From: a virus
Length of the DNA stretch: 64,000 nt
Direction: 5' to 3' (one strand)
IMG/VR virus record: IMGVR_UViG_3300032331_003609
Span: 124,001-188,000 of that record
Part shown: in pieces, positions 1 to 64,000 of the stretch
Numbering within the stretch: the first letter of the stretch is position 1
How the letters are laid out: each line of letters starts with the position of its first letter
Translations under genes and position numbers: made by a program
Notes under the pieces: model-generated
Database searches by the model: none
What the model saw: the letters and a program-made list of their open reading frames with translations, nothing else
What the model was told of the DNA's origin: nothing

Positions 1-1
1 A

Positions 2-400
2 GCAGTTGATCAAAACCCTGGTGAGATCACTCAACAGTATAAGAATGCTAAAAGATATTATGCAGGAGCAAGACCACAAAGAACCGGTCTTGATCTTACT
101 ATAAATTTTGAAGTTAACTTAGATGAAAACAATTCGATGTATGTTTTCAAAACTATGAGACAATGGGCAGATTTAATCTACAACCCATTAACAGGAGCAT
201 TGGGTCTTAAAAAAGACTATACTGGAAATATACTTATCAGTGTATTTAATAAAGCAGGCGACGTACACAGAAGAATAAGTTGCAAAGATTGCTTTATTAT
301 GACCCCATTATCACAAATGGATTTAAACTACACCAATACTAACTTGTTTGCTTTAAGAGTTACATGGGCAGTTGATTATTTCGATGACGTATTTATATAA
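2..400 (+). CDS. 19: Tail tube protein, gp19-like (5' end outside window)
   Basis: This is the C-terminal part of a T4 gp19-family tail tube protein, which stacks as hexameric rings to form the inner tube of the contractile tail. The frame is open from base 2, so the gene begins before the window; the internal ATG at 137 is not the start. The visible part aligns along its length with the next gene: VDQNP against VDKTP, YYAGARP against RYAGAAV, DENNS against DDNNS, RQWADLIYNPLTGALG against RQWSDLVYNPLTGAMG, and both end DYFDDVF or DYFEDVF. The stop lies 9 nt before the next ATG, so the two are co-transcribed. The family call is firm; which paralogue forms the main tube cannot be told. Confidence 0.85.
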   Translation, partial: AVDQNPGEITQQYKNAKRYYAGARPQRTGLDLTINFEVNLDENNSMYVFKTMRQWADLIYNPLTGALGLKKDYTGNILISVFNKAGDVHRRISCKDCFIMTPLSQMDLNYTNTNLFALRVTWAVDYFDDVFI

Positions 401-409
401 AAATAAAAA

Positions 410-988
410 ATGGCAGGATTACCACATTTTACTAGTGCAAAAGCGGCAGTAAGCCTTTACGAACCGGTATATTTAAACCAGTTCGAGGTTATTATTCAGC
501 CACCTGCTGCGGTTTCTAACCCAGCTGGTACTGCGGGAAGAACCTTAATGGTAGAGAATGTAACACAGATTGGCGGATTAGCAGTGGATAAAACTCCAGC
601 ACCAGTAATGCAAAACTATAAATTTGCAGGAAGAAGATACGCAGGTGCAGCAGTTGATGATACTGGTGTTAAGATCACAGTTAACTTTCAAACAAATTTA
701 GACGATAATAACTCTAACTATGTCCACAAGACACTTAGACAATGGAGTGATTTAGTTTATAACCCATTAACGGGTGCTATGGGAATTAAATCTAACTATG
801 CTGGCGGAACGTACATTCTAATTAGCATATTTAATAAACAAGGAGATGTTTTTAGAAGAATGAAATTCTTAAATTGCTTTCCGACTAAAGCTATAGATCC
901 TATGCCACTTACATATGACAATGGAGCAAATATGTACACGATTGCTGCTGAATTTAGAGCAGATTATTTTGAAGATGTGTTCAATTAA
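410..988 (+). CDS. 19: Tail tube protein, gp19-like (complete paralogue)
   Basis: A complete 192-residue tail tube protein of the T4 gp19 family, within the usual size range for the family. The conserved core RQWSDLVYNPLTGAMG lies near residue 110, and the aromatic and acidic C-terminus ends DYFEDVFN. The ATG follows a purine-rich AAAATAAAAA leader without a Shine-Dalgarno sequence. It is the second of two tandem tube paralogues. The operon ends at a strong hairpin terminator 22 nt downstream. Two tube-type genes could mean a major tube protein plus a terminator or initiator ring, but nothing in the sequence decides this. Confidence 0.88.
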   Translation: MAGLPHFTSAKAAVSLYEPVYLNQFEVIIQPPAAVSNPAGTAGRTLMVENVTQIGGLAVDKTPAPVMQNYKFAGRRYAGAAVDDTGVKITVNFQTNLDDNNSNYVHKTLRQWSDLVYNPLTGAMGIKSNYAGGTYILISIFNKQGDVFRRMKFLNCFPTKAIDPMPLTYDNGANMYTIAAEFRADYFEDVFN

Positions 989-1002
989 GAATTACTTAAA
1001 AT

Positions 1003-1011
1003 GATATATAA
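1003..1011 (+). promoter_or_regulatory. Late-promoter-like GATATATAA
   Basis: GATATATAA abuts the terminator hairpin that follows the tail tube gene and lies about 39 nt before the TTG of the small membrane protein gene. It matches the late motif seen elsewhere in the window, but the spacing is longer than usual and the hairpin lies in between, so this copy is less certain. Confidence 0.4.
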
Positions 1012-1040
1012 AAGGCTTATCCTACCGATAAGCCTTTTTA
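1011..1040 (+). terminator. Rho-independent terminator after tail tube genes
   Basis: A perfect 11-bp stem (AAAGGCTTATC / GATAAGCCTTT) with loop CTACC is followed by a short T-rich tract. It sits 22 nt after the tail tube stop codon and ends that transcription unit. Confidence 0.85.
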
Positions 1041-1041
1041 T

Positions 1042-1323
1042 TTGCACATCATTTTAAAAAGGAATAGAACTCCAACATGGACGACCCCGGTGATAGAAAA
1101 AACAATCAAAAAATACAAAGAAAAAGAAAAAAGACTAGTCTTTTACAAAGATACGTCCCTAATGTTAGCTATGTTCTTTCTCCCATTTGGCTACGACGCA
1201 TTGTTCAAGTTAATAATGGACATGAGTGGTTCATATTGGGTAGCAGATATTGTTTTTTATTCAATTTCAGGTTGCTTCTGGTTGTCGTATATCTTACTTA
1301 CGAAACGTTTAAGTAGAAAATAG
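1042..1323 (+). CDS. Small membrane protein, unknown function
   Basis: A 93-residue protein with a basic N-terminal half (TIKKYKEKEKR) and two hydrophobic segments, at about residues 40-60 (LMLAMFFLPFGYDALFKLIM) and 66-86 (ADIVFYSISGCFWLSYILL). It ends in a basic tail, TKRLSRK. This pattern suggests a small inner-membrane protein, but no family is recognised. The first possible start is a TTG at 1042, only a few bases after the terminator, so a later start is possible. A competing frame from ATG 1077 gives a protein with poor composition and is judged a shadow. Confidence 0.5.
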   Translation: MHIILKRNRTPTWTTPVIEKTIKKYKEKEKRLVFYKDTSLMLAMFFLPFGYDALFKLIMDMSGSYWVADIVFYSISGCFWLSYILLTKRLSRK

Positions 1324-1404
1324 GATAAAACCCTTGCATTTTCTGAATTATATTTTGTCTTAGATACTAAAAGAGTATAGATAGATAAAATATAAAATAG
1401 CTTC

Positions 1405-2388
1405 ATGGAAGATAATTTAGACGAGATAGCTTTAAAGCATTTGTCACAAAAAGAAAGCGAAAGCGGATTAGAGTATGACAATATCCCAGAAATTCAAGAA
1501 CCCCCTAAATCTTTAGGTAAAGCTTCATTTGTCCAAGAGATCGAAGAAACAGCATTAGGAATGGAATCTCCATGGAAAAAGATTCCGTTTACAAATTTAC
1601 CCTCAGAAGGGTTTGGCTATCCTCCGGAAACTGAAATAACAATCAGATCAGCAGAGGTAGGAGAAATTCGTCATTTTTCAACAATAGATGAAAACGATCC
1701 TATTGATATAGATGATAAAATAAATCATATAATTTCTAAATGCTGTGTAATTAGATGGAAGGAAGGCGTTTTAAATTACATGGACATTTATCAAGAAGAT
1801 AGATTCTATATCTTTATGTCTGTCAGGGATTTGACATTTGTCAAAGGAGAGAACCGAATTTACATCCCTGTTCAAAAAACTTGCGATAAAGATGAGTGTC
1901 CTATTCCGAGCGATATAGAATTGACATCTGCTATACTTTCTAATTTTAAGCTGGATCTAAAATTAAAGAAATATTATGACCATGAAAATGGATTCTTTCA
2001 ATTGGTTCCAAAAAACGGGGATCCTGCAATTCAATTATTCATTCCTACAATAGGCGTTTCACAAAAAATTAGAAAAATCTTAAGAGATAAAGTGAATAGT
2101 GGAAAAAAGTATGACGAATCTTTTGCTAGCATGTCTCCCTTTATAATTCCAAATTGGAGGGATCTGTCAGAATCAGCATACGATGAATACGAAAGAATCT
2201 CCAAAGGATGGACATACACACAATTTGTATTAGCAGATACTATATCCAAACAAATAACTTTCGCAACTAAGAACACACTATCAGTTCAGTGTTCAAAATG
2301 CAGTGCTGAGGTCACTGCACCTATCCGATTTCGCGGCGGAATCAGATCCCTTTACATTGTTTCAGATATCTTTGGACAATTACTTTGA
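1405..2388 (+). CDS. 26: Baseplate hub protein, gp26/gp51-like
   Basis: A 327-residue protein resembling the T4 baseplate family that includes gp26 and gp51, which build or catalyse the central hub. The features seen are a conserved N-terminal core (PFTNLPSEGFGYP near residue 65, then EVGEIRHFSTIDEND) and a central helical region. Near residue 298 there is a Cys-x2-Cys pair (CSKC) followed by PIRFRGGIRSLYIVSDIFG. It is longer than T4 gp26 (about 208 residues). The next small frame starts inside its 3' end. Position downstream of the tail tube genes supports a tail role. The start is the ATG at 1405, preceded by TATAAAATA, a degenerate late-promoter match. Confidence 0.65.
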   Translation: MEDNLDEIALKHLSQKESESGLEYDNIPEIQEPPKSLGKASFVQEIEETALGMESPWKKIPFTNLPSEGFGYPPETEITIRSAEVGEIRHFSTIDENDPIDIDDKINHIISKCCVIRWKEGVLNYMDIYQEDRFYIFMSVRDLTFVKGENRIYIPVQKTCDKDECPIPSDIELTSAILSNFKLDLKLKKYYDHENGFFQLVPKNGDPAIQLFIPTIGVSQKIRKILRDKVNSGKKYDESFASMSPFIIPNWRDLSESAYDEYERISKGWTYTQFVLADTISKQITFATKNTLSVQCSKCSAEVTAPIRFRGGIRSLYIVSDIFGQLL

Positions 2389-2563
2389 TATAAAGTATAA
2401 ATTTTCAAAGGACTTTAATATCAGCTTTAGTGAGCTTGAGAAGATGCCATATTTTGAATTTCAGATAATTCTAGATAAGATCAACGAGGCTATTGAAGAA
2501 AAGAATCAGAAAATAGTTCAGGAAAAAGACGGCATGGTACCTTTATTTAATTTAGGTAAGTAA
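2357..2563 (+). CDS. Small protein overlapping the hub gene
   Basis: A short frame, in the +1 frame relative to the hub gene and overlapping its last 32 nt if the TTG at 2357 is used. An upstream GTG at 2303 would overlap by 86 nt. The product is strongly protein-like: YFDIKYKFSKDFNISFSELE, then MPYFEFQIILDKINEAIEEK. The 'SELEKMPYFEF' pattern resembles C-terminal parts of T4 gp26/gp51 baseplate proteins. It may be a separate gp51-like assembly factor, or the C-terminal part of the hub protein joined by a frameshift. Translation was not resolved further. Confidence 0.55.
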   Translation: MFQISLDNYFDIKYKFSKDFNISFSELEKMPYFEFQIILDKINEAIEEKNQKIVQEKDGMVPLFNLGK

Positions 2564-2599
2564 TAATCCTATCAATATATAGGGTAAATAAATTCCAAA

Positions 2600-4327
2600 T
2601 TGGCAGAAGAGCAATTACCAGATTTAAGCACAGACACTAAAAGGGTTGAACACTTCAATAAAAAGGTTGAAGAGTTTAGGAAAGAGAGCTCAGATGTTGC
2701 AGAGGCTCCTAAGCAAGCATTTGATATGGCAAGGCAGTATGCCCAACAACAGGTGTTTCCCCCGTTTGGGTTTATAGCATTTCCTGAAGATTCTAAGAAA
2801 CACACACCGGATGAGATGGGGATCGGTATAGCTGCGGGAAGAGTGTTATTTGGGGCTGCTAGATTCTTAGATGGTTTAAAAAAAGATTCCCCTGAAAATT
2901 TAGTACAAAAGGGGATAGACACTTATAAAGGATTTGATGATTCTACTGCAGTGAATGAATTAACAGGAGCCACCAGAATGTCTTTTGCAACAGTTAAAGA
3001 CGGTTTACAAGAAATAAAATCAGCAATTAGCGCTGATGATAAAGAAGCAGAAGATCCATTCGAAAAAAACCCGATCCTTAGCAAGTTAAACCCTGATGAT
3101 ATAGAAAATTTACTGGACTCTACGGTCCTTAAATTCATCAAAGAATTAGGTTTAAAAAGAGCAGATGAAGCTAGTGATAAACCAATATTAGATAAAGGTG
3201 AGGTATCATTCACAAAGGCAAAAGAACTTGCAGCTAAGACAAATCCGATTGCACCAACAAATATAGAGGCTTCAAAGTTAAACACAAAAGATGACCCTGA
3301 GTATATGGCTAGATTAGAAAAAGCCAAAAAGGAAGATGCTTTGATGGATTCTCTTGATACAAATAAAGCAGGAGCTAAAATTTCTCCCCGCGAGGGGAAA
3401 AAAACAGAGGCTAAGCCGGAGGGGATTAGAGCAACTGAAACCCCTGTTAATACACCTCCCGTAGCTCCAACAACCATAGAGAAAGCACAAAGTGAATTAG
3501 TAGCACTTAGCTCAAACGTAACTAGTAACGTAACTAATAATACAACTAGTAATGCAATCTCTGTTACACAAGATCCTGATGCAAAACCTAAACCTATATT
3601 AAAATCAGAAACACAGGTAAAACAGGAAGCACCAAAGCCAATAGTTACAAAACAAGATGCAACACCAGCGTCAACCAATCCTCCAATTGAAGCAAAGAGT
3701 GCGGGGACTGCTCCTGTTGGATTGGGAAATAAGAGCTCTGTTTCCGACGACGAAACCCCACTCCTAAAAATGCTAGGAGAAAGCATGGGAATGTCCGCAG
3801 ATGATATAGCTAAGATGTTTGCGGGTAAAGAAGACAACTTACAAAAGGGATTAGATCTTACATTTGGTTCTGAAGCAGAGGCAACAGGAATAAAATCAGA
3901 TCAGCCAGAAAATCCTGCTAAGTTTTTACCCGATGAACCTAAATCAACGATAGTTGAAAAAGCATCAAATGCTACAGTAGGACAAGCACAAAAAGTAGCT
4001 CAGCAAGCAACTGCTATTTCTACTGCCACAAAAACATCAGAACCTGTTAAGATTGCAGAGGCTACACCTACACCAAAACAAGAGCCTACACCAGAGCCTA
4101 CACCCGAACCAACACCTCCAGCCCCTGTTCAACCAGAGCAGACTAATACGGAATCTACGGGGACAGAATCTAAGGAATCCCCGGCACTTGAAACAAAAAC
4201 TCCAGAGGATAGTACAAATAAAGAGGCAGGTCCAAGTAATGATGATCTATTGAAAGTTATGAAGGAAATATTAAAAACTCTTCAAGGTCCGTTAATAGTT
4301 ACCGAGAGTACGCCTAAGTACTCATAG
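2600..4327 (+). CDS. Large low-complexity virion-associated protein, unknown
   Basis: A 575-residue protein starting with TTG at 2600, with no better start nearby. Residues 1-110 are helical and end in a Gly/Ala segment (GIGIAAGRVLFGAARF). The middle, about 200-380, is a long disordered linker rich in Thr, Pro, Asn and Lys. A second small helical patch contains MLGESMGMSADDIAKMFAGK. Residues 485-515 carry a proline-rich PTPEPTPEPTPP run. The last 30 residues are helical (DDLLKVMKEILKTLQGP). No family is recognised. The position between the baseplate hub gene and the early operon suggests a tail or baseplate role; that is inference only. An antisense open frame over this region is an artefact of composition. 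Confidence 0.6.
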   Translation: MAEEQLPDLSTDTKRVEHFNKKVEEFRKESSDVAEAPKQAFDMARQYAQQQVFPPFGFIAFPEDSKKHTPDEMGIGIAAGRVLFGAARFLDGLKKDSPENLVQKGIDTYKGFDDSTAVNELTGATRMSFATVKDGLQEIKSAISADDKEAEDPFEKNPILSKLNPDDIENLLDSTVLKFIKELGLKRADEASDKPILDKGEVSFTKAKELAAKTNPIAPTNIEASKLNTKDDPEYMARLEKAKKEDALMDSLDTNKAGAKISPREGKKTEAKPEGIRATETPVNTPPVAPTTIEKAQSELVALSSNVTSNVTNNTTSNAISVTQDPDAKPKPILKSETQVKQEAPKPIVTKQDATPASTNPPIEAKSAGTAPVGLGNKSSVSDDETPLLKMLGESMGMSADDIAKMFAGKEDNLQKGLDLTFGSEAEATGIKSDQPENPAKFLPDEPKSTIVEKASNATVGQAQKVAQQATAISTATKTSEPVKIAEATPTPKQEPTPEPTPEPTPPAPVQPEQTNTESTGTESKESPALETKTPEDSTNKEAGPSNDDLLKVMKEILKTLQGPLIVTESTPKYS

Positions 4328-4330
4328 ATA

Positions 4331-4364
4331 CATTTTTTATTACGAAACTTTTTAACTATATTTG
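4331..4364 (+). promoter_or_regulatory. Bipartite early/middle promoter (copy 1)
   Basis: CATTTTTTAT at 4331-4340 and TATATTTG at 4357-4364, exactly 26 nt start to start. The second box fits the Bacteroidota TAnnTTTG promoter box. It ends 20 nt before the ATG at 4385. The same arrangement occurs at 24687, 32953 and 46149. Confidence 0.7.
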
Positions 4365-4384
4365 TATAGTATACTTAAAAAAAG

Positions 4385-4636
4385 ATGTCAGAGAGTAAAA
4401 AAACCTATATTGTATCAAAAGATCTTATTGAAAAGATCGTTGATTTTTTAGAAAACCCGTTCGATAACACAAAAGAATCTATAGAGATTCTTAAAAGCAA
4501 AGATTCTTTTACTGAAGATGAGATCAACAAAATAGTTGCTCTGTTAGGTAAATTTCCTGCTTATTCGGTATACCCAATAATTGATTTATTTAAAGGAAAT
4601 TTAAAAGTAGAAGAAATTGACCAGCAACAAGAATAA
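4385..4636 (+). CDS. Small helical protein, first gene of early operon
   Basis: An 83-residue, mainly helical protein (VSKDLIEKIVDFLENPF; TEDEINKIVALLGKFP) with no recognised family and no membrane segment. It starts with ATG 20 nt after the TATATTTG box, so it is the first gene of the operon. The next gene, dCMP deaminase, begins at a TTG inside its last codons (20-nt overlap), indicating translational coupling. Function unknown. Confidence 0.7.
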   Translation: MSESKKTYIVSKDLIEKIVDFLENPFDNTKESIEILKSKDSFTEDEINKIVALLGKFPAYSVYPIIDLFKGNLKVEEIDQQQE

Positions 4637-5090
4637 CTACAAAGAACACACAGAAAAAGATTGTCAGGATCTAAAACAATTTAAATTAGATACTGTATAT
4701 CTAAAAATGGCTCAAGTGTGGGCATCTAACTCGCATTGCAAAAGAAGCCAGGTTGGATGTTTGGTGGTAAAAGATAAAACAATTATTTCCGATGGATATA
4801 ACGGAACTCCAACAGGATTTCCTAATATTTGCGAAGATGAAGATAATCAAACACTATCTTCTGTTCTTCATGCAGAAGCTAATGCTATAACAAAACTGGC
4901 AATGAATACAGTTACCTCAAACGGAAGTACAATGTACGTTACGCTATCTCCATGTTTTGATTGTTCGAAACTTATCATTCAATCCGGGATTAAAAGAATA
5001 GTCTTTTCTGAATTGTACAGAAAGATAGATTCTTTAGATTTGCTTAACCAGGCAGGTATTGAAATAATTTATATTAACTTACAACCCTAA
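4617..5090 (+). CDS. cd: Deoxycytidylate (dCMP) deaminase
   Basis: A zinc-dependent dCMP deaminase, converting dCMP to dUMP and so feeding dTMP synthesis for phage DNA. The diagnostic residues are present: HAE at 85-87 (zinc His and catalytic Glu) and PCxxC at 112-116 (zinc Cys pair). The CKRSQVG and DGYNGTPTGFPN segments near residues 41-70 fit the dCMP/CMP deaminase family. The length of 157 is close to the usual size. No ATG lies upstream of the conserved core, so the TTG at 4617 is chosen; it overlaps the previous gene. The counterpart is T4 gene cd. The early-type promoter upstream fits expression before replication. Confidence 0.9.
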   Translation: MTSNKNNYKEHTEKDCQDLKQFKLDTVYLKMAQVWASNSHCKRSQVGCLVVKDKTIISDGYNGTPTGFPNICEDEDNQTLSSVLHAEANAITKLAMNTVTSNGSTMYVTLSPCFDCSKLIIQSGIKRIVFSELYRKIDSLDLLNQAGIEIIYINLQP

Positions 5091-5102
5091 ACCCAACACG
5101 AG

Positions 5103-5726
5103 ATGGCAAAAAGCATTCAAGACTTAGCAGAAAAATTTTTAGAAACAACTTTAGAGAAAGATTTTAAATATCTCTATGATCGAATTAAGCCTGGTTTATT
5201 AAATCATTGTAAATCTATTCTTATAGACGAAGAAATTGCTCAGGATGCAGTTTCAAAAACATTTGAAAAGATTTGGGTAAAGGTTGCTCAGTATGATCCA
5301 GCAAGGGGGAATTTTTCGACTTGGGCTTATAACATAGCTAGAAATGAATCCCTTCTTATAAAAAAGAATTCCAAAAAATTTACTCCTTTGGTTTATGAAT
5401 CAGTTGAACTGGAGGGGAGAGATTATGACGAATTCATTCCACTGTCAGACATTACGCCTGAAAGTATTTTTTCAGAGCCTGAATGGGAAATAAATAATAA
5501 AGAGGGTGGATTCGATGATTTATATGAAGTTGTATTGGAAAAGATGGAGCATTTACCAGCAATTTATAAAGATATCTTAATGGACAGAGAAATTCACAAA
5601 ATGAAGTATCAAGAAATTGCTGATAAATATAGTATGAAAAAAAGAGCAATAGCTACAAGGATCAGAAGAGCAAGAATTAAGATAAGAGAAATGTTCCCGG
5701 GTATTAAATTAAATTTTATTGACTAA
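5103..5726 (+). CDS. Sigma-70 family (ECF-like) RNA polymerase sigma factor
   Basis: A 207-residue two-domain sigma factor. Region 2 spans about residues 20-85: LYDRIKPGLLNHCKSIL, then EEIAQDAVSKTFEKIW and GNFSTWAYNIARNESL, the classic pattern for core RNA polymerase binding and -10 recognition. An acidic linker lies at 95-145. Region 4 spans about 150-197: LPAIYKDILMDREIHKMKYQ, then EIADKYSMKKRAIATRIRRA, a helix-turn-helix of the -35-binding type. T4 has no equivalent; this is in addition to the gp55 homologue at 19936. Being in an operon with an early/middle-type promoter, it could redirect host polymerase to a phage promoter class. Which class is unknown. Confidence 0.88.
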   Translation: MAKSIQDLAEKFLETTLEKDFKYLYDRIKPGLLNHCKSILIDEEIAQDAVSKTFEKIWVKVAQYDPARGNFSTWAYNIARNESLLIKKNSKKFTPLVYESVELEGRDYDEFIPLSDITPESIFSEPEWEINNKEGGFDDLYEVVLEKMEHLPAIYKDILMDREIHKMKYQEIADKYSMKKRAIATRIRRARIKIREMFPGIKLNFID

Positions 5727-5727
5727 T

Positions 5728-6198
5728 ATGAAATCACTATTCTTTAGCATCTTTAAAATATTTGGCGTCATTAAGGACATCAAAAATTACATCTTTCTTA
5801 GAAAAATAATCAAGGACCAAATGATGGATTCTCCTCTTTGGGTTAAGAATAATCTAAGGGTTGATTGGATAGGAAGAATCTATACTGTAGTAAATCTTCC
5901 TCCTGAAGTAACAATGGCTCCTGATCTTCCAAAAGAACTCTGGCCTGCTTATTTAATAGATCAATCCAAAGGGTTGAACGAATATTTAACTTCATTAAAT
6001 TTACATGAGATTATAATTCCGGAATATAAAGAAATTCCGGATTCAACATCTTATCTTCTAGTTTACTATCCTTATTTTAGATCGTTTACAAAATGGTGGA
6101 TCTATACAAGGATAATTTTCTGGACATCCGTTGTATTAATACAACACTACACCCACTGGTTCTCTAACACGTATCAGTGGATAATATCACATTTTTAG
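5728..6198 (+). CDS. Hypothetical protein with C-terminal hydrophobic segment
   Basis: A 156-residue protein of unknown family. The ATG at 5728 follows the sigma factor stop by one base and is preferred over a TTG three codons earlier. The N-terminus is hydrophobic and basic (MKSLFFSIFKIFGVIKDIKN). The middle has conserved-looking Trp and Pro residues (LWVKNNLRVDWIGRIYTVVN, then PPEVTM and LPKELWPAYLIDQ). The C-terminus is aromatic-rich (KWWIYTRIIFWTSVVLIQHY) and may associate with the membrane. It is part of the 4385-6948 operon. No function is proposed. Confidence 0.7.
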   Translation: MKSLFFSIFKIFGVIKDIKNYIFLRKIIKDQMMDSPLWVKNNLRVDWIGRIYTVVNLPPEVTMAPDLPKELWPAYLIDQSKGLNEYLTSLNLHEIIIPEYKEIPDSTSYLLVYYPYFRSFTKWWIYTRIIFWTSVVLIQHYTHWFSNTYQWIISHF

Positions 6199-6201
6199 AA
6201 T

Positions 6202-6948
6202 TTGCAAAACTCAAAAATTGAAAGAAAAAGCTACTCGTGGGGAAGAGCTTACGAAGTTACGAGGGATAGTCATCCCAAGCTTATTTTACCTTCCGTTACA
6301 ACAGTTTTAAAGCTCGTCACTGAACCAAAATTCAAGCACTTAAGAGAAAAGTTTGGGGAAGCAAGATGGCAAAAAATACTTGACGATGCATCATATAGAG
6401 GAACTGTAATGCACAGTATGCTTGAAAACTTTCTGCTAGAATTTTCCACATCTAGGTCTATAGAAAAGTGCTTACAAATAGCACAAGCTACAGCAAAAGA
6501 CATAGAAGATAAAGAACCGCATAACTCAGGACTAATTAAAAAAGGCAGAGATTTATTTTGGAATTTCTATCACGAGAATTTCTGGGGGAATATTAAAACA
6601 GTGTTACATAATGAGCTTTTTCTTTGGAGTGATTTTAAAGGAGGCTGGGCAGGAGCAACCGATTTTATATTTGAAGACTATTTTGAAAATCACGTAGTTA
6701 TAGATTTTAAATCCTCATCATCACCAAAGGACGAAGATTCTGTTCTATCATATAAAATGCAAATATCTGCTTACATGTTTGCTTATGCGGAAAGATCCGG
6801 TGTTATACCCGATAGGGGAGAAATATGGATAGCAAATGAGAAAGATTCTAAGTTGCAAAGATTCATAGTAACAAAGGACGAGTTTAAAATATACCTCAGA
6901 CAATTTCTAGATTTACTTGCAGAATTTCAAAAAATACACGGGATTTAA
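6202..6948 (+). CDS. RecB/Cas4-type PD-(D/E)XK nuclease
   Basis: A 248-residue nuclease of the PD-(D/E)XK superfamily, RecB-like exonuclease branch. The motifs are: GTVMHSMLE at 67-75, whose His is typical of RecB/Cas4-type folds; E138 in the strand before the core; GATDFIF at 151-157, supplying the catalytic Asp; VVIDFKSSS at 165-173, the D-x-K motif; and YKMQISAYMFAY from 184, the QxxxY helix. The likely role is end-processing of DNA in recombination, repair or host DNA degradation. It starts with TTG 3 nt after the previous stop and ends the early operon. No Cas4 cysteine cluster is seen, so an iron-sulphur cluster is not predicted. Confidence 0.82.
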   Translation: MQNSKIERKSYSWGRAYEVTRDSHPKLILPSVTTVLKLVTEPKFKHLREKFGEARWQKILDDASYRGTVMHSMLENFLLEFSTSRSIEKCLQIAQATAKDIEDKEPHNSGLIKKGRDLFWNFYHENFWGNIKTVLHNELFLWSDFKGGWAGATDFIFEDYFENHVVIDFKSSSSPKDEDSVLSYKMQISAYMFAYAERSGVIPDRGEIWIANEKDSKLQRFIVTKDEFKIYLRQFLDLLAEFQKIHGI

Positions 6949-6976
6949 CGAAACTTAACCCCCACAGAAACTAAAA

Positions 6977-6984
6977 TATAAATA
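6977..6984 (+). promoter_or_regulatory. Late promoter TATAAATA
   Basis: An exact match to the T4 late promoter sequence TATAAATA, ending 11 nt before the ATG at 6996. The same sequence recurs before 13542. Confidence 0.7.
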
Positions 6985-6995
6985 AAATTAAAAAC

Positions 6996-7448
6996 ATGTC
7001 AGAAGAAGTTTTACAAGAAGTAGTTATTGACGAAGCTAAAGTTGCTGCGTCCCAAAAAGCATTGGATGCTAAAATGGCAGAACTTTCTAATAAAGTTTAT
7101 GCAGTTTCGATGAACGCGGCATCATTGGAGGTATATTTCCAGGTAATTGAATCTATCAAATGGAAGGGTAAAGAAGGTTTAGGAATTTTAGAAATCACTA
7201 AGAAATTGAGCGAGGTAAAGGATAAGGGGATTTCAAATGATGCTATCTTTTTAAATGCTCTTACGATTGAAGCGAGTCATTATTTTTTAAACAGATACGA
7301 ATCGCAAGGAAGTAATACTGCAGAGGGATTTATTGATTTATTCAAAAAAATAGAGCAAGCGTTATCAGCAGTTTCGCAAGACAATAAAGATTTAGAGGAT
7401 CTTAATAAGGATTTAGCAGCTGCCCAACAAGGATTAGAAGCTGTATAA
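6996..7448 (+). CDS. Late helical protein, unknown function
   Basis: A 150-residue, almost wholly helical, soluble protein. It contains KALDAKMAELSNKVYAVSMN, a central WKGKEGLGILEITKKLSEVK, and a coiled-coil C-terminus (NKDLEDLNKDLAAAQQGLEA). There are no cysteines and no membrane segments. It is a single-gene unit: an exact TATAAATA late promoter lies immediately upstream and a strong terminator immediately downstream, suggesting high late expression as a structural or assembly protein. No family is recognised. Confidence 0.75.
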   Translation: MSEEVLQEVVIDEAKVAASQKALDAKMAELSNKVYAVSMNAASLEVYFQVIESIKWKGKEGLGILEITKKLSEVKDKGISNDAIFLNALTIEASHYFLNRYESQGSNTAEGFIDLFKKIEQALSAVSQDNKDLEDLNKDLAAAQQGLEAV

Positions 7449-7480
7449 TTAGACTTTTTTTACAGTTTTGCCCATATATA

Positions 7481-7508
7481 GGCCTACTTTATTAAGTGGG
7501 CCTTTTTC
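7481..7508 (+). terminator. Rho-independent terminator
   Basis: A 9-bp stem GGCCTACTT / AAGTGGGCC (one G-U pair) with loop TATT is followed by a run of five T. It separates the 6996 gene from the next late unit. Confidence 0.88.
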
Positions 7509-7513
7509 TTGTG

Positions 7514-7522
7514 GATATATAA
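7514..7522 (+). promoter_or_regulatory. Late promoter GATATATAA
   Basis: GATATATAA begins 31 nt before the ATG at 7545, directly after the terminator at 7481. It is one of the clearest copies of the late motif. Confidence 0.7.
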
Positions 7523-7544
7523 GGTTTAAGAATATAATAAAAGA

Positions 7545-9044
7545 ATGAAAGAGAATAAGATTTTTCCATGGTTAGTTGCAGTTGCTGCTGCTAGTATTTC
7601 TTTCTCTGCTGCTTTCTATTCAATTTTTGGTATAGGTAAGATGTTTGCAGGGGCTGCGACTAACGTTATGATAATGGCAACCAGTTTAGAATTTGCTAAA
7701 TTGGTGATTGCATCATTTCTATATAGATTTTGGAATGATGTAAATAGAGGTTTAAGAGCATATTTAACAATTGCTTGCTTTGTTTTAATACTTATAACAT
7801 CAGCAGGTATTTATGGATTTTTATCATCAGCTTATCAAGATACTGCAAATAAAGTAGAGAATTCAGACAAAAGCACCTTAGTAATAACCAAAAGGAAGGA
7901 CATGCTTCAGAAGCAGTTAGATCAGACAGAGAAGCAGTTGGAATTTAAGAGCACCAGACAGAATACGCTATCTGATATGAGAAGCAGACAGCAGTCAAAT
8001 GCTGATAATCTTATATCTAATAATAGATCCGTGTCTTCTGTTAGAACCCAGATGAATCAATTAGGTAAAGAGAGTAGCTTATTAGATAATGACATTAAGG
8101 TTTTACAGGACTCTATAACCTCAAAAACACAACAGATATCATCTTTAGATAATGAGATATTAGCAATATCGACAAATTCAGATTTAGCAAATGAGGTAGG
8201 ACCGTTAAAATACATAGCTAAATTAACGGGCAAAACTTTGGATCAGGTAGTAAACTGGTTTATAATTGCATTAATGCTCGTATTTGATCCATTAGCTATT
8301 GCCCTTGTTGTTGCAGCAAACTTTGTATTCTCCTATATAGGAGGAAAGAAAAAAGAAGCTGATGATTTTGAGGAATGGAAAAAAGAAAAAGCGGAAGAAG
8401 CTGCTAGACTGATAGCTGAAGAAGAAGCTAGATTAATAGCTGAAGAAGAGGCAAGAATAAAAGCTGAGGAAGAAGAAGCTGCTAGATTGATAGCTGAGGA
8501 AGAAGCAAGACTAATAGCTGAAGAGGAAGCAAGAATAAAAGCAGAGGAAGAAGAAGCTGCTAGATTGATAGCTGAGGAAGAAGCAAGACTAATAGCTGAA
8601 GAGGAAGCAAGATTATTAGCTGAAGAACAAGCAAGATTATTAGCTGACATAAAAGCTGCTAGATTACTTGCTGAAGAAGAAGCAAAAAGAGAAGCAGAAT
8701 GGGAGGAAATCATATCATTCTCTCCGGAAGAAGAGAATGCTTCTAAAAATTTCATTATTGGAGATACCCCGGTTAAACCTATAGAGGAATTTGTAGAAGA
8801 AACCGAATATTTCGTAGATTCTTACATAGAGAATGAATCTGAATATATTGCAGAGGATACATTCATCCCAGATGCTGAAACGGAGGCACCAGAAGAAGAA
8901 AAGGAAGAAGAAGATGGTGAATTTGGTGGTTATAAACTAGGAAACGTTTACGAAAAAAAATCGACCAACATAAAGGATTACGATAATATGAAAGATGTTC
9001 CTAGAGCCATCTTAGTAACTAAGGGTGATCCAACAAGATTATAA
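7545..9044 (+). CDS. Membrane protein with coiled coil and 26-residue EA-rich repeats
   Basis: A 499-residue protein. Three hydrophobic helices lie in the first 95 residues (about 8-33, 36-60 and 70-93). A long Gln/Ser/Lys-rich coiled coil spans about 100-210. A fourth hydrophobic helix is at about 236-262. Residues about 283-385 are an almost uninterrupted charged helix built from a 26-residue unit (EEEAARLIAEEEARLIAEEE, then ARIKAE) present nearly three times and then decaying. The acidic tail (about 386-499) is disordered. The repeats are near-identical in DNA, so recent tandem expansion is likely. A late promoter precedes it. A role in the host envelope during assembly or lysis is possible, but no family is recognised. 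Confidence 0.75.
   Translation: MKENKIFPWLVAVAAASISFSAAFYSIFGIGKMFAGAATNVMIMATSLEFAKLVIASFLYRFWNDVNRGLRAYLTIACFVLILITSAGIYGFLSSAYQDTANKVENSDKSTLVITKRKDMLQKQLDQTEKQLEFKSTRQNTLSDMRSRQQSNADNLISNNRSVSSVRTQMNQLGKESSLLDNDIKVLQDSITSKTQQISSLDNEILAISTNSDLANEVGPLKYIAKLTGKTLDQVVNWFIIALMLVFDPLAIALVVAANFVFSYIGGKKKEADDFEEWKKEKAEEAARLIAEEEARLIAEEEARIKAEEEEAARLIAEEEARLIAEEEARIKAEEEEAARLIAEEEARLIAEEEARLLAEEQARLLADIKAARLLAEEEAKREAEWEEIISFSPEEENASKNFIIGDTPVKPIEEFVEETEYFVDSYIENESEYIAEDTFIPDAETEAPEEEKEEEDGEFGGYKLGNVYEKKSTNIKDYDNMKDVPRAILVTKGDPTRL
8392..8700 (+). repeat. 78-bp tandem coding repeat
   Basis: Tandem near-identical 78-bp units within the 7545 gene encode the 26-residue EEARLIAEE-type helix. About three units are recognisable; the 3' end decays into shorter ARLLAEE-like pieces. 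Confidence 0.75.
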
Positions 9045-9052
9045 GAAGAGAA

Positions 9053-9616
9053 ATGGCAAATATACTATCGACCGATCCAAGGAGTATTAAATATTTAGAT
9101 TGTAATCCGGAAAAGCAAAAGAAAATTGTTTTCGAAGGAGCATCGTTAAAGATTTTAATGGGATCTCAAGTTTTAGATACTGTCGATATGTCTTCTTTAT
9201 TCCATCCTGTTTCAATAAATGGCGGAAATTTTAAGAAGAGAATTTACATTCCATCTGACGGGTCCTATAATTTATATGGCGGAAATATAGCTCAGGATCA
9301 GGGTGAGGTTTCTTTGGTTGTTATAAGGGTTAGGTATGATAAAAGCATTCCTGAAGGAGATAGAGTAATATATTGGGAATATAAAGGAAATATATTTCCG
9401 TGTAAGAATCTAATGTTCTTAACGGGTAAAACACTGGATTCAATACCCCATAAAGGGTGGGATTTAGAACCGTATAATGCTGACGTTTCACCAGCTCCTG
9501 TTTTTTCCCCAGCATTAGATCCTCAACCAACATCTCCTGATTTATCTTTAGGAGGAATTAAAATAAATAACCCGACATTAAAAGAGGTTGAATTAGAAAT
9601 ATTAGTAATGAATTAA
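9053..9616 (+). CDS. Tail-fibre-locus protein, unknown (paralogue of next gene)
   Basis: A 187-residue beta-rich protein whose layout parallels the next gene. Both have an N-terminal strand region, a segment ending in an 'IYWEYKGNIFPCKNL' or 'IHLIYEGKTYPIGAL' motif, a loop rich in Pro, Gly and Ser, and a C-terminal 'LGGIKINNP' or 'EGGIVLYNP' strand followed by a hydrophobic end (VELEILVMN / VDLKIVIAS). This suggests a small duplicated structural domain, perhaps a fibre connector or head decoration. The stop overlaps the ATG of the next gene (TAATG). No named family is recognised. Confidence 0.7.
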   Translation: MANILSTDPRSIKYLDCNPEKQKKIVFEGASLKILMGSQVLDTVDMSSLFHPVSINGGNFKKRIYIPSDGSYNLYGGNIAQDQGEVSLVVIRVRYDKSIPEGDRVIYWEYKGNIFPCKNLMFLTGKTLDSIPHKGWDLEPYNADVSPAPVFSPALDPQPTSPDLSLGGIKINNPTLKEVELEILVMN

Positions 9617-10269
9617 TGGCAAAAGCACCACTTATATGTCAAGCAGACCTAGCAAATACACTTATTCAAGGAGGGCATTTTGACAGATGTACTTTTACTG
9701 TGACTAAGGATTCATCAGTGATGAATTCTTTTAGTTTTTGCGATTATTCATTGGATATAGATGACTTTTTTTCACAAAATGTAACACTGACTGGTGGAAG
9801 AGCATTTCTTCTTGATGATGCAGGTCTTGGTAATTCTTTTGGAGAGGTTAAATTCCTACTCATTAGTGCTAAGTATTCTTCATCATTCACAAGTGATAGC
9901 AACAAGTACATCCATTTAATTTATGAAGGAAAAACATACCCAATAGGAGCACTTCATATTTGGACAGGGCAACCAGGAGAAAGTGCAGGATCTGGTATAA
10001 CGCTAAATCCTAATGGATCCGGACTAACAAGTCCACAATTTAGTGAAGGCGGAATAGTTTTATATAATCCTCATGCAGGATCGGTAGATTTAAAAATAGT
10101 AATAGCATCAGGAGGACCAATTCTTTCCGCTGGTAGTGCATCATCAGGAACAAGCGGAACATCAGGAAGTACCTCCGGATCATCTGGATCAGCTGGATCA
10201 TCAGGATCATCAGGAGCTAACAGATTATATTACGGAACTAGCGGAACGATAATAACAATACAAACATAA
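9616..10269 (+). CDS. Tail-fibre-locus protein with GTS collagen-like tract
   Basis: A 217-residue protein. Residues 1-170 form the same beta-rich domain as the preceding gene, sharing the '[I/V]-Y-[E/K]-G-K-x-[Y/F]-P' and 'GGI-x-[L/I]-x-NP' motifs. Residues about 175-205 are G-X-Y triplets of Gly, Ser, Thr and Ala (GTSGTSGSTSGSSG), followed by a short strand ending GTIITIQT. G-X-Y triplets in phage proteins commonly form collagen-like trimer stalks. It lies in the fibre operon. The likely role is a trimeric fibre or fibre-attachment protein. Confidence 0.7.
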   Translation: MAKAPLICQADLANTLIQGGHFDRCTFTVTKDSSVMNSFSFCDYSLDIDDFFSQNVTLTGGRAFLLDDAGLGNSFGEVKFLLISAKYSSSFTSDSNKYIHLIYEGKTYPIGALHIWTGQPGESAGSGITLNPNGSGLTSPQFSEGGIVLYNPHAGSVDLKIVIASGGPILSAGSASSGTSGTSGSTSGSSGSAGSSGSSGANRLYYGTSGTIITIQT

Positions 10270-10278
10270 GAAAGAATA

Positions 10279-10926
10279 ATGTCCTATCCTAATATAATAT
10301 TAACCACAGATCCTAATCTATCTTTTGCGCAATATGATTTTATTCAGATTGTTCATGATGAAAATAATTATATTGAAGCTAGGGTAGTAAGTTATAATTC
10401 TTCTACTGGTGAATTGATAGCAAGTCCTATTCATCATCACGGATCAGGAAGCTTTAATGACTGGAAAATTATGCTAGCGGGAGAACCAGGAACTGGAACT
10501 AGTGGTCAAGCAGGAGCATCGGGAACTTCTGGAACAAGTGGTACAGATGGTACTTCAGGAACTTCAGGCACAGATGGTACTTCTGGAACAAGTGGTACAG
10601 ACGGTACTTCAGGAACTTCAGGAACAAGTAATCTTCTTGCCTCTACAGAATGGAATATTGAAAGCGAATATCAAATCAGTAGCAACGAGCAACTTACATT
10701 CTCTGGGGACTATGTTCTTGATGATTCCTATTTATATATAGAAGGCAGTGACGAACAAGTAGAATATTCAGCGAATAAATTTTTTAAAAAAACTGGTAAA
10801 ATTTTCATCGGAGGTAATTTATTGCTCAAGAATTCACAGATAGAAAACGACGGAGAAATAAGTGTTGGAGGTGAAGTTATATTAACAGGTAATTCACAAA
10901 TAATAGGAACAGGAACAATAATATAA
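10279..10926 (+). CDS. Fibre protein with GTS/GTD collagen-like tract and beta C-terminus
   Basis: A 215-residue protein. Residues 1-70 are a beta domain ([20 protein letters not shown]). Residues about 74-116 are G-X-Y triplets ([19 protein letters not shown]). The C-terminus, about 125-215, contains alternating short strands ([40 protein letters not shown]) that look like a beta-solenoid. The fibre role is inferred from composition and from the neighbouring large fibre gene, which starts 6 nt downstream. No catalytic motif is seen. Confidence 0.7.
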
Positions 10927-10932
10927 AAAGAT

Positions 10933-13512
10933 ATGCAATACATTCAATTACAGGGACAGATAGCATCGGATCTGGATTTACCGATATCAGGAAGTTATAA
11001 TCTGTTTATAGATACTTCAGATAACTCTATTAAAGCGAAAGATTCTGATGGAGTTGTTCGTGGAGGGGGAATTTCATTAATAGAATTAACAAGATCTGAA
11101 ATTCAAACATTAGTGGACGAATCGGATCTTACCCCGGGTGCTTTTTACAAAATCACAGGCGTTGCAACTAAGGCATTTTATGATAGCATGGAATGGTCAT
11201 ACACTGGACCAGGTAATGAAATACAGGACGGTGGAACAACAATCATTCTACAAGCTACATCGTCCAAGACCCTATCTAAAAAAGGAATTGGCTTATTCTA
11301 TGTTCCAAACTATGAGGATCCTGACAACCCAACTAATGCTCCGGATTATAATTACTTAGTCTGGGATAATACACACAGATTAGATTTTACAAATCTGAGT
11401 GGTGTATTTGATCATGATGAATATGTTCAATTATATTCACAGGGAGAATCCACATCAACAGATGCATATTTGGTAGCAAACGTAGGAAATAATACCTTAA
11501 CCATTGTATATGATAGCTCCAGCGATACATTTTTAAATGACAGCAATAATTTTGGGGGATTAACAATAACAGGTGATTCCTCAGGGGCTACAGCAGATAT
11601 CACAGACAGCGAACGTATATCTTCATACAGTGCCAACGATAAAGTAATTTGGGGAGGTAGAGTTTGGAGAAATTTAAATGGAAATATCGGAAGCACGACT
11701 GGCGGATGGCCACTTGCTCAATTGACTTTAAATTCTGCTGATTGGGAGAAAGTTGCTTTCAACGAAACGGATTATACGATAGTTGCTGACCTAATTGAAT
11801 ATGAATTTGAATGGGATAATATTTCCTATAGAAAGAGCAAGAACAACAACGAGGTAACATGTATAGCAAAAGTAATGTTTGACAATTGGGGATATAACAC
11901 AATGAAGTATTTTCCTTGGGGACATTACCAAACACAAAATATAAGTATCAGCAATTCATATCTGGATGCATTTGTTAACTACCCTCACGATTCTTGGGCT
12001 AGTGAAATTAAGTTCGATGACTACGGTGGATTCAATGCACACTATTGGGGTCGTTCAACCGAAATATACAACATATCAGGAGACAAGGGTGCACACATGG
12101 TTAGTTTGAACCTAGGATACAACACAGAAATTAACAATATCAAATTGGGTATGGATGCTTATTTGTCTGACATCTATACTTATGATAACGACAACGGCAA
12201 TACTGCTATTTCGAATATTGTATTGGGTGATAATGCTTCTATTAACGATTGGGACGATACGATTTATATGTATAACGGATCATGGATGGAAAATTTAATC
12301 CTAGAAAATGATTCACACATTACTGATATTAACTTATATTCCAATGCATCAATCAGAGATTCTAAACTAGGAATTAATGCATATATCTCAGGAATTGGTA
12401 TGGACCCTTATGCAGCCTTTAGACAGGTTGAAATGGGAAATAGCAGTTACATTTCAAATATGAATATGAGTGTTAGTGCTTGTTTCAAAAGGGTTAAGAT
12501 GGGGATTGATAGTAATATCAATGCTATGTCTATTGGAGAAAACGGATATTTTAAACATATAGAAATGGGTGATGCCTCCTATATGTATTGCAACGGTATT
12601 GGAGATAATTCATATTTTCAATATGTCAATCTTGGAATAGATTCAGGAATTTATACAATAAATCAATCCAGCGGAAATTCCAATTTTGAATACGTAAATA
12701 CAGGAATTAACTCGGAAATATATAGTGTTTCTCTGGGTGAATATGGAGGATTTAGCAATATAGAATTGGGTATTAATAGCTCTATTAATGGCATTAACGC
12801 AACCGGGGATTACGCATATATTTCAAATATAAAGACATCAAATAATTCCTATATAAATTCTATCTATATGGGTGATAATTCCTATATAGCAAAGGTTGAT
12901 ATTGGAAGCGGATCTGGATTTAGCGGTATCGTATTGACTGCAAATTCACACATAGAGAATTTTCAAATTGGAAATGATTCTTCCTTCGGGGAATTCACAT
13001 TAACATCCGGTGCTGATCTTGTTGATTTTGAAATTGGCCAAGCTAGCGGATTTGGCGGATCTGCAATCTCATCAAATAAAAACTATGTAACAATCAGCAG
13101 GGGATTTACAAACATGTTGAATACACAGGTACAAAATGCTGAAAATACTAATGGGACTACTGGAAATCCTCTTATTGATTTTAGTAATAGAGGCATTGTA
13201 ACTATCGACATAACAGGATTAACAGCATCTCAGGGATTTGAATTACCGGATGGGGAATACGAGGGTCAAGAACTTACATTTGTATTAAAATCTGATGGAA
13301 CTCATACAATAGATTCTACTCAAATCAATATATGGACAACTAAATTGGTAACAAGTGGTGGAGGATATGGAGTATATGATAACACAGGTTCAACATATGC
13401 ATTTAGACCATTTGCAAGATGGTATAATAACGCTTGGGATTGGAGAAATGTAACCAAAGCAATTTGGACAGGTGGAGTATGGGTAACTGATGCAGAATCA
13501 TTCAACGATTAA
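10933..13512 (+). CDS. Large tail fibre protein with predicted beta-helix repeats
   Basis: An 859-residue fibre protein. The N-terminus resembles phage fibre heads (GSYNLFIDTSDNSIKAKDSD). Residues about 55-330 form beta-rich domains. From about 330 to 700 a loose repeat of 16-20 residues recurs with the pattern G-[D/I]-[N/D]-S-x-I-x-x-[I/M] (for example MGNSSYISNMNMS, MGIDSNINAMSIG, TGINSEIYSVSLG, LGINSSINGINAT). Such alternating hydrophobic and small-residue rungs suggest a parallel beta-helix. The C-terminal domain, about 740-859, has aromatic motifs (GGVWVTDAESFND) typical of receptor-facing ends. It is the largest fibre gene in the locus and a likely receptor-binding or shaft component. 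Confidence 0.75.
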   Translation: MQYIQLQGQIASDLDLPISGSYNLFIDTSDNSIKAKDSDGVVRGGGISLIELTRSEIQTLVDESDLTPGAFYKITGVATKAFYDSMEWSYTGPGNEIQDGGTTIILQATSSKTLSKKGIGLFYVPNYEDPDNPTNAPDYNYLVWDNTHRLDFTNLSGVFDHDEYVQLYSQGESTSTDAYLVANVGNNTLTIVYDSSSDTFLNDSNNFGGLTITGDSSGATADITDSERISSYSANDKVIWGGRVWRNLNGNIGSTTGGWPLAQLTLNSADWEKVAFNETDYTIVADLIEYEFEWDNISYRKSKNNNEVTCIAKVMFDNWGYNTMKYFPWGHYQTQNISISNSYLDAFVNYPHDSWASEIKFDDYGGFNAHYWGRSTEIYNISGDKGAHMVSLNLGYNTEINNIKLGMDAYLSDIYTYDNDNGNTAISNIVLGDNASINDWDDTIYMYNGSWMENLILENDSHITDINLYSNASIRDSKLGINAYISGIGMDPYAAFRQVEMGNSSYISNMNMSVSACFKRVKMGIDSNINAMSIGENGYFKHIEMGDASYMYCNGIGDNSYFQYVNLGIDSGIYTINQSSGNSNFEYVNTGINSEIYSVSLGEYGGFSNIELGINSSINGINATGDYAYISNIKTSNNSYINSIYMGDNSYIAKVDIGSGSGFSGIVLTANSHIENFQIGNDSSFGEFTLTSGADLVDFEIGQASGFGGSAISSNKNYVTISRGFTNMLNTQVQNAENTNGTTGNPLIDFSNRGIVTIDITGLTASQGFELPDGEYEGQELTFVLKSDGTHTIDSTQINIWTTKLVTSGGGYGVYDNTGSTYAFRPFARWYNNAWDWRNVTKAIWTGGVWVTDAESFND

Positions 13513-13523
13513 TAAAAACAAAA

Positions 13524-13531
13524 TATAAATA
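13524..13531 (+). promoter_or_regulatory. Late promoter TATAAATA
   Basis: Exact TATAAATA ending 10 nt before the ATG at 13542, in the short gap after the large fibre gene. Confidence 0.65.
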
Positions 13532-13541
13532 AAAACAAATT

Positions 13542-13838
13542 ATGGCAAGATATACAACAAACCCAGATGCTAAAAGACCAGAGGGCGGTATTGAAGTAAC
13601 ACTTAGCAGCCCGATTGTAACACGTTCTTTTAGTGGATCAGAGATCAAAAGAGGAATTATCACAATCAAAAAATTCATGGACAATCCTGGTAGAAAAATA
13701 GTAGCAGCGATGACCGATGATAATAAATTATACGAATTATGGAAGGATGAAGCGTATGATGCTATTGGTGATTGGACAACTGAACAAGCAGTGGCAAGAC
13801 TTAAGGAATTAGCAGAAGCTGGAAATCCTGGAGCATAA
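13542..13838 (+). CDS. Small fibre-locus protein, unknown
   Basis: A 98-residue protein with a beta-rich N-terminal half (GGIEVTLSSPIVTRSFSGSE, then RGIITIKKFMDNPGRKIVA) and a helical C-terminal half (TEQAVARLKELAEAGNPG). There is no signal peptide or cysteine. An exact late promoter directly upstream and the collagen-like fibre gene 15 nt downstream point to co-expression with fibres. It might be a fibre chaperone or cap, but there is no motif evidence for this. Confidence 0.65.
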   Translation: MARYTTNPDAKRPEGGIEVTLSSPIVTRSFSGSEIKRGIITIKKFMDNPGRKIVAAMTDDNKLYELWKDEAYDAIGDWTTEQAVARLKELAEAGNPGA

Positions 13839-13853
13839 AAAACAAACAAAAAA

Positions 13854-15941
13854 ATGTTCGAAAGCAAATTAAATAGGGGTAAAGCGAATGGATATGCCCC
13901 GCTAGATTCAGAAGGGAAAGTTCCTGCTGATAGAATCCATGCGGGTGCTAGCGGAACATCTGGTGTATCCGGAACTTCAGGTACATCGGGATTGAATGGA
14001 TCACAAGGACTTAATGGTACATCAGGATCTGCAGGAACATCTGGTATATCAGGATCTGCAGGAACATCAGGAAGCGATGGAACTTCCGGTTCTAGCGGCA
14101 TAAATGGCACTAGCGGAACAAATGGCTCAAGCGGAACTTCAGGTTCTTCTGGAACATCAGGTTCTGGATTTGTTTGGAGAGGGGCGTGGCAACCAAGTCC
14201 AACAGTTTATGTAGGCGGTCAAGATGTAGTTTCATATACCGGAGGTTCATACATAAAGATTGGAGACGGTAATTCAGGTAGCGCACCGCCATTTGATTCA
14301 ATTCGTTGGAGCCCAATTGCAGAATCAGGAAGTTCTGGTGATAATGGGACAGATGGTAATGATTCTTCAAATAGCGGTAGATGGATTTATGCTGCCACTA
14401 TTACTCCTGGAAGTGGAAATTTTGGAACAGATGATCCTGTAATGAGTTTAATCGAATATGTCTACATAAATACAGATGAGGTAAACGGGGCAAATTATTC
14501 TACATGGCTTTCCGGAGTAGACAGTATACAGAACCTTGGTTACCCTGTCTATTTACAAATCACACAAGTAGGTTCTAACAATATTATTGGTATCTGGAGA
14601 GTTATATCCATTACTTCAACTGGTGGTGTTTACGAGTTTCAAGTTGATACGCCACTTGTGGCGAATGGTACTATAACTATATCAGATGTTTTTACAATAT
14701 CATGGGTATACAATGGGATAAGTGGTTCTTCAGGTTCAGCAGGAACTTCTGGCACTTCAGGTACGAGCGGTACATCAGGTACTACTGGAACTAGCGGTTC
14801 AAGCGGTTCAGCTGGCACCTCAGGTTCATCTGGTTCTGCTGGAACAAGTGGAACTTCAGGAACTTCTGGCACTTCAGGTACGAGTGGTACTTCCGGTTCT
14901 GCTGGAACTTCAGGTTCGAGTGGATCAGCTGGAACTAGCGGTACTTCGGGTTCTTCTGGATCTGCTGGAACGAGCGGTTCTTCAGGATCGAGTGGTTCAG
15001 CAGGTACAAGCGGTACTTCAGGATCAAGCGGTTCAGCAGGAACTTCAGGTACATCAACCCCCGGGCCACAGAATTATACACAAGTTTTAGGATCCCAAGT
15101 AAATAGTGTTAGCACAACAGGAATAACCATAATTTCAGGATCGATCACGACAACTGGCAATCCGGTCAAGATCCAAGTAACAGGTGATGCAAATCCACAA
15201 TCAGTATCAGGATGGGTGAGACTTCAAATATACAGAGAATCTACCCCTATAGGTAATATAATTCAATGCGAAACAGCAGGAAATAATGTAAATGTTCCTT
15301 ACTGTGTGGATTTTATAGATACCCCTGCAGCGGGTACCTACACATACTCAATGAGAACTGTTAGCGGTATTGCTGGAACATTCCAATTTGGAGAGGTAAA
15401 CGGGCCTACACTAAGTATGACTGAAATGGCGGGGGCAATTGGATCTTCAGGAACTTCCGGAGCTAATGGATTATCAGGTAGTTCTGGATCAAGCGGGGCA
15501 TCAGGAACGTCCGGAGCTAATGGATTGTCTGGTAGTTCTGGATCTTCCGGATCTACTGGAACATCAGGATCTACCGGTGCATCAGGAACATCGGGTACTT
15601 CATTCACCTCTCCATATTCCGGTAATCTAAATGGAACTGCAGGTCAATCCTGGATGTCGTCATTCGGAGCAACAACTTCAATAAACTGGAATAATGGAAA
15701 CGTACAAACACGTACACTTGCTGCTAGTGAGACGTTTACTTTTGCAAATCCACAAAACGGAGCAACTTATATTTTGGTAATAAAACAAGCAGCAGCTGGT
15801 AACTATACGATTACTTGGCCAACTATTAGTTGGATGGGGGGAGCACCTCCAACTATGACAACAACTGCTAATAAAACTGACATTTACACATTTGTATACG
15901 CTAATAGTACATATTTCGGATCTTACGCACAAAACTTCTAA
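13854..15941 (+). CDS. Collagen-like tail fibre protein
   Basis: A 695-residue fibre protein. It opens with a fibre-type N-terminus (NRGKANGYAPLDSEGKVPAD). Long G-X-Y tracts of Gly, Thr, Ser and Ala follow at about residues 32-103, 290-402 and 530-583 (GTSGTSGSSGSAG units). They alternate with globular beta domains at about 105-290 and 405-530. The C-terminal domain, from about 585, ends YFGSYAQNF and is a typical compact fibre tip. The triplet tracts should form extended trimeric stalks. Strong antisense open frames over the tracts come from the repeat composition. It lies directly upstream of the LamG-like protein (6-nt gap). Confidence 0.8.
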   Translation: MFESKLNRGKANGYAPLDSEGKVPADRIHAGASGTSGVSGTSGTSGLNGSQGLNGTSGSAGTSGISGSAGTSGSDGTSGSSGINGTSGTNGSSGTSGSSGTSGSGFVWRGAWQPSPTVYVGGQDVVSYTGGSYIKIGDGNSGSAPPFDSIRWSPIAESGSSGDNGTDGNDSSNSGRWIYAATITPGSGNFGTDDPVMSLIEYVYINTDEVNGANYSTWLSGVDSIQNLGYPVYLQITQVGSNNIIGIWRVISITSTGGVYEFQVDTPLVANGTITISDVFTISWVYNGISGSSGSAGTSGTSGTSGTSGTTGTSGSSGSAGTSGSSGSAGTSGTSGTSGTSGTSGTSGSAGTSGSSGSAGTSGTSGSSGSAGTSGSSGSSGSAGTSGTSGSSGSAGTSGTSTPGPQNYTQVLGSQVNSVSTTGITIISGSITTTGNPVKIQVTGDANPQSVSGWVRLQIYRESTPIGNIIQCETAGNNVNVPYCVDFIDTPAAGTYTYSMRTVSGIAGTFQFGEVNGPTLSMTEMAGAIGSSGTSGANGLSGSSGSSGASGTSGANGLSGSSGSSGSTGTSGSTGASGTSGTSFTSPYSGNLNGTAGQSWMSSFGATTSINWNNGNVQTRTLAASETFTFANPQNGATYILVIKQAAAGNYTITWPTISWMGGAPPTMTTTANKTDIYTFVYANSTYFGSYAQNF
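13949..15605 (+). repeat. G-X-Y (GTS) collagen-like coding repeat tracts
   Basis: Three separated tracts (about 13949-14163, 14722-15058, 15443-15600) made of 9-nt units encoding Gly-Thr-Ser, Gly-Ser-Ser or Gly-Ser-Ala. Codons vary from unit to unit, so the constraint is on the protein rather than a recent DNA expansion. Shorter tracts of the same kind lie at about 10147-10220 and 10490-10630. Confidence 0.8.
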
Positions 15942-15947
15942 TTAAAT

Positions 15948-17297
15948 ATGATACTATATCCATTAGCATTTATATCAAGATCAACTTCTTTTGTAACGTC
16001 AGGAATGATTATGCAATTGGATGCTTATGATAGGGCAAGCTATTCCGGATCTGGCACCACAGTTAATGACCTAACAGGTTCGTATACTCACACTTTAACT
16101 GGTGCTTCATTCACAATTCTTGATGGAATTAGATGTTTTGCTTGCACGACAGGAAATAACAGGGTTGTTGTAAATGGAACCGGACCTACACTACCAACAA
16201 CAGGATATACATATATCACTTGGGCTAGATTAATGAGTAGTAATTCCGGATTTAGAACATTACTTTACACAAACTCCCCTAAATACACACCGATTACTAT
16301 CCCTAATGGGACAAGTACGTTGGGATATTGGGACAGCTCATTTAAGACTTCTGAATATGATGTCTCATCTTCCTCGGATACGTGGGTTCAATTTGCAGTA
16401 GTTGGAGATAGTTCATCCCAAACATTTTATATAAATGGTTCACAGGTAGGAAGTACAATTAATGCAGGTTCAGGCGGAAGAACACATTGGGGATGGGGCA
16501 ATAACGATACTGCAGGTCAACCCTGGGGGCATGTTGCTAATTTATTTCTTTATGATAGAAAATTATCTGTTGAAGAAATCATAGGAATGTATAACCACTT
16601 AGCACCAAGATTTGTAACACCGGTTACCTCTAATCTAGTTTTACATTATGATCCATATCAAAAACCTAGCTATGCTGGGTCGGGTGCAACCCTATATGAT
16701 TTAACAAGTAATGGTTTAAATGGAACACTTAGTAACACAACATATACAAGTCCATATTTAACTTATAATGGGTCAAGTTCACAAATTTCTGTTGCTGATA
16801 ATGCATTATTAGAGCCAGGAAGCGGGGATTGGACCATGGAGGTTTGGGTAAATCAATCAGTATCGGGTAACGATGTCGTGTTAGGAAAGTTTGATCCAGG
16901 TGGACTATCACAGGACGTAAGTTATAGTATTAGAACAACCAATACCACATATTACGCACAAATTGGTTCAGGCTCTGGTTCGGGGGCAACTCTATTTGTT
17001 AATAGTACTAACTATACGGGAACTATTGGTACGTGGTACCAGTTAGTTTATGTATTTACCAACGTAGCCGCTAATACACTCCAAACATTTGTCAATGGTG
17101 CAAGTATAGGCACGGTATCACACAGTTTAGCCAGTATATTAAATACCTCGGCTAACCTATACATAGGTTCATATAATAATGGTGAATTTGCACAGTGGTT
17201 CGACGGAAAAATTGGAATTGTAAGGATTTACAACAAGTCTCTTACTTCTACTGAGGTTCTAAACAACTATAATGCTGATAAATGGAAGTATCAGTAA
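15948..17297 (+). CDS. LamG/concanavalin-like double-domain receptor-binding protein
   Basis: A 449-residue protein with two laminin-G/concanavalin-A-like modules. Module 1 spans about 20-215 and includes GYTYITWARLMSS, FYINGSQVGSTINAGSG and LFLYDRKLSVEEIIGMYN. Module 2 spans about 222-447 and includes YLTYNGSSSQISVADNALLE, DWTMEVWVNQS and IGIVRIYNKSLTSTEVLNNY. The 'L-x-x-Y-[D/N]-[R/K]-x-L-[S/T]-x-x-E' ending is diagnostic for LamG-like jelly rolls. Such domains bind glycans and are common at phage fibre tips. As the last gene of the fibre locus, it probably recognises a surface polysaccharide. Confidence 0.82.
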   Translation: MILYPLAFISRSTSFVTSGMIMQLDAYDRASYSGSGTTVNDLTGSYTHTLTGASFTILDGIRCFACTTGNNRVVVNGTGPTLPTTGYTYITWARLMSSNSGFRTLLYTNSPKYTPITIPNGTSTLGYWDSSFKTSEYDVSSSSDTWVQFAVVGDSSSQTFYINGSQVGSTINAGSGGRTHWGWGNNDTAGQPWGHVANLFLYDRKLSVEEIIGMYNHLAPRFVTPVTSNLVLHYDPYQKPSYAGSGATLYDLTSNGLNGTLSNTTYTSPYLTYNGSSSQISVADNALLEPGSGDWTMEVWVNQSVSGNDVVLGKFDPGGLSQDVSYSIRTTNTTYYAQIGSGSGSGATLFVNSTNYTGTIGTWYQLVYVFTNVAANTLQTFVNGASIGTVSHSLASILNTSANLYIGSYNNGEFAQWFDGKIGIVRIYNKSLTSTEVLNNYNADKWKYQ

Positions 17298-17339
17298 ATA
17301 TTACATGGGATACAATTAATCGGATCCTTCTTAGTTTTT

Positions 17340-17348
17340 GATATATAA
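17340..17348 (+). promoter_or_regulatory. Late-motif copy upstream of the 17430 gene (distal)
   Basis: GATATATAA lies 90 nt before the ATG at 17430, in the gap after the fibre locus. A closer copy at 17401 is better placed, so this may be a second start site or a chance match. Confidence 0.35.
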
Positions 17349-17400
17349 TGGATATACTGACTTTAAACTCTGAATGCTTAAAAAATGGTTTTAGAACATA

Positions 17401-17420
17401 GATATATACAATAAAATAAA
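17401..17420 (+). promoter_or_regulatory. Late promoter GATATATACAATAAAATAAA
   Basis: GATATATA begins 29 nt before the ATG at 17430 and is followed by the A-rich CAATAAAATAAA leader. Almost the same 18 bases occur before the 34557 gene. Confidence 0.72.
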
Positions 17421-17429
17421 TCCCTCAAA

Positions 17430-19679
17430 ATGGATAGAATTAATTTCGACGATAATCTGTCACAGATAAAAATGGAAAAGGCTAAAGCTGCTGCCACTCT
17501 TTTAAATGAGAGCTGGGGTGGTAACGGAGGTTTTATTCCAGGCGCTGCTGGCTCGTATACAGACGGTTTACAAAAAGAGATAGCTAATATGTCTACAGAA
17601 GACAGAAACCTAGCTAAACCTTCTTTTTCTGTTGGTGTGTTAGAAACAGCAATGGCTTTAAACAATACATCATTCACTGAATTGCCAGAAGCTAAGGTCC
17701 TGGTTGAGAAATACATCAATCATGCAGCGGTTAAAGGAATTTCTGAGGCTTACCTGATTGAATCAATGATCTCTGAATTGGAAAACTTTGCTTGGGAAAA
17801 GAATGTAAAATCTGCATTAAATACCCTAAAGAAAACATTTGAAAGCAATAGAAGAGAAATTGAAGTAGCAAAGGCTATTGAAGAAATTAATAGATCAGCA
17901 GGTAGAGATTTATTTTCTGGTATTGTTGAATCAATGAGAAATTGGTTAGCAGCAGATCAAAGAATTTCAGAAAGTCTTTTAAGAGACCTTAAGAAATGGG
18001 GATTTAACCCAACAGTTAGAAATCTAGTTGAGAAGGTATCTTATTTGGAGAATAACAGCTCAAGCAGATTTAGTATTAAAGTAGCATCTGATACATGCAG
18101 TGTCAGCCCTATTATTGCTCCAAGTTTAGTTACTGAAAGTTCTTCAATATTTGTAACATCTGATAGATTCTTCAGAGCTACAGAAGAAGGAGTATCTGTA
18201 ATGGAAAGAGCAGAAGCTTCAAAACTTCCTGGTAAATTCTTAAATGCAGTTTTAGCACTTTCTAATCCAAATGTTAAAGTTAACGAAAGTGGTTTAGATC
18301 TTTATATAGGTAAAAATAAAATCTCTGTTGTTTTTGAAAGTGAAACAGATACTAAAAATATTTTCTTCAACGGTAAAAGAGTAGCAGAAGATAAATTAGG
18401 ATTCACATTATCTTTTGAATTAAGAAATGGCTTCCAAGGATCTGCTAATGCAATTGAAAATGCAGTTCAAGTAGTAGAAGCTGCTAACTATCTTTCTGAA
18501 ATTGATTTTGGTAAAAAGATCTCTTCTAAAATCTACGAAGGAGTAGAAGCTAACGTATTTAAATTTGGCGAAAAGGTTTACGTTCATAAAGTAAACCCTG
18601 CTATGAGAAAGAACGAGCTTTTAGAAGGAAACGGCAATCAAGCAGTTAATATAGTAAAAGAATTCTTAGGATTTGATCTTTCTGAATCTATGACAGAAGT
18701 TTTAGAAAAAGAAGAAAGAATCTTAGCTATCATGAAGAATGACAAAGAATCTATCAAGAAAAACCTATCTATCGTAGAGAGCGAAATGAACAAGATTGCT
18801 AAAGCACTTGAATCAAATCCTTCTTTACAAAATTCTGATGAAATTAAAGAAGCTCAAGTAATGCTTAGCAATGAGTCTACTGCATTAAAATCTAAATGGA
18901 ATCAAATCTCAGTTGAGATTGAAAGATTCGAAAAAGGAGCTAAGAAGGTATCTAAAATCTCTGAAAACGAAGGATATGGTATTAACACCGATGTTAAAAT
19001 AAACAGAAACGGAGAAAAAGGTAGAGTTGTAGGTGTAAATGGTAATTCTAAAACATACACAGTTATGTTTGAGAATGGAAAAACCGGAGAATTTTTCTTC
19101 AATGATGTAACTGATATCTCAGATGAAATTAACAACATTGAATTACAACCAGTTAATGATTTACAAGAAGAGGAAACAAACGAATCAGCTGAAGCTAACT
19201 TAGCAGAAGCACCGGACACAACTGCAGCAGGATCAGCAAAAGATATTGACGATTTAAATGCTCACAATTTAGCAAATTTAGATGTTAAAGGTGGTAAGAA
19301 ATTAAAAGAAGATCCAAAAGGAACTTCTGGTAAACATGAATTAGCAACTGCTCCTGAGCACACAGCAAAGACAGGAAAGAAATTCGTTCAAAAAGAAAAG
19401 AATGCTAACTTAGCTGATGCACCACATAGCACATCTGCTGGATCAGCAAAAGATATTGAAGATTTAAAAGCTCACAATTTAGCAATTATCGAGTCTCAAA
19501 AGAATGCTAACTACGAAAAAGCACCTTCTGGCAAGAAAGAGAAAGTTAAAAAATTAGTTCTTGGTAAAAAAGGAACTTTGGCTAAAGCACCAGGTAATAG
19601 CAAGCATAACGGTAAAGGTGATCACGAGCCTCTTAATAGAGCAACCCTATCTAAAGCACCGTCTACAAAAAAAAAGTAA
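17430..19679 (+). CDS. Late head-module protein with 'LAxAP' repeats; possible -1 frameshift at the end
   Basis: A 749-residue protein of unknown family under a strong late promoter. Near the N-terminus is LLNE|SWGG (E27), a candidate gp21-type maturation site. Residues about 30-480 are mostly helical with a beta-rich section (about 195-330). A small beta domain (KGRVVGVNGNSKTYTVMFEN) lies near 540. The C-terminal 170 residues are Lys- and Ala-rich with repeated LAxAP motifs (NLAEAPDTT, ELATAPEHT, NLADAPHST, TLAKAPGNS, TLSKAPSTK) and two copies of AGSAKDI[D/E]DL. The gene ends ACA AAA AAA AAG TAA, containing the slippery heptamer A AAA AAG, and an open -1 frame continues beyond the stop. Confidence 0.72.
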   Translation: MDRINFDDNLSQIKMEKAKAAATLLNESWGGNGGFIPGAAGSYTDGLQKEIANMSTEDRNLAKPSFSVGVLETAMALNNTSFTELPEAKVLVEKYINHAAVKGISEAYLIESMISELENFAWEKNVKSALNTLKKTFESNRREIEVAKAIEEINRSAGRDLFSGIVESMRNWLAADQRISESLLRDLKKWGFNPTVRNLVEKVSYLENNSSSRFSIKVASDTCSVSPIIAPSLVTESSSIFVTSDRFFRATEEGVSVMERAEASKLPGKFLNAVLALSNPNVKVNESGLDLYIGKNKISVVFESETDTKNIFFNGKRVAEDKLGFTLSFELRNGFQGSANAIENAVQVVEAANYLSEIDFGKKISSKIYEGVEANVFKFGEKVYVHKVNPAMRKNELLEGNGNQAVNIVKEFLGFDLSESMTEVLEKEERILAIMKNDKESIKKNLSIVESEMNKIAKALESNPSLQNSDEIKEAQVMLSNESTALKSKWNQISVEIERFEKGAKKVSKISENEGYGINTDVKINRNGEKGRVVGVNGNSKTYTVMFENGKTGEFFFNDVTDISDEINNIELQPVNDLQEEETNESAEANLAEAPDTTAAGSAKDIDDLNAHNLANLDVKGGKKLKEDPKGTSGKHELATAPEHTAKTGKKFVQKEKNANLADAPHSTSAGSAKDIEDLKAHNLAIIESQKNANYEKAPSGKKEKVKKLVLGKKGTLAKAPGNSKHNGKGDHEPLNRATLSKAPSTKKK
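19667..19676 (+). other. Candidate -1 slippery site A AAA AAG
   Basis: A run of nine A then G lies immediately before the stop at 19677. In the zero frame it reads A-AAA-AAG, the same heptamer used by Escherichia coli dnaX. A -1 shift here enters an open frame of 84 codons ending at 19930. A hairpin with a 12-bp stem starts 26 nt downstream, which is further than usual for frameshift stimulators. Confidence 0.5.
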
Positions 19680-19930
19680 ACACAATTTCTGAACATAGAA
19701 AAGAGTTCGTTTCCGAAGGTATAGGAAGCGAACTCTCTTTTTTTGCAGAGGATCTGACAAAGACCATAGGTAAATTGAAGGAATTAGAAACAACCAGTCA
19801 CTCTAACAGTAAGATAGGATTGAAGACCATACAAGACAGCATAAAAAAACTTGTGGCTTTAGAGGAAGATGTAACTAGACAAATGGAAACATTAGAAGGT
19901 CATTTCTCTCAAGAAAATAATACAGACTAA
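19673..19930 (+). CDS. Coiled-coil extension or separate small gene in the -1 frame
   Basis: An open frame of clearly protein-like sequence with no ATG near its start: VNTISEHRKEFVSEGIGSEL, later DLTKTIGKLKELETT, IQDSIKKLVALEEDVTRQME, ending SQENNTD. The frame is open back to 19655, where a stop precedes it. It could be a -1 frameshift extension of the 749-residue protein (product about 833 residues). It could also be a separate gene using ATT 19685 or TTG 19775, or the continuous C-terminus if one A is missing from the homopolymer. The stop lies 5 nt before the gp55 ATG, as expected for tightly packed real genes. Confidence 0.6.
   Translation, partial: KVNTISEHRKEFVSEGIGSELSFFAEDLTKTIGKLKELETTSHSNSKIGLKTIQDSIKKLVALEEDVTRQMETLEGHFSQENNTD
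19703..19744 (+). terminator. Hairpin: terminator-like or frameshift-associated
   Basis: GAGTTCGTTTCC / GGAAGCGAACTC, a 12-bp stem with one G-U pair and loop GAAGGTATA, is followed by TCTTTTTTT. It has the form of a rho-independent terminator, yet it lies inside an open frame that continues to 19930. It may attenuate transcription between the 17430 gene and gp55. Confidence 0.6.
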
Positions 19931-19935
19931 ACCAA

Positions 19936-20292
19936 ATGGAGTATGTTAAAAACAAAGATCTAAAAAGAGCGATATTAGAATCAAAAGAGAATGGAAAATT
20001 AACCGCAGAAACGGTTAAAATGTTTACTTTAATAGTAAATGGTCTTTCAAAAACAAAATCCTATCGGGATATTGAAGATAAAGAAGATTGCATAGCATTT
20101 GGAATGGAGGATTTAATTAAATATTGGGACAGATTTGATCCAGCTAAATCCGATAATCCATTTGCATTTATTTCACAAATTGCCAAAAACGGAATGCAAA
20201 AAGGTTGGAAAAAAATACATTCAACCAGGTCTATAAAAACCATCCCCTTTTCTAGACTTACAAGGGATGATAATCAAAATTATAATGTCTAA
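19936..20292 (+). CDS. 55: Late-transcription sigma factor, gp55-like
   Basis: A 118-residue homologue of T4 gp55, the divergent sigma that directs host RNA polymerase to late promoters. T4 gp55 is longer (185 residues). As recalled from the T4 sequence, the N-terminal EYVKNKDLKRAIL corresponds to its YVNNKELLQAII, VNGLSKTKSY to AEGLSKRFNF, and YWDRFDPAKSDNPFAFISQI to LHNFDETKYKNPHAYITQA, a sigma region-2-like core. The C-terminal part, which in T4 contacts the sliding clamp, is short here (SRLTRDDNQNYNV). The gene overlaps the next by 8 nt (ATGTCTAA). The GATATATA/TATAAATA promoters in this window are its expected targets. Confidence 0.82.
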   Translation: MEYVKNKDLKRAILESKENGKLTAETVKMFTLIVNGLSKTKSYRDIEDKEDCIAFGMEDLIKYWDRFDPAKSDNPFAFISQIAKNGMQKGWKKIHSTRSIKTIPFSRLTRDDNQNYNV

Positions 20293-20779
20293 AACCAATA
20301 TAAAAAATGTCAAACCTAATGGCAGATTTAAATCGGGAAAATTCGTACCAAGAAATCCCGAGAAGTATATTGGCGATATTCACAACATAATCTATAGATC
20401 ATCATGGGAAGGGAGATTTTGTATGTATTGCGATCAGAATCCTAGCATCTTAAAATGGGCTTCAGAAGCGGTGCAAATAGAATATTGGAATCCCATTGAT
20501 AAAAAAACCCACATTTACCACCCCGATTATTACATAAAGGTTCAAAAAAGGGATATGTCAACTGAGGATTGGATTATTGAAATAAAACCATCTTCCCAAT
20601 ATCAGTTAGAAAAAAAACCAGTTTTAAAAGAACCGATGACGGAAAAGAGAATTAGATCTCATAACGATCAAATGCAAATATGGATCGTGAACAGAGCTAA
20701 ATTTGATGCTGCAATGAATTTTGCAAAGTTTAATGGATATAAGTTTGGAGCCATAGATGAAAATTTCATTTTTAGATAA
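20285..20779 (+). CDS. 4: Head completion nuclease, gp4-like
   Basis: A 164-residue protein matching T4 gp4 (gp50), a TnsA-like endonuclease-fold protein required for head completion before tail joining. Conserved features are FVPRNPEKYIGDIHNIIYRS, SSWEGRFCMYCDQNP, a central YHPDYYIKVQ (PD motif), and DWIIEIKPSSQ (E-x-K), completing the PD-(D/E)xK arrangement. ATG 20285 is preferred to ATG 20267 because the similarity to gp4 begins afterwards and the overlap with gp55 is shorter. The last base of its stop is the first base of the next ATG. Confidence 0.85.
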   Translation: MSKTNIKNVKPNGRFKSGKFVPRNPEKYIGDIHNIIYRSSWEGRFCMYCDQNPSILKWASEAVQIEYWNPIDKKTHIYHPDYYIKVQKRDMSTEDWIIEIKPSSQYQLEKKPVLKEPMTEKRIRSHNDQMQIWIVNRAKFDAAMNFAKFNGYKFGAIDENFIFR

Positions 20780-21351
20780 TGGATTTTAAAATAGAAATAA
20801 GAGATGCTATAGAGAAAGCTGGATCCCCTGCAAAATTAGCGGAGGAAAGTTTTTTGAATTATTCAAAGAACTATGCAGTACTTACTAGTTCAGAGTCGCT
20901 TAGGAGTTTAGTTCAGGGAAAGATCTACACATTTTATTATGATTCAGATATTAAGGCAGATAAGGGATTTGTTAATAGAAGACCCGTAGTGTTCTTTGAA
21001 TCAAAAGAGATAACCCCATCAAAAAGCATAATAAAAGGAATAGACATGATCTTGCTAAGTCCAAAAGACAGAAAGAATTTCTTCATCCGATTACATTCTA
21101 TTTATGGTAAAATCATGGATCAGAACGAAAAAAGAGATAGATCTGCGCACATGCCTTTAAGATTTGACCCCTCAGTATTAGAAACTTTAATGGGAGGTAT
21201 CAAGTATAATCATGCATACACCGGATACAAAATGGAAAAAATAAAAGGATTAAAGGAAATAGAAAGAGAGGAGTGGAGATATTTAGTCTATCTAAACACC
21301 AAATCTATTGAGGGGGCTGATTTGAACGATATATACAACAAATATCAATAA
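20779..21351 (+). CDS. T4-like structural/assembly protein, unrecognised
   Basis: A 190-residue protein between the gp4 and portal genes. A central motif GKIYTFYYDSDIKADKGFVN, then RRPVVFFES, followed by 'IDMILLSPKDRKNFFIRL' and 'HAYTGYKMEKIKGLKEIERE', recalls a conserved protein of T4-like phages in which '[Y/F]-Y-D-R-x-P-L-V' precedes a hydrophobic LP-rich segment. That resemblance is from memory and tentative. Overlaps of 1 nt on both sides (TAATG type) show tight coupling with the head genes. Function unknown. Confidence 0.65.
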   Translation: MDFKIEIRDAIEKAGSPAKLAEESFLNYSKNYAVLTSSESLRSLVQGKIYTFYYDSDIKADKGFVNRRPVVFFESKEITPSKSIIKGIDMILLSPKDRKNFFIRLHSIYGKIMDQNEKRDRSAHMPLRFDPSVLETLMGGIKYNHAYTGYKMEKIKGLKEIEREEWRYLVYLNTKSIEGADLNDIYNKYQ

Positions 21352-22943
21352 TGGCAGGATTTTTAGGAGATAATAGGAGCAATCCATTTTTTAGTAACGT
21401 TCTAAATAACCTTAGAAAAATAGGTTCTTTTGGAATGAGCTATGGTGACATGGTTGTTAAAAACTCCCAAGCGGTAGGTACTACCGAGGCAATGTTCTTA
21501 AAACAGGGCGGAATTCAGGATGAAAATTTCTTATATGCTTTAAGAAAGGCAGATACCACAGCTAAACAATACATAGCTTATTTTGATAGGGATTACATCA
21601 ATAAGAAAACATATCTTAGAAGCTTTGCACTTAATCCTGAAATAGAATTTATTTTAGATACCGTTTGCGACGAAGCTATTGTATATGATGATAAAAACTT
21701 CTTTTCATATTTTGTATCAACAGATATCAAGGGTATTGGCGAAGAGATGGAACAGCAAATACAAGACAGATATAAAGAAATTTATAGCTTATTTGGCTTT
21801 AATGAAGGAATCTCTGCATGGCACTTTTTTAGGAACTTTTTAATTGATGGGATATTAGCATTTGAAATCATATTTGACTCGAGGGGAAAGAATATTATAG
21901 GATTTAAAGAATTAGATCCTGCATCCTTATTGCCTTCCGTCGAAAAACAACTTGACGGTAATTTCGTAGAATGCTGGATTCAATACCCAGACAATCCCTC
22001 TTTATCTAGAAAATTGTACGATTCACAGATTATTTATATTTCATACGCTAAGGGAAATACAACAACAAGAGTAAGTTATGTAGAAAGATTGATTAGATCT
22101 TTTAATCTATTAAGAATTATGGAGCATACCAGAGTAATTTGGAATGTTATGAATTCATCATATAGAATGACAATGACTGTTCCAGTAGGAACAAAATCCC
22201 CGCAAAAAGCAAAACAATCATTAGCTGAGCTGATGAGCATCTATAAAGAAGATATTAGTCTTAATCAAGATAGCGGTGAGCTTTTTGTGAACGGAAAACC
22301 AAACATTCAGTTCTTTAAAAATTATCTGATGCCGTCTACTCCCAACGGAACACCTGATATAACACCATTAGCAGGAAGCGGAGATGCAACACCTTTTAGC
22401 GATTTAAAAGCTTTAGCATATTTTGCAGATAAGCTTAAATTAGATTCTAAAATTCCATATTCAAGATTTGATAGAGAGGATAGAGGTACACAGGGTACAT
22501 TCAGTGGTAACGCAGAAGGATTAGATCAAGAAGAGATAAGATTCTTTAAATTCATTACAAGATTAAGATCCATCTATCAAGATATACTTCTAAAACCTTT
22601 ATGGATACAATTTTGCTTGGATCATCCAGAGCATAAAAGGGATTTTATGGTTAAGAGCCAATTCGGTTTAGATTATGTTAAAGATAATTCTTTTGCTGAA
22701 ATAAAATATATGGAGATCCTCAATGCAAGAAAAGATCAAGTAACTAAAATTGCAGGTCTTTTAGATGCTGACGGAACACCGTATTTCTCGTTGAATTATG
22801 TACTAGACAAGTATCTTGGAATGACCGATGATGATAAGATAGCTAACGAGAAAGCAAAAGAGGCAGCAGAGAAGAAGAAAAAAGAGAAGGAGAAAGAAGC
22901 AGGAGAAGCAGGAGAAGCACCAGAAGGAGAATTTAAACTTTAA
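21351..22943 (+). CDS. 20: Portal protein, gp20-like (paralogue A)
   Basis: A 530-residue portal protein of the T4 gp20 family, close to T4's 524. The portal is the dodecameric ring at one capsid vertex through which DNA is packaged and to which the neck joins. Conserved segments are EFILDTVCDEAIVYDD (near residue 100), GFKELDPASLLPS, YVERLIRSFNLLRIMEHTRV, NSSYRMTMTVPVG and DKLKLDSKIPYSRFDRE. The C-terminus is a charged Lys/Glu/Ala tail (from about 500). The first 40 residues (RKIGSFGMSYGDMVVKNSQA) are shared with the next gene. Two portal-type genes in tandem is unusual. Confidence 0.9.
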   Translation: MAGFLGDNRSNPFFSNVLNNLRKIGSFGMSYGDMVVKNSQAVGTTEAMFLKQGGIQDENFLYALRKADTTAKQYIAYFDRDYINKKTYLRSFALNPEIEFILDTVCDEAIVYDDKNFFSYFVSTDIKGIGEEMEQQIQDRYKEIYSLFGFNEGISAWHFFRNFLIDGILAFEIIFDSRGKNIIGFKELDPASLLPSVEKQLDGNFVECWIQYPDNPSLSRKLYDSQIIYISYAKGNTTTRVSYVERLIRSFNLLRIMEHTRVIWNVMNSSYRMTMTVPVGTKSPQKAKQSLAELMSIYKEDISLNQDSGELFVNGKPNIQFFKNYLMPSTPNGTPDITPLAGSGDATPFSDLKALAYFADKLKLDSKIPYSRFDREDRGTQGTFSGNAEGLDQEEIRFFKFITRLRSIYQDILLKPLWIQFCLDHPEHKRDFMVKSQFGLDYVKDNSFAEIKYMEILNARKDQVTKIAGLLDADGTPYFSLNYVLDKYLGMTDDDKIANEKAKEAAEKKKKEKEKEAGEAGEAPEGEFKL

Positions 22944-22946
22944 TAA

Positions 22947-24680
22947 ATGGCAGGATTCATTGACAATTTTTCACAGAGTAACCCAAACATGGGGCGTATA
23001 CTCAAAGCCGTAAGTAAAATCGGAAGCTTCGGAATGGAGTATAAAGATCTTGTTGTGAAAAATTCTCAAGCAATTGGGGTTTCAGAAGCAATGATGAGAC
23101 AAAAATTAGCATTAACAGATTCTGATGAGGATTTTATTTTTAGCCTTGCAGCTGCAGATACCACTAGTAGAAAATACATTGCTTATTTTGATAAAGATTA
23201 TCCATACAAAAGAGATTTTTTAAGAAGCTTTGCACTTAATGCCGAGATAGAATGGATTTTAGACATCCTTGCTGATGAAGCTATAGTTTATGATGACAGA
23301 AATTTTTGCTGCAGTCTATCACTGGTTAATATGGATCTAAAGGATGAAATAGCAGACTCATTGAGGGAGAACTTTAGAAAGATCTATGTCTCCCATGGAT
23401 TTAACAACGGAATTTCAGCTTGGCAGTATTTTAGACAATTTTTAATAGATGGATTTTTATCTTTTGAAATAGTTTATTCAGATGATGGAAAACAAATAGT
23501 AGGATTTAAAGAATTAGATCCAGTTTCATTGACCCCATCTGTAGAGAGAAACCCTGGAGGACAAACTGTTCAAATATGGTATCAGTACTATGGAGACAGT
23601 GTTAGAGAAAGAAAGCTATATGATGCTCAGGTCATATATGTTTCTTTTGCAAATGGTAATGGCACAAGCAGAACAAGTTATGCTGAAAGATTAATTAGAT
23701 CCCATAATCTTCTAAAGATAATGGAGCATACCAGAATCATTTGGAATGTTATGAATGCTTCTTTCCGATTGAAGATGACTATCCCGGTTGGTTCTAGATC
23801 TCCTCAAAAAGCAAAAGAGACATTAGGGGAATTGATGAACATGTATAAGGAGGATATTAAACTTAATACTGATTCCGGAGAATTAAGTATTAACGGACGT
23901 CCAAATTTACAATTTTATAAGAACTATCTTTTCCCTGTCCAAGGAGGAGAATCACCTAAAATAGAGACTATTAATAATGCAGGGCCAAACTTAAATGTTA
24001 TAGATGCTGTGGTTTATTTCTTCAATAAATTAAAAGCAGATTCTAAGATACCATTTAATAGATTCGCTGCTAGATCTGGTGGAACCGTAGGAACATATAA
24101 GATAGGAGCAGAATCTGCAGAAAGGGATGAAATCAGATATAATAAATTCATTAATAGAATTAGATCAATCTATCAAGAGATCATACTAAAACCATTATGG
24201 ATTCAGATGACTTTGGATTATCCTGAACTTGATAAGGATTCTATATTTAGATCCCAATTAGGGCTTAAATTTAACTCCGATAATCAGTTTGGTGAATCTA
24301 AAGAGATAGAACAACTAATTAAGAAAATAGATTTTATAGCAGGACTTTCTGAAATTAAAGAAAAGAAAGGCGAAGAAGAACTTCCTTATTTTAGCCAGGA
24401 TTTTCTTATAGATAAATTTTTAGGATTGACCAACGAAGATAGAAGGGTTAATAATATTTACAAGAAAAAGGAGGAGGAGGAAGGCAAAGCAGCAGCTGCA
24501 ATTTCAGGATCTGCTACACCAGCACCAGCAGGTGGAGGTGACACAGCAACTCCAGCAGCAGAAACTGGAGGCGATGAAGCAGCACCAGCAGCTGAAGCCC
24601 CTGCGGAAGAAGCACCAGCAGCAGAAGCCACACCAGCACCAGCACCAGCAGCAGCAGCAACAGAGACTGAAGCACCTTAA
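22947..24680 (+). CDS. 20: Portal protein, gp20-like (paralogue B)
   Basis: A 577-residue gp20-family portal protein, homologous along most of its length to paralogue A and starting 3 nt after it. Shared blocks are SKIGSFGMEYKDLVVKNSQA, EWILDILADEAIVYDDRNF, GFKELDPVSLTPSVE, YAERLIRSHNLLKIMEHTRI, NASFRLKMTIPVGSRSPQK and NKLKADSKIPFNRFAAR. The core motifs are intact in both copies, so neither looks like a pseudogene. It differs by an Ala/Pro/Glu-rich tail of about 65 residues (from about 512). This is the last gene of the head unit; the early-type ligase promoter begins 7 nt after its stop. Confidence 0.9.
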   Translation: MAGFIDNFSQSNPNMGRILKAVSKIGSFGMEYKDLVVKNSQAIGVSEAMMRQKLALTDSDEDFIFSLAAADTTSRKYIAYFDKDYPYKRDFLRSFALNAEIEWILDILADEAIVYDDRNFCCSLSLVNMDLKDEIADSLRENFRKIYVSHGFNNGISAWQYFRQFLIDGFLSFEIVYSDDGKQIVGFKELDPVSLTPSVERNPGGQTVQIWYQYYGDSVRERKLYDAQVIYVSFANGNGTSRTSYAERLIRSHNLLKIMEHTRIIWNVMNASFRLKMTIPVGSRSPQKAKETLGELMNMYKEDIKLNTDSGELSINGRPNLQFYKNYLFPVQGGESPKIETINNAGPNLNVIDAVVYFFNKLKADSKIPFNRFAARSGGTVGTYKIGAESAERDEIRYNKFINRIRSIYQEIILKPLWIQMTLDYPELDKDSIFRSQLGLKFNSDNQFGESKEIEQLIKKIDFIAGLSEIKEKKGEEELPYFSQDFLIDKFLGLTNEDRRVNNIYKKKEEEEGKAAAAISGSATPAPAGGGDTATPAAETGGDEAAPAAEAPAEEAPAAEATPAPAPAAAATETEAP

Positions 24681-24686
24681 TTGAAA

Positions 24687-24720
24687 CATTTTTTATAATC
24701 GGGTTTTTTATTTACATTTG
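24687..24720 (+). promoter_or_regulatory. Bipartite early/middle promoter (copy 2)
   Basis: CATTTTTTAT at 24687-24696 and TACATTTG at 24713-24720, 26 nt start to start, ending 18 nt before the ligase ATG. It drives the replication operon 24739-29003. Confidence 0.7.
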
Positions 24721-24738
24721 ACCTGTAAATAAACAAAC

Positions 24739-26058
24739 ATGCATAAAGAATTAGAACTGTTATTAGAAATAGAAGGATCCACTGGTGAGGGATCCCAAAA
24801 AAGAAAACAGGAGCTTATCTCCTCTAATCTAACTCCAGAATTGGAGTATATCCTATCAATCTGTTTTGATCCATTTGTTACGACAAAGCTACACAAGCTT
24901 AATTACGGGGATACAGATTCTCAAGAAAATCCAAACCTTTTCAATGAATTCGTTTCATTATGCGAGGAGCTTAAGAAAGCACCAGCGATAAACGACAATC
25001 TAAGGACCAAGGCTGAACGTTTGATTGAATCTACTGGTTATCATACAGAATTAAATAAAGTACTCGCTAAGGTGCTTACAAAGCGAATGAATATAGGGGT
25101 GGGTGCTAAACTCATTAATAAAGCAGTCGGAAAAGAACTAATTCCTGATCCTAGCCTAATGCTAGCAGAAGATGATCATAAAGCCATCGATAAATGGAAT
25201 TCTATTGTTTGTGAAGAAAAATATGATGGCGTTAGGGTTATTTGTGTAATAGAAGACCGAATTCCTAAATTCTATACTAGAGCATTCAATGAACTGAATA
25301 GCAAATTTCTTTCTAAAATAGCAAACCAACTATTAATCATTTCAGAAGGAATAGATGGTATTTTTTTCGACGGGGAGCTTACAGATTTAGACAGGAAGGG
25401 GGTTAGTGGAAAAGTTAATCAAATGTTAAAGGGATCACCAAAAGAGTCCATAGGTGACGATCTTCTTTTTAACACATTCGATATAGATCCTATTACATCT
25501 ATTAGGAACGGCAAGGGAACTACCGCATACACAGAACGTAGAGATTTATTAGAAAAGCTTTTTCAAAATACAGAAACACCTAATATAGTTTTAGCAAGAA
25601 AATGGGAAGCAAAGACCAAGGAGGAATTAATGCCAATTTATGATCAAATAGTAGCTAATGGAGGTGAAGGAGTTATTATGAAAGATCCATCCCATGTATA
25701 TGAATGTAAAAGATCTAAATCTTGGATTAAATTTAAGGAAGTAGAAGATTGTGATTTAGAAGTTACTGGTTGGTATCCCGGTGAAGGAAAAAGGGAAGGA
25801 TTTATTGGAGGATTTAATTGTAAAGATGCATCAGGGGAATATCAGGTAAAAGTTGGATCTGGATTTACAGAAGCAGATCTTATTTCTCTATCTAAAAATC
25901 CTGATTCTTTGATTGGTAGAATTGTAACATTACAATATAACGTCCCTATAGAAGATAAGAACGGTAGTAAATCTTTATTCTTACCTAGATTTATAGAAGT
26001 TAGAAGTGATAAGACAGAACCAGAAAACCTAGTAACAAGATTTAACGAAAAGAAATAA
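24739..26058 (+). CDS. 30: ATP-dependent DNA ligase
   Basis: A 439-residue ATP-dependent DNA ligase, the equivalent of T4 gp30, sealing nicks in replication, recombination and repair. The adenylation motif EEKYDGVRV places the reactive lysine at K161. Further nucleotidyltransferase motifs are GIFFDGELTD (III), EGVIMKDPSHVYECKRSKSW (IV) and WIKFKEVED (V). The N-terminal 150 residues form a helical domain (VLTKRMNIGVGAKLINKAVG) as in archaeal and T4-type ligases. A C-terminal OB fold follows (GRIVTLQYNVPIEDKNG). T4 ligase is 487 residues. It is the first gene of the replication operon and overlaps the clamp-loader start by one base. Confidence 0.93.
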   Translation: MHKELELLLEIEGSTGEGSQKRKQELISSNLTPELEYILSICFDPFVTTKLHKLNYGDTDSQENPNLFNEFVSLCEELKKAPAINDNLRTKAERLIESTGYHTELNKVLAKVLTKRMNIGVGAKLINKAVGKELIPDPSLMLAEDDHKAIDKWNSIVCEEKYDGVRVICVIEDRIPKFYTRAFNELNSKFLSKIANQLLIISEGIDGIFFDGELTDLDRKGVSGKVNQMLKGSPKESIGDDLLFNTFDIDPITSIRNGKGTTAYTERRDLLEKLFQNTETPNIVLARKWEAKTKEELMPIYDQIVANGGEGVIMKDPSHVYECKRSKSWIKFKEVEDCDLEVTGWYPGEGKREGFIGGFNCKDASGEYQVKVGSGFTEADLISLSKNPDSLIGRIVTLQYNVPIEDKNGSKSLFLPRFIEVRSDKTEPENLVTRFNEKK

Positions 26059-27002
26059 TGATCAATATTCTATTAACAGAGAAATTAAGACCAAAAGAAC
26101 TAAAGCACATGATCCTTCCAGAAAGGATTAAAGATGCTTTTCAAAACGGGCTACAGCAAAATGTTCTATTGACAGGATCACCAGGATCTGGTAAAACATC
26201 TCTTGCTAAAATATTATCTGCGGATTCTCCACGGCTTTTTATTAACGTTTCTGACGAAAGCTCGGTTGATACAGTTAGGGAAAAAATAGTAGGATTTTGT
26301 TCTACTATCTCTATTATGAACGAAGAGAATGCTATGAAGGTTGTAGTACTGGATGAGTTTGATGGTGCATCTGATCAATTCTATAAAGCCCTCAGAGGAA
26401 CAATAGAAAAATTCGCTAAGACCACTAGATTTGTTGCAACGTGTAACTGGATCAATAAAGTTCCTGCTCCGATGCAAAGTAGATTTCAGGTTTTTATTTT
26501 TGATCCAGTAAATAAGGAAGAGGAAGAAGATCTAAGGAATCAATGGAGATCCAGAATTAGATTGATCCTAACAAAGATGAATATTTCTATAGACGATAAT
26601 GCATTAAATTCTTTTGTTAAGAAATATTATCCAGATATGAGATCTGGATTGAATTGTATTCAAAGATGGCAAATTCAAGGATTAGATTCCATAACAGAAG
26701 AAAAGGTTTCTGAATCATCTTGGGATTACGAAGAACTATATGAAATGATCTTTCAAAAATTGGATCCAGTAAAAAGCTATCAGGTTATAGTTGGACAGTA
26801 CTCTAATTCAGTTGGAGAAATTATGGAATCTTTAGGAAGAGAATTCATAGAATGGGTAAAAGAAAAAAAACCCGGAAAAGTTCAGATGATTCCAGCATCT
26901 ATGATCCTTATTGCGCAGCACCAGGCTCAAAGAAACCAGGTAATTGATCCAGTTGTTAGTCTTTTGTCCTTATTCTATTCTTTACAAAAATTAACACAGT
27001 AG
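26058..27002 (+). CDS. 44: Sliding-clamp loader ATPase subunit, gp44-like
   Basis: A 314-residue AAA+ protein of the RFC/gp44 family, which with gp62 opens and loads the sliding clamp onto primed DNA. Walker A is GSPGSGKTS at 40-48. Walker B is VVVLDEFDGAS near 98. Sensor 1 is FVATCNWINKVP near 125, followed by the SRF arginine motif (MQSRFQVFIFDP). The N-terminal LTEKLRPKELKHMILPER matches the 'YRP' start of clamp loaders. It is close in size to T4 gp44 (319). It sits between ligase and guanylate kinase-like genes in one operon. Confidence 0.9.
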   Translation: MINILLTEKLRPKELKHMILPERIKDAFQNGLQQNVLLTGSPGSGKTSLAKILSADSPRLFINVSDESSVDTVREKIVGFCSTISIMNEENAMKVVVLDEFDGASDQFYKALRGTIEKFAKTTRFVATCNWINKVPAPMQSRFQVFIFDPVNKEEEEDLRNQWRSRIRLILTKMNISIDDNALNSFVKKYYPDMRSGLNCIQRWQIQGLDSITEEKVSESSWDYEELYEMIFQKLDPVKSYQVIVGQYSNSVGEIMESLGREFIEWVKEKKPGKVQMIPASMILIAQHQAQRNQVIDPVVSLLSLFYSLQKLTQ

Positions 27003-27473
27003 ATGAGAAGTAAAATAGTAATTGTTGGCAGAGGAGGTTCGGGTAAAGATTTTCTGAGAAAAAAATTCGAATCAAGAGGATTTAAATACTGTGTTTCGTG
27101 TACAAGCAGACCTATTAGGGAAAACGAAGAAGATGGAAAGGATTATAGATTTACAGACGTTCAATTTTTTGAGAATAACTTTCTTAAGTTCTATGAGATT
27201 GATGAGTTCAATGAATGGAAGTACGGAACTTTGATAGAGGATTTTGAGAATTCAAATTTATTTATTATGACCCCAAGAGGGGTTAATCACATAAAACCAG
27301 AAGACAGAGCAAATTGCTTTGTTATATTTATAGATCCGGATAAACAAACAATAAAGAAAAGACTTCTTGAAAGAAGAGACGCAGATTCAGCTGACAGAAG
27401 AATAGAAGCTGATGACAAGGATTTTTTCGAATTTTCCAACTATGATATGAGGGTAACAAATCACGATTTTTAA
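27003..27473 (+). CDS. Guanylate kinase-like nucleotide kinase
   Basis: A 156-residue P-loop kinase. The P-loop GRGGSGKD lies at 9-16. SCTSRPIRENEEDGKDYRF at 32-50 matches the guanylate-kinase 'TTRxPRxGExdGxdYxFv' signature that binds GMP or dGMP. KRLLERRDADSADRRIEADD near 120 matches the arginine-rich lid. It is shorter than cellular Gmk (about 200). It probably phosphorylates dGMP or another dNMP to supply replication, the job done in T4 by gp1, which is a different family. The start ATG directly follows the clamp-loader stop. Confidence 0.85.
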   Translation: MRSKIVIVGRGGSGKDFLRKKFESRGFKYCVSCTSRPIRENEEDGKDYRFTDVQFFENNFLKFYEIDEFNEWKYGTLIEDFENSNLFIMTPRGVNHIKPEDRANCFVIFIDPDKQTIKKRLLERRDADSADRRIEADDKDFFEFSNYDMRVTNHDF

Positions 27474-27474
27474 T

Positions 27475-28605
27475 ATGGTTAGTGTAATTATAGACGGCAA
27501 TTATCTTTTTCATAAGACCTTTGCTATATTTTCAGATTTTGGTGCTAAACAACCAGGTGAGGTTCTTTCTCAAGAAGCTGATCAGGGTATGTTTATGAGA
27601 AAGATAATGACAGATCTTTGTTATTCCCTAAATCAAATCCCGGTAAATGGACATGTAATATTTTGTAAGGATTCTAGATCTTGGAGAAAGGATTTGAAAA
27701 TAGAGAGAGCTGACTATAAAGGATCTAGGGTAAAGGACGAAAAAGTAGATTGGGGATCATTCTTTGATCTAATGGACGAATTTGGAAAATTCTTAGAATT
27801 AAGTGGATATATTTATTCTAAATCTAACGGAGCAGAAGGAGATGATTTACTTTGGTTTTGGAATCAAAAGTTGAGAGGACTAGGTCATAACGTTGTGGTA
27901 TATTCAGGAGACAAGGATAGTCATCAATTAGTTGGGTGTGAAGATACCTGGACTATATGTTGGAATGCTAATTCAAAAAATAATAAAATATTTTGCCCAA
28001 ATAATTGGAAAGAAGATTATCTTGATAAAGAAAGAGAAACGTCTATTTTTAATTTGGACTTTATAGCTGATAATGAAAAGGATAAAATAATGAATTTAAT
28101 ATCATCAGCTACATTAGAATATACTGATCCTATCAGATTGCTATTTGAAAAGATTCTAACCGGAGATAAGGGTGATGATGTTCCAAGCGTTTTTTCCTAT
28201 GAAAAAACACCAGGTAAGATTTTTAAATTGACAAAGGCAAAAGCAGAATCTATCTATGAAAGTTTTAAACAATCAGGATGGGGAAATTCTAGACTAGAAG
28301 ATGTATGGAAAGAAGTCGAGTTCCTAGATTGGATTTCTGGTTATGTTTTAAGATCTTTAAATTACACAGACAACGGAAATAATCGTAAAGAGGTATCTAA
28401 TAACTATCAAGAAAATGCACAGTTAGTTTGGTTATCAGACCAGGTAATTCCAGAGAAGGTTTTAGCTGATATGGAATTTACATACACTACTACAGATCTT
28501 GCGGTTAAACCCGTATTAATAGATAAGAAAAATTTAATTGGCAGATCGAGATGGGATCAATACGAAGCTCCTTCTGCATTTAATCCTTTTAAGAGTTTTA
28601 AATAA
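27475..28605 (+). CDS. rnh: 5'-3' exonuclease / RNase H (FEN-type)
   Basis: A 376-residue FEN-family nuclease like T4 RNase H, removing RNA primers and flaps from lagging-strand fragments. Acidic metal-binding motifs are IIDGNYLFHKTF (D7), GAEGDDLLWFW near 121, SGDKDSHQLVG near 143 and ILTGDKGDDVPS near 227, the last leading into the helix-hairpin-helix-like region. Its length exceeds T4 RNase H (305) because of a C-terminal extension. It overlaps the next gene by one base. The organisation ligase, gp44, kinase, RNase H, gp62-like forms one replication transcription unit. Confidence 0.88.
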   Translation: MVSVIIDGNYLFHKTFAIFSDFGAKQPGEVLSQEADQGMFMRKIMTDLCYSLNQIPVNGHVIFCKDSRSWRKDLKIERADYKGSRVKDEKVDWGSFFDLMDEFGKFLELSGYIYSKSNGAEGDDLLWFWNQKLRGLGHNVVVYSGDKDSHQLVGCEDTWTICWNANSKNNKIFCPNNWKEDYLDKERETSIFNLDFIADNEKDKIMNLISSATLEYTDPIRLLFEKILTGDKGDDVPSVFSYEKTPGKIFKLTKAKAESIYESFKQSGWGNSRLEDVWKEVEFLDWISGYVLRSLNYTDNGNNRKEVSNNYQENAQLVWLSDQVIPEKVLADMEFTYTTTDLAVKPVLIDKKNLIGRSRWDQYEAPSAFNPFKSFK

Positions 28606-29003
28606 TGGAATTATTCGACATTTTAAAAGCATTTTTTGATGATGAAAAATGGAAAGAAGTATCTAGTTATGACAAATCTAGGAATTTCTTTATGATCAAC
28701 AGAATGATGGGAATTGCATTTCCTTTACAGTCCAATGCGTTTAATAACACTAAAATAGATCCAGTTTCAGTGGTAGATTACTGGAAAGAAGCATTAAGCA
28801 CCAAATATAAAGCGCCTCCAGGATGGTTTTTTACTTCAACTAAGAAGAAAGAAAAATCCGAATCATTTTCCCCAGAAGAAGAGGTTTCAGAATTTATTAG
28901 ATTTAGGTATGAAATTTCCAGTAGAGAAATCAAGGATCTAGGTAAATATTTTCCAAAGCAGTTTAAAGAATTTTCTAAATCGATTAAAGATCTACTAGGT
29001 TAG
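28605..29003 (+). CDS. 62: Probable clamp-loader small subunit, gp62-like
   Basis: A 132-residue protein. The pattern SRNFFMINRMMGIAFPLQSN, then AFNNTKIDP, a basic KYKAPPGWFFTSTKKK and a final RYEISSREIKDLGKYFPKQF resembles the divergent gp62-type clamp-loader subunits of T4-like phages, in which 'F-x-x-N-R', 'N-x-x-x-x-D' and a C-terminal 'S-x-R-E' helix recur. It is shorter than T4 gp62 (187). Position as the last gene of the operon containing gp44 supports this. The call is by pattern and context, so only moderately sure. Confidence 0.55.
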   Translation: MELFDILKAFFDDEKWKEVSSYDKSRNFFMINRMMGIAFPLQSNAFNNTKIDPVSVVDYWKEALSTKYKAPPGWFFTSTKKKEKSESFSPEEEVSEFIRFRYEISSREIKDLGKYFPKQFKEFSKSIKDLLG

Positions 29004-29021
29004 TACTGCTTATTTTCTGCG

Positions 29022-29030
29022 GATATATAA
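29022..29030 (+). promoter_or_regulatory. Late promoter GATATATAA
   Basis: GATATATAA begins 27 nt before the ATG at 29049, between the replication operon and a late structural gene. Confidence 0.7.
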
Positions 29031-29048
29031 GTAAAGTATCAACCAGAA

Positions 29049-29975
29049 ATGACAGAACTAACAGAATTAAATCTACAATCCATTTTAAATTCGCCGGATT
29101 ATAGGTTATCAACAGAAAAGAATTTTAACCAAATACAGGAAGCTATAGATTTGCTTCAATCTGCATTTGGTATTCAATTCGAGCCCAATCCCGCTATAAA
29201 TTCACAAAATGCATCATTTGCAATAGGGGTGCTAAAGGGTAATTCAGTTAAACTTCCACTAACAGGAGCAACTAAGATTAGTCTAGATGGAACAAACGGG
29301 GGAATAACTGGATCTTCTATAAATGTTTCTAAAAATTCTTATGTTGGTGGAGATCTTTTGCTTTATAATGATTCTGGTAGTGACGGTAGAATTAAATTCT
29401 CGGTGGACAAAGTTAATGATGAGATTAAGGTACCAGAGGTTGGTCAAATAAGATTTACAGGTAGCGCATTTCAGGGATATGCAGTTCAAGATGAGGTTTC
29501 TTCTAAATTTTCTTTCACTATAGGATCTACAGGAAGTGGAAATTTCACATTATCTTATGCTGGGTCTGCGATTTTAACAATAGCTTGGCAAGGAACAGCG
29601 CATTCAACCGCTAATAAAATAGTTTCTGAAATAGCAGATCTCTCTGATATAGCAAATGCAAACGGACCGGCAATAAAGGCATCATCTTCAATAAATACAG
29701 TAACCATCGAATCGTTACCTGGATTTGCATCAGCAATGAATAGTGTTGCAGTTTCAGTATCTGCTTCGGGTATGACAATTACGCCTTCCTCAGGTAATAT
29801 GACGGGAGGTATAGATGGAACAGCGAGATGGGTAAATTTCTTTAACGGTGAAACTGTTCTTTACACACCGGGTACACCTAGTAGTTGGAATGGTACAGCA
29901 CCTACAACCTTACAAGGAGCTATAGACAGATTAGCGGCATTAGTTAAAACATTAAACAGCGGAACCGGGGCTTAA
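29049..29975 (+). CDS. Late structural protein, fibre- or decoration-like
   Basis: A 308-residue protein under a late promoter. The N-terminus is helical (STEKNFNQIQEAIDLLQSAF). Then come beta-rich segments with many Ser, Gly and Thr (GDLLLYNDSGSDGRIKFSVD; FSFTIGSTGSGNFTLSYAGS; SVAVSVSASGMTITPSSGNM). The C-terminus is helical (LQGAIDRLAALVKTLNSGTG). This layout is usual for trimeric fibre or whisker proteins and head-decoration proteins. No specific family is recognised. Confidence 0.65.
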   Translation: MTELTELNLQSILNSPDYRLSTEKNFNQIQEAIDLLQSAFGIQFEPNPAINSQNASFAIGVLKGNSVKLPLTGATKISLDGTNGGITGSSINVSKNSYVGGDLLLYNDSGSDGRIKFSVDKVNDEIKVPEVGQIRFTGSAFQGYAVQDEVSSKFSFTIGSTGSGNFTLSYAGSAILTIAWQGTAHSTANKIVSEIADLSDIANANGPAIKASSSINTVTIESLPGFASAMNSVAVSVSASGMTITPSSGNMTGGIDGTARWVNFFNGETVLYTPGTPSSWNGTAPTTLQGAIDRLAALVKTLNSGTGA

Positions 29976-30008
29976 TATTTAAATAGCAAAATAAACGACA
30001 GTACTAAT

Positions 30009-30539
30009 ATGTCTAAATTAACAGAGGTAGATAAAAAAATAATAGATGGTGTAATATCATCTATTGACTGGGGTCAAATAGTTAAATTCTATAAGATACT
30101 AGACAGAAGAATCGGATATGAGCAGGTTAGAATAAAAGGCATAGAAAGAAGTTCTAAAATAACAATAGATTCTGCAAAAGAAGAATTGTACAAGGTTTTA
30201 GAATATGTTATTGAAGGGGATATCCCCGAAATGTCATATGGACCTTGGGCAATTATTTGGGTTAATGGAGAATGGGAAATTATAGAGAGCATACAGGTGA
30301 ACGAAGACGAACCTGCTGAAGAAATTCAAATCCCTATTATGGAATCTAAACTTCAGGTTCATTTTGTACCACAGAGTGTAACAATGAAAGAAGAAGTTGA
30401 TTTTCCCCAAGAATTTTTTCAGATGGATGATATGATAGTTTTAGAAGGAAGACTTAAAGAATGCGTTGAAGAAGAAGATTATGTACTAGCTGGAAAGATA
30501 AGGGACGTTCTTGATGAACTTAATAAAAGAAAAAAATGA
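30009..30539 (+). CDS. Unknown protein with C-terminal UVR-like motif
   Basis: A 176-residue acidic protein. Residues 1-100 include WGQIVKFYKILDRRIGYEQV and a beta segment SYGPWAIIWVNGEWEIIE. The last 30 residues (LEGRLKECVEEEDYVLAGKI, then RDVLDELNKRK) match the UVR motif found at the C-termini of UvrB, UvrC and ClpC, a helical hairpin for protein-protein contact. It overlaps the next gene by 4 nt (ATGA). The function is unknown; an adaptor role is possible. Confidence 0.65.
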   Translation: MSKLTEVDKKIIDGVISSIDWGQIVKFYKILDRRIGYEQVRIKGIERSSKITIDSAKEELYKVLEYVIEGDIPEMSYGPWAIIWVNGEWEIIESIQVNEDEPAEEIQIPIMESKLQVHFVPQSVTMKEEVDFPQEFFQMDDMIVLEGRLKECVEEEDYVLAGKIRDVLDELNKRKK

Positions 30540-31459
30540 GCATTAAAAAATTAAACGAGCAATTTGCTCAGACATTTAGCGGTGATGGATTTAATAGCTC
30601 TAATGGGGTTTTTAAAGTTAAGTATAAGGCTTTTGATGATTTATCAAAAGCTAAAGGAAGAGAAATAAATCCTTATGACCATATTAAAGGTGAAGAGTAT
30701 CAAATAGGTGATATAGTTTTAGCAAGGCTAAGTGGAAATAGCAAAAAGAAGAGGATAAAAGCTGAAGTTATATCATCAATAAGAACTGATGATGGTAAAG
30801 GAACTGAATTTAAAATCAGAAGTTTAGTATCAAAAAAGATTTACACTGTTCCTTCGTATGCCCTTGATTTTTATGAGGACAGAGGACATAGGGGCGGAAG
30901 TCATTCCGGAGCTAGTACTATTAGCAATAAAGAAAAATTCCTAAACTCGTTGAAATACAATAATGGTAATTTTATTTGGGGATCTTTAGAATCTAAAAAT
31001 AATAATATGAGAACTGATATGCTATTAAAAGAAGGTGATTCTGTTTCGGAAAGACCTAGCATCATAGATCCTTCTATAAATGTTGTACTAATAGATACCA
31101 ATCATCCGGACTATAATCTTCATATAGAGAATTTTAAAAAGCTTGGAGGTATTTACACTATCCCAGAGAATAAAAGTATTTATATACACAAAGAAGATCC
31201 TAATTTTTCTAAATTCAATGATAACCATTTAACTGTTATAGAAGCAGTAGAAATTGCAAAGATGCTATCTAAAGAATCATCTGTTGACGAAAAATATAGT
31301 GACGTCCTTGCTGCTCAAATTCTAAGAAACAAAGGACACAAGGATGCATATAAGATTATAGCTTCCAATTTTTTAAAGAAGCATGGAATTTCTTACGGGG
31401 AGGCAGTTGACGAATTAGCGCCCTCTATGAAAAACCATCTACCAGAAAAAGAAATGTAA
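30536..31459 (+). CDS. Hypothetical protein
   Basis: A 307-residue protein. Residues about 50-115 look like a small beta domain (YQIGDIVLARLSG; RIKAEVISSI; IYTVPSYALDFYED), similar to KOW/SH3-like folds. A Gly/Ser/His-rich linker follows. The C-terminal half has NVVLIDTNHPDYNLHIENFK and HLTVIEAVEIAKMLSKES. The latter is reminiscent of a metallopeptidase helix, but it lacks a second histidine in HExxH spacing, so no protease call is made. It overlaps both neighbours by 1-4 nt. Confidence 0.6.
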   Translation: MSIKKLNEQFAQTFSGDGFNSSNGVFKVKYKAFDDLSKAKGREINPYDHIKGEEYQIGDIVLARLSGNSKKKRIKAEVISSIRTDDGKGTEFKIRSLVSKKIYTVPSYALDFYEDRGHRGGSHSGASTISNKEKFLNSLKYNNGNFIWGSLESKNNNMRTDMLLKEGDSVSERPSIIDPSINVVLIDTNHPDYNLHIENFKKLGGIYTIPENKSIYIHKEDPNFSKFNDNHLTVIEAVEIAKMLSKESSVDEKYSDVLAAQILRNKGHKDAYKIIASNFLKKHGISYGEAVDELAPSMKNHLPEKEM

Positions 31460-32163
31460 TGTCCATTGATAGAATAAGAAGAATACCATTCCCAGAAAAT
31501 ATAACTAATAATAATTCTCTCACTATTGATTCAGAAAAATTTAAAAACAGAGATATCGGGGAGTACAGTAAATTTGTCAATAAGCATTCTAATGAATCAT
31601 TTATAGTTTGTGCATGTGGCGTTTCTCTAAACGATTATGACAATTTTGATAACCACATAACTATTGGGGTAAATGATGCAGGTAAGAAAGTCTGGTGTAA
31701 ATATCTGGTTGTAGTTAACGAGCCAAGCACCTTTAAATTTAAAAGATGGCCAGACGTTCAAAGTAATAACTCAGAATTTGTTTTTACCCACATGAAAACT
31801 TTACCTATTGATAATCCGGAAGGAAGAATAATAAAGGTAAATCTCGGAAAATATGAAGGCGTAGATCTAGACAATTATGGATTTATAGATTACACTACCA
31901 ATTCACCATATATGGCTATAGTTATAGCATATCAAATGGGAGCTAGAAAAATAGCATTGGTTGGAGTCGATTTTACAATGAATCACTTCTTTGGTGAAAC
32001 AGGAAAACACCAGATAATGAGAGAAATAGAGAGGGTGAAGGAACAATATTCGGTTCTTGGAAAAGCATTAACGGAAAAAGGTATTAAAATAGCAAACCTG
32101 TCAAAAGACAGTCTTATTGAGTCGTGGCCCAAAATGACACTGCAAGAATTCGAAACTATATAG
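31459..32163 (+). CDS. DUF115/MptE-like or glycosyltransferase-like protein
   Basis: A 234-residue protein resembling the DUF115 group (MAF flagellin glycosylation factors, MptE) and Campylobacter-type sialyltransferases. The visible pattern is SFIVCACGVSLNDYD near residue 48, HITIGVNDAGKKVWCKYLVV (the 'GvNda' segment), and SPYMAIVIAYQMGARKIALV followed by GVDFT, the hallmark 'A-x-x-x-A-x-x-x-G-x-[R/K]-x-I-x-L-x-G-x-D-F'. These proteins transfer activated sugars or bind nucleotide. The gene lies away from the main glycan locus. Its specific reaction is unknown. Confidence 0.65.
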   Translation: MSIDRIRRIPFPENITNNNSLTIDSEKFKNRDIGEYSKFVNKHSNESFIVCACGVSLNDYDNFDNHITIGVNDAGKKVWCKYLVVVNEPSTFKFKRWPDVQSNNSEFVFTHMKTLPIDNPEGRIIKVNLGKYEGVDLDNYGFIDYTTNSPYMAIVIAYQMGARKIALVGVDFTMNHFFGETGKHQIMREIERVKEQYSVLGKALTEKGIKIANLSKDSLIESWPKMTLQEFETI

Positions 32164-32184
32164 GGTTTAAAAATTATAATACTT

Positions 32185-32952
32185 ATGAGCGATCAAAAGA
32201 CGGGATTATTAATAAGATTTCCCCTAAGCCCAAAGAAAGGAAAAAAATCCACATACACAGTTTCTTTCTACGGCTTTATGGAAAGAAAAATAGCTGAGGG
32301 AATTAATCTGGGGTACAAATGTTTTATCTTCGAAGTATCTGACGATGATTTCGATGTCCTTGATTTTGAGGTACATGGGGATATTAGACAATCCTTAAAT
32401 TCTTACATACGGGAAGGAATAAGATTGGCAATCTATATAAAGGTAAAAAAATATCTAACATCCGATTCTATTGACGAAATAAATGAAGCACACAGTCAAA
32501 TAACTACGTGCTTGAATTTTGTTAAAAACTTTACTATATCAGATCCTCAAGAATTTCCTATCATTTTACATGTTGGAGGTGCTAAAGGGGATAGGAGAGG
32601 TACCATGGAAGATTTTTGTAAAAAAATAGAAAAATTATTTAATCCAGACGATATCCTGAGTCTTGCTGTTGTTAATGACGAGAAGCCAAGTCTTTTCTCG
32701 GTCAAAGATCTTCTTCCCGGCGTATTTTATAAAATAAGAATTCCTATAGTTTTTAGATCAACGTCATATCCAACTAATCAAGGGAACCTGACACTTAATG
32801 AATCACTATTCCTAGCAGCTTCCACGTGGAAGAGAACGATCAATCCTATTTTTGTTTACCTTCCAGGGAACACCCAAATCAACGGGGATCAAACTAAGCC
32901 ATTTGGTTTAGAATTAGATTTTGTCTTTGATAACAGATTACCCGAACCATAG
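32185..32952 (+). CDS. UvsE/UvdE-like TIM-barrel protein (divergent)
   Basis: A 255-residue protein with features of UV-damage endonuclease (UvsE). These are FPIILHVGGAKGDRRGTMED (compare the family's 'H-x-GG-x-x-GD-K'), VVNDEKPSLFSVKDLL (compare 'ENDDK-x-Y'), PIVFRSTSYPTNQGNLTLNE in place of the usual 'P-x-x-x-D-x-HH', and ASTWKRTINPIFVYLPG in the final strand. Several canonical metal ligands (the Glu of ENDD, the HH pair) are not visible. It may be a specialised or inactive relative. The neighbouring Fpg/Nei glycosylase and exonuclease support a repair role. Family call tentative. Confidence 0.5.
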   Translation: MSDQKTGLLIRFPLSPKKGKKSTYTVSFYGFMERKIAEGINLGYKCFIFEVSDDDFDVLDFEVHGDIRQSLNSYIREGIRLAIYIKVKKYLTSDSIDEINEAHSQITTCLNFVKNFTISDPQEFPIILHVGGAKGDRRGTMEDFCKKIEKLFNPDDILSLAVVNDEKPSLFSVKDLLPGVFYKIRIPIVFRSTSYPTNQGNLTLNESLFLAASTWKRTINPIFVYLPGNTQINGDQTKPFGLELDFVFDNRLPEP

Positions 32953-32986
32953 CATTTTATTGTCTCGAGGATTTCTTTTATATTTG
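32953..32986 (+). promoter_or_regulatory. Bipartite early/middle promoter (copy 3)
   Basis: CATTTTAT at 32953 (a shorter T run than the other copies) and TATATTTG at 32979-32986, again 26 nt start to start. It ends 17 nt before the ATG at 33004 and drives the glycosylase and exonuclease genes. Confidence 0.65.
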
Positions 32987-33003
32987 TGAAAACAAATAAG
33001 GAT

Positions 33004-33825
33004 ATGCCTGAAATCAGCGAAGTAAGAATAATGTCAGACTTTATCAATAAAGTCTCTTCTAAGGTTGACTATTTTATTGGGATCTCTAAAAACCCAGAGC
33101 ACAAAAGCAAAACAATTCTAGTTATTCCGTTTGACCATTTTCAGATTAAAGCATATTCCAGGGGAAAGGAATTGATGATTCGGTTTATAAATCTGGATTT
33201 TTCATATTCTGACATAACCGATTCTAAGCCCCTAGTTTTTACCATGGGTATGAGTGGCAACTGGAATTATTCAAAGAATATGTTTGAAATACCTAAGCAC
33301 ACACATTTTATGATTATGGGTTCTGATGGTAGTGTATTAGGAATGAATGATGTCAGAAGATTTGCCCGTTGGGATTGGCGCAGCTGGAATTCTGAAAGGG
33401 GTCATGATCCTGTTCAGGAGACAGAACTTTTTAAAAAAAATATCTTAGAAAATTTAATGAAGGACAGGGTATTTCAAAAACCTATCTTTGAAGTCATGAT
33501 GAATCAAAAATATTTCAACGGGGTTGGAAATTATCTAAGAGCTGAGATTCTGGGTAGGATAGATTTAGATCCGAGAATATCTGCTAGTGATTATATTACT
33601 CGAGCGGGAGATAAATTTTTTAATATGACAGAAAAAATAATTGTTGAATCATATGAACTTGGGGGAGGTCAATTTAAGGACTGGTATAATCAAGCAGATT
33701 TAGAAAAAAAGAAAAGTAAAGAATTTCAAGCATGGATGCAATTCTATTTCAATAAAGATAGTTGCGTTCCTATCAAAGATAAAAACGATCGTAATTTTTG
33801 GATTGATAAAAAATGGCTAATATGA
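33004..33825 (+). CDS. Fpg/Nei-type DNA glycosylase
   Basis: A 273-residue base-excision repair glycosylase/AP lyase. The start at ATG 33004 is fixed by chemistry: the family's catalytic proline is residue 2, and MPEISEVR fits 'MPE[G/L]PEV'. An earlier in-frame GTG at 32986 overlaps the promoter and is rejected. RGKELMIRF near residue 54 carries the conserved lysine. QKYFNGVGNYLRAEILGRID near 168 is the helix-two-turn-helix DNA-binding motif. The C-terminus (FYFNKDSCVPIKDKNDRNFW) lacks the four-cysteine zinc finger, so it is a zincless type. It overlaps the exonuclease gene by 13 nt. Confidence 0.88.
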   Translation: MPEISEVRIMSDFINKVSSKVDYFIGISKNPEHKSKTILVIPFDHFQIKAYSRGKELMIRFINLDFSYSDITDSKPLVFTMGMSGNWNYSKNMFEIPKHTHFMIMGSDGSVLGMNDVRRFARWDWRSWNSERGHDPVQETELFKKNILENLMKDRVFQKPIFEVMMNQKYFNGVGNYLRAEILGRIDLDPRISASDYITRAGDKFFNMTEKIIVESYELGGGQFKDWYNQADLEKKKSKEFQAWMQFYFNKDSCVPIKDKNDRNFWIDKKWLI

Positions 33826-34517
33826 TAAGTAAAGACACACTTAAAAAAATTCTATATTTTGATATAGAAACTGCCGGAATTAAAGAAACGTTTTCCGATC
33901 TAAAAAATTCAGATCCTAGACTTGCAAAGATTTGGGAAAAAAGATGTGTCTGGCTAAGAAAGAATTCTGGGGATGAATACAAGGAAGCAACAGAAGATCA
34001 ATTATGGGCAGACAAATCATCATTACATCCAGAATTTGCTAAAGTTGTTTGTATTAGCTTTGGAGCATATAATGGCGATGATGTTAAAATCCAATCAGTT
34101 ATAGGAGAGGAGAATGAAATTCTTGCAAATGCTAATAAGATTTTTAATAATGCAGTATCAAAAGGCTGGAAACTCGGGGGTCACACAATTAAGAATTTTG
34201 ACATACCCTTTGTTGGAAAAAGAATGATCATAAACAGAATAGATCCCTCGCCTTTGATTGGCCAATTAAACAGAAAACCCTGGGATTCTCCAGTAATAGA
34301 TATTTCAGAGATTTTTGCTTTTGGTGGATATGGCCAAACTCATTCTTCTTTGGATCTCATGTGCTCAGTCTTTGGTCATGAATCACCTAAAGATGAAATG
34401 GACGGATCTCTTGTCCATTCATATTTTCACTCAGGAAGAATAGAAGAAATAAAGAAATATTGCGAAATGGACGTTAAGTATCTTATAAAATGCTACGAGT
34501 CATTCTCTTTCGAATAG
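33813..34517 (+). CDS. DnaQ/PolB-type 3'-5' exonuclease
   Basis: A 234-residue DEDD-family 3'-5' exonuclease without a polymerase domain. Exo I is YFDIETAG (D17, E19). Exo II is GGHTIKNFDIPFVGKRM near residue 122, which includes the family's N-x-x-x-[F/Y]-D. Exo III is KKYCEMDVKYLIKCY near 216, where the Tyr is four residues before the Asp, as in DEDDy enzymes. An insertion near 55-70 contains KVVCISFGAYNGDDV, typical of PolB-like exonucleases. It probably acts in repair with the upstream glycosylase. Expression is from the shared early-type promoter. Confidence 0.85.
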   Translation: MANMISKDTLKKILYFDIETAGIKETFSDLKNSDPRLAKIWEKRCVWLRKNSGDEYKEATEDQLWADKSSLHPEFAKVVCISFGAYNGDDVKIQSVIGEENEILANANKIFNNAVSKGWKLGGHTIKNFDIPFVGKRMIINRIDPSPLIGQLNRKPWDSPVIDISEIFAFGGYGQTHSSLDLMCSVFGHESPKDEMDGSLVHSYFHSGRIEEIKKYCEMDVKYLIKCYESFSFE

Positions 34518-34533
34518 CATAGCACACACTATG

Positions 34534-34551
34534 GATATATACAATAAAATA
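34534..34551 (+). promoter_or_regulatory. Late promoter GATATATACAATAAAATA
   Basis: GATATATA begins 23 nt before the GTG start at 34557. The extended 18-nt string is identical to that before the 17430 gene. Confidence 0.72.
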
Positions 34552-34556
34552 TCCGG

Positions 34557-35303
34557 GTGGTCAATCGTATTAAAAATTTTAAACAGTGGATTTTAAATGA
34601 GGGTGAATTCTATCAGAATGAGCTTAATACCCTTTTTTGGACCAATTCTCAGTTTGATCCCTCTATAAGAGAAAAGCTACTTCAGATCGCTAATGAATTT
34701 TATCAAACGTTCAAATTAGAAATCCCAATCTCCGATATTCAATTAACTGGATCTTTAGCTAACTATAACTGGACACCTAAGTCAGATCTTGACGTTCACG
34801 TCCTAATAGATTTTTCTAAACTTAATCCAGATATTGCTTTAGTTAAAAAGGGAATAGACGGACAAAGATTTATCTGGAACTTAAGACATAATATAGTTAT
34901 GAGAGGACATGATGTTGAATTATATCTTCAAGACGTAAACGAGCCTCACATAGCTTCTGGTCTATTTTCTCTTTTAAATAACGAATGGATAAGAATCCCT
35001 AAGTATAATCCGCCCCAAATAGATGAAATGGATGTGCAAAAGAAGTTTGAGGGAATAGTAAATGATATAGATCAATTAAATGCTAATCTTGAAAGCGGAA
35101 GTTCAGCTATATCTCCGAGGGAGCTTTATGACCATTCAGAAAAGGTTAAATCTAGAATCATGAAAATGAGAAAAGAGGGTCTTGCAGAGAGGGGGGAATT
35201 CTCTGTAGAAAATTTAGTGTTTAAAAAGCTCAGAAACGAAGGATATATACAGAATCTTATCGACCTAATATCCAGGTCATACGAGAAAATTTATAACGAA
35301 TAA
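34557..35303 (+). CDS. Nucleotidyltransferase-fold protein with capsid-targeting-like N-terminus
   Basis: A 248-residue protein beginning with GTG. The N-terminus MVNRIKNFKQWILNE|GEF resembles T4 capsid-targeting peptides, with a gp21-type cleavage site after E15. The body has a polymerase-beta-type nucleotidyltransferase motif: LTGSLANYNWTPKSDLDVHV at 63-82, with the G-S pair and D77-x-D79 metal ligands, and a likely third acidic residue in the RGHDVELYLQDV strand near 120. The C-terminal 80 residues are helical. A late promoter and the position next to head genes suggest that the enzyme is packaged in the capsid. Its substrate is unknown. Confidence 0.72.
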   Translation: MVNRIKNFKQWILNEGEFYQNELNTLFWTNSQFDPSIREKLLQIANEFYQTFKLEIPISDIQLTGSLANYNWTPKSDLDVHVLIDFSKLNPDIALVKKGIDGQRFIWNLRHNIVMRGHDVELYLQDVNEPHIASGLFSLLNNEWIRIPKYNPPQIDEMDVQKKFEGIVNDIDQLNANLESGSSAISPRELYDHSEKVKSRIMKMRKEGLAERGEFSVENLVFKKLRNEGYIQNLIDLISRSYEKIYNE

Positions 35304-35314
35304 AAACCAAAAAG

Positions 35315-37840
35315 ATGTCAGGAATTTACAAAGGATACAATCCTATTTTCGAATCAATGAAGCAAGAGCTTTTTGAGGAGGAAACTAAAATAGACGTAGA
35401 TGCACTTATTAGAGCTATCTACGACACTTTTGTTAACCTAATAGTTAATGGAACAGACGAGGCAGTTAAAACTCCTGATGGATTTAAAGCATACATGGAA
35501 AAGGCTTTACAAGCCAGCTCTTTAAATGGTATTCAGGCTGAATTTGAAAAAAGAATAGATTTAATGGCTGCTACTGATAAAAGTCAAGCAGAAGCATTAA
35601 ACCAATCTAGATCCTATATTGGACAATTATTCTCATCATTAAAATCTGCAGTAGGTGAAGATTCCAAAGGTCTACAAAAAGCTATAGATAAAATGACATC
35701 TTTAATGGGATCTACAATAACTAGTTTTCAATCAGTTCAGGTTGAACTTCAAAAGAACGAAAGCTTAGTTAGCAGATACTTAATGGAAGATAATGAGCAA
35801 TTAACAGGAGAGGAAGCAGATTCTGAAGATGGATTAGCAGATAAATGGTATACCCAATTATCTAAAAATCTTTTAGACAGCGCAACGTCTTTTAAAGGAG
35901 AAACAGCATCTGCCATGGCTAGCAAAAATTTAGCTGGCAATTCCGAGGTTCAGAATTTTTCTCAATCTTCTCAGCAATATCTGGAGCAAGCAAAGCAATT
36001 AGCAATATCAGGGGGTAGGAGAGGATTATTTCAAACAGGAAAACTCCAAACAGCTTCAGGTCCTATGAAAGCTAAAGATTATAGAGTAAAGGCTCAAAAT
36101 CTTGTCAATGAGATAATCAGACAAAGAGAAGAATTTAGAAAATTAAATTACAAACTATCTAATATTCCTGCACCAACAAATCCAATCGTGGTTTGCCCAA
36201 CAGGTATGGCGTTTGATGTAGCAAAAAATGCTTGCGTATTTGTTACCGTTCCTGTAGTTAATACAGGAGGAGGAGGCGGGGACACTAAACCACCAAGGCC
36301 AAAGCCAACACCAGTTACAACTGGATGTACTTTTCCAGTTGCTATAGGAGCATCTAAATGCTCGGAGGTAGCAGCACTTCAAGGTAAATTGATTAGTATG
36401 GGATCTTGTATGGCTGATATCTTAAATGCAGCAGGGGGAGCAGATGGAAGATATGGTAAAGTAACAGCTAAGTTAGCAAACATCACTTATGCTTATATGA
36501 TGAAGTCAAATTCATTTAATGCAGCAGGAGAATTAACCCAAGAAATGTATAATGCTATAATGGCAGGAGGCCAGGTAATATACCAACAGCCACCAACAGC
36601 AGTGAAAGATTCATTAGACGTTTCTAAAGTTTTAGAAAACAAAACATTTGAAAAAGAACATCAAACAGGGACACCAGTTTTATCATTTGGTGATTTCTCT
36701 AAGATCCTAACAGAAGCTGTCTATTTAACTGAAGATGCAGGTATTCCTAATACATCAAGAAGCATAGCATCTTGTATATGTTCAACATATCAATCTGGAA
36801 ATATAGATCCAAATTGCTTCTCAATTGTCCCAGTACCAGTTCCAAACCCTACAGGAGGAACAGGAGCAACAGGAGGAACAGAGCCAATACCGGGTCAAGC
36901 AGATTGGAAAGGACTTAAATATGTTAATAGTGGATCTTATCCGGTTTCATTCGACGAAAGTCTTTTAAGTTTCTGGACCAAAGAAATAATAATTGATGCT
37001 TTAACATTCTGGGCACCAGGAGGAACATACGCTCTAAAAGCAGGAGCAACGGGTCTTAAATCATTAGGTATCAAGGGAGCCTCTAAAGCTGGAATGACAA
37101 AATTAGCTACTAAATTGGCAGCTAGCGCATCAACTAAAGCAGCTACACTAGGAACTGAAAAAGTAGCTTCTAAATTAGCTAACGTTTCTGCAGGATATTT
37201 TGCTAAATATGGTAGAATTCCTATCGCAAAGAGAACAGCAGCTGGACTTCTTGGAGGAACGGTTGGTGGTGCATTCTTTGACTTCATAGCGGGAAGAGAC
37301 ACTTTTGTTATCACATCAGTAGAAGGATTTGTAGAAAGAAACATGATAATGGGAATAGCTAAGGGTCTGACAAATACACTTGATGGATACTGCAGTGATG
37401 ACGATTGGGCATGCATAACACAGGTTTTAGCTATTACTAAAGGCGGTTGGACAGTGGACGAGGATGATAAAGCAGTATCAATTTGGTCACAGCTTAAGAA
37501 ATTCTACATGGAATCAGAAGGCGAGGAATTAATAGACGATATAAAGAGTGTTAAAGCTAAATTTGGAGATGTTGAAGGATATCCTAATGTTAAATCACTT
37601 TCTCCGCTTGCAAGTGTATCTGATCTTGATTGGGATTTAGCAAAAGCTGAGACTAATAGATTTGTTGATGCTCTTGAAAGAAACGAATCTAAGCTAGCGG
37701 AAAACCTTGCTAAACTTCCTGAAAAGTACGTTCAAGCATTCGTAGAGGGTGCTTATGATGAGATTGATGAAGAAGGAGAAGCAACTTCTGCTGACGGAAA
37801 AGAAGCTCCGGAGGAAAAAGCAATAAACAAACCTCAATAA
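35315..37840 (+). CDS. Large putative internal head protein with PG-binding-like motif
   Basis: An 841-residue protein. The N-terminus GYNPIFE|SMKQELFEEE carries a candidate cleavage site after E13 and matches the start of the 43780 product (IYNPLFE|SLLKK). Residues 25-290 are helical. A Cys- and Pro-rich linker follows (about 295-345). Near 375, ADGRYGKVTAKL resembles peptidoglycan-binding repeats (D-G-x-[F/Y]-G-x-x-T). A second targeting-like stretch, SFGDFSKILTEAVYLTEDAG, lies near residue 460. Residues about 560-680 are Ala/Gly-rich and amphipathic (KAGMTKLATKLAASASTKAA). The tail is acidic. It may be ejected with DNA, but no named family is recognised. Confidence 0.68.
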   Translation: MSGIYKGYNPIFESMKQELFEEETKIDVDALIRAIYDTFVNLIVNGTDEAVKTPDGFKAYMEKALQASSLNGIQAEFEKRIDLMAATDKSQAEALNQSRSYIGQLFSSLKSAVGEDSKGLQKAIDKMTSLMGSTITSFQSVQVELQKNESLVSRYLMEDNEQLTGEEADSEDGLADKWYTQLSKNLLDSATSFKGETASAMASKNLAGNSEVQNFSQSSQQYLEQAKQLAISGGRRGLFQTGKLQTASGPMKAKDYRVKAQNLVNEIIRQREEFRKLNYKLSNIPAPTNPIVVCPTGMAFDVAKNACVFVTVPVVNTGGGGGDTKPPRPKPTPVTTGCTFPVAIGASKCSEVAALQGKLISMGSCMADILNAAGGADGRYGKVTAKLANITYAYMMKSNSFNAAGELTQEMYNAIMAGGQVIYQQPPTAVKDSLDVSKVLENKTFEKEHQTGTPVLSFGDFSKILTEAVYLTEDAGIPNTSRSIASCICSTYQSGNIDPNCFSIVPVPVPNPTGGTGATGGTEPIPGQADWKGLKYVNSGSYPVSFDESLLSFWTKEIIIDALTFWAPGGTYALKAGATGLKSLGIKGASKAGMTKLATKLAASASTKAATLGTEKVASKLANVSAGYFAKYGRIPIAKRTAAGLLGGTVGGAFFDFIAGRDTFVITSVEGFVERNMIMGIAKGLTNTLDGYCSDDDWACITQVLAITKGGWTVDEDDKAVSIWSQLKKFYMESEGEELIDDIKSVKAKFGDVEGYPNVKSLSPLASVSDLDWDLAKAETNRFVDALERNESKLAENLAKLPEKYVQAFVEGAYDEIDEEGEATSADGKEAPEEKAINKPQ

Positions 37841-37844
37841 TAGA

Positions 37845-37853
37845 GATATATAG
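37845..37853 (+). promoter_or_regulatory. Late promoter GATATATAG
   Basis: GATATATAG followed by TAAAATAAATAAAAT, beginning 27 nt before the ATG of the protease-scaffold gene. Confidence 0.72.
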
Positions 37854-37871
37854 TAAAATAAATAAAATAGA

Positions 37872-39953
37872 ATGAGTCTTAACCCTGAATTCGTTTTGGT
37901 CTTGGAAAAATCTTCACATAACCTGAAGTCCGAGAAGAATGGTAACGAATATTATCTTGAAGGTATAGCAGCAGTGTTTGGTAAAGAGAATTCAAACCAA
38001 AGAATCTACGAGGAAAGAGAATATCTTCCCCATTTGCAATATTTAAAAGAAAAGATAGAACAAAAAAGATTAGTAGGTGAATTAGATCACCCTAAGGAAT
38101 TTGATGTGTCTTTAAAGAATATTTCACACCTAGTTGAAGAGCTTGCTTATGATCAAGAGAATAGAACTTTAAGAATTAAAGTTAGACTTTTAGATACACC
38201 AGCAGGTAAAATAGCTAAATCTTTAGTTGATGCTGGTATTCCAGTTTCTATCTCATCAAGAGCAGCAGGCAACGTGATGGAAAACAAAAAAGTACAAATT
38301 AAGAAGATTTTTACCTATGATCTAGTTGCTGATCCTGGATTTGAGAATGCTCAATTAGAAAGAGTTTACGAAAGCTATGGATACAATCTTAACGAAAAGT
38401 CAAAAAATGAATCCATTTTAAATGGTCTTCCTTTGATGAACGAAAGCTTAGGATTAGAAAATGATTCAAATTTTAAGATATATAGAATCAAAGATCAAGA
38501 TAAGATACAAAAGCTTCTAGATAAGGAGCCAAATAAGAGTTTAATCATGGAAAATAATTTCGTTACAGCGGAAGAAATGAATGGATATTCTAAACTAATC
38601 AAAAAAGAAATGGACACTATTAAAGGGTCTATTGAATCATTGAAAGGGATTAAAGAATCTTCCAAAATAACAGAATCATCTTCTCTTGAGGAAAGAGTTG
38701 GTAAGTTAGAAAAGTATGCTGATTATTTAGCAGAAAACCTAGAGGCATCTATTAAGTATGGTGAATACCTAGCTGAAAATTTAGAAGATTCAGTTTCTTA
38801 TTCTAAGTATCTTGCAGAGAACCTAGACAAATCTATTTCTTATGCAAAATATCTTGCTGAGCATTTAGATCACAATATCTCTTATTCTGAGTACATTGCA
38901 GAGAACGTTGACAACAACGTAACAGCAGTTAAAGGTCTAACAGAGAAAGTTGATCAATCTATTGCTTATGCAGAATATGTAGCAGAGAACGTAGACAAGA
39001 ACATTAAGTATAGCGAATACCTTGCTGAAAACTTAGATAAGAACATCTCTTATTCTGAGTATCTTGCTGAGAACGTAGATAAGAACATTTCTTATTCTGA
39101 GTACTTAGCAGAAAACCTAGATAAAGGTTTAGCTTATAGCGAATACTTAGCTGAGAAATTAGATAAGAACATTTCTTATTCTGAGTACTTAGCAGAAAAC
39201 CTAGATAAAGGTTTAGCTTATTCTGATTATCTTGGTGAGAACCTAGATAAGACAGTTCATTACAGTGAGTATATCGCTGAAAAATTAGCTAACAACATCA
39301 GCTATGCAGAATACATCGCTGAGTCTGTAAATGCAGCTTCAGGAACCGCAGAGGTAAAAGAAGCAGTAACAAAAGCAATTTCTGAAAACACAAGAACTTC
39401 AGGATATGCAGGAGATTACACAGAGATCTCTTCTAAAATTGACAATTTATTGAACACTGTCGGTAAACAAAAGACAGAAGAAATAGCAGAAAATAAGAAC
39501 TATCCTTTCTTAAAGCTTATGGGCGAACAAGGACAAAGAGAATTTTTATCACTGCACGAAGGCCAAAAACAAAAGGTCGCCAAATCCTTAAACGAAAACA
39601 ATTACTCATCCGAAAAAGAGGTAGTTGAAATTATGGGTAAAACTCTGAATGAGCAAAATCAATCCGGAGAAAAATTCCTAGATTTAATGCCAGAAAAATA
39701 CAAAACTACATGGGAGAATATGAATGAGTCTCAAAAGGCCTCTATATTAGCTCAAAGTAAGTTTCATAAATTGGATACTCCTTACCAAATCCAGAATTTC
39801 TGGGCTACAAGAGGTATTGCAGTTACCAAGGCAAATATCGAAAGAATAGACGAATCCCAAGAACAAATAACCGCAGCTCCTCAGCCAAAGGGAATATCTA
39901 GAGAATATTTAGATAATCTTTCTGAAGCTTTAGCTGTTAGGTTTAAAAAATAA
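37872..39953 (+). CDS. 21: Prohead protease (gp21-like) fused to repeat-containing scaffold
   Basis: A 693-residue protein. Residues about 25-160 are a T4 gp21/S78-type prohead serine protease: VGELDHPKEFDVS (H73), LLDTPAGKIAKSLVDAGIPV, SISSRAAGNV (catalytic serine 128 or 129) and TYDLVADP (D150). T4 gp21 is only 212 residues. Here, after a linker with possible self-cleavage sites (NLNE|K, LMNE|S), residues 281-490 hold fifteen 14-residue units of the type YSEYLAENLDKNIS, then a helical C-terminus. T4 encodes the core scaffold gp22 separately just after gp21; no separate gp22 gene is seen here, so this part probably is the scaffold. The capsid protein gene follows 15 nt downstream. Confidence 0.85.
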   Translation: MSLNPEFVLVLEKSSHNLKSEKNGNEYYLEGIAAVFGKENSNQRIYEEREYLPHLQYLKEKIEQKRLVGELDHPKEFDVSLKNISHLVEELAYDQENRTLRIKVRLLDTPAGKIAKSLVDAGIPVSISSRAAGNVMENKKVQIKKIFTYDLVADPGFENAQLERVYESYGYNLNEKSKNESILNGLPLMNESLGLENDSNFKIYRIKDQDKIQKLLDKEPNKSLIMENNFVTAEEMNGYSKLIKKEMDTIKGSIESLKGIKESSKITESSSLEERVGKLEKYADYLAENLEASIKYGEYLAENLEDSVSYSKYLAENLDKSISYAKYLAEHLDHNISYSEYIAENVDNNVTAVKGLTEKVDQSIAYAEYVAENVDKNIKYSEYLAENLDKNISYSEYLAENVDKNISYSEYLAENLDKGLAYSEYLAEKLDKNISYSEYLAENLDKGLAYSDYLGENLDKTVHYSEYIAEKLANNISYAEYIAESVNAASGTAEVKEAVTKAISENTRTSGYAGDYTEISSKIDNLLNTVGKQKTEEIAENKNYPFLKLMGEQGQREFLSLHEGQKQKVAKSLNENNYSSEKEVVEIMGKTLNEQNQSGEKFLDLMPEKYKTTWENMNESQKASILAQSKFHKLDTPYQIQNFWATRGIAVTKANIERIDESQEQITAAPQPKGISREYLDNLSEALAVRFKK
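38712..39341 (+). repeat. 15 x 42-bp coding repeat in scaffold region
   Basis: Fifteen tandem 42-bp units encode the 14-residue consensus [S/K]Y[S/A]EYLAEN[L/V]DK[N/S]I. Unit 6 (TAVKGLTEKVDQSI) is degenerate; units 8-13 are most alike, some nearly identical in DNA. There are no insertions between units. Confidence 0.85.
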
Positions 39954-39968
39954 ACATTTTTATAGAAA

Positions 39969-41726
39969 ATGCAACTTATCAATCAACATGAAATCTATGA
40001 AACCTGGGCACCAATATTGGAAAGCAAAACAGGTATTCAAGAGAGAGGTAAATTAGACTGGTTAACTAAATACTGTCATTACCACTCATTAAACGAATCT
40101 GCCGGAGCGTATAACTCTTTAGGCGTATTAAACGGTATGGGCCAAGTATCTCCTGCTTCTAACGTAGGTTTATCTGGCGGTCCTGCTGGCTTTTATGCAG
40201 GCGGATCTTATTCTGGAACTGGTCTTGGTTCTGGCGATAAATTCCCTTCTCTTTTACCTTTAGCTATTCAAGTAGCTGCTAAAACAGTAGGTTTTGATAT
40301 CGTTCCAGTTATCCCAATGAGCGGTCCTACAGGCGTATTATCATACTTAGACTATGTTTACGCAGGTGGTAAATTATCTGGTACTGACTCTGTATCTCCA
40401 TACACAGCAAACACTCCAGATTTAATTAAAGTTCCAACAACAACAGCTTCTCCAGTTACTGGTTTAGCAGTAGGAACCACTTACCTTTTAGGTGCTTCTG
40501 GTCTTTCTTCAACAAAAGACTTAGACTCTGCAGGTGTAGGTGCTTTAGTAGCTGGTAAATTCGTCGGTAGTTCAAGAATCGATGGTTTCCCAATTTTCCA
40601 AGTGGTAGCATTAACTGTAGGTTTCTCTATTGCTGACGCAATCGGGGCAGACGCAGTTATTTACTCTGGTTCATATAATACAGGTACAAAGGTTTATACA
40701 ATCTCTGCAACAGTAGGATATGCAAACGGTGCTGCTCAATTAGTTAAAACTTTAGAAGATCACGTACAAGGATTTACTGGTTCTGGCGTTGCTAACGACG
40801 GTACATGGTCTGGTCCTTATGTAGACGGTACTAAAGCTTACGATCCAATGTCAAGAGGAACTGCAGAAGGCACTTACTTCAAGTCATTAGGTCTTTCTAC
40901 ATTCACTAAGTTTGTAGAGGCTGGTACATTCCAAGTTGCTGCTTCTGTTACAACTGAGCAAATCCAAGATTTGAACAAGCAATTCGGTATCGACGTAGTT
41001 TCTATGATCGAGAACGCACTTGTTAACGAGGTTTCTCAAGCGATCAACAAGCACATCTTATCTAGAGCATTTGCTTTAGGTTGGTCTAACCACTATGAAT
41101 TTGCAAACACCGAATTAGGTGGAGCATCTTCTGCTTCTCTAAACATCAATTTAAATATTGGTTCTGGTGGAGCTTCAACCGCATCTTTCATCGGTAAGGA
41201 CAATGGATCTTTAACAATCTATACTCCTGGCGATATTGCTACAGGCGGATACGAGAACCAATCAACTGTACAAAGAAGATTATTCTCAAGAATCTTGGCT
41301 GCTGCTAACGTAGTAGCAAACAGAGGAAGAAGAGGACCTGCTAACTTTATTGTTACTAACGCTCAGGTAGCTTCTGCTTTACAAGATATTTCACAATTCA
41401 CATTTGCTCCTTTTACAAACACGTTAACTCAAAATAACGGTACTTTATATCCAGTTGGTTCAATCGCTGGTATGACCGTTTATGTTGATCAAAACATGTC
41501 TTTTGGCGATACGAGAGTATTAGTTGGAAGAAAAGGTGCTGATGACGAACCAGGTATGAAATTTATGCCTTACATGATGGCTGAGTCAATTCAGACTATC
41601 TCTGAAGGTACAATGTCACCTAAAATTGCAGTTAAGTCTAGATACTCTTTAGTAGAGGCTGGACATCATCCTCAAACAATGTACTTATGCTTCAAAGCTA
41701 TAGTACCTGCAACTGGTATCGCTTAG
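39969..41726 (+). CDS. 23: Major capsid protein, gp23-like
   Basis: A 585-residue T4 gp23-family capsid protein with HK97 fold. Conserved segments are FPSLLPLAIQVAAKTVGFDI, VPMSGPTG-like VIPMSGPTGVLSYLDYVYAG near 110, GIDVVSMIENALVNEVSQAI near 340 and RRGPANFIVTNAQVASALQD near 455. The N-terminus has the shape of a removable prosegment (ETWAPILESKTGIQERGKLD) ending HSLNE|SAGA, a predicted protease site after E43; T4 gp23 is cut after E65. A likely surface insertion lies at 150-290. A strong terminator follows. Codon use is GCT/TCT/AAC-rich compared with neighbours, as expected for a very highly expressed gene. Confidence 0.92.
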   Translation: MQLINQHEIYETWAPILESKTGIQERGKLDWLTKYCHYHSLNESAGAYNSLGVLNGMGQVSPASNVGLSGGPAGFYAGGSYSGTGLGSGDKFPSLLPLAIQVAAKTVGFDIVPVIPMSGPTGVLSYLDYVYAGGKLSGTDSVSPYTANTPDLIKVPTTTASPVTGLAVGTTYLLGASGLSSTKDLDSAGVGALVAGKFVGSSRIDGFPIFQVVALTVGFSIADAIGADAVIYSGSYNTGTKVYTISATVGYANGAAQLVKTLEDHVQGFTGSGVANDGTWSGPYVDGTKAYDPMSRGTAEGTYFKSLGLSTFTKFVEAGTFQVAASVTTEQIQDLNKQFGIDVVSMIENALVNEVSQAINKHILSRAFALGWSNHYEFANTELGGASSASLNINLNIGSGGASTASFIGKDNGSLTIYTPGDIATGGYENQSTVQRRLFSRILAAANVVANRGRRGPANFIVTNAQVASALQDISQFTFAPFTNTLTQNNGTLYPVGSIAGMTVYVDQNMSFGDTRVLVGRKGADDEPGMKFMPYMMAESIQTISEGTMSPKIAVKSRYSLVEAGHHPQTMYLCFKAIVPATGIA

Positions 41727-41750
41727 TATTAATTAAGTTAACCTTTAATA

Positions 41751-41778
41751 AAAAGCCTCTGAGAGATCAGAGGCTTTT
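41751..41778 (+). terminator. Rho-independent terminator after capsid gene
   Basis: AAAGCCTCTGA / TCAGAGGCTTT, a perfect 11-bp stem with loop GAGA, ends in a run of seven T. It closes the capsid transcript. Confidence 0.92.
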
Positions 41779-41804
41779 TTTATTCTCTTTCGAATCTATT
41801 GTGG

Positions 41805-41813
41805 GATATATAA
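41805..41813 (+). promoter_or_regulatory. Late promoter GATATATAA
   Basis: GATATATAA begins 24 nt before the ATG at 41829, just after the capsid terminator, and starts a new late unit of putative internal head proteins. Confidence 0.72.
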
Positions 41814-41828
41814 AGAAAAAGTTTACAT

Positions 41829-42941
41829 ATGAAGCTTATTGAAAATTTTAAATCATATAGTGATTGCAAAGAAGCATTAATAGAATCGTATGGTGATATT
41901 GATATTGCAAAAACCAAATTAATTAAAAAGGGATATTCATCGGATGATTTAGACGAAAGTTTAAATGCAATCAAAGAATCATTAGGCGATAAGATTATTA
42001 ACTTTTTTTCTAAAAATCTAGGGGGTGGTATTTCTAAAATAGACAGAATACTAAGAGATATAAAAGAAGAAGAAATTAGATTTATCAGGGACGAGCATGA
42101 AGCAGAATCTAAATTCTATAAATTAAGCACAGCACTAGGACAATTAAAAAGGGATAAAGCAGACAAGTCGGAAATGGATCAATATGTTATTAAATTGAAT
42201 AAGATTCAAAAATTAATAAGAGATTTAGTTTCTTCACACAGCTCTATTATGGATAGCCTAGAAAAACAAATAGATGTTCTAACTAATAAGAAGAATAGAA
42301 GAAGCGAGTACTATAACTTAAAAAGAGCAGAGGATGCTGTAGAGACTAAAAAACTAAGAGCAGAATTTAAAAAGAAGCTTATTAGTCAAGAAGATGATTC
42401 TGAGTACTTAAAAGATATTCAAAAGATTCTTGGAAATCCCAAAGATGCAGAGAAAGATTTAGAAAAAGCTAAGGAGAACCTAGCTAAAGAAAAAGGTGAA
42501 ATAGGAGCAAGCGACGAGGTTTCTAGAATGTCACCAGATAAGATAGAAAATATCTTGAGTGAATATCATAAAGAAATTATGGCTTCGCTCAAAGACGTTA
42601 AAGACTATACAGAAAAATCATTAGACAGGATTCAAGAGCTTTCTGATAATAAGAAAATGAATCAAGGAGCTTATAACAGTATGAAAAATACATTTGAATC
42701 TAAGATAAGTAAGATTTCTAAGTATGTTGAAGAAGCTAAGAGTAAAATATCACAAATAGGAACTTCCGATGAAGAGATAGGAGAAGATTCAAATAAAGCA
42801 ATAACTTATCTTTTGAACCTGGAAAAAGCAGTTACCAATATAAAGTATTATACTTGGCCAGCTGATGATCTTTCTAAAGAGAAAAAAGAGATTCAATCTG
42901 CTTTAGAAGTAGTAGAAGACGAAATACAAAAAGCAGCTTAA
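41829..42941 (+). CDS. Putative internal head protein, coiled coil
   Basis: A 370-residue, highly charged helical protein. The N-terminus MKLIENFKSYSDCKEALIE|S resembles a capsid-targeting peptide with a candidate site after E19; a second site is possible at AIKE|SLGD near residue 50. After the second site the sequence (DKIINFFSKNLGGGISKIDR) parallels that after the cleavage site in the next gene. The rest is coiled coil (KLIRDLVSSHSSIMDSLEKQ; AEKDLEKAKENLAKEKGEIG). It is unrelated to named families. It overlaps the next ATG by one base. The late promoter and its place after the capsid gene support a head-interior role. Confidence 0.68.
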   Translation: MKLIENFKSYSDCKEALIESYGDIDIAKTKLIKKGYSSDDLDESLNAIKESLGDKIINFFSKNLGGGISKIDRILRDIKEEEIRFIRDEHEAESKFYKLSTALGQLKRDKADKSEMDQYVIKLNKIQKLIRDLVSSHSSIMDSLEKQIDVLTNKKNRRSEYYNLKRAEDAVETKKLRAEFKKKLISQEDDSEYLKDIQKILGNPKDAEKDLEKAKENLAKEKGEIGASDEVSRMSPDKIENILSEYHKEIMASLKDVKDYTEKSLDRIQELSDNKKMNQGAYNSMKNTFESKISKISKYVEEAKSKISQIGTSDEEIGEDSNKAITYLLNLEKAVTNIKYYTWPADDLSKEKKEIQSALEVVEDEIQKAA

Positions 42942-43768
42942 TGAAGAAGTACTCAGACTTCATATTGGACGATTCCCTTAATGAAGGTTTTCTAAAGAAC
43001 CTCTTTGGAAAAATAGGATCTTTCCTCAAGGGCAGTAAAAGATCTATTTTAGATAAGATTTCTAAAATGAAAGATGCCGAAAAGGAATTCATCAATAAAT
43101 CTGATGAATTAAATTATGATATCTTTTCTTCAGAACTAGGAAGAAACCAAGATCCAAATTCAAGACAAAGAGCATTGATGAGCAAAAGAGCACTTGAAGC
43201 TATAAGGCTTGCAAAAAATGGTGAAATAAATTTCATAGTAAAGGAAGTGAAAGAAATATGCGGTTCTGATCCTTCCCTTGCAAATTTTTACAATCAACAA
43301 AAAATGCTAGCAGACACAGAGCTTGCACAATATGCCTATGAGAAAGCCAAAAAATTTAAAGATAATGATTATGAGAGGGATTTTTATAATCAATGGAAAA
43401 CTTTAGACTCCGAGGTTCAAAAGGTTAAATTTGACAGTTTTGAAGATGAAGAAGACACTGTTGCTAATTTAGGAATGTTTGATCTTCCGTTAAAAGAATT
43501 TGTTAGTCAAATACAAGGATTACCTAAATCTGACATAGCTCAATTATTAAGCGATGCAAATGATTTAAAATGGAAAATTGCTGACGATTATAGAAAAAAA
43601 TCAATGAGCATTCGCGAATTAAAAAATAGATCATATAGATCCGGCGATATATCCTCTTTTAATTTTTCAAGAGAGAAGTTTGAAGAAATGAAAAATATAT
43701 ACAGAAAGGCTAATGTCTCTATAGACAATAAAATATCAATGCTAAAAAACAGATTAAAGAATATATAA
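42941..43768 (+). CDS. Putative internal head protein with LNE|G site
   Basis: A 275-residue helical protein. Its first residues, MKKYSDFILDDSLNE|GFLK, are the closest match in the window to T4 internal-protein targeting peptides (MKTYQEFIAEA type), with a clear gp21-type site after E15. The mature start (GFLKNLFGKIGSFLKGSKRS) is glycine-spaced, amphipathic and basic, like a membrane-active peptide. The remainder is charged and helical. It is translationally coupled to the 41829 gene. Function inside the head or after ejection is unknown. Confidence 0.72.
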   Translation: MKKYSDFILDDSLNEGFLKNLFGKIGSFLKGSKRSILDKISKMKDAEKEFINKSDELNYDIFSSELGRNQDPNSRQRALMSKRALEAIRLAKNGEINFIVKEVKEICGSDPSLANFYNQQKMLADTELAQYAYEKAKKFKDNDYERDFYNQWKTLDSEVQKVKFDSFEDEEDTVANLGMFDLPLKEFVSQIQGLPKSDIAQLLSDANDLKWKIADDYRKKSMSIRELKNRSYRSGDISSFNFSREKFEEMKNIYRKANVSIDNKISMLKNRLKNI

Positions 43769-43779
43769 TATAAAAAAAG

Positions 43780-46143
43780 ATGAAAAATAACATCTATAAC
43801 CCACTTTTTGAAAGCTTGCTTAAAAAAGTAAACGATTACGAAAATCCACAAGGCATCTCAGAACAAGATGGTGCGGTGAAAGGAACTATTTTTAGCGACT
43901 ATATGAAAGCTATGTCTCAATTAGGTTCTAAATTGGTTGCACAATATGCCAATGCTATTCAGACCTATCCTAAGACTGCTGTTAAGACTGAATACATGAA
44001 AACCTTTACTGATAAATTAAAGGCCATTGAAAGCTCTATAGATATTACAAAAACACCATCTATCCAATTGGATGCTTTATTTAACAATGTTAAAACTGAG
44101 GCAACAGCATTTTTTGGATTGGGTGCTAAAGAAGATAAAAATCTTGTTAAATACCTAGAGCCATGGAGAGATGCATTTAGAACAGGATTTCAACTTTATA
44201 CCCAAGCATTTAAAAGCTTAATGGAATATGTTAAAAAACAAGAAGAGAGTGGCCAAGCTAAAATTAGCGAAACTGAAAAGGGTATGATGAAAGCAGGTGT
44301 TAGTAAATTTATTGCATCACTTACTGCATCTTTTGAAAAAAACAAGACAATCACAGATACTAAATGGGGAGAACCCGTTGTTGGTGAGTCTTTAGTTAGA
44401 GATAACTCAGTTATAGAAAAACTAATTCAAAACAAAATATGCGTTGATTTTAACACCTTTAATACAGTAGTTAATGAAGCTAAAGAGGATAGAATTGCAA
44501 GAAGAGCAGCAAAATCAGCAAGGGTTAATATAGAAGTATTACAGGCAAACATTTCAAATGTTCTAAACCAAATAGGAGGGAGACTTGGAGATCCGGCTAA
44601 AGCTAATTTTAAATCTCTAGCAATGGCTCCTGAATTTAACAAGATTGCAAACACTCTAGTTTCTATCCAAGACGAATTGTCAATTGATAGGTCAGAATTA
44701 AAGAATGTTCAATTTGATGATTTAGATAAACAAATTGCCAATCTAACGGATCTATTCAAGACTAAAAAAGATTCTTATGATAAGACATATTCTGAAGAAG
44801 AAAAAACACTAAGAAGTTCTAAAACATTAGAAATTGCAACACCAGAGGTTGCCAAGTTTATTGCAGACGGAGATGCTCAATTCGATGCATTATCAGATCT
44901 GGCTCAAAACGGAGCTAATCTTTTCTCTGCAGATATTGAAAAAGCAAAACAAGATAAATCACAAGCAGATAAAATAAAGGGAGAATCTCAACCAAAGAAT
45001 CCAGGCAAGAAAGACGGAGAGGTACAAAAAGGTCAAGACGGAGCAGATTGGAAATGGGACGCTAAAGCAAAGGTTTGGAATAAAGTAGAAGTTGCTGATC
45101 CTGTTTCTACCTCAAATATTAAAATTGCATCACCGATTAAAAAAGGTGCTAAAGGTGATCAGGTTAAAGCAGTTCAGCAATTGATCATGGATAAAATGGG
45201 TACAAAATTGAAAGATGTACCTCAGTATAAGAAATTTGCTAAATACGGAGCAGATGGTATATTCGGAGGATCCACAGCATCTTTAGTTCCTGCGATGAAA
45301 GGGGCGTTAGGGTTAAAAGACACTTCTTCTGATATTACACAGGAATTGGTTGATAAATTATCAGCAGTTATTAAAGAATCATTTGTTTTCGAACAAGATT
45401 TCGATATGGACGTTTTTAATAAAATCATAGGAAGCGGAGGGGGAGGAGACACCAAACCAGCAAAGGGAAGTTCGGGTGCAGGATCACCTATAAATTCTGC
45501 AGCTTTTAAATGTATTAAAGCTAAGGAAACTACAGAATTTGCAATGAAGGGAGGAAAAGCAGTGGTAACAAGGGCAACTACTGGAAATATTCACGAATTT
45601 AAAGCAGACGGAAGTTATAGAATTTACATAAAAAGTGAGGATAAATGGAAAAGGGGTGTTTGGAGTTGTGCGGGTAATTCTTATCAAGCAACAATAGAAG
45701 GAGGCGAAGTCTATCTTGGTGATTATCAGAATTTTAAAAGTGAAATTGATAAATCGCAAAAAGTAGCAGCAGAAGCAGCAGCTAAAAAAGCAGCAGAACA
45801 GATTGCTAGTGCTAGAGTAATTTGTCAGATTCTCCTTCAAGCAATGGCAGGTGCTAGTGAAGATGAGGGAACAGTTTATAAAACATTCCAGGATAAAATC
45901 ACAACCAAGGAGATGTTTAATACTGTTGAGGCCCAGTGGAATTCGCTTTGGCCAAGTAAAGCTGATATGAACGGCACGATGATATCAGCTAAATCAAAAA
46001 GTTGGGAAGAACTTAAGAAAGCGTGTGCATTTACTGGAACAAAGAATGGATTTAGCTTTAGAAACATATTTACACAGTTTTTTAGTTCTTCTGAAATAGC
46101 TAGATTGAATCAATATTTACCAGCAGGGGTTAAAGCAATTTAA
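43780..46143 (+). CDS. Large putative internal head protein with PG-binding-like domain
   Basis: A 787-residue protein. The N-terminus MKNNIYNPLFE|SLLKKVN shares the YNP[L/I]FE|S signature with the 35315 product. Residues 20-400 are helical (SAKKAARVNIE-type Ala/Lys-rich), with VVNE|AKED near 230. A linker carries PKNPGKKDGEVQKGQDGADW. Residues about 452-540 resemble a peptidoglycan-binding domain 1: KKGAKGDQVKAVQQLIMDKM, then YGADGIFGGSTASLV. A beta domain follows near 590 (KADGSYRIYIKSEDKWKRGV) before a helical end. Peptidoglycan-binding modules in ejected proteins can aid wall penetration. It is the last gene of the late unit. Confidence 0.7.
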   Translation: MKNNIYNPLFESLLKKVNDYENPQGISEQDGAVKGTIFSDYMKAMSQLGSKLVAQYANAIQTYPKTAVKTEYMKTFTDKLKAIESSIDITKTPSIQLDALFNNVKTEATAFFGLGAKEDKNLVKYLEPWRDAFRTGFQLYTQAFKSLMEYVKKQEESGQAKISETEKGMMKAGVSKFIASLTASFEKNKTITDTKWGEPVVGESLVRDNSVIEKLIQNKICVDFNTFNTVVNEAKEDRIARRAAKSARVNIEVLQANISNVLNQIGGRLGDPAKANFKSLAMAPEFNKIANTLVSIQDELSIDRSELKNVQFDDLDKQIANLTDLFKTKKDSYDKTYSEEEKTLRSSKTLEIATPEVAKFIADGDAQFDALSDLAQNGANLFSADIEKAKQDKSQADKIKGESQPKNPGKKDGEVQKGQDGADWKWDAKAKVWNKVEVADPVSTSNIKIASPIKKGAKGDQVKAVQQLIMDKMGTKLKDVPQYKKFAKYGADGIFGGSTASLVPAMKGALGLKDTSSDITQELVDKLSAVIKESFVFEQDFDMDVFNKIIGSGGGGDTKPAKGSSGAGSPINSAAFKCIKAKETTEFAMKGGKAVVTRATTGNIHEFKADGSYRIYIKSEDKWKRGVWSCAGNSYQATIEGGEVYLGDYQNFKSEIDKSQKVAAEAAAKKAAEQIASARVICQILLQAMAGASEDEGTVYKTFQDKITTKEMFNTVEAQWNSLWPSKADMNGTMISAKSKSWEELKKACAFTGTKNGFSFRNIFTQFFSSSEIARLNQYLPAGVKAI

Positions 46144-46148
46144 TTTTA

Positions 46149-46182
46149 CATTTTTTATCTAGGGGAAACTTTAGTACATTTG
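46149..46182 (+). promoter_or_regulatory. Bipartite early/middle promoter (copy 4)
   Basis: CATTTTTTAT at 46149-46158 and TACATTTG at 46175-46182, 26 nt start to start, ending 20 nt before the ATG at 46203. A GATATAAAATATAAA stretch follows and may add weak late activity. Confidence 0.7.
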
Positions 46183-46202
46183 GGATATAAAATATAAATT
46201 TT

Positions 46203-46742
46203 ATGTCCCTTTTTGTTATTGAAGGAGCTAGAAAATCTGGTAAAACACATTTTGTTAGTTCCCAAAGTTGGATCCCCGTATTTAAATTTGATTTCAATGG
46301 ATTGTACACATCCTTGGATCTTCCTGCAGAGGGTGAAAAAACTCACCATATTGGACTGGGTAAGGAGCTAATGGTTCAGCAACTAAACAGGGATGGTTTT
46401 CTTTCAGATCTAATGATGGACCGGGGAATTATTACTAATTCAGTCTGGGGTATTCTAAATAAAAGGGTAAGCAAAAAATCTGTTTATAAAGAGCTAGATT
46501 ATATGCTTGAAAACAATCTTTTTAAAGACACCTTCTTTTTTTTAATCACTGGAACATCCCCAGAGAATAGAGAGAAAGATGTTTGGGATTATATGGACAA
46601 GAAGATTCCTGAAGAAAGTGCTCTTTTTATAGAACTTGGAAATTATCTTTCAGAAAGAGGGGTAAAGATTCAGACAATCGAAAATAAATTTGATGCTGAA
46701 TCACTCTCTGCATTCCAAACTATAATTAAAAACCTTAAATAA
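46203..46742 (+). CDS. P-loop nucleotide kinase-like protein
   Basis: A 179-residue P-loop protein resembling thymidylate/deoxynucleoside kinases. Walker A is GARKSGKT at 8-15. The MMDRGIITNSVWGIL segment (D73, R74, S80) fits the DR[S/x] substrate motif of dNMP and deoxynucleoside kinases. FFFLITGTSPENREKDVWDY near 112-131 ends the central sheet and enters the lid. It is slightly short for Tmk (about 205). It probably feeds dNTP synthesis, but the exact substrate cannot be read. One base separates it from the asparagine synthetase-like gene. Confidence 0.7.
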   Translation: MSLFVIEGARKSGKTHFVSSQSWIPVFKFDFNGLYTSLDLPAEGEKTHHIGLGKELMVQQLNRDGFLSDLMMDRGIITNSVWGILNKRVSKKSVYKELDYMLENNLFKDTFFFLITGTSPENREKDVWDYMDKKIPEESALFIELGNYLSERGVKIQTIENKFDAESLSAFQTIIKNLK

Positions 46743-46743
46743 T

Positions 46744-48177
46744 ATGTGTGGAATACTAATTGCTCATAATCCCTCCGAGGAAAGAATTAAGTCAATATCG
46801 CACAGGGGTATCGAATATTCCACACACTCAGATGCATCGGGATTAACCCTATGCCATCACAGATTGCCTATCCAAACAGCAATAGGTGACGGTTGGATTC
46901 AACCGGTCGAGATATCGAAAGACAAGTACCTTCTATTCAATGGCGAAATTTTTAATTATCCCACGGAGCTATATGATTCAGATACTGCGTATCTAGCTAG
47001 TCTTTTTTCTACCTGCCTAGACTTTTCATCACTTGAGATGTTTAGTGCTCTCTACGAGCCCCATATTAAGAGCTGGGATGGTTTCTGGGCTATTTGTCTG
47101 GTTGATATGAAGACAAAGAACGTTATTTGTTTTACAGACCCTCTAGGTAAGAAGTGCCTATACTATAATGATCTTGGAGAAATCTGCTCTGAAATGAAAG
47201 GACTTATTAATAGTGCTTCTTTCTTAGATAGATCCTTTATGGGCGGTGTAAGAAAATGGGGGTATGTTCCTAATGAATCTACCCCATTTGAAAACATCCA
47301 GAAGATCCGACCAAACTACTTTTATCAATGGAATTTTGCTGCTCCAGACTTCAAGAAGCTATATGGTCCCTATTTCTCATTTAAACCCCCCAAATTTGAG
47401 TTTAATTCTGAGGATGAGATGTTAGATTGGGTTTGGAACAAAGTTGAAGCAGCGACAAAGAATAGACTGTTAAGCTTGGACTATCCTATATCCATCCTGC
47501 TTTCAGGAGGTCTGGATTCATCTATCATTGGTGGGCTTCTTCTTAAGCTAGGTGCGGATGTTAGTTGGTATACCATAAACAACGGACCGGACAATGATTA
47601 TGTCAGAGAATGCGAGAATTATTGGGGTATTAAAGTAAACCAATTGGAATATACAATGAACGAAGATAGTATTAATCTGGATGAATTGTATTTTAAGTGG
47701 AATGAATCTCCTATAGATTTAGGCAGCGTGGTACCACAGTACCTGCTATTTGATGCGATTAAAAAAGGAACAGACACTAGAATAGTCCTATCAGGGGACG
47801 GAGCAGATGAAATGTTTGGAGGATATAGAAGGATAGATGAGTACGACTCACAAGGATCTGATGTTTTCCATGAATTAACATATTACCATTTACCAAGACT
47901 TGATAAAATGAGCATGGCACACACATTAGAGCTTAGAAATCCTTTTCTGAATTTAGAGCTTCTTCAAATGGCACTAAATCTTCCGATGGATTTAAGGAAA
48001 CATAAGACCATTCTTAAGAAAGCATTCAAAGGATTGGTTCCAGATTCTGTTATAGAAAGAAAAAAGCATCCATTAAAGAATGAAAGAATAGTGAAAGATC
48101 CTATGGAATATAGAATAGAAGCTATTGAAAGCTTTAAAAAGGGATACAGCGATTTTTTAGAAAGAGGAGAATATTAA
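46744..48177 (+). CDS. asnB: Asparagine synthetase-like glutamine amidotransferase
   Basis: A 477-residue class II amidotransferase of the AsnB family. Cys2 (MCGI) is the glutaminase nucleophile. NGEIFNYPTEL near 75 binds glutamine. SGGLDSS at 254-260 is the PP-loop that activates the acceptor carboxylate with ATP. SGDGADEMFGGYRR near 350 and RLDKMSMAHTLELRNPFL near 393 are typical synthase motifs. It is shorter than bacterial AsnB (about 554), mainly in the N-terminal domain. It may make asparagine or amidate a glycan or peptide, as relatives do in surface polysaccharide loci. It converges with a minus-strand gene, overlapping by 4 nt. Confidence 0.85.
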   Translation: MCGILIAHNPSEERIKSISHRGIEYSTHSDASGLTLCHHRLPIQTAIGDGWIQPVEISKDKYLLFNGEIFNYPTELYDSDTAYLASLFSTCLDFSSLEMFSALYEPHIKSWDGFWAICLVDMKTKNVICFTDPLGKKCLYYNDLGEICSEMKGLINSASFLDRSFMGGVRKWGYVPNESTPFENIQKIRPNYFYQWNFAAPDFKKLYGPYFSFKPPKFEFNSEDEMLDWVWNKVEAATKNRLLSLDYPISILLSGGLDSSIIGGLLLKLGADVSWYTINNGPDNDYVRECENYWGIKVNQLEYTMNEDSINLDELYFKWNESPIDLGSVVPQYLLFDAIKKGTDTRIVLSGDGADEMFGGYRRIDEYDSQGSDVFHELTYYHLPRLDKMSMAHTLELRNPFLNLELLQMALNLPMDLRKHKTILKKAFKGLVPDSVIERKKHPLKNERIVKDPMEYRIEAIESFKKGYSDFLERGEY

Positions 48178-49661
48178 TAAAGCTCAATTCCTGCTAGAGA
48201 ATCACCTTTTGCATTAAGTGGTGAATAATCTTCTGGTTCATCCGTCAAAAGAAACGTCTTACTTGCATCGACAACTAAACCAGCTATTCCCATAAATCCC
48301 CTGTTAATTAGTATCGGAGTACTTTTGTTAGTTCTATCAACAATAGAAAATTTAACCTTCTTGTAAACCATTTCCCCGAATTCAATATCTAAAAGAATAA
48401 CTGGCCTTTTATCAGTTTGATCCCCAACTTCTGCATGGGAATATTCCATTATTCTGTTACTAAAGGATTTACCCCCAACTGTCCAATTTAAAAATCCATC
48501 AACCTCTTCTGAAAAATCTGCATGAAGAGAACACGCAATAGATCCGTTGCCAGTATCTAATTTACCTATAAATTTGCCAACCCCCTTGATATCAAAGCTC
48601 TCTCTAAATCCCACCATTTTTCGAGGATAATTCCAGTTCTTTTTATCAAGTATAAAATCTAAGATAATTCCTGTTACGTCAAGACCCGTTGCTTTTTCTA
48701 TGCCGTCAGTTCCTGGTGATGCGTTTACTTCTAAAACATATGGTATACCAGTATTTTTTCCAATAATAATATCAACACCACACCACGAGCATTCAGTTGC
48801 TTTAGCAGCTCCTATTGCTATTTTTTCTATCTCTTTAGATATTTCTACTGCCTCTGCTACCCCACCTAAAGACACGTTTGTTCTAAAGTCATTCTCTATT
48901 CTGTGTCTTTTCATAGAGGCTATAATTGTATAATCATCCCCGTCGCCTGTAGAATTTCTAGATCCAACTACGTGTATTCTTAAATCAAAGTCAGCTTCTA
49001 TTTTTTCTTGGACTATTAATTCAGTTTCTGGCGAAAGCTTCCATATTGTTTGTAAAGTTGAGAAAAGAGACGTTTTAGAATCTATCTGAAATACACCTAT
49101 TCCTTTGGTGCCGCTTAATGTTTTTACTACAATAGGGTATTTTCCCCCGATTTTACTCATAGCATTTTCTATATCATCCTCTGATGATATTAAAGCAGTT
49201 TTTGGTGTCGGTATTCCTTTTTCTTGGAGTTTTTGAACAGTGTCTAACTTATCTTCACAAAGAAGTACAGATCTTGGTGAATTCACTGATACAAATCCAA
49301 GAGATTCAAGTTTTTCAAAAAATTTAACAGCTGCTGTTGAGTTTATTGATGATCTTCTAGCAAGTATTGCTGTATTTTTAATATCAATCTCATACTTGTT
49401 GTTGCTTCCTTTATTTCTAATAAAGAAGCTTCCTGTTTCACTTTTTTCGATTTCCCCCTGCGATGTGTTAATTATGATGCATTTAAATCCTAAAGAAGTG
49501 GATTTCTCCATCATTTTTTTAACAGTTGGAGCAAGATAGTTTTTTCTTGATTCTAATTTGGTTGTAAGAATCACAAGGGAAATAGGCTTTTTTGAGCCTA
49601 TCTTTAGATTCTCAGCTCCCTGAAAAACAAAATCATCTTCTTTGGTCAATAAATTATCCAT
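48174..49661 (-). CDS. RimK-type ATP-grasp ligase fused to retropepsin-like domain
   Basis: A 495-residue two-domain protein on the minus strand. Residues about 95-340 are an ATP-grasp ligase of the RimK group: LCEDKLDTVQKLQEKGIPTP, VVKTLSGTKGIGVFQ (K180), CGVDIIIG (D297) and VLEVNASPGTDG (E311, N313). Residues about 349-475 resemble the RimB / 'ATP-dependent zinc protease' retropepsin-like family: MVGFRESFDIKGVGKFIGKL followed by DTGNGS (D369-T-G), then FSIVDRTNKSTPILINRGFM. RimK-type enzymes add amino acids to protein C-termini. The pairing suggests a ligase and hydrolase of the same modification. A late promoter lies upstream. Confidence 0.82.
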   Translation of the reverse strand: MDNLLTKEDDFVFQGAENLKIGSKKPISLVILTTKLESRKNYLAPTVKKMMEKSTSLGFKCIIINTSQGEIEKSETGSFFIRNKGSNNKYEIDIKNTAILARRSSINSTAAVKFFEKLESLGFVSVNSPRSVLLCEDKLDTVQKLQEKGIPTPKTALISSEDDIENAMSKIGGKYPIVVKTLSGTKGIGVFQIDSKTSLFSTLQTIWKLSPETELIVQEKIEADFDLRIHVVGSRNSTGDGDDYTIIASMKRHRIENDFRTNVSLGGVAEAVEISKEIEKIAIGAAKATECSWCGVDIIIGKNTGIPYVLEVNASPGTDGIEKATGLDVTGIILDFILDKKNWNYPRKMVGFRESFDIKGVGKFIGKLDTGNGSIACSLHADFSEEVDGFLNWTVGGKSFSNRIMEYSHAEVGDQTDKRPVILLDIEFGEMVYKKVKFSIVDRTNKSTPILINRGFMGIAGLVVDASKTFLLTDEPEDYSPLNAKGDSLAGIELY

Positions 49662-49677
49662 CTAAAACTTAATTGAT

Positions 49678-49687
49678 CTATATATCC
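49678..49687 (-). promoter_or_regulatory. Late promoter GGATATATAG (minus strand)
   Basis: On the minus strand GGATATATAG begins 26 nt upstream of the ATG at 49661, between the terminator of the acidic gene and the ATP-grasp gene. Confidence 0.7.
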
Positions 49688-49698
49688 TTGGCAAATAA

Positions 49699-49726
49699 AA
49701 AAGGAGATCTTTGAGGATCTCCTTTT
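49699..49726 (-). terminator. Terminator of the acidic-protein gene
   Basis: AAAAGGAGATC / GATCTCCTTTT with loop TTTGAG. On the minus strand it ends in TTTTTTATTT and lies 24 nt past the stop at 49750. It may work in both directions. Confidence 0.85.
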
Positions 49727-49749
49727 GTTTATTTTGTTTTAATTTATTG

Positions 49750-50331
49750 TTAATTGAAAAATCTATTAAAAGCAGGGTTTAAAATTTCTTCAGATTCTTC
49801 TTCTTCATGATCCATTTCCTCGCCTTCTTCCATTTCTTCGTGGGTCATTTCTTCTCCTTCCTCCATTTCTTCATCTTCTTCCATTTCTTCCTCATTGACA
49901 TCCGCTTCATCTTCTAGTTCTTCCTCCTCATTATACTCATCTAGGTCAATTTCTTCCTCTTCACCATCCTCTTCATCCTCATCTTCTTCGTTCATATTTT
50001 CTTCCATATCTTCCTCTTCTTCCATACTTTCTTCTTCTTCCTCTTCTTCCATACTTTCTTCTTCTTCCTCTTCTTCTTCCTCGTTATCTGTCATATCATC
50101 AGAAGTGGTATCATCGTCCATATCAAATGAGGAATCTACTCCATCAGTTTCTTCATCTTCTTCTTCTGTTTCATCGTCAGTAGGAATTGAATCTGCACCA
50201 CCATCGGTTTCAGTTTCTTCTTGATCTGCTGTATCTGCAGTGTCCATATCCATTTCTGTATTGTCTTGACCAAGTGTTCCTTCAGTGTATTGTTTAGAAA
50301 ACTCCTCAAAACTTAATATCTTTTTTTCCAT
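49750..50331 (-). CDS. Extremely acidic putative prohead-core protein
   Basis: A 193-residue protein. After a targeting-like N-terminus, MEKKILSFEEFSKQYTE|GTL (candidate site after E17), nearly the whole protein is Glu and Asp, with long EEEEEEEE runs and MEEGEEM repeats. It ends with a short uncharged motif, ILNPAFNRFFN. T4 encodes a small, highly acidic prohead core protein (gp67), which is gp21-processed; this may be its functional analogue, though no sequence homology can be claimed from composition. Other options are a DNA-mimic or a counter-ion protein. It has its own late promoter and terminator. The antisense serine-rich frame is an artefact. Confidence 0.72.
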   Translation of the reverse strand: MEKKILSFEEFSKQYTEGTLGQDNTEMDMDTADTADQEETETDGGADSIPTDDETEEEDEETDGVDSSFDMDDDTTSDDMTDNEEEEEEEEESMEEEEEEESMEEEEDMEENMNEEDEDEEDGEEEEIDLDEYNEEEELEDEADVNEEEMEEDEEMEEGEEMTHEEMEEGEEMDHEEEESEEILNPAFNRFFN

Positions 50332-50348
50332 TTTTGAATTATTTATAT

Positions 50349-50358
50349 CTATATATCT
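50349..50358 (-). promoter_or_regulatory. Late promoter AGATATATAG (minus strand)
   Basis: On the minus strand AGATATATAGATATAAATAA lies just upstream of the ATG at 50331, combining both forms of the late motif. Confidence 0.7.
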
Positions 50359-50376
50359 TTTTGCGTGATCGCATTC

Positions 50377-50610
50377 TTATTCTGCACCCCCTGATTCTAC
50401 TGCTCCGTTGCCTGGATAATCTATCTTAGATTGATTTTTAAAAATAGCGTCCCCATAACCAACATACTCGTAAGGTTTTTCTAATTTAATTTCATGAAAA
50501 GGGGATCTATCCTCTTTACTCATGTTCTTAGGATTCCATGGGTCTGCTATAACTTTTAAGAAGTCTTTAAACTCTAAGATCTCCCTCTTTTTTACGTTTT
50601 TCTGATGCAT
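50377..50610 (-). CDS. Small protein, possible head-interior component
   Basis: A 77-residue protein. The N-terminus is basic then amphipathic (KNVKKREILEFKDFLKVIAD), like the targeting peptides of neighbours, but no clear [L/I]xE site follows. The remainder is polar (YEYVGYGDAIFKNQSKIDYP) and ends GAVESGGAE. It lies 14 nt after the stop of the 51323 gene and is probably transcribed with it. No family is recognised. Confidence 0.6.
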   Translation of the reverse strand: MHQKNVKKREILEFKDFLKVIADPWNPKNMSKEDRSPFHEIKLEKPYEYVGYGDAIFKNQSKIDYPGNGAVESGGAE

Positions 50611-50624
50611 CTTTTCTTTTTTTA

Positions 50625-51323
50625 TTATCCTAGTCCTAAAAGACTTAATATTCCAGTATTAGTACTACCTGTTCCGTCGGTCGATTTGGCTGATGTTTTA
50701 GCTGCAGTAGCTAAATCTTTTTCTGAGAATTTTCCGCCTCCAAATATACTTTTGAATGATGTTCCTTCCCCACAAACTATTCCCTCTAATTTAGTTTCTA
50801 GCATAGTTGCAAAAGCGGTAGAGTTTATATAGGTAGTTAATGCCTCTCTTGTTGAAGCTACAAAAGTACCTCCTAAACCAGATTCAAAATTAATGTTTAT
50901 TCCTAATCCTCTAGAAAGTATAAGTGAGATAGCTTTTTCTTCTATTGTTTCTGTTAATCCTAATGTTATTGCTTTTGTCCAATATTTACAAGATCCTGCC
51001 CCGAAATAACTACCAATGTGCATAAATGAGATATTTTCCACTATATTCTTTGCAAATTCACTCATAAACCCACCGTCGTTTGGTAATCCGAATTTGTCCA
51101 AAAGCCATCCAGCAGCATAGTTTTTTAGTCTATCTTCAAATCCACCCATTAATTTACCGCCTAGACCGCTAATTAAATCCCAAAGGCCTTCATTTATTTG
51201 ATCTACTGATTCACCTTTGTGCAGCATATCATTATAATGAGCTTCTAAACCTTCCACTATTCTGAAATATTCTTCGTCTGTTACATTAACCTTTGTAAAT
51301 TCTGAATATTTGATGACTTTCAT
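50625..51323 (-). CDS. Putative internal head protein with INE|G site
   Basis: A 232-residue protein. ATG 51323 is chosen because a late promoter lies 25 nt upstream and because MKVIKYSEFTKVN matches the other targeting-like N-termini; a longer frame reaching 51401 would read through the promoter. The predicted prosegment ends at VDQINE|GLWD (E45), close in length to that of the capsid protein (43). The mature N-terminus GLWDLISGLGGKLMGG is glycine-rich and amphipathic. The rest is helical with hydrophobic patches and a Gly/Ser/Thr tail ending ILSLLGLG. No family is recognised. Confidence 0.7.
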   Translation of the reverse strand: MKVIKYSEFTKVNVTDEEYFRIVEGLEAHYNDMLHKGESVDQINEGLWDLISGLGGKLMGGFEDRLKNYAAGWLLDKFGLPNDGGFMSEFAKNIVENISFMHIGSYFGAGSCKYWTKAITLGLTETIEEKAISLILSRGLGININFESGLGGTFVASTREALTTYINSTAFATMLETKLEGIVCGEGTSFKSIFGGGKFSEKDLATAAKTSAKSTDGTGSTNTGILSLLGLG

Positions 51324-51340
51324 TTCTACTTTATTTTTAT

Positions 51341-51348
51341 TATATATC
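51341..51348 (-). promoter_or_regulatory. Late promoter GATATATA (minus strand)
   Basis: GATATATAATAAAAATAAAG read on the minus strand, 25 nt before the ATG at 51323. It forms a divergent pair with the plus-strand copy at 51372. Confidence 0.7.
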
Positions 51349-51371
51349 TCTTCTATAATAATAAAACCAAA

Positions 51372-51380
51372 GATATATAA
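51372..51380 (+). promoter_or_regulatory. Late promoter GATATATAA (plus strand)
   Basis: GATATATAA begins 29 nt before the TTG start at 51401. With the minus-strand copy at 51341 it makes a divergent late promoter within about 80 nt. Confidence 0.68.
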
Positions 51381-51400
51381 CCATATAATCAAGTCACCCA

Positions 51401-51973
51401 TTGAAACACCTTCTAAGTTATAGAGATTTATTTGAAAGTACCTCTGCTGGATCCCAGGATAGGGGATCTTCAGATGTGCCTCCGTTCAAGTTTGCTATAA
51501 ACTTCGACCCTAGACTAGGATACACTAAAAACGATTTTGTGCAGGATTTGACTGAGATCTATTTGGGATATCCATTAAAGGACCGTAGAGATCTTATGGA
51601 TGCTGTTTTTAAAAGCGCTGGTGTTTTTAAAATATCAGACATTCAGGATCTTCCGCAGGACAGGGTAGATAAATTAATCAAAAGCGTAGAAGAGTATATG
51701 GAAAGTAAATCCGAGTATAAATTAGAAATACTTCCAGACGGGTTTATTCTTTGCTTTGAGGGGCTTAAACACCGAAAAAGAACTTGTGATGTTTATTACT
51801 CCCCGACGGAAAGAAAAGTAAAAATATCATATACCGACGCCTATCCAGAAAATGAAGAGATAATAATTGGGATAGATGGATTTTCTCCTATATCAGTAGG
51901 AGTTGATAATAACGATTTTATGGCGACGGTTGAAAAGTGCGATGATTATGCTAAAAAGTCTAATCCCTTATAG
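51401..51973 (+). CDS. Putative head-interior protein with LFE|S site
   Basis: A 190-residue protein starting with TTG (no ATG before residue 60). The N-terminus MKHLLSYRDLFE|STSAG matches the targeting-like set, with a candidate cleavage after E12, followed by a disordered stretch (SAGSQDRGSSDVPP). The body is an alpha/beta domain (VQDLTEIYLGYPLKDRRDLM; YKLEILPDGFILCFEGLKHR; VYYSPTERKVKISYTDAYPE). No family is recognised. It has its own late promoter and converges with the next gene, their ends overlapping by 6 nt. Confidence 0.65.
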   Translation: MKHLLSYRDLFESTSAGSQDRGSSDVPPFKFAINFDPRLGYTKNDFVQDLTEIYLGYPLKDRRDLMDAVFKSAGVFKISDIQDLPQDRVDKLIKSVEEYMESKSEYKLEILPDGFILCFEGLKHRKRTCDVYYSPTERKVKISYTDAYPENEEIIIGIDGFSPISVGVDNNDFMATVEKCDDYAKKSNPL

Positions 51974-52696
51974 CATAGAAAGATAATCCCTATAATTATT
52001 AACTATAAATTCTATTGACTTGTCTTTCATAACCTCAAATGATATTTCATCTTCGCCCTTGGCCTTTTGCAAATCCACAATAATAAAACAATCGGTATAC
52101 TTAGAAAAGTTTTTGATCTCCTTTTCAAAAAAGTTATAGATTTTTCTGTCAGACTTTGTATACTCGGGTAACGGGTCCATCAATTCGCTTAACAAAAGAC
52201 CTACCTGCTCAACCTCATCAACTTTAATAATAGAAAACAACCAAGAGTAAATTTTCATTTTCTTGTTCTTGTTATTTCTCATAACAACATATCCGCGGTC
52301 TTTAGAGAAAAAATCCTCATTGTGTATTCTGAACTCTAAAGATTTTTCTATTTCTTCGAGGTAGGGATTTAACTTCTCCATAAAATTGTCTAACACCTCT
52401 AATGTTCCGTCTAATATAAGTGGAACTTCTTCATTCTCGTCGACAAGTGTTATTAGTTCATGGGTTTTCTCTATTTCGTCCTGGGTCATATTTTTAACAG
52501 TCTTATCACTAAGTCTATTAAACTTTTGAAAACTTTTTACATCATTGTAAACCCTGGTTATTTTTTGGATTTGCTCTGAGTATTTTTTCTTGCCAAGATC
52601 AGTTTCCACAGATTGCAGAAAATCCATCAGAATATAATACTTATGCTCTGCATCTATAGGATCTTGTAAAAACCAATATGGTTGTAAATTTTTCAT
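51968..52696 (-). CDS. Hypothetical protein
   Basis: A 242-residue, largely helical protein (MKNLQPYWFLQDPIDAEHKY; DGTLEVLDNFMEKLNPYLEE) with a mixed C-terminal domain (IYSWLFSIIKVDEVEQVGLL; YTDCFIIVDLQKAKGEDEIS). There is no targeting-like N-terminus, membrane segment or catalytic motif. Upstream on the minus strand, TTATATATTATAG is only a loose match to the late motif. Function unknown. Confidence 0.65.
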   Translation of the reverse strand: MKNLQPYWFLQDPIDAEHKYYILMDFLQSVETDLGKKKYSEQIQKITRVYNDVKSFQKFNRLSDKTVKNMTQDEIEKTHELITLVDENEEVPLILDGTLEVLDNFMEKLNPYLEEIEKSLEFRIHNEDFFSKDRGYVVMRNNKNKKMKIYSWLFSIIKVDEVEQVGLLLSELMDPLPEYTKSDRKIYNFFEKEIKNFSKYTDCFIIVDLQKAKGEDEISFEVMKDKSIEFIVNNYRDYLSML

Positions 52697-52842
52697 TGCT
52701 TACTACTATAATATATAACCCAAAACGTGACGGATTCCTCTCATAAAAAAAATATTTCTCGTTTTTGGAAACTTTCCACTAAAACACAACTAAGATTGTT
52801 ATCTATTAACATCCTGGGTTATGAATATATCTATAGTCTCTT
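52697..52842. other. Intergenic gap between divergent genes
   Basis: 146 bases, AT-rich, between a minus-strand hypothetical gene and the first glycosyltransferase gene. It contains TATATTATAG-like sequence at its left end and GAATATATCTATAG shortly before the plus-strand ATG. Both are loose late-motif matches. No hairpin or TAnnTTTG box was seen. Confidence 0.4.
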
Positions 52843-53430
52843 ATGAGCCCCTTTCTAGTAATAGCTTATTATACCTTAGGAAACCCTTACCAGCAACTCT
52901 CGGAAAATCTTACAAAATCTTGTAAAGAATTTAATCTACCCCATTTTTTAAAACCAATAGAAGACTTAGGGTCTTGGGAAAAGAACACACACTATAAAGC
53001 AAACTTTATCAGTGACTGTTTAGAAAGATTCTCAGAAAATCTAGTTTATGTAGACGTTGATGCAGAGTTTAAAAGATATCCAGATCTATTTGAATCTTTA
53101 GATTGCGATATAGCATACAGGACAGAGAATTTTAGATGGAGACAGAACGAAGCTTTAAGTGGAACAATCTTTATAAGAAATAATGATAAGGTAAGATCCC
53201 TAGTTAATCTTTGGAAATCGATCAATGAATTAACCCCAGCTATCAGAAATAAGCCAGACACATGGGAACAGGCTAATCTGCAAAGGGCAACCCAACAGAG
53301 CCCCGAAATAATCTATGAAAATCTGCCGCCGGAATATACCTATATTTTTGATCATACAAAAACAATGTATCCTAGTATTTCTCCAGTGATAGAACACTTT
53401 CAAGCATCTAGAAAATCTCGATCAAATTAA
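52843..53430 (+). CDS. Glycosyltransferase-like protein (DxD)
   Basis: A 195-residue protein with a nucleotide-sugar transferase pattern. An N-terminal strand (FLVIAYYTLGNPYQQL) is followed by ENLVYVDVDAEFKRYPDLFE near residue 66 with a DxD metal/sugar-nucleotide motif, then DIAYRTEN and ALSGTIFIRNNDKVRSLVNL near 105 (compare 'G-x-[I/M]-[F/Y]-F-[R/K]-N' of GT-A proteins). It resembles the first half of the next gene product, which shares the WMDCDTDF-type motif. Sugar and acceptor are unknown. First gene of the glycan locus. Confidence 0.65.
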   Translation: MSPFLVIAYYTLGNPYQQLSENLTKSCKEFNLPHFLKPIEDLGSWEKNTHYKANFISDCLERFSENLVYVDVDAEFKRYPDLFESLDCDIAYRTENFRWRQNEALSGTIFIRNNDKVRSLVNLWKSINELTPAIRNKPDTWEQANLQRATQQSPEIIYENLPPEYTYIFDHTKTMYPSISPVIEHFQASRKSRSN

Positions 53431-53463
53431 CAATAATGAGGATTTTGGATCATAAACATGAAT

Positions 53464-53472
53464 GATATATAA
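53464..53472 (+). promoter_or_regulatory. Late promoter GATATATAA
   Basis: GATATATAAAAAG begins 26 nt before the ATG at 53490. It probably drives much of the glycan operon, since the genes downstream overlap or nearly touch. Confidence 0.7.
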
Positions 53473-53489
53473 AAAGCGTAACCCATAGA

Positions 53490-54620
53490 ATGTTATCAGG
53501 AAAAATAAGTAAGATACGAAAAATTTGGAATCCTATTAAGGATTTTATTAAACCCGAATTGGATATAAATGATACCCCGAAGAATCCGGGTGTTACCGGC
53601 AATACATCAAACGTTACTGTTAAACATAAGATCATCAGCTATTATGCTGATTATGAAGAAAGAAAATATTATAAGGGATTTGCCAAAGCACTTATAGAGA
53701 GGTGCAAAGGATTTGGCTTGGACTATGATATTGCAGAAATTGAATCCAGAGGAAACTATGGAGATAATTGTCTAATGAAGCCTGAGTTTATCCTTGAAAA
53801 ATTAAAGCAGTATAAAAAACCTCTAATATGGATGGATTGCGACACCGACTTTAGAGAGCCGTTTGATCATTTCAATGAGGTTACAGAGGATATAGGAATG
53901 GCAACTCATAGCGGGAATATTGAGGGAATCAAAGCATCCCCCTTATATTTAAATTACACTAAAGGTGCTTTTAGAATAATAAGAGAGTGGGTGATTCATT
54001 GTAGAGAATGTTATGATAATGGTATAGTCGAATTAGATCATGACGCATTAAAGCACTACGTACTAGATACAATTAAAGGATCATATTCGATATACATACT
54101 AAATAAAAATTGGAACGACTTTGTACATGGGCGTTATATTTGGAATGGGAACTCAAAAGTCGAAGGCAAGGTACAGACCCATAGACAGGTAGGTGTTACA
54201 GATGATGTAAGAAGATCCTACTCACAAAATGCTAAGACATTTAAAATTATATTCAAATCGGAGACACCAGAGGATTTTAAATCTGGGTTGATCTTCTTAG
54301 ATCAATTTTCAGATAGATCCAGAATTAATTTTATTTTTAAAAAGAAGCTTTTAGCCGAATCTATAGATAATGATGATTTTGCTAGACTTAAAATAGAATC
54401 TGGCGGATTGATATACTTTGATCCCTCCGTTCTTGATTCTATTGAACCAGGAAAATCCGATATTATTATAGAAGCTACAAACGTCACAAGCATAGAGCAA
54501 GATTGGGATCTTAAAATTATATCGAGTATAGACACGGAACAAAATCCACTTGATGATTTATTTTTTGATTCAAAAGAAGGGGGAGTTAGAATAAAAACAT
54601 ATAAAAAACTATGGAGCTAA
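53490..54620 (+). CDS. Glycosyltransferase-like protein with C-terminal extension
   Basis: A 376-residue protein. Residues about 45-245 form a GT-A-like domain: KHKIISYYADYEERKYYKGF, KKPLIWMDCDTDFREPFDHF (DxD near 115), MATHSGNIEGIKASPLYLNY and LDHDALKHYVLDTIKG. Residues about 250-376 are a separate domain (KIIFKSETPEDFKSGLIFLD; KLLAESIDNDDFARLKIESG) of unknown role. It overlaps the next gene by 10 nt. The late promoter at 53464 shows that the glycan locus is, at least in part, expressed late. Confidence 0.65.
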   Translation: MLSGKISKIRKIWNPIKDFIKPELDINDTPKNPGVTGNTSNVTVKHKIISYYADYEERKYYKGFAKALIERCKGFGLDYDIAEIESRGNYGDNCLMKPEFILEKLKQYKKPLIWMDCDTDFREPFDHFNEVTEDIGMATHSGNIEGIKASPLYLNYTKGAFRIIREWVIHCRECYDNGIVELDHDALKHYVLDTIKGSYSIYILNKNWNDFVHGRYIWNGNSKVEGKVQTHRQVGVTDDVRRSYSQNAKTFKIIFKSETPEDFKSGLIFLDQFSDRSRINFIFKKKLLAESIDNDDFARLKIESGGLIYFDPSVLDSIEPGKSDIIIEATNVTSIEQDWDLKIISSIDTEQNPLDDLFFDSKEGGVRIKTYKKLWS

Positions 54621-55471
54621 TAAAAGGCATAGGAATGCCATTTCCTGAGAATTATTCTTCATGCTCTAATCTGCCGCCAAAAGAATTTTGCTGGACTAGT
54701 AAGGAGGGTATAGCAGATATCTATATTGATGATAAAATAATGGACGGGTTACAAACTCCTAAGAGTAATTCTAAATTTGGATGGCTTTGTGAATCTAGAG
54801 AGATCGCTATAGATATTTTTAATACTATATTACAAAATCCTAAAAAATTCAAAGAAAAATATGCAGGTATTTTTACGTGTGATGAGACTTTATTAGGGTG
54901 TGATTCTTTATTCATATATGCACCACCAGGATCTAATCTTCCGTGGACCAAGCCTGAAGAAATATCAATTTATGAAAAAAGTAAACTATGCTCTATGTTA
55001 TGCTCGCCTAAGGCAAGAACAGAAGGGCATAAACTCAGACTAGAAGTAGCAAAGACCCTAATGAATAGATTGGATTTATTCGGAGGTGCCCATGGATCCC
55101 CTAGAATAGGTGAGGGATTTGGACCAAAGCAGGATTGGTGGAGATCTAAATTACCAGCTTTAAAAGATTACATGTTTTCAATTGTTTTCGAAAATGCTGT
55201 TTATGACAAGTATTACACTGAAAAAATAACAGACTGTTTTGCAACAGGGACAATTCCAGTTTATTGGGGAACTAAAAAAGTGGTAGAGGATTTTAATTCT
55301 GATGGAATTATATTTTATGATGAACTGGGTTCAATAGAAGATCTAAATGAAGAATTATATCTTTCTAAATCAGATTCAATCAAAGATAATTTAGAAAGAG
55401 TCAGATCATTAAAGTCTGGAGATGATTGTGTTTATTCTGCTATAAAAACAATTCAAAATGCAGAAAAATAA
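54611..55471 (+). CDS. GT10-family fucosyltransferase-like protein
   Basis: A 286-residue glycosyltransferase with the C-terminal signature of family GT10 (alpha-1,3/4-fucosyltransferases): YMFSIVFENAVYDKYYTEKI at 187-206, then TDCFATGTIPVYWG at 207-220, the donor (GDP-fucose) binding region. Upstream, LDLFGGAHGSPRIG near 155 and FTCDETLLG near 88 fit the GT-B layout. It is shorter than cellular GT10 enzymes. GDP-fucose synthesis genes lie in the same locus (60591, 61523), so donor and transferase are encoded together. It overlaps its neighbours by 10 and 14 nt. Confidence 0.85.
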   Translation: MELIKGIGMPFPENYSSCSNLPPKEFCWTSKEGIADIYIDDKIMDGLQTPKSNSKFGWLCESREIAIDIFNTILQNPKKFKEKYAGIFTCDETLLGCDSLFIYAPPGSNLPWTKPEEISIYEKSKLCSMLCSPKARTEGHKLRLEVAKTLMNRLDLFGGAHGSPRIGEGFGPKQDWWRSKLPALKDYMFSIVFENAVYDKYYTEKITDCFATGTIPVYWGTKKVVEDFNSDGIIFYDELGSIEDLNEELYLSKSDSIKDNLERVRSLKSGDDCVYSAIKTIQNAEK

Positions 55472-56096
55472 AACTATCTTAGTAACCCAATTTTACATTC
55501 CCGATGACGTTAAAAGATATCAGGAATTAAAGTATTGTGTGAAAGAGAATATTTCCAATACACTAATAGATCAAATTGTTTTGGTTGTTGAAAGGGGAAC
55601 TTCTGATAGACTGATCCCATTCCACGAGAAAATAAAAATTAATTGGATAGAAAATAGGCCAACATACCAAGATCTTTTTAAGATAGCAAAAAAAACACTC
55701 GGAAACAAAAAAGGATTAATGGTAATATCTAATAGTGATATTTTTTATGATGAAGATTGTATTTCTAAAATGTATGAAAAAATTTCCAATCAAGAACCCC
55801 TAGCCCTTTCAAGATGGGAATTCAAAATAGGAAGCAACCCGGTTCATCATGATACTTGGGACAGTCAAGATACGTGGGTGTTTAAGGATTATATTCTTCC
55901 TGGAAAATATGCTATAAATTTAGGAATACCTGGATGTGATAACAAAATAGCTTACGAGCTTCAAAAGGCTGGATATATGGTTAAGAATCCATCTAAGTCT
56001 ATAAAATCCTATCATTATCACACATCAGAGCATAGAACATATAATGAAGAAGATAGAATTTCTGGACCTTATCTTTTTATAAACACTGAAGAATGA
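55458..56096 (+). CDS. Glycosyltransferase-like protein
   Basis: A 212-residue protein with GT-A features: NKTILVTQFYIPDDVKRYQE at the start, DQIVLVVERGTSDRLIPFHE near 40, and GLMVISNSDIFYDEDCISKM near 86, where SDI-[F/Y]-[Y/F]-D serves as the DxD-like site. A C-terminal HYHTSEHRTYNEEDRI is also seen. Members with this layout act on cell-surface or capsular glycans. The acceptor is unknown. It overlaps the next gene by 4 nt (ATGA). Confidence 0.65.
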   Translation: MQKNKTILVTQFYIPDDVKRYQELKYCVKENISNTLIDQIVLVVERGTSDRLIPFHEKIKINWIENRPTYQDLFKIAKKTLGNKKGLMVISNSDIFYDEDCISKMYEKISNQEPLALSRWEFKIGSNPVHHDTWDSQDTWVFKDYILPGKYAINLGIPGCDNKIAYELQKAGYMVKNPSKSIKSYHYHTSEHRTYNEEDRISGPYLFINTEE

Positions 56097-56743
56097 GTAA
56101 AATAGATTTAAAAAAAATAACTGCGGTTTGTATAGACGGAAGACCCTATGATAAAGAAAGGTATGAGAGGTATAGTGTTATTCTTAATTTCTTTCTAACA
56201 AACGCGGAATTTACATCTATACAAATGATATCCACACACGATCCAGAAATAGAAGGTGTTTCTCATACAAGAATAAAAGAATTTGGAATATCTGATTATT
56301 CAAGATTCTGCTTGCATCATTTATCAGATTGGGTTAATTCTGAGTTTTGCCTTATTTTTCAGGATGATGGATTTATACTCAACCCTAGTTTATGGAACGA
56401 TTCTTTTTATGAGTATGATTATATAGGATCTCCTTGGCCTCTTTATATAGGTTGGCCGGTAGAGGGACAACAAGTAGGAAATGGTGGATTTTCACTCAGA
56501 AGTAAAAGGCTTTTAGAATTTACTAAAACATTTACCGGGCACACCACTGAGAATGAAGACACCTATATAATTTCTGCTAAAAGAAAAGATATAGAAGATG
56601 AAGGATTAAAAATTGCTCCTTTAGAAATTGCTCGACTTTTTTCGATTGAGAATAGTTTAGACCCCGAGCATCGTTTAGATACATGCTTTGGATTTCACGC
56701 CAAGCATTTATTAGATGATGCAATAAAAATGATACAACAATGA
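56093..56743 (+). CDS. DUF5672-like glycosyltransferase
   Basis: A 216-residue protein matching the DUF5672 family, found in polysaccharide loci and large phages. The motifs are ITAVCIDGRPYDKERYERYS, then SEFCLIFQDDGFILNPSLWN (QDDG near 93 as DxD), YDYIGSPWPLYIGWPVEGQQ and VGNGGFSLRSKRLLEF near 132 (the 'GNGGFSLRS' acceptor motif). It ends with CFGFHAKHLLDD. It overlaps both neighbours by 4 nt. Role: sugar transfer, specificity unknown. Confidence 0.8.
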   Translation: MSKIDLKKITAVCIDGRPYDKERYERYSVILNFFLTNAEFTSIQMISTHDPEIEGVSHTRIKEFGISDYSRFCLHHLSDWVNSEFCLIFQDDGFILNPSLWNDSFYEYDYIGSPWPLYIGWPVEGQQVGNGGFSLRSKRLLEFTKTFTGHTTENEDTYIISAKRKDIEDEGLKIAPLEIARLFSIENSLDPEHRLDTCFGFHAKHLLDDAIKMIQQ

Positions 56744-57468
56744 AAGTAATGGCATATTATCCAGTTCACTATGGAGCTGAGTATTTTAATGCATCTATTA
56801 AATCAATAGATGAACAGGTTGAGAAAATCCTAATTCTTTATACGCCTAAACCTAGTTATGGCCACGGAACAGAAAAGCAATGCCCGGAAACAGAAGATGA
56901 ATTAAAAGAGATAGCATTTGGATCTTCCAACAAAATAGAATGGGTGACAGTAGATGCTGGTAATGAAGGAAATCACCGGGCATTAGCATTTACCAATGCA
57001 TCTGAATATGATATCATGCTAACTCTAGATACCGATGAGGTTTGGGAGTCTACTTCTTTAGAAAGATGTATTCAAGAAGCATATGACGGAGAAGCATGGA
57101 GAAGAAATATTTCCGGATTTATTCATTTTTGGAAATCTTTCAATTGGGCATGTCAAGATGGTTTTGAGCCTGCTAGAATTTTTAATCTAAAAAGAAAAAA
57201 TAATTTAGAGGTTCCAATTAACGGTACAATCTATCATTTTGGGTATGCTCAATCTAAAAAAATAATGGATTACAAGTTTGATATTCACGGACACAAGAAT
57301 GAACTTAAAGAAGGATGGTTAGAAAATACATACTATGGATGGGAACCTGGAAAACTAGATCTTCATCCAACATGTGGGGTTTGGCCAGAAGCTAAACTGT
57401 TTGATAAAAACACACTCCCTGATATTTTAAAATCACATCCAAATTTTGATAAAGAAATAATTTCATGA
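56740..57468 (+). CDS. GT2-like glycosyltransferase
   Basis: A 242-residue protein with a GT-A fold pattern: MKVMAYYPVHYGAEYFNASI at the start, IEWVTVDAGNEGNHRALAFT near 67, and EYDIMLTLDTDEVWESTSLE near 90 with the D-T-D metal motif. HGHKNELKEGWLENTYYGWE lies towards the C-terminus. It is in the overlapping glycan operon (4-nt overlaps on both sides). Substrate unknown. Confidence 0.72.
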   Translation: MKVMAYYPVHYGAEYFNASIKSIDEQVEKILILYTPKPSYGHGTEKQCPETEDELKEIAFGSSNKIEWVTVDAGNEGNHRALAFTNASEYDIMLTLDTDEVWESTSLERCIQEAYDGEAWRRNISGFIHFWKSFNWACQDGFEPARIFNLKRKNNLEVPINGTIYHFGYAQSKKIMDYKFDIHGHKNELKEGWLENTYYGWEPGKLDLHPTCGVWPEAKLFDKNTLPDILKSHPNFDKEIIS

Positions 57469-58400
57469 GAAAAAAGCTTTTATACATTCCTTTAGATTAT
57501 TGTAGACATGCTGAGAGTGATTCAATATTTAACTCCATGTTATCTGGATTTAATACCCAATTTGAAGCTCGTGTTTTTAAAAATATGGAGGAATCTATTT
57601 TATTTAATCCGGACCTTGTTTATATGCACGGTAATGCCATTTCGATTGAAGAATGTCATTTGCTTAAAAAATCAACTAATGCTTTTTTTACCATATGGGT
57701 AGGTGACGTTAGATATGCACCTTTACCCGAGGCAATGAGCATGATTGATGTTGCAAATCTCTATTTATTTCCATTTAAAGGAGAACAATTAAAATCTTTT
57801 TCCCGAATCCTTAATACACCTTGTGAATATCTTTTTGAGGTATTTGATGATAGGCAGATTAGAGATGTAAAGGAGATATCTTCTGGAAGAATAGTATTTG
57901 TTGGCAATGTTTATGAGCATTTTCCAGGGGGTGAAGAAAGAATATCTCTCGTAAAATTTATTGGGAAACATGCTCCTGAATTAGAGTATTATGGATCATT
58001 CCCATATGAGAGTAATTCAGCAAAAGGGGGAATAGATTTCTCAAATGTTCCAGACTTATATAATTCATCATATTTAACTATTGCACATAATAATAGAAAT
58101 GATATAGATGGGTATTTTACTCACCGTAACTTAATAGCGCTAGCATCAGGCTCATGTGTATTGATGAAATATTTTCCTGGTATAGAGGAATTCTTTATTA
58201 ATTGGGAGCATTGCGTTTATTATAAAACAAATTATGAATTATTGGATGTAATTGAATTTTTAAAAAGAAACCCAGACATAAGAAATAAAATTGCTAAAAG
58301 CGGAAATACATATGTTAGGGAAAATTATCTAAATGCTAATTTTGCCTATAAGTATAATGAAATTTTAAATAAAATAAAAAAGCTAAATCATGAAAGATAA
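57465..58400 (+). CDS. GT-B glycosyltransferase, CgeB-like
   Basis: A 311-residue protein resembling CgeB / GT4-type transferases. The N-terminal domain contains RKKLLYIPLDYCRHAESDSI and PDLVYMHGNAISIEECHLLK. The C-terminal donor domain contains GRIVFVGNVYEHFPGGEERI near 145, YLTIAHNNRNDIDGYFTHRN near 204, then LIALASGSCVLMKYFPGIEE and a final NKIAKSGNTYVRENY helix. This is the usual 'fvGn...R...la.G.cvlt..' layout. Acceptor unknown. It overlaps the methyltransferase gene by 11 nt. Confidence 0.75.
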   Translation: MRKKLLYIPLDYCRHAESDSIFNSMLSGFNTQFEARVFKNMEESILFNPDLVYMHGNAISIEECHLLKKSTNAFFTIWVGDVRYAPLPEAMSMIDVANLYLFPFKGEQLKSFSRILNTPCEYLFEVFDDRQIRDVKEISSGRIVFVGNVYEHFPGGEERISLVKFIGKHAPELEYYGSFPYESNSAKGGIDFSNVPDLYNSSYLTIAHNNRNDIDGYFTHRNLIALASGSCVLMKYFPGIEEFFINWEHCVYYKTNYELLDVIEFLKRNPDIRNKIAKSGNTYVRENYLNANFAYKYNEILNKIKKLNHER

Positions 58401-58917
58401 AATAAAAAAATATTCTCTCCATTGGGCTTTAGGTGGAAATGATGCGAACGGAGGACTGGAACAAAATGCTTATGAACTTGAAAAGCTTTGTGAATTTATA
58501 AAGGAAAAAAATATTAAAACCTACACAGAGATAGGGTGTGCTGCTGGACAGCTCCTAAGATTTATGAGGGATGAATTTGAACTTGATACAACGGGAATTA
58601 CTTTAGAACCAAGGGATACTCATAAAGATCTACCCATAATACACGGAAGTTCCAGAGATCCTGAAATAATAAAAACTGCAAAGCCGTGTGATCTTTATTT
58701 CATAGACGGAGATCATTCTTATTTAGGAGTTAAATCTGATTATTTGAATTATAAAGGTCTTTGTAAATACATGGCATTTCACGACATATTAGGGCAAAGA
58801 GACTGTGAAGGGGTTTCCCAATTTTGGAATGAAATAAGAAATGAATATGAATTTATAGAATTTATAGATCCTAATAGGGATATAGCTAGTGGAATCGGAA
58901 TTATTAAAATAATATAA
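58390..58917 (+). CDS. SAM-dependent methyltransferase
   Basis: A 175-residue class I methyltransferase. Motif I is YTEIGCAAGQLLRFM near residue 45. DLYFIDGDHSYLGVKSDYLN near 100 is the 'fiDGdHsY' signature of Methyltransf_24 / CmcI-type enzymes acting on sugars or small molecules. MAFHDILGQRDCEGVSQFWN follows. In a glycan locus it most likely O-methylates a sugar. It precedes the epimerase by 2 nt. Confidence 0.82.
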   Translation: MKDKIKKYSLHWALGGNDANGGLEQNAYELEKLCEFIKEKNIKTYTEIGCAAGQLLRFMRDEFELDTTGITLEPRDTHKDLPIIHGSSRDPEIIKTAKPCDLYFIDGDHSYLGVKSDYLNYKGLCKYMAFHDILGQRDCEGVSQFWNEIRNEYEFIEFIDPNRDIASGIGIIKII

Positions 58918-58919
58918 AA

Positions 58920-59954
58920 ATGGAAACTGTAATTATAACCGGATCCTGTGGATTAATTGGAAGTGAAGCTGTTAAATTCTTTCATACACAAGGATTTAAA
59001 ATAATTGGAATTGATGATGATTCTCGAGCTAAATTTTTTGGAAAAGAAGCAAGTACAAATGGGATGCTTTCTCAATTAAAAGAACTTAAAAATTACCAGC
59101 ATCTTTCAATTAATATTTCATCTTATCAAGATCTACAGACTAGTTTATCCAGCATTAAAGATTTAAAGATGATTATTCATACAGCTGCTCAACCTTCTCA
59201 TGATTGGGCAGCAACAAATCCGTTTGCAGATTTTAATGCAAATGCACTTGGTACCTTAAACATGCTAGAAATAACAAGAAATTATTTTCCAGAGGTAGTT
59301 TTTATCTTTACTTCTACTAATAAAGTTTATGGAGATTTACCTAATACTATAACAGAATACACAGAATCTAATTCTAGATTTAATCCGGTTAATTCTGATT
59401 TTATAGAAAAAGGAATTAACGAAAACCTATCAATAGATCAATGTAAGCATTCTTTATTTGGTGTATCAAAAGCTTACGGGGATTTAATAACACAGGAATA
59501 TGGAAAATACTTTGGATTAAAAACTGGCACATTCAGAGGTGGATGCTTAACTGGACAAAATCATTCAGGTGTTAAGGCTCATGGATTTTTATCTTATCTA
59601 GTAAAATGTGCAATGACAGGAGAAAAATATTACATTAATGGATACAAAGGAAAACAAGTTAGAGATAACATACACTCTAGTGATGTTGTCTCCGCCTTTT
59701 ATGAATTTTATAAAAATCCTAATCCCGGTGAAGTCTATAATATAGGAGGAGGAAATCTTTCAAACTGCTCAATTCTAGAAGCTATTGAATTAATTCATGA
59801 AATATCAGGTAAAAGAGTAGACTATGAATTACTTGAAACACCAAGAGAAGGCGACCATATTTGGTATATTAGTGATATGACAAAATTTAGAAATGATTAT
59901 CCAAATTGGATTCAAAAATATGACCTAAGAAAAATAATAAAAGAAATGATATGA
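58920..59954 (+). CDS. NAD-dependent epimerase, CDP-paratose 2-epimerase-like
   Basis: A 344-residue extended SDR protein. The NAD-binding motif is TGSCGLIGSEAVKFF at 7-21. HTAAQPSHDWAATNPFADFN near 88, ANALGTLNMLEITRNYFPEV, and FTSTNKVYGDLPN near 128 are the specific marks of the CDP-paratose 2-epimerase (RfbE) group. The catalytic pair is in SLFGVSKAYGDL, where F replaces the usual Tyr of YxxxK at that spot, so activity should be checked. RDNIHSSDVVSAFYEF follows. No CDP-paratose pathway is seen in the window, so the true substrate is uncertain. It overlaps the next gene by 4 nt. Confidence 0.78.
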   Translation: METVIITGSCGLIGSEAVKFFHTQGFKIIGIDDDSRAKFFGKEASTNGMLSQLKELKNYQHLSINISSYQDLQTSLSSIKDLKMIIHTAAQPSHDWAATNPFADFNANALGTLNMLEITRNYFPEVVFIFTSTNKVYGDLPNTITEYTESNSRFNPVNSDFIEKGINENLSIDQCKHSLFGVSKAYGDLITQEYGKYFGLKTGTFRGGCLTGQNHSGVKAHGFLSYLVKCAMTGEKYYINGYKGKQVRDNIHSSDVVSAFYEFYKNPNPGEVYNIGGGNLSNCSILEAIELIHEISGKRVDYELLETPREGDHIWYISDMTKFRNDYPNWIQKYDLRKIIKEMI

Positions 59955-60580
59955 TTAGTATAGTTTTTCCCCACGCTATGAACAAAGAGAATGATGCGGT
60001 TCTCCAATTGAAATTAAAAATGTTAGAAGAGAATTCCACTTACCCCTATGAGGTTATGGTTTTATCCAACACAGGAAGACCTGATTTAGTTTATGAATCA
60101 TGGGATTGGATGATGAGAAGAGCTAAATATGACCTGGTTCTATGGGATAATTCAGATATAACATATGCTCCAAAATTCATGGATAATATTATCAAACACA
60201 AAGATGATGCAGATTGGTTAGGACTCGAATTAATTGAATGTGGAGCCATAGGAGTGGCTGCAACCAACATCCATCAAGATTTTGGAAGAACAGCAAATTC
60301 TTTCAATAGATCAGAATTTGAAAAATGGGTGGAAGAATATTCTAAAGATCGCCCATCAATAAGAGAAGGATTTTGCTGGTACTCTCCTTCAGTTTGGAAG
60401 AAAGAATGGTACATTAAAATAGGTGGTTTTAACTTCTCAAAGCCATTTCCTCACCCGAATGATTCTGAGTTTAGAGAGAAGTGTATAGCAGCAGGATCAA
60501 CATTTGCTGTTGTTAATTCTTTTGCATATCATTTTCAAAGAGCAGGAGAAAATAGGGGAGAAAAACCAGAAAGAGAATAA
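59951..60580 (+). CDS. Glycosyltransferase-like protein
   Basis: A 209-residue GT2-like protein: MISIVFPHAMNKENDAVLQL, YPYEVMVLSNTGRPDLVYES, KYDLVLWDNSDITYAPKFMD near 56 (D-N-S-D as the metal site), GFCWYSPSVWKKEWYIKIGG and FPHPNDSEFREKCIAAGS near 165 (compare the 'xEDxdxxxR' helix of GT2). It lies between the epimerase and GDP-fucose synthase. Specificity unknown. Confidence 0.7.
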   Translation: MISIVFPHAMNKENDAVLQLKLKMLEENSTYPYEVMVLSNTGRPDLVYESWDWMMRRAKYDLVLWDNSDITYAPKFMDNIIKHKDDADWLGLELIECGAIGVAATNIHQDFGRTANSFNRSEFEKWVEEYSKDRPSIREGFCWYSPSVWKKEWYIKIGGFNFSKPFPHPNDSEFREKCIAAGSTFAVVNSFAYHFQRAGENRGEKPERE

Positions 60581-60590
60581 TCAATGATAT

Positions 60591-61526
60591 ATGAAAAAAA
60601 ATATTGCAATATTTGGATCAACAGGATTAGTTGGTTCTAACATTCTTAAAAAAATAGACACCGAAAAATATAAGGTTTATGCTCCTTCGAGAAAGGAGCT
60701 AGATCTTTTCGATCAGGAAAAGGTCCTAGATTGGTTCTTTGAAAATAAAATGGAATATGTAATCATTGCAGCTGCTAGGGTTGGAGGAATAGTTGCTAAT
60801 TCAACATACCCTACAGAATTCTTGCATGAGAATCTCACAATCCAAAATAATATTATAATGTCTGCTTTAAAGAGCGATGTCAAAAATCTTATATTTCTAG
60901 GATCTTCTTGCATTTATCCGAGAGAATGCCCACAACCAATTAAGGAAGAATATCTACTAACTGGTCCTTTAGAGAAGACAAATAAATCCTATGCCTTGGC
61001 AAAGATTGCTGGTATTCAATTATGTGATTCGATCAAAGAACAATACGGAAATAATTACTATTCTTTAATGCCGTGTAATCTTTATGGTCCGGGTGATAAT
61101 TTTGATCTAGAAGCTTCCCATGTTATTCCGGGAATGATTAGAAAAATTGAAAGCGCTAGAGACAACAATCAACCAACGCTTAAACTACTCGGAACAGGAA
61201 GACCCCTTAGAGAATTTCTTTATGTGGAAGATCTAGCAGAAGCTGTAATATTCATGTTAGAAAACTATAACGGAAAAGATGGTTTAATTAACGTTGGAAG
61301 CGGTTCTGAAATCACGATAAAAGATCTAGCAAATATAATTTCACGTGTCATAGGATATAAAGGTGAAATTCTTTTTGATACTGAGGGATTAGACGGAACA
61401 CCCAGAAAGGTAATGGACAATTCTAAAATAGAATCGCTTGGATGGAAACCCCAAATGACATTAGAAACAGGAATAACCGAAACAGTAAAATGGTATTGGG
61501 ACAATAAGGATAAAATTAGAAAATGA
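60591..61526 (+). CDS. fcl: GDP-L-fucose synthase
   Basis: A 311-residue SDR enzyme of the Fcl/WcaG family, carrying out the epimerisation and reduction of GDP-4-keto-6-deoxymannose to GDP-L-fucose. FGSTGLVGSNIL at 8-19 is the NADP-binding motif. AARVGGIVANSTYPTEFLHE near 60 is a strong family signature. SSCIYPRECPQPIKEEYLLT near 104 and SYALAKIAGIQLCD near 131 (Y-x3-K) supply the catalytic residues. CNLYGPGDNFDLEASHVIPG is also conserved. Its length is normal for the family (about 310-320). It overlaps gmd by 4 nt, giving the usual gmd/fcl pair. Confidence 0.92.
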   Translation: MKKNIAIFGSTGLVGSNILKKIDTEKYKVYAPSRKELDLFDQEKVLDWFFENKMEYVIIAAARVGGIVANSTYPTEFLHENLTIQNNIIMSALKSDVKNLIFLGSSCIYPRECPQPIKEEYLLTGPLEKTNKSYALAKIAGIQLCDSIKEQYGNNYYSLMPCNLYGPGDNFDLEASHVIPGMIRKIESARDNNQPTLKLLGTGRPLREFLYVEDLAEAVIFMLENYNGKDGLINVGSGSEITIKDLANIISRVIGYKGEILFDTEGLDGTPRKVMDNSKIESLGWKPQMTLETGITETVKWYWDNKDKIRK

Positions 61527-62530
61527 AAATAGCATTAATAACAGGAGTAAATGGACAGGATGGGTCATATTTAGCAGAGTTGCTTCTTGACAAGGGATAT
61601 ATGGTTCATGGAACAATTAGAAGGTCTTCTTCTTTTAACTCGGGAAGAATAGAACACTTTAGAGAGCATTCAAATTTCAAGAGACACTATATGGATCTAA
61701 CTGATCCAGGAAGTGTATCCCACGTAATTTCTGAATTAAAGCCTGACGAGATTTATAATTTAGCTGCTCAGAGCCATGTAAAAATTTCTTTTGAAATTCC
61801 AAACTATACCGGACAGGTAGATGCTATGGGTACATTAAATGTTCTGGAAGCAATTCGTGTTCATTCACCAAATTCTAAATTATACCAAGCATCAACCTCC
61901 GAGCTTTATGGAAAAGTTCAGGAAACACCTCAGACTGAAACGACCCCATTCTATCCAAGATCTCCATACGGAGTTGCAAAACTATATGGATATTGGATTG
62001 TTAAAAACTACAGGGAGTCTTATAATCTATTTGCATGTAACGGAATTCTTTTTAATCACACCTCTCCGAGAAGAGGTGAAAACTTTGTTGAGAAGAAAAT
62101 TATAGATTCCCTATGTCAAATTAAAAAAGGAAAGACAGATATACTAACTCTTGGAAATCTTTCTGCTAGAAGGGATATAGGACACGCAAAAGAATACGTT
62201 GAAGGTATGTGGAGAATGCTTCAATTAGAATCCCCCGAAGATTTCGTACTAGCAACAGGCAAGACTCACTCTATTAAAGAAATGGTTGATATGGTTTGTC
62301 AAAAATTAGATATTGATATAGATTGGAAGGGCGGGGGTGAAAGAGAAATTGCAATTGATAAATCCTCTGGAGGAATTATTATAGGAATAGATCCTAAGTA
62401 TTATAGACCAGCTGAAGTAGAGCTTTTACAAGGTGATTCAGCTAAAGCTAAAAAAGTATTAGGATGGGAACCAAAACTATCTCTGTCAGAAATATTTGAT
62501 GAGATGATAGCAGAATCACTAAAGGATTAG
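61523..62530 (+). CDS. gmd: GDP-mannose 4,6-dehydratase
   Basis: A 335-residue SDR enzyme converting GDP-mannose to GDP-4-keto-6-deoxymannose, the first step to GDP-fucose. TGVNGQDGSYLAELL at 7-21 is the cofactor motif with the family's 'GQDG'. HGTIRRSSSFNSGRIEH near 29, NLAAQSHVKISFEIPNYTG near 80, and STSELYGKVQETPQTETTPF near 126 are diagnostic. SPYGVAKLYGYWIVKNYRES near 150 gives the Tyr-Lys pair. FNHTSPRRGENFVEKKI is also present. It has near-normal length (about 345-370). It converges with a minus-strand gene, overlapping by 4 nt. Confidence 0.94.
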   Translation: MKIALITGVNGQDGSYLAELLLDKGYMVHGTIRRSSSFNSGRIEHFREHSNFKRHYMDLTDPGSVSHVISELKPDEIYNLAAQSHVKISFEIPNYTGQVDAMGTLNVLEAIRVHSPNSKLYQASTSELYGKVQETPQTETTPFYPRSPYGVAKLYGYWIVKNYRESYNLFACNGILFNHTSPRRGENFVEKKIIDSLCQIKKGKTDILTLGNLSARRDIGHAKEYVEGMWRMLQLESPEDFVLATGKTHSIKEMVDMVCQKLDIDIDWKGGGEREIAIDKSSGGIIIGIDPKYYRPAEVELLQGDSAKAKKVLGWEPKLSLSEIFDEMIAESLKD

Positions 62531-62760
62531 TGATTAGTGTTTGATACGATTTCATTGGCTTTCAAAAGATCTTCTACTGTTTTAACTGTGTATATTGTTT
62601 GGCCAGGTACACCCCAGTCTTTTTGTTCACCCCAATTGATAAATCCTTGATGTGTGATATGGTTTCCTGAATTATAAGAAAAATCGTGATGTCCTTCTTT
62701 CGAAGACGCCTGTTCAAACTCATCCCTAGATGAAATATTTTTATATCCGTATTTTTCCAT
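62527..62760 (-). CDS. Small hypothetical protein
   Basis: A 77-residue polar protein (MEKYGYKNISSRDEFEQASS; HHDFSYNSGNHITHQGFINW; VKTVEDLLKANEIVSNTNH). Its ATG overlaps the stop of the upstream gene by one base, so the pair is co-transcribed from the promoter near 63350. It has several His residues but no known motif. Function unknown. Confidence 0.65.
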   Translation of the reverse strand: MEKYGYKNISSRDEFEQASSKEGHHDFSYNSGNHITHQGFINWGEQKDWGVPGQTIYTVKTVEDLLKANEIVSNTNH

Positions 62761-63338
62761 TATTTCTTTTTCTTTCTTAAGTTAGCTTTTGCCTGCTTGT
62801 AAAGTGCCTTATCTCCCATTTTAGATGTCTTACCCCCTGTAACAAACGAGTTAACCCTAGCCATTGCCCATTGTTGAGGATTAGTTCCTGGTATATGTCC
62901 TATTTTCCAAGCAGCATATCCTCTTTTCCACACTTTTTTTAAAATACCTAATGGGAATCTAGTTTTTTCGGATTTCTTTTTAAGTGCTTTATTTACTGGG
63001 CTAGAAACAGAATCTACACCCTCATTAAGATTGTCCAGGTTATGCTCCTCTTTTAGTTCATTAAAAACCTCCCAGGTTGCAATCTCTACTGCTTCATTGA
63101 ATCCTTCAAAACCTAATATTTTGCTGTTTTTATTTTCTCCAAACATTTTCTTGTATTTATTTGTGTATTGGCTAGTTTTTGTGCCAACTTTTTTACCTTT
63201 GCCTGCCTTTCCTGATTTATAATCTGCATCCCATTCAGTGTATGCTGAGGGATCATTATCAGCCTTATCCTTATTATCTTTAATCTCCCTTTTCATTATT
63301 CGGGGATTTTTGGTGAGATATTTCTTAGGTACTTTCAT
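62760..63338 (-). CDS. DUF5872-like basic protein
   Basis: A 192-residue basic protein. The C-terminal RGYAAWKIGHIPGTNPQQWA, then MARVNSFVTGGK, matches a DUF5872-type segment seen in many large phages. The N-terminal half is Lys-rich and disordered (IMKREIKDNKDKADNDPSAY; YTNKYKKMFGENKN). The middle contains FEGFNE|AVE and NLDNLNE|GVDS, matches to the gp21-type site. ATG 63338 is chosen because the late promoter lies just upstream; a longer frame to 63452 would run through it. The lysine-rich character would suit DNA or scaffold binding in the head. Confidence 0.7.
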   Translation of the reverse strand: MKVPKKYLTKNPRIMKREIKDNKDKADNDPSAYTEWDADYKSGKAGKGKKVGTKTSQYTNKYKKMFGENKNSKILGFEGFNEAVEIATWEVFNELKEEHNLDNLNEGVDSVSSPVNKALKKKSEKTRFPLGILKKVWKRGYAAWKIGHIPGTNPQQWAMARVNSFVTGGKTSKMGDKALYKQAKANLRKKKK

Positions 63339-63347
63339 AATTGTTTT

Positions 63348-63356
63348 TATATATCC
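63348..63356 (-). promoter_or_regulatory. Late promoter GGATATATA (minus strand)
   Basis: GGATATATAAAAACAATT read on the minus strand ends directly before the ATG at 63338. The spacing is shorter than for the other copies (18 nt from the first G). Confidence 0.62.
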
Positions 63357-63455
63357 TGAAATAAATGCTTTTAATCTTCTATAATAAACTGGAAGAAAGA
63401 AAATAAAAGCCTTCATGGCCGCATGTTCAAAAAACTCAAGAAAATAATACAAATT

Positions 63456-64000
63456 ATGACAGATAAGGATATTTCCGAATTGAGGGAAGAATATTCCGTT
63501 TTTTCGTATCAGTGGATAAAAGGGGATAATATTTCACAAACCCAACATTTTGAAGATTTAATAGAGGAAGGTGGAAGAAAATACATCTTATTTTCGGATA
63601 AATCTAGAATAGCATTAGATCTATTAGATGAGTATATGATTAAGGTTGAAAGGGGGTTTGAAGAAATAATTCCAACATCCGATGTTAAGCTAGTATCCCA
63701 AACAGATCTTTCCCAAAACAAGGGGGTAAAAAAGAGGGATGCTCAGGAAATTAAAACCCAAGCCGTAGAAGGAAATCCTATTTTTGCTCTTTTATCAAAG
63801 CAAAAAGAAAACTGGGTAGATGTTGATCTAAAGCTCAGTATTAATCTGCCTCCTAGAAGTTTATGGGACGTTTTAATGGGTTCGTTTGATGAAGCGGAAA
63901 AGGATATTTTAGAGTACGTTACTAAAGACCTTGATATAGAGGTAGTCCGCCAATCTCTGAGGGAATCTATAAAGGATATATATAAAAAGCAAAAAACAAT
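63456..64000 (+). CDS. Hypothetical protein (3' end outside window)
   Basis: An open frame from ATG 63456 to the end of the window, 181 codons with no stop. Another in-frame ATG at 63423 would add 11 residues. The product begins MTDKDISELREEYSVFSYQW, continues HFEDLIEEGGRKYILFSDKS, and has a later domain (INLPPRSLWDVLMGSFDEAE; KDLDIEVVRQSLRESIKDIY). The first part looks like a compact alpha/beta unit and the second is helical. It resembles unnamed proteins of T4-like phages only in general style. It is divergent from the DUF5872-like gene. Confidence 0.65.
   Translation, partial: MTDKDISELREEYSVFSYQWIKGDNISQTQHFEDLIEEGGRKYILFSDKSRIALDLLDEYMIKVERGFEEIIPTSDVKLVSQTDLSQNKGVKKRDAQEIKTQAVEGNPIFALLSKQKENWVDVDLKLSINLPPRSLWDVLMGSFDEAEKDILEYVTKDLDIEVVRQSLRESIKDIYKKQKT

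Follow-up and report, generated by a model that had tools for sequence, protein, structure and literature searches.

A conserved run of nine A residues marks a programmed switch of reading frame in the last codons of a phage gene next to gp55

The last codons of a phage gene located upstream of a T4 gp55-like late sigma factor gene carry a run of nine A residues (A9), at which the reading frame is switched in a programmed manner. The switch leads into an open -1 frame of 84 codons that ends at the gp55 start and harbors a terminator-like hairpin. As the agent, we favor slippage of RNA polymerase on A9 over -1 frameshifting of the ribosome, a preference held with slightly better than even confidence, and both may act. 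The locus lies in a window of 64,000 nucleotides (the whole stretch of DNA analyzed), which is part of a 244,850-bp viral record, and comprises the following features:

17401..17408, + strand, promoter-like element GATATATA, 29 nt upstream of the 0-frame gene and shared with relatives
17430..19679, + strand, 0-frame gene, 749 aa, without PHROG or Pfam family
19667..19675, + strand, A9 slippery run (ACA AAA AAA AAG), 9 A in 50 of 51 distinct regions and 10 in one
19670..19676, + strand, in-frame heptamer A_AAA_AAG within the run, A_AAA_AAC in two lineages and A_AAA_AAA in one
19677..19679, + strand, 0-frame stop right after the run, TAA (TAG in two relatives)
19676..19930, + strand, -1 frame extension, 84 codons plus stop, helical/coiled-coil-looking by sequence, no conserved start codon
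19703..19714 and 19724..19735, + strand, arms of a 12-bp hairpin inside the extension, 9-nt loop, with compensatory changes
19736..19744, + strand, U-tract after the hairpin (6-9 T in 12 nt), both together an intrinsic-terminator-like element
19936..20292, + strand, T4 gp55-like late sigma factor gene (PHROG 234, E = 6.5e-16)

The original prediction had called the 0-frame gene a major late gene, a label that can be kept only as putative; its product belongs to no known family. The protein consists of an ordered part (residues ~1 to 570), with an SH3/Tudor-like domain near residues 516 to 566, and a C-terminal tail of low-complexity LAxAP-type repeats that ends in TKKK before the stop. An earlier structure model was of low confidence; a model of residues 1 to 570 reached moderate confidence (pLDDT 76.5), and the part beyond ~570 is a low-confidence tail. 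Foldseek analysis of the 0-frame model against the PDB matched only a Tudor/SH3-like domain, and against BFVD it returned uncharacterized phage proteins, including one from Tenacibaculum phage PTm1; a sequence search of the PDB with the 749-aa protein gave no match. The BFVD entry A0A1B4XWW4 of Tenacibaculum phage pT24, named DNA ligase 1, matches the fold with an E value of 4e-9; this label may be wrong, or the protein may be a fusion. At 13854-15941, a tail-fiber-like protein with long GTSG/GSSG collagen-like repeats is encoded.

The nearest known gp55 proteins and homologs are found in a huge uncultured phage and in Prevotella Lak phages, and gp55 is also close to those of Chryseobacterium phages, which makes a Bacteroidota host likely. 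The phages carrying the locus form a large group of uncultured T4-like phages, probably of Bacteroidota.

Conservation of the A9 run and of the -1 frame

With the 0-frame protein, the -1 frame and gp55 as queries, 103 loci were obtained, with 51 distinct regions among them. Since the set of 51 regions was built by requiring the run pattern, the loci were also read for exceptions, and among those reaching far enough upstream of gp55 only two, L059 and L077, are without the slip site. The site has the form C-A9-G-TAA in 46 regions, C-A9-C-TAA in two, C-A9-G-TAG in two and C-A10-TAA in one, and a heptamer consisting of A_AAA_AA followed by G, C or A stands in the 0-frame register in all 51. The gene end ACA AAA AAA AAG TAA at 19665-19679 and the in-register heptamer A AAA AAG at 19670-19676 are as originally described, and conservation of the slip site in relatives, which had been proposed as a check, extends over the 51 distinct regions. 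That so many regions have the run, the open -1 frame and the gp55 junction in common goes far beyond chance.

Two observations had been named as speaking against a frameshift, i.e., ten A's as in a simple fusion, and relatives that lack a slip site and start the second part at an ATG of its own. Both were looked for among the relatives, and neither was found. A homopolymer is a classical error site, but the presence of exactly 9 A, or of 10 with the next base changed so that the frames are kept, in 51 distinct regions from many metagenomes practically rules out a sequencing error, a simple fusion or a gene recently split in two by a frameshift mutation.

On a tree of 50 sequences, which leaves out L018 with its misaligned gp55, no changes were detected in the slip site except three at the base after the run and two at the last base of the stop codon. 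No change falls between the second base of the -4 codon and the second base of the last codon, both included, and neighboring third codon positions show 8 to 24 changes each. The -4 codon encodes T, S or A, with nine changes at its first base and none at its third base, which is the first A of the run. This A is outside the heptamer, yet it is as invariant as the heptamer itself. A9 is therefore a homopolymer of conserved length in the range (about nine or more A or T) looked for in transcriptional slippage. In the relative genome G004, another gene also ends in an A9 run (TCTAAAAAAAAATTAA, ~22228-22245) just before the next ATG.

In the window, the -1 frame opens at GTA (19676) and stops at TAA (19928-19930). 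It is indeed open for 84 codons, lacks an ATG at its beginning and stops 5 nt before the gp55 ATG, as had been claimed, and no ATG, GTG or TTG is present near its start. In the 51 distinct regions, the frame is homologous and open over 79 to 86 codons, and none of its first 25 codons is a conserved ATG, GTG or TTG. Changes at its three codon positions amount to 314, 214 and 529 on the 50-sequence tree, and pairwise dN/dS values are mostly 0.1 to 0.3, indicating purifying selection. An overlapping -1 frame that is conserved and under purifying selection is common to slippage of the polymerase and of the ribosome. Synonymous rates are lower in the -1 frame than in gp55, which indicates extra constraint at the nucleotide level. 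A second strongly synonymous-constrained block lies at ~19784-19801 (-1 frame codons for KELETT), with nearly unchanged third positions in ELET.

Translation of the -1 frame as a separate gene, from a non-AUG start or by re-initiation after the 0-frame stop, would agree with the direct adjacency of this stop to the beginning of the second frame and with the A-rich leaders without a Shine-Dalgarno (SD) motif that these phages use. An own start codon was rejected, however, as none is conserved, and a separate gene would leave the conservation of A9, which is partly synonymous in the 0 frame, without explanation; we therefore assign it very little probability. Because site and frame are conserved, purifying selection acts, a start codon is missing and the frame overlaps gp55 (see below), we conclude that the frame change is in use and regard both a sequencing error and a separate gene as very unlikely. 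Judged by comparison among the relatives, the -1 frame is a real C-terminal extension that is reachable only through the A9 run. The prediction that a single gene gives rise to two protein forms, through a change of frame at the A run, is supported, and the slip site is kept in relatives.

The two exceptions, L059 and L077, are relatives of the whole gene pair, belong to a sister clade and have no -1 frame. At the place of the hairpin, L077 carries a plain terminator, identified by scoring, that separates the gene from gp55, and L059 carries a similar hairpin there as judged by eye. In the distant homolog LR756500, gp55 follows directly without an extension, and the Lak-phage homolog of the 0-frame gene is part of a much larger open frame. 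A Chryseobacterium phage gene upstream of its sigma factor was also considered and rejected, having no detectable homology to the 0-frame gene.

Hairpin, U-tract and the junction with gp55

A 12-bp hairpin with a T tract had been predicted 26 nt downstream of the slip site and was confirmed at 19703-19744; its stem starts 26 nt after the slip codon and is followed by TCTTTTTTT. In the window, its fold is more stable than that of any of 200 dinucleotide-shuffled sequences (z = -4.4), and minimum energies of the hairpin region compared to codon-preserving shuffles gave a mean z of about -4.4. Across relatives, 95.1% of cells are paired, and 53 double-change cells were counted, compared to 17.3 ± 3.2 in shuffled and at most 16 in slid controls. 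Two main stem types, GAGTTCGTTTCC/GGAAGCGAACTC and GAGTCTGTTACC/GGTAACAGACTC, give the same helix. The spacer between slip codon and stem is 20, 23, 26 or 29 nt in every one of the 50 sequences, and the 12 nt after the stem contain on average 7.9 T (range, 6 to 9), compared to 22.5% T elsewhere in the frame. Comparison with Rfam produced only sub-threshold chance matches. The element thus combines a stable hairpin and a directly following U-tract, both conserved, as in intrinsic terminators. With its U-tract and a distance of 20 to 29 nt to the slip site, it has the appearance of an intrinsic terminator placed within the extension.

The stop codon of the -1 frame overlaps the gp55 ATG in 46 of the 51 regions, of which 32 share 4 nt (ATGA) and 14 a single nucleotide (TAATG type); gaps of 5 nt (four regions) or 15 nt (one region) are found in the others. 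All relatives with flanking sequence carry the element GATATATA or a close variant ahead of the 0-frame gene, LR756500 having a ATATATAC-type element. According to the genome-level analyses, which were made on stretches of genomes, 28 of 46 GATATATA copies precede an ORF start by no more than 60 nt, and the element is likely a promoter of this phage. Copies at 17401, 7514, 21328, 29022, 37845 and other positions are situated 24 to 30 nt upstream of many ORFs. None was found between the 0-frame gene and gp55, the next plus-strand copy being that at 21328. As GATATATA stands before the 0-frame gene and not between it and gp55, this gene, the extension, gp55 and the downstream genes, i.e., a gp4-like head-closure gene and a DNA-end-protector-like gene, look like one unit that has the terminator-like element within the extension. 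SD motifs are not in use in the genome (11 genes versus 9 in shuffles). The window also contains two adjacent portal genes (21351-22943 and 22947-24680) that are 51% identical over 534 aa, the first being assigned to PHROG 213 (portal, 6e-65); such a tandem portal duplication is unusual.

With a real frame change by either slip mechanism, the hairpin could serve only as a stabilizer or processing site at the mRNA 3' end, without coupling to gp55. Covariation of the hairpin is compatible with this role, as is a promoter of another type that gp55 may have, but the U-tract kept in 50 of 50 sequences, the start-stop overlap in 46 of 51 regions and the missing GATATATA before gp55 make it rather unlikely. 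The original suggestion that the hairpin tunes passage into gp55 is plausible insofar as the hairpin covaries and is U-tailed like a terminator; the coupling itself is deduced from this anatomy only.

Polymerase or ribosome as the slipping agent

In T4-like phages, the polymerase is the host core enzyme. By slipping on A9, it would produce a share of mRNAs in which the run holds 10 rather than 9 A (a loss of two would also work), the ordinary translation of which would yield a longer protein with ~84 extra, probably helical residues. Unslipped mRNA would lead to an immediate stop and the 749-aa form. The hairpin and U-tract within the extension would act as an intrinsic terminator of the gene: if the mRNA is unslipped, the ribosome would leave ~26 nt before the hairpin, so that the hairpin forms and most transcripts end, whereas on slipped mRNA it would pass through the hairpin and end at the gp55 start. 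The long form and gp55 would thereby be co-produced via read-through and start-stop coupling. Slippage as the agent, termination and gp55 coupling are what we infer, the latter two from anatomy. Tight start-stop overlaps are common in phage genomes, which speaks against the coupling, and gp55 may be served by a promoter of another type. A further, improbable step would be a frame-choice attenuator, in which slippage on A9 sets whether the ribosome stops short and the terminator forms or whether it reads through; a fixed fraction of transcripts would then give the extended protein plus gp55 and set the timing or dose of late genes.

Coding runs of at least nine A are depleted, irrespective of frame, in three genomes (2 versus 24.4, 2 versus 20.2 and 7 versus 18.8 expected), i.e., long runs are counterselected in coding sequence, as looked for in programmed transcriptional slippage. 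In-frame A_AAA_AAG with 6 to 7 A is near expectation in the same three genomes (33 versus 36, 25 versus 29 and 18 versus 18), with a total of 76 seen versus about 83 expected. When homologs keep a run of nine A's at the same length, this has been taken to indicate that transcriptional slippage is purposeful (Baranov et al. 2005, PMC1088944), and the base following the run (G, C or A) was counted for polymerase slippage as well. We favor the polymerase because the full A9 is kept beyond the heptamer and because runs of at least nine A, and not A_AAA_AAG, are avoided. Against this, a tandem site of A_AAA_AAA plus A_AAA_AAG would also need the ninth A, the depletion of long A runs could stem from indel mutation of the DNA rather than from transcription, and A_AAA_AAG, when in register, would serve the ribosome well as a slip site too.

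The alternative, less likely than polymerase slippage, is that ribosomes undergo programmed -1 frameshifting on A_AAA_AAG, perhaps as tandem A_AAA_AAA_AAG, with the stop codon and the distant hairpin as helpers at most. The heptamer is in register in 51 of 51 regions with only G, C or A as the last base, the same spread as used by IS1/IS3-type elements (PMC4066793), and end-of-gene -1 frameshifts occur in phage structural genes such as T3/T7 gene 10 and in phage A2 (PMC5009743). Reviewed stimulators of -1 frameshifting lie mostly 5 to 9 nt from the slip site (PMC5009743), but no such close stimulator was found here, the hairpin being 20 to 29 nt away, and no use of an upstream SD-like stimulator is visible. 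An IS case with A_AAA_AAC has no established stimulator, so that a stimulator is a helper and not strictly required (PMC4066793). The lack of avoidance of A_AAA_AAG and the invariant ninth A also argue against the ribosome. Its action at the heptamer, as originally proposed, is thus not well supported.

Comparison with known systems

Recoding that extends phage proteins at the end of a gene and slippage on A9 in bacteria are already known; new is the deeply conserved A9 site in this phage group, nested with gp55 and an element resembling a terminator. In the literature searched, which included few subscription papers, no description of the locus was found. Dozens of uncultured T4-like phages keep the frame switch, and in their annotations the extension will be split off or overlooked. 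Should slippage be the agent, the locus would add a phage to the examples of this type described for Thermus dnaX, Shigella and IS elements, and recoding would be linked directly to a terminator and a late sigma factor. The slip clade and its non-slip sister clade form a clean comparative system for polymerase versus ribosome slippage and also suit the question of whether frame choice sets late gene expression.

The T3/T7 gene 10 (10A/10B), Lactobacillus phage A2 and Listeria phage PSA resemble the locus in that a frame change at the end of a gene leads to a minor extended phage protein (PMC5009743). Those cases are ribosomal and concern coat or tail-shaft proteins, whereas here A9, a probably helical extension and a 0-frame protein without known family are involved. 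Escherichia coli dnaX and IS1/IS3 elements with A_AAA_AAG/A/C use the same heptamers in the same register (PMC4066793, PMC5009743); unlike dnaX and IS911, with their SD motifs and/or close stem-loops, the phage site has a hairpin 20 to 29 nt away and no SD. Thermus thermophilus dnaX likewise has a run of nine A's on its sense strand, and slippage there gives the shorter product, not the longer one as would be the case here (PMC1088944). In Shigella spa13/spa32 and mxiE, polymerase slippage on a homopolymer leads to a C-terminal extension, and in spa13 the end of the extension overlaps the start of the next gene, the expression of which is strongly affected by slippage (PMC5009743, PMC1088944). 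In contrast to the Shigella cases, the present one is a phage gene with putative slippage, placed at the very last codons, a terminator-like hairpin in the extension and a late sigma factor as the next gene.

Follow-up and report, generated by a model that had tools for sequence, protein, structure and literature searches.

A probable N-terminal address label with an adjoining predicted gp21-type site on diverse proteins of a jumbo phage

Introduction

Injected phage proteins act ahead of phage gene expression and include anti-restriction factors such as Ip1-3 of T4; since no homology links their bodies, few have been recognised. Ten or more internal proteins of T-even phages have only an N-terminal leader in common, according to extracts of PMC12373910 (citing Repoila 1994) and PMC5694885. 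The locus studied here lies in a 64,000-nucleotide stretch (the window) of a 245-kb jumbo phage genome and raises the question of whether the presumed late proteins encoded around its prohead protease carry an address of this kind. The original prediction had listed nine such proteins, and all nine N-termini and motifs are found in the sequence where it had placed them. Proteins are named below by the position of their start.

Results

To define the label we used the consensus M-x(2-5)-[LIV]-x-x-[FYW]-x-x-[FWYL] followed by [LI]xE, of which MKKYSDFILDDSLNEG is an example from the studied lineage, and compared the jumbo phage genome with those of three relatives (four in total). A profile trained on the head-module orthologues of the relatives found 13 N-termini in the genome at a score of at least 12, which none of 164 internal-Met controls reached and for which shuffles predict 0.6. 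Over the four genomes, 99 ORFs in 68 families bear the label, at 14-35 per genome and well above controls; a core-only profile also recovers it far above controls, and unsupervised clustering of N-termini groups it across non-homologous bodies. These results support the proposed modular address on unrelated bodies, which is present on tens of ORFs in each of the related genomes compared, but the segment 34557-51973 is not the limit of the system, as label bearers are scattered over the whole genome. The named cultured relatives found were MA9V-2, PAU and PTm1.

Six of the nine listed proteins (34557, 41829, 42941, 50331, 51323 and 51401) are supported by the profile (Table 1), while the other three are set aside below. 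Five of them are orthologues of training rows, which leaves 51401 as the sole example entirely out of sample.

Table 1. Label-bearing and neighbouring features of the window (arrow, predicted cut)
Position	Strand	Feature	Gene or remark	Profile score
17430..19679	+	749-aa protein	listed originally; label unsupported	
34557..34601	+	label and predicted site MVNRIKNFKQWILNE↓G, P1 = E15	nucleotidyltransferase-like protein, gene 34557-35303	29.2
35315..37840	+	841-aa protein adjoining the protease, second-type N-terminus MSGIYKGYNPIFES	membership unproven	
37872..39953	+	prohead protease, its long fused C-terminal part scaffold-like and containing LNE/MNE sites		
39969..41726	+	major capsid protein	matches the PHROG major head protein at 1.6e-34	
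41829..41978	+	label and predicted propeptide, conserved P1 E50 (IKE↓S)	370-aa protein, gene 41829-42941	14.5
42941..42985	+	label and predicted site MKKYSDFILDDSLNE↓G, P1 = E15	275-aa all-helical protein, gene 42941-43768	22.9
43780..46143	+	787-aa protein, second-type N-terminus MKNNIYNPLFES	membership unproven	4.6 (under threshold)
48174..49661	-	ATP-grasp (RimK-like) protein, no clear label here	orthologues labelled in three relatives	
50281..50331	-	label and predicted site MEKKILSFEEFSKQYTE↓G, P1 = E17	highly acidic 193-aa protein, gene 49750-50331	16.6
51189..51323	-	label MKVIKYSEF and predicted site QINE↓G, P1 = E45	232-aa protein, gene 50625-51323, start internal to a longer ORF	10.9
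51401..51436	+	label of MKHLxxYxLFES form and predicted site DLFE↓S, P1 = E12	190-aa protein, 51401-51973	11.3

In 42941 the predicted P1 residue is very strongly conserved: in 26 homologues, mostly 17-24% identical to it, this glutamate is the sole invariant column, and among 42 homologues it is the only column at 100%. In a structure model of the same protein, residues 1-29 have a pLDDT below 50 and are followed by an ordered helical body, for which a fold search gave no match at E<=0.001. For 34557 the predicted P1 is kept in 79% of 43 orthologues; an alignment of the body in 29 orthologues shows a conserved GSLANYxx..SDLDVH motif and a variable label, and Pfam nucleotidyltransferase matches are weak and under the gathering cut-off. 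The predicted P1 of 51323 occurs in 79% of 14 orthologues. The label form of 51401 is also present in the relative G004 (MRHIKSYNLYES and others), and no orthologue of 51401 was found in L019-L098. In 41829 the cut had been placed at E19 (ALIE↓S), probably wrongly, since in 19 orthologues it is E50 that is invariant (IKE↓S here, LNE↓G or VNE↓G in relatives) while E19 is kept in 79%; E19 (LIE↓S) may be a second cleavage site.

By itself, an [LI]xE[GS] motif is weak evidence, as it occurs within residues 5-50 of 12% of the ORFs of the genome and in 7.8% of random internal windows. Of the 99 bearers, which were picked without using the site, 82 have [LIVFYM]xE within 17 residues, compared with 30% in the control. 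P1' is G, S or A at 54 of these 82 sites against a background of 19%, a 3.4-fold enrichment (nominal p=6e-20, with orthologues non-independent), and [LIVM]NE[SAG] is enriched 4.06-fold at residues 6-45, where control motifs give 0.6-1.5-fold. The predicted propeptides are 12-50 residues long and end in LNE or [LI]xE. P1' is loose in some families, the nucleotidyltransferase orthologues showing G, D, K, R, Q and S after the glutamate, which suggests that some labels may escape cutting or that the specificity of the protease is broader.

The encoded prohead protease is confirmed: 37872 matches Pfam Peptidase_S77 (PF03420) at 7.6e-9 and the PHROG head maturation protease (phrog_207) at 1.9e-35, and lies beside the capsid and scaffold. 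In 66 orthologues of this protease-scaffold the C-terminal part has 11.4 [LIVM]NE per 1000 residues, about ten times the background of 1.16, and in 6 of 8 genomes the protease-scaffold or a scaffold protein has the most, or tied most, [LIVM]NE[SAG] sites. The predicted capsid cleavage site HSLNE↓S at E43 is conserved, HSLNES being present in 74 of 74 orthologues; E18 (PILE↓S), a second candidate site, is likewise invariant. The site beside the label has the same sequence as these capsid and scaffold sites.

Three listed proteins were not counted as label bearers. The N-termini of 35315 and 43780 share a different form, Y-x-NP-[LIV]-FES, whose Glu/Ser context is not maintained in orthologues: those of 35315 read NPIYES, NPVFES and NFIYEQ, those of 43780 NPLFNQLLEKA and NPTFDKLLERA. 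Homologues of 17430 are without the label and start MDFINQVKxLK..[LI]CES, although [LI]xE↓S persists near the same place.

Several bearers are enzymes. In the adenylate kinase and the CCA-adding enzyme the label is an N-terminal extension of about 20 residues on an otherwise ordinary enzyme, and RimK-like and MoxR/VWA proteins carry it as well. The protein at 48174..49661 is 43.7% identical to labelled proteins of G001, G003 and G004, its G001 orthologue having a RimK domain at 4.9e-35.

Nearly all listed genes had been described as having a late promoter or following one. For the T4 consensus this did not hold up: the T4-type TATAAATA is not enriched, being upstream of 1 of the 99 label genes and of 25 of 1,255 others, and TAnnTTTG promoters also show no enrichment upstream of label genes.

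To ask what becomes of labelled proteins we turned to published virion proteomes. For the cyanophage S-CREM2, the virion proteome includes all six ORFs that carry a T4-type label, as against 22 of the remaining 187 non-structural ORFs (p=5.7e-6, under a label rule written after five of the labelled proteins had been seen). The test needed annotated starts and the T4-type rule; with automatic start calls the Bacteroidetes-phage profile did not transfer to S-CREM2 (p=0.09-0.54), and a loose regular expression gave p=1. The labelled S-CREM2 virion proteins include a SAM hydrolase, an APH-like kinase and a cytidylyltransferase. In S-SCSM1 the NMNAT, a reported virion protein, begins MKSFLQFLKEAA, and of two clear labels one was detected in the virion, the undetected one belonging to a 106-aa protein. 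As described in extracts of PMC10665884 and PMC9602691, virions of these phages hold SAM hydrolase, APH-like kinase, cytidylyltransferase/NMNAT and Cas9-like nuclease, and in those extracts the authors do not link the enzymes to a targeting leader. We find that the virion enzymes bear T4-type labels, MKxFxxFLxE or FASFMAEA, nearer to the form of T4 than to that of the studied lineage.

Two proteins of Sphingomonas phage PAU, gp142 and gp154, are deposited as 'internal capsid protein' and share the leader MK[ST][LI]xxLYExKLNEA; 18 PAU ORFs, gp142 included, cluster by the shared leader. The PAU form is LYE..LNE, whereas that of the studied lineage is FxxF..NE. Pectobacterium phage CBB was discarded as a virion mass-spectrometry test, being without expansion of the studied label; there the same unsupervised method grouped 11 proteins by a different shared N-terminus, MLPFxRxxEYGN, and the mass-spectrometry list contains 9 of these, so that CBB serves as a control of the method.

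Discussion

A modular address with a gp21-type site beside an encoded S77-type protease is well supported, by statistics, by comparative data and by the virion proteomes published for T4-like cyanophages. We read it, with a probability of roughly 80%, as a capsid-targeting and prohead-protease system of the T4 type that has expanded greatly and is aimed at diverse enzymes, for which prohead entry, cleavage and injection are inferred here. The short leader, with its aromatic-x-x-aromatic core, would bind the assembling prohead core and so trap the attached protein inside the prohead; the scaffold-fused S77 protease would then cut after the glutamate of the adjacent [LI]-[N/x]-E↓[S/A/G], as in capsid and scaffold, and the mature protein would stay in the head with the DNA and probably be delivered into the host. 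The system resembles T4 capsid targeting (Ip1-3 and Alt, cut by gp21) in having a short leader (10-20 aa) on unrelated bodies, followed by an [LI]xE site for an S77 prohead protease. It differs in the FxxFxNE form, in having 14-35 bearers per genome spread genome-wide, many of them complete enzymes, and in the fusion of protease to scaffold. Giant phages such as phiKZ and SPN3US also have many inner head proteins with N-terminal propeptides and a related protease (gp245/gp175; PMC5694885), but those propeptides mostly exceed 100 residues and carry AxE/SxE motifs, unlike the short shared leader with LNE found here; long propeptides of that type were not encountered among our predictions.

Points against the T4-type reading are the loose P1' of some families, the undetected 106-aa S-SCSM1 protein and the lack of T4-type late-promoter enrichment; in addition, adenylate kinase, the CCA enzyme and MoxR/VWA proteins have no obvious reason to be packaged. 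Together with RimK-like proteins they would be useful during infection, and the label might instead send them to an intracellular phage structure (replication factory, membrane or assembly site), the LxE being incidental or regulatory; our literature search found no virion proteome of the studied lineage, which leaves room for this idea, and no papers on Tenacibaculum phage virion proteomes. We consider such a destination improbable: the site next to the label matches those of capsid and scaffold in sequence, the same module encodes the protease, and virions of S-CREM2 and S-SCSM1 contain labelled enzymes, which is shown in these related T4-like cyanophages only.

The label could also be a docking peptide for head assembly that binds the scaffold, with only a minority of labelled proteins cleaved or retained in the mature virion. 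The P1' residues beyond small ones in several families and the missing 106-aa S-SCSM1 protein would fit, but the very strong conservation of the P1 glutamate in some families and the overall P1' enrichment make this rather unlikely. That the shared N-terminus arose from translation-initiation bias or a recent swap of 5' gene ends, with no selection on the peptide, is already largely refuted. The point in its favour, a codon match at label residues of 0.54 where 0.465 is expected, is so slight an excess that it indicates conservation at the protein level; codons are mostly unshared, the motif persists in orthologues that mostly share 17-24% identity, and several residues separate the site from the initiation region.

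Returning to the T4-type reading, we lean slightly towards a broader form of it, in which a whole injected enzyme kit (adenylate kinase, CCA-adding enzyme, nucleotidyltransferase, ATP-grasp ligases, MoxR/VWA pairs and wall hydrolases) would be carried in the head under a cleavable address. The address would take lineage-specific forms (FxxFxNE here, LYExxLNE in PAU, FxxFINE in MA9V-2, FxxFLxE in cyanophages and T4), and N-termini could then reveal directly which effectors most T4-like phages inject. With a readable address, the proteins that T4-like and jumbo phages package, and probably inject, become predictable from sequence, and the unexplained virion enzymes of cyanophages could be tied to one mechanism. 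The address nominates tens of candidate effectors per genome, and packaging studies in laboratory phages can draw on its natural, lineage-matched leaders.

Head module and neighbouring genes

The window corresponds to bases 124001-188000 of a full virus record of 244,850 bases, and the order of its head-module genes recurs in the relatives' loci that were examined (80 in all, ten of them listed gene by gene). By capsid protein, the named relatives include Lak phages, Tenacibaculum phages PTm1/pT24, Sphingomonas phage PAU, Flavobacterium phage MaF61 and Chryseobacterium phages MA9V-1/2. Judged by eye, a run of ~14-residue repeats (YSEYLAENLDKNIS...) lies in the scaffold-like portion of the protease fusion. 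Also by eye, two adjacent paralogous proteins (KIGSFGMxYxDxVVKNSQAxG) resemble T4 gp20-type portals; if so, such a side-by-side pair would be unusual.

Positions in the window of the head module and other genes discussed
Feature	Position	Remark
Portal-like protein, 530 aa	21351-22943	paralogue of next gene
Portal-like protein, 577 aa	22947-24680	paralogue of preceding gene
Nucleotidyltransferase-like protein	34557	first gene of head module
Large protein	35315	head module, after 34557
Prohead protease fused to scaffold-like part	37872-39953	head module, after 35315
Major capsid protein	39969	head module, after protease-scaffold fusion
Head-module gene	41829	after capsid gene 39969
Head-module gene	42941	after 41829
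Head-module gene	43780	after 42941
Metabolic genes, then minus-strand genes near 50-51 kb		downstream of 43780
ATP-grasp protein	48174-49661	unlabelled

A common N-terminal label

The label is an N-terminus of the form M-x(2-5)-[LIV]-x-x-[FYW]-x-x-[FWYL], followed by a predicted [LI]xE cleavage site. We trained a position-specific profile only on relatives' orthologues of head-module proteins and scored it on all ORFs of this genome. At a score of at least 12, 13 N-termini were recovered, against 0/164 internal-methionine controls, and shuffling the N-termini predicts 0.6; at a score of at least 10 there were 18, against one such control and 2.8 expected from shuffling, and 13 of the 18 have no orthologue among the training rows. 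Nine late genes had originally been predicted to carry capsid-targeting-like N-termini with gp21-type sites, and six of them pass this profile. The other three are not supported as label bearers: 35315 and 43780 share a different N-terminus, whose cleavable form is not kept by orthologues, and homologues of 17430 have another N-terminal start. For 41829 the label holds, but the invariant Glu is E50 and not the proposed E19. Since [LI]xE[GS] by itself is common (12% of N-termini versus 7.8% of internal windows), the signal is the core plus the site, not the site alone.

In a model-free comparison, where N-terminus similarity among proteins with non-homologous bodies was set against internal controls with no trained profile, similar pairs were in strong excess: 8 versus 0 in this genome, 20 versus 3, 37 versus 2 and 61 versus 6 in three relatives, 74 versus 5 in PAU and 13 versus 1 in MA9V-2. 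P-loop-like starts occur among the few pairs of this genome, for which the trained profile is therefore the preferable test. With a core-only profile we identified 14 label bearers in this genome and 19, 31 and 35 in the related phage genomes G001, G003 and G004, with control matches of 1/186, 1/195, 2/197 and 5/262, respectively, so that some false positives are expected; together these label bearers form 68 families. The label is genome-wide, and more numerous in relatives.

PAU has its own form, MKTLxxLYExxLNEA, on 18 clustered ORFs, one of which, gp142, is annotated 'internal capsid protein'; gp154 shares this annotation and leader but lies outside the cluster. Across PAU gp132-gp154 (L108), ORFs with the leader MKTLxxLYExxLNE are packed around the protease, scaffold and capsid genes, two being annotated internal capsid proteins. 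The MA9V-2 form, MKxFxxFINEx, is near that of T4. Pectobacterium phage CBB (KU574722; L099-L106) has a different common N-terminus, MLPFxRxxEYGN, on 11 proteins, 9/11 of which are listed as virion proteins by the published MS analysis; this N-terminus probably serves as a tag for tail or whisker attachment.

The predicted cleavage site

Site statistics were obtained on 99 label bearers picked without reference to the site. An [LIVFYM]xE motif lies at most 17 residues away in 82/99, versus 30% in the internal control. At the predicted sites, the residue before the Glu (P2) is N in 46, and 54 have G, S or A just after the cut (P1'), versus 19% expected (nominal p=6e-20, inflated by cross-genome orthologues). 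When the label is disregarded, [LIVM]NE[SAG] still shows 4.06-fold enrichment in residues 6-45 (control motifs 0.6-1.5), and in 6/8 genomes the body richest in it, or tied, belongs to the protease-scaffold or scaffold protein. The C-terminal part of the protease-scaffold protein (66 orthologues) contains 11.4 [LIVM]NE per 1000 residues, the rate for other bodies being 1.16, and 74/74 capsid orthologues keep HSLNES unchanged. For 42941, the predicted P1 Glu is the only invariant column among 26 homologues, most of them 17-24% identical to it, and the only column at 100% in a 42-sequence set; the predicted structure has a low-confidence leader (residues 1-29), then an ordered helical body.

Modularity and cargo

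The label is an extension preceding complete domains. In a relative's labelled adenylate kinase, residue 21 aligns to residue 4 of PDB 3cm0 and the match to the Pfam profile begins at residue 26; the domain of a labelled CCA-adding/poly(A) polymerase-like enzyme begins at residue 37. Close homologues of the kinase on five other contigs are also labelled, and diverged homologues of the CCA enzyme (36-39% identical) have label-like starts. The CCA enzyme, MoxR ATPase and VWA protein have unlabelled homologues in CBB, and the ATP-grasp protein of the window is unlabelled while its relatives are labelled. At identical label residues, codon identity is 0.54 versus 0.465 expected; conservation is therefore at the peptide, not the DNA. 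Further domains on labelled cargo are RimK ATP-grasp, GDPD, cell-wall hydrolase, peptidoglycan-binding, MoxR AAA, DUF2201 and Fib_succ. A MoxR-type AAA+ ATPase and a DUF2201/VWA protein, encoded on the minus strand at L013:4140-7254 (genome 99140-102254), are both labelled; the MoxR-like gp56 of cyanophage S-CREM2 has no label and is absent from the S-CREM2 virion list.

Virion proteomes of cyanophages

Our literature search found no virion proteome for this phage's own lineage; that of the T4-like S-CREM2 is published with coordinates (PMC10665884). T4-type labels are present there on the non-structural virion proteins SAM hydrolase (MKDFDSFLEE), APH-like kinase (MKRFDAFLTEE), cytidylyltransferase (MKNFSSFLTEA), gp13 (MKDLHSFLTEQ), gp15 (MNFSEFNES) and gp136 (MQTFSMFFSED). 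When a T4-internal-protein-type rule, written after five of the labelled proteins were known, is applied to annotated starts, 6/6 labelled ORFs are virion members versus 22/187 other non-structural ORFs (Fisher p=5.7e-6, the rule being post hoc for those five); earlier, looser label tests with automatic start calls gave no significance. The Cas9-like nuclease of the S-CREM2 virion (gp12, L195:7704-10313) has a T4-type label, LRFASFMAEA, ~16 residues past its annotated start. In cyanophage S-SCSM1, looked at after this test, NMNAT is a virion protein (PMC9602691) with the N-terminus MKSFLQFLKEAAES; a second clear label, on a 106-aa protein, is not among the proteins reported in the virion.

Proposed mechanism

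It is already known that T-even internal proteins have only a leader in common. A search of open-access journal articles found none that describes the label in this lineage, how widely it occurs, the number of ordinary enzymes that bear it, or a connection with cyanophage virion enzymes. This lineage has the leader, the site and the protease, and shows conservation and modularity. The steps proposed here rest on T4 precedent (PMC5694885, PMC12373910), and packaging would follow by analogy with other T4-like phages, the only ones in which it has been shown for labelled proteins. The leader would dock cargo onto the prohead core, and we infer that in this phage, too, the prohead protease would cleave after the Glu in maturation and the mature cargo would remain with the DNA, then be injected.

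Follow-up and report, generated by a model that had tools for sequence, protein, structure and literature searches.

In bacteriophage T4, the prohead protease and the scaffold are encoded by two separate genes, 21 and 22, which lie in the order portal, protease, scaffold, and capsid. The gp21-type protease cleaves capsid and core proteins after (L/I)xE. A late promoter, TATAAATA, is located exactly at the protease/scaffold boundary, where it overlaps the gene 21 stop codon and lies 35 nt upstream of gene 22. T4 uses about 576 gp22 to 100 gp21 (PMC5694885). Separate protease and scaffold genes are also found in P-SSM7, PA5oct, BF, and PAU, and TATAAATA precedes gene 22 in P-SSM7 and BF as well.

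Another arrangement is found in lambda C/Nu3, where the nesting is translational, and in Mu I/Z, where there is an internal start. Lambda, P2, and Mu each encode protease and scaffold in one gene (PMC8508860). In herpes simplex virus, the UL26 product of 635 residues is cut at the R site after residue 247, and the nested UL26.5 makes the scaffold alone; UL26-derived scaffold (VP21) is about 10% of the total (PMC12474303).

The stretch of DNA analyzed here (64,000 nt, the window) is part of a 245-kb jumbo-phage fragment. It has the T4-like gene order, and its protease and scaffold-like region are found in one reading frame. The features of the locus are as follows.

37845..37852, + strand: GATATATA element, likely late promoter, 27 nt before the fused gene; found before the protease gene in 47/47 clade relatives
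37872..39953, + strand: fused prohead protease-scaffold gene, ATG start, 693 aa
37929..38366, + strand: gp21-type (S77) protease domain, residues about 20-165, catalytic H73 and S128 (Pfam/PHROG, hhalign, Foldseek)
38436..38444, + strand: [LIVM]-N-E site, residues 189-191 (MNE↓S), predicted self-cleavage between protease and scaffold; N190 and E191 in 53/53 relatives
38477..38484, + strand: internal GATATATA, codons 202-205, candidate promoter of a nested scaffold gene (clade and codon-level conservation)
38547..39953, + strand: nested scaffold reading frame, 468 aa, from the internal ATG (Met226, in 53/53 relatives)
38715..39344, + strand: fifteen 14-residue units (YSEYLAENLDKNIS), residues 282-491, predicted helical (unit scoring; low-confidence AlphaFold helix)
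39405..39821, + strand: conserved helical C-terminal domain (MPxxYxxxWExLNESQKxSIxAQS...FWxTR), common to PTm1, pT24, and, weakly, Lak
39969..41726, + strand: major capsid protein, gp23 family (Pfam Gp23 7e-39), with a conserved HSLNE↓SAGAY site at residues 41-43

Elsewhere in the window, two adjacent T4-like portal (gp20) genes (21351-22943 and 22947-24680) are both strong Pfam matches, although one portal protein is normally enough for a phage head. At 9616-15941, ORFs resembling tail fibres carry long GTSGSSG repeats of a collagen-like type. A cluster of putative glycosyltransferase and nucleotide-sugar genes, recognized by eye in the translations, is found at 52843-62530.

The initial annotation described this locus as a protease with H73 and S128/129 joined to a scaffold-like region in one 693-residue reading frame directly before the capsid gene, with a helical end after the repeats and a possible cleavage motif near residues 175-195. 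As observations on the sequence, these points are borne out. The reading frame is exactly as claimed, and the gp23-type capsid gene starts 15 nt downstream of it. Pfam Peptidase_S77 (PF03420) matches residues 20-140 (E=7.6e-9, 35.8 bits vs the curated cut-off of 27), and PHROG 207, 'head maturation protease', matches the fused protein at 1.9e-35. In the hhalign profile alignment, H73 pairs with H85 of T4 gp21 and S128 with S140. In an AlphaFold model of the fused protein, which is of modest confidence (mean pLDDT 55), the T4 gp21 structure 5jbl is the first Foldseek match (prob 1.00, E about 5e-8, TMt 0.61-0.63), and herpesvirus proteases are among the next, weak matches. These profile searches and this model identify the N-terminal part of the 693-aa protein as a prohead protease of the T4 gp21 type.

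Relatives of this protein are encoded in at least 465 IMG/VR stretches, of which 80 were kept. The conservation set consists of 53 non-redundant sequences (below 95% identity), 47 of which form the window's clade; these sequences are mutually related, and counts among them do not represent independent events. H73, S128, and S129 are invariant in the set. All relatives have one open frame, and the combination of protease and scaffold-like region is kept in more than 50 of them. At the junction, the motif found is MNE, whose N and E are invariant and are mostly followed by S. It matches the conserved LNE↓SAGAY site of the capsid protein, and the NE at residues 190-191 is likely the point of self-cleavage.

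Note that several other ORFs of the window (starting at 34557, 35315, 41829, 42941, 43780, and 51401 on the + strand, and at 51323 and 50331 on the - strand) have a similar short N-terminus, in which an aromatic/F... part is followed by LNE, FES, IES, or TEG. These N-termini resemble T4 capsid-targeting sequences, and the ORFs may encode head-packed proteins.

Downstream of the junction, the fifteen repeat units described earlier are in register, and in that sense 'uninterrupted' is right, but unit 6 is degenerate. Fourteen units score 8-44 bits at a spacing of 14, and the degenerate in-register unit (residues 352-365) completes the fifteen. No repeat unit is found in 200 shuffles of the fused protein, and a repeat array with a period of 42/84 is also detected at the DNA level. 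AlphaFold predicts helix for the repeat region with pLDDT mostly 36-60, and no fold is claimed. Pfam matches of the repeat (PSCyt2, LTI65, or similar) and its Borreliella plasmid matches were taken as chance results of low complexity.

The helical end is a C-terminal domain, whose helices are modelled at pLDDT about 80. It matches PTm1 (prob 94.7, E 6e-8) and pT24 (prob 71.6, E 3.5e-5), and weakly Lak (1e-3). A structure search found no match for it among solved folds; in BFVD it matches two proteins, one of 657 aa from an uncultured phage, named 'T4 prohead protease', and one of 389 aa from a virus. As it is shared in this way, the C-terminal domain marks the fused family, and the middle part is exchanged between its members.

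Fused proteins are found in many large phages. The best named relatives are huge phages of 462-735 kb (LR756500-504 and LR745206), and others are PTm1 (564 aa), pT24 (527 aa), and Lak (584-586 aa). In Flavobacterium phage MaF61, the fusion that contains the protease is 1404 aa long and bears 17 [LIMV]NE motifs (L010 5908-10122). Therefore the fusion as such is not new; it is widespread but unremarked in public records. The named huge phages, PTm1, pT24, and Lak resemble the window's phage in the fusion and in the related C-terminal domain. Their middle parts can differ. The 14-mers are found in the window's clade and most huge phages and are largely degenerate in LR756500, while the middle part of Lak is acidic and lacks 14-mers. 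PTm1 has its own 16-residue (48 nt) repeats in the scaffold region (L009 6826-7055), which suggests more than one origin for repeat scaffolds. A genome scan with PTm1 found no relative, and protein scans with Lak and PTm1 gave one close relative each, too few for a test of nesting; the reading of a nested start given below covers the window's clade.

Repeat number had also been thought capable of influencing head size. Regular repeats whose number varies by whole 14-residue units would suit such a ruler. The number of units is 12, 11, 12, and 11 in phages of 735, 642, 636, and 635 kb, 12-13 in contigs of 430-434 kb and 13 in contigs of 343-373 kb (IMG/VR contigs may be incomplete), and 15 in the window's clade; Lak (about 540 kb) has none. 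The count does not rise as genome size rises. Its relation to genome or contig size is flat to opposite, even if several contigs may be incomplete, and it is very unlikely that repeat number sets head size.

No separate gp22-like ORF exists between the protease and capsid genes. Two gp22 PHROG profiles find no match in the 245-kb record, a weak search since the record is a fragment and control genomes barely respond. Comparison of the scaffold part with the scaffolds of T4/P-SSM7, BF/PA5oct, and PAU detects no similarity (hhalign E 0.04-0.4). Because a sequence relation to gp22 is absent, the scaffold was assigned by its position, helical nature, cleavage sites, and shared C-terminal domain rather than by homology. 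As expected of a gp22-type scaffold, this part lies between the protease and capsid genes, is predicted to be helical, and has LxE sites. The earlier reading that there is no separate gp22 gene is nevertheless not supported, since the internal ATG and promoter-like element suggest that the scaffold gene is nested in the protease gene rather than missing.

The internal ATG encodes Met226, the sole methionine kept in 53/53 relatives. It sits in a weakly conserved linker, preceded by residues that are free to change (I, L, N, T, S, and others); after it comes E, D, or N, and then mostly N or K. The 24 nt upstream are A-rich (0.56 vs 0.39 gene-wide), like those of other starts of this phage. No Shine-Dalgarno sequence is found at the internal ATG, nor at normal starts.

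The GATATATA element is observed 18 times in the window vs 5.4 ± 2.6 expected, and 46 times in the 245-kb record vs 22 copies of the reversed pattern. Most copies are located 17-31 nt upstream of an ORF start on the same strand, including those of the portal gene, the fused gene, and several structural genes (e.g., 7514, 17401, 21328, 29022, 34534, 37845, 41805, and 53464 on the + strand; 50357 and 49686 on the - strand). By its position and frequency, GATATATA looks like a late promoter element of this phage. Two sigma-70-type proteins encoded in the window (5103-5726 and 19936-20292) are candidate readers of the element.

In each of the 47 members of the window's clade, GATATATA occurs exactly once in the gene, in frame and 67-79 nt upstream of the Met226 ATG. 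At about 70 nt, this spacing exceeds the usual 17-31 nt and has a single precedent, the copy at 35242, which is 73 nt from the ORF start at 35315. Conservation of the element is seen at the level of codons. At codon 202 the amino acid varies (K, Q, M, R) while the third base G is kept, with AAG, CAG, ATG, or AGG in nearly all sequences. Ile203 is ATA in 52/53 (ATA makes up 21% of Ile codons overall) and Tyr204 is TAT in 53/53 (66% overall); no other conserved Ile or Tyr column among the 53 sequences has such codon bias. The measure of synonymous variation was codon entropy, relative to expectation, among those sequences that have the same residue. It is lowest in the gene at residues 193-228 (0.59 vs 0.88 elsewhere; Mann-Whitney p=1.8e-5, treating codon columns as independent), with the minimum at residues 196-207, where the DNA reads GATATATA. 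Huge phages L001, L002, L004, L005, and L024 keep just ATATAT of the internal element and L003 lacks it, so the case for a nested promoter is firm in the window's clade alone.

The invariant internal ATG and the conserved in-frame promoter-like element point to probable expression of a scaffold-only protein inside the gene, from ATG 38547 behind the element at 38477-38484. The gene should therefore yield the 693-aa protease-scaffold protein and a more abundant 468-aa scaffold. On these grounds it is quite probable that the locus is two genes in one, a 693-aa fusion and a nested 468-aa scaffold, with the maturation route proposed below.

A simpler possibility is a single fused protein that keeps protease and scaffold always at 1:1 without a nested product, the fusion alone coupling scaffold removal to maturation. 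One open frame in all relatives and an invariant cleavage motif between both parts agree with this. However, it leaves the invariant Met226, the in-frame GATATATA, and the drop in synonymous variation upstream unexplained, and in T4 the ratio is about 6:1 (PMC5694885). Since T4 needs about 576 gp22 per 100 gp21, it would be odd for a fusion to hold the two strictly at 1:1. Such a single product is improbable. The coupling of scaffold removal to maturation by a fused enzyme, as first suggested, keeps part of its force, as the one frame and the invariant junction NE would let the parts separate, but a nested product is expected too. With two promoters on one gene, a scaffold excess like that of T4 would be obtained.

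The internal element may instead be the promoter of the downstream capsid gene only, Met226 being kept for a reason of the protein. The capsid gene has no GATATATA of its own in 48/53 loci, and T4 too has TATAAATA inside gene 22, upstream of gene 23. In the comparison of sequences before the capsid gene, the pattern ATATATAG was not a clean control, since it overlaps GATATATAG, and was left out. Yet the scaffold start is the better fit for the element, which precedes an invariant ATG by about 70 nt and the capsid start by some 1.5 kb; moreover, residues before Met226 are unconstrained and the A-rich 24 nt before the ATG resemble other starts. A role for the capsid gene alone is accordingly unlikely. 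Because no such element precedes the capsid gene in those 48 loci, scaffold and capsid may both depend on the internal promoter; in the five huge phages L001-L005, where the internal element has drifted, ATATATA precedes the capsid gene.

The reading of a fusion with a nested scaffold leads to the following route. Transcription from the element at 37845 would produce the 693-aa protein, in which a helical repeat scaffold follows the gp21-type protease. The element at 38477-38484 inside the coding sequence would give a shorter 3'-coterminal transcript, which encodes the 468-aa scaffold from ATG 38547 and would continue into the capsid gene, which in the window's clade has no element of its own. 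A few fused molecules would join the core through their scaffold part and carry the protease inside the prohead. The repeats may make up an extended amphipathic helical rod of about 210 residues that packs into the core, and the C-terminal domain probably holds the capsid protein, presumably by direct contact. Upon closure of the shell, the protease would release itself at [LIVM]NE↓S (residue 191), dice the scaffold, and cut the capsid protein at its LNE↓S site, and the core would exit. The sequences themselves show the fusion, the repeat array, the identity of the protease, the conserved internal promoter-like element with its start, and the conserved cleavage motif, while the production of both proteins, their ratio and amounts, the processing, the rod, and the contact with the capsid protein are inferred from them.

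The locus resembles T4 genes 21/22 in the protease fold and catalytic residues, in the gene order, and in the promoter at the protease/scaffold boundary. It differs in that T4 has two separate genes, a scaffold without detectable relation in sequence, and no 14-residue repeats. With herpesvirus UL26/UL26.5 it shares a protease-scaffold fusion and, as predicted here from sequence, a cleavage site between both parts and a scaffold-only product from an internal start, while those are animal viruses with a protease of another subfamily. Lambda C/Nu3, Mu I/Z, and P2 O also obtain protease and scaffold from one gene, but their proteases are of other families and they have no 14-residue repeats; compared with lambda, the window's clade also conserves a promoter-like element. 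In the simplest history, the stop codon between the two genes was lost, and the promoter and start of the scaffold gene were retained. It is fairly likely that this large, uncultured T4-related jumbo clade has a nested scaffold gene with its own late promoter in the coding sequence, that the two promoters set the protease:scaffold ratio, and that a design like UL26/UL26.5 was reached by loss of the gene 21 stop with the gene 22 promoter and start kept.

A nested scaffold would explain how far more scaffold than protease can be made despite the fusion, and it would show in concrete terms how two T4 genes could become a nested gene like that of herpesviruses. By this reading, the protease gene of some giant phages may conceal the scaffold. 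The test based on reading frame and codon variation can be used to find nested scaffolds elsewhere, and GATATATA is a candidate late promoter element for a poorly studied group of jumbo phages.
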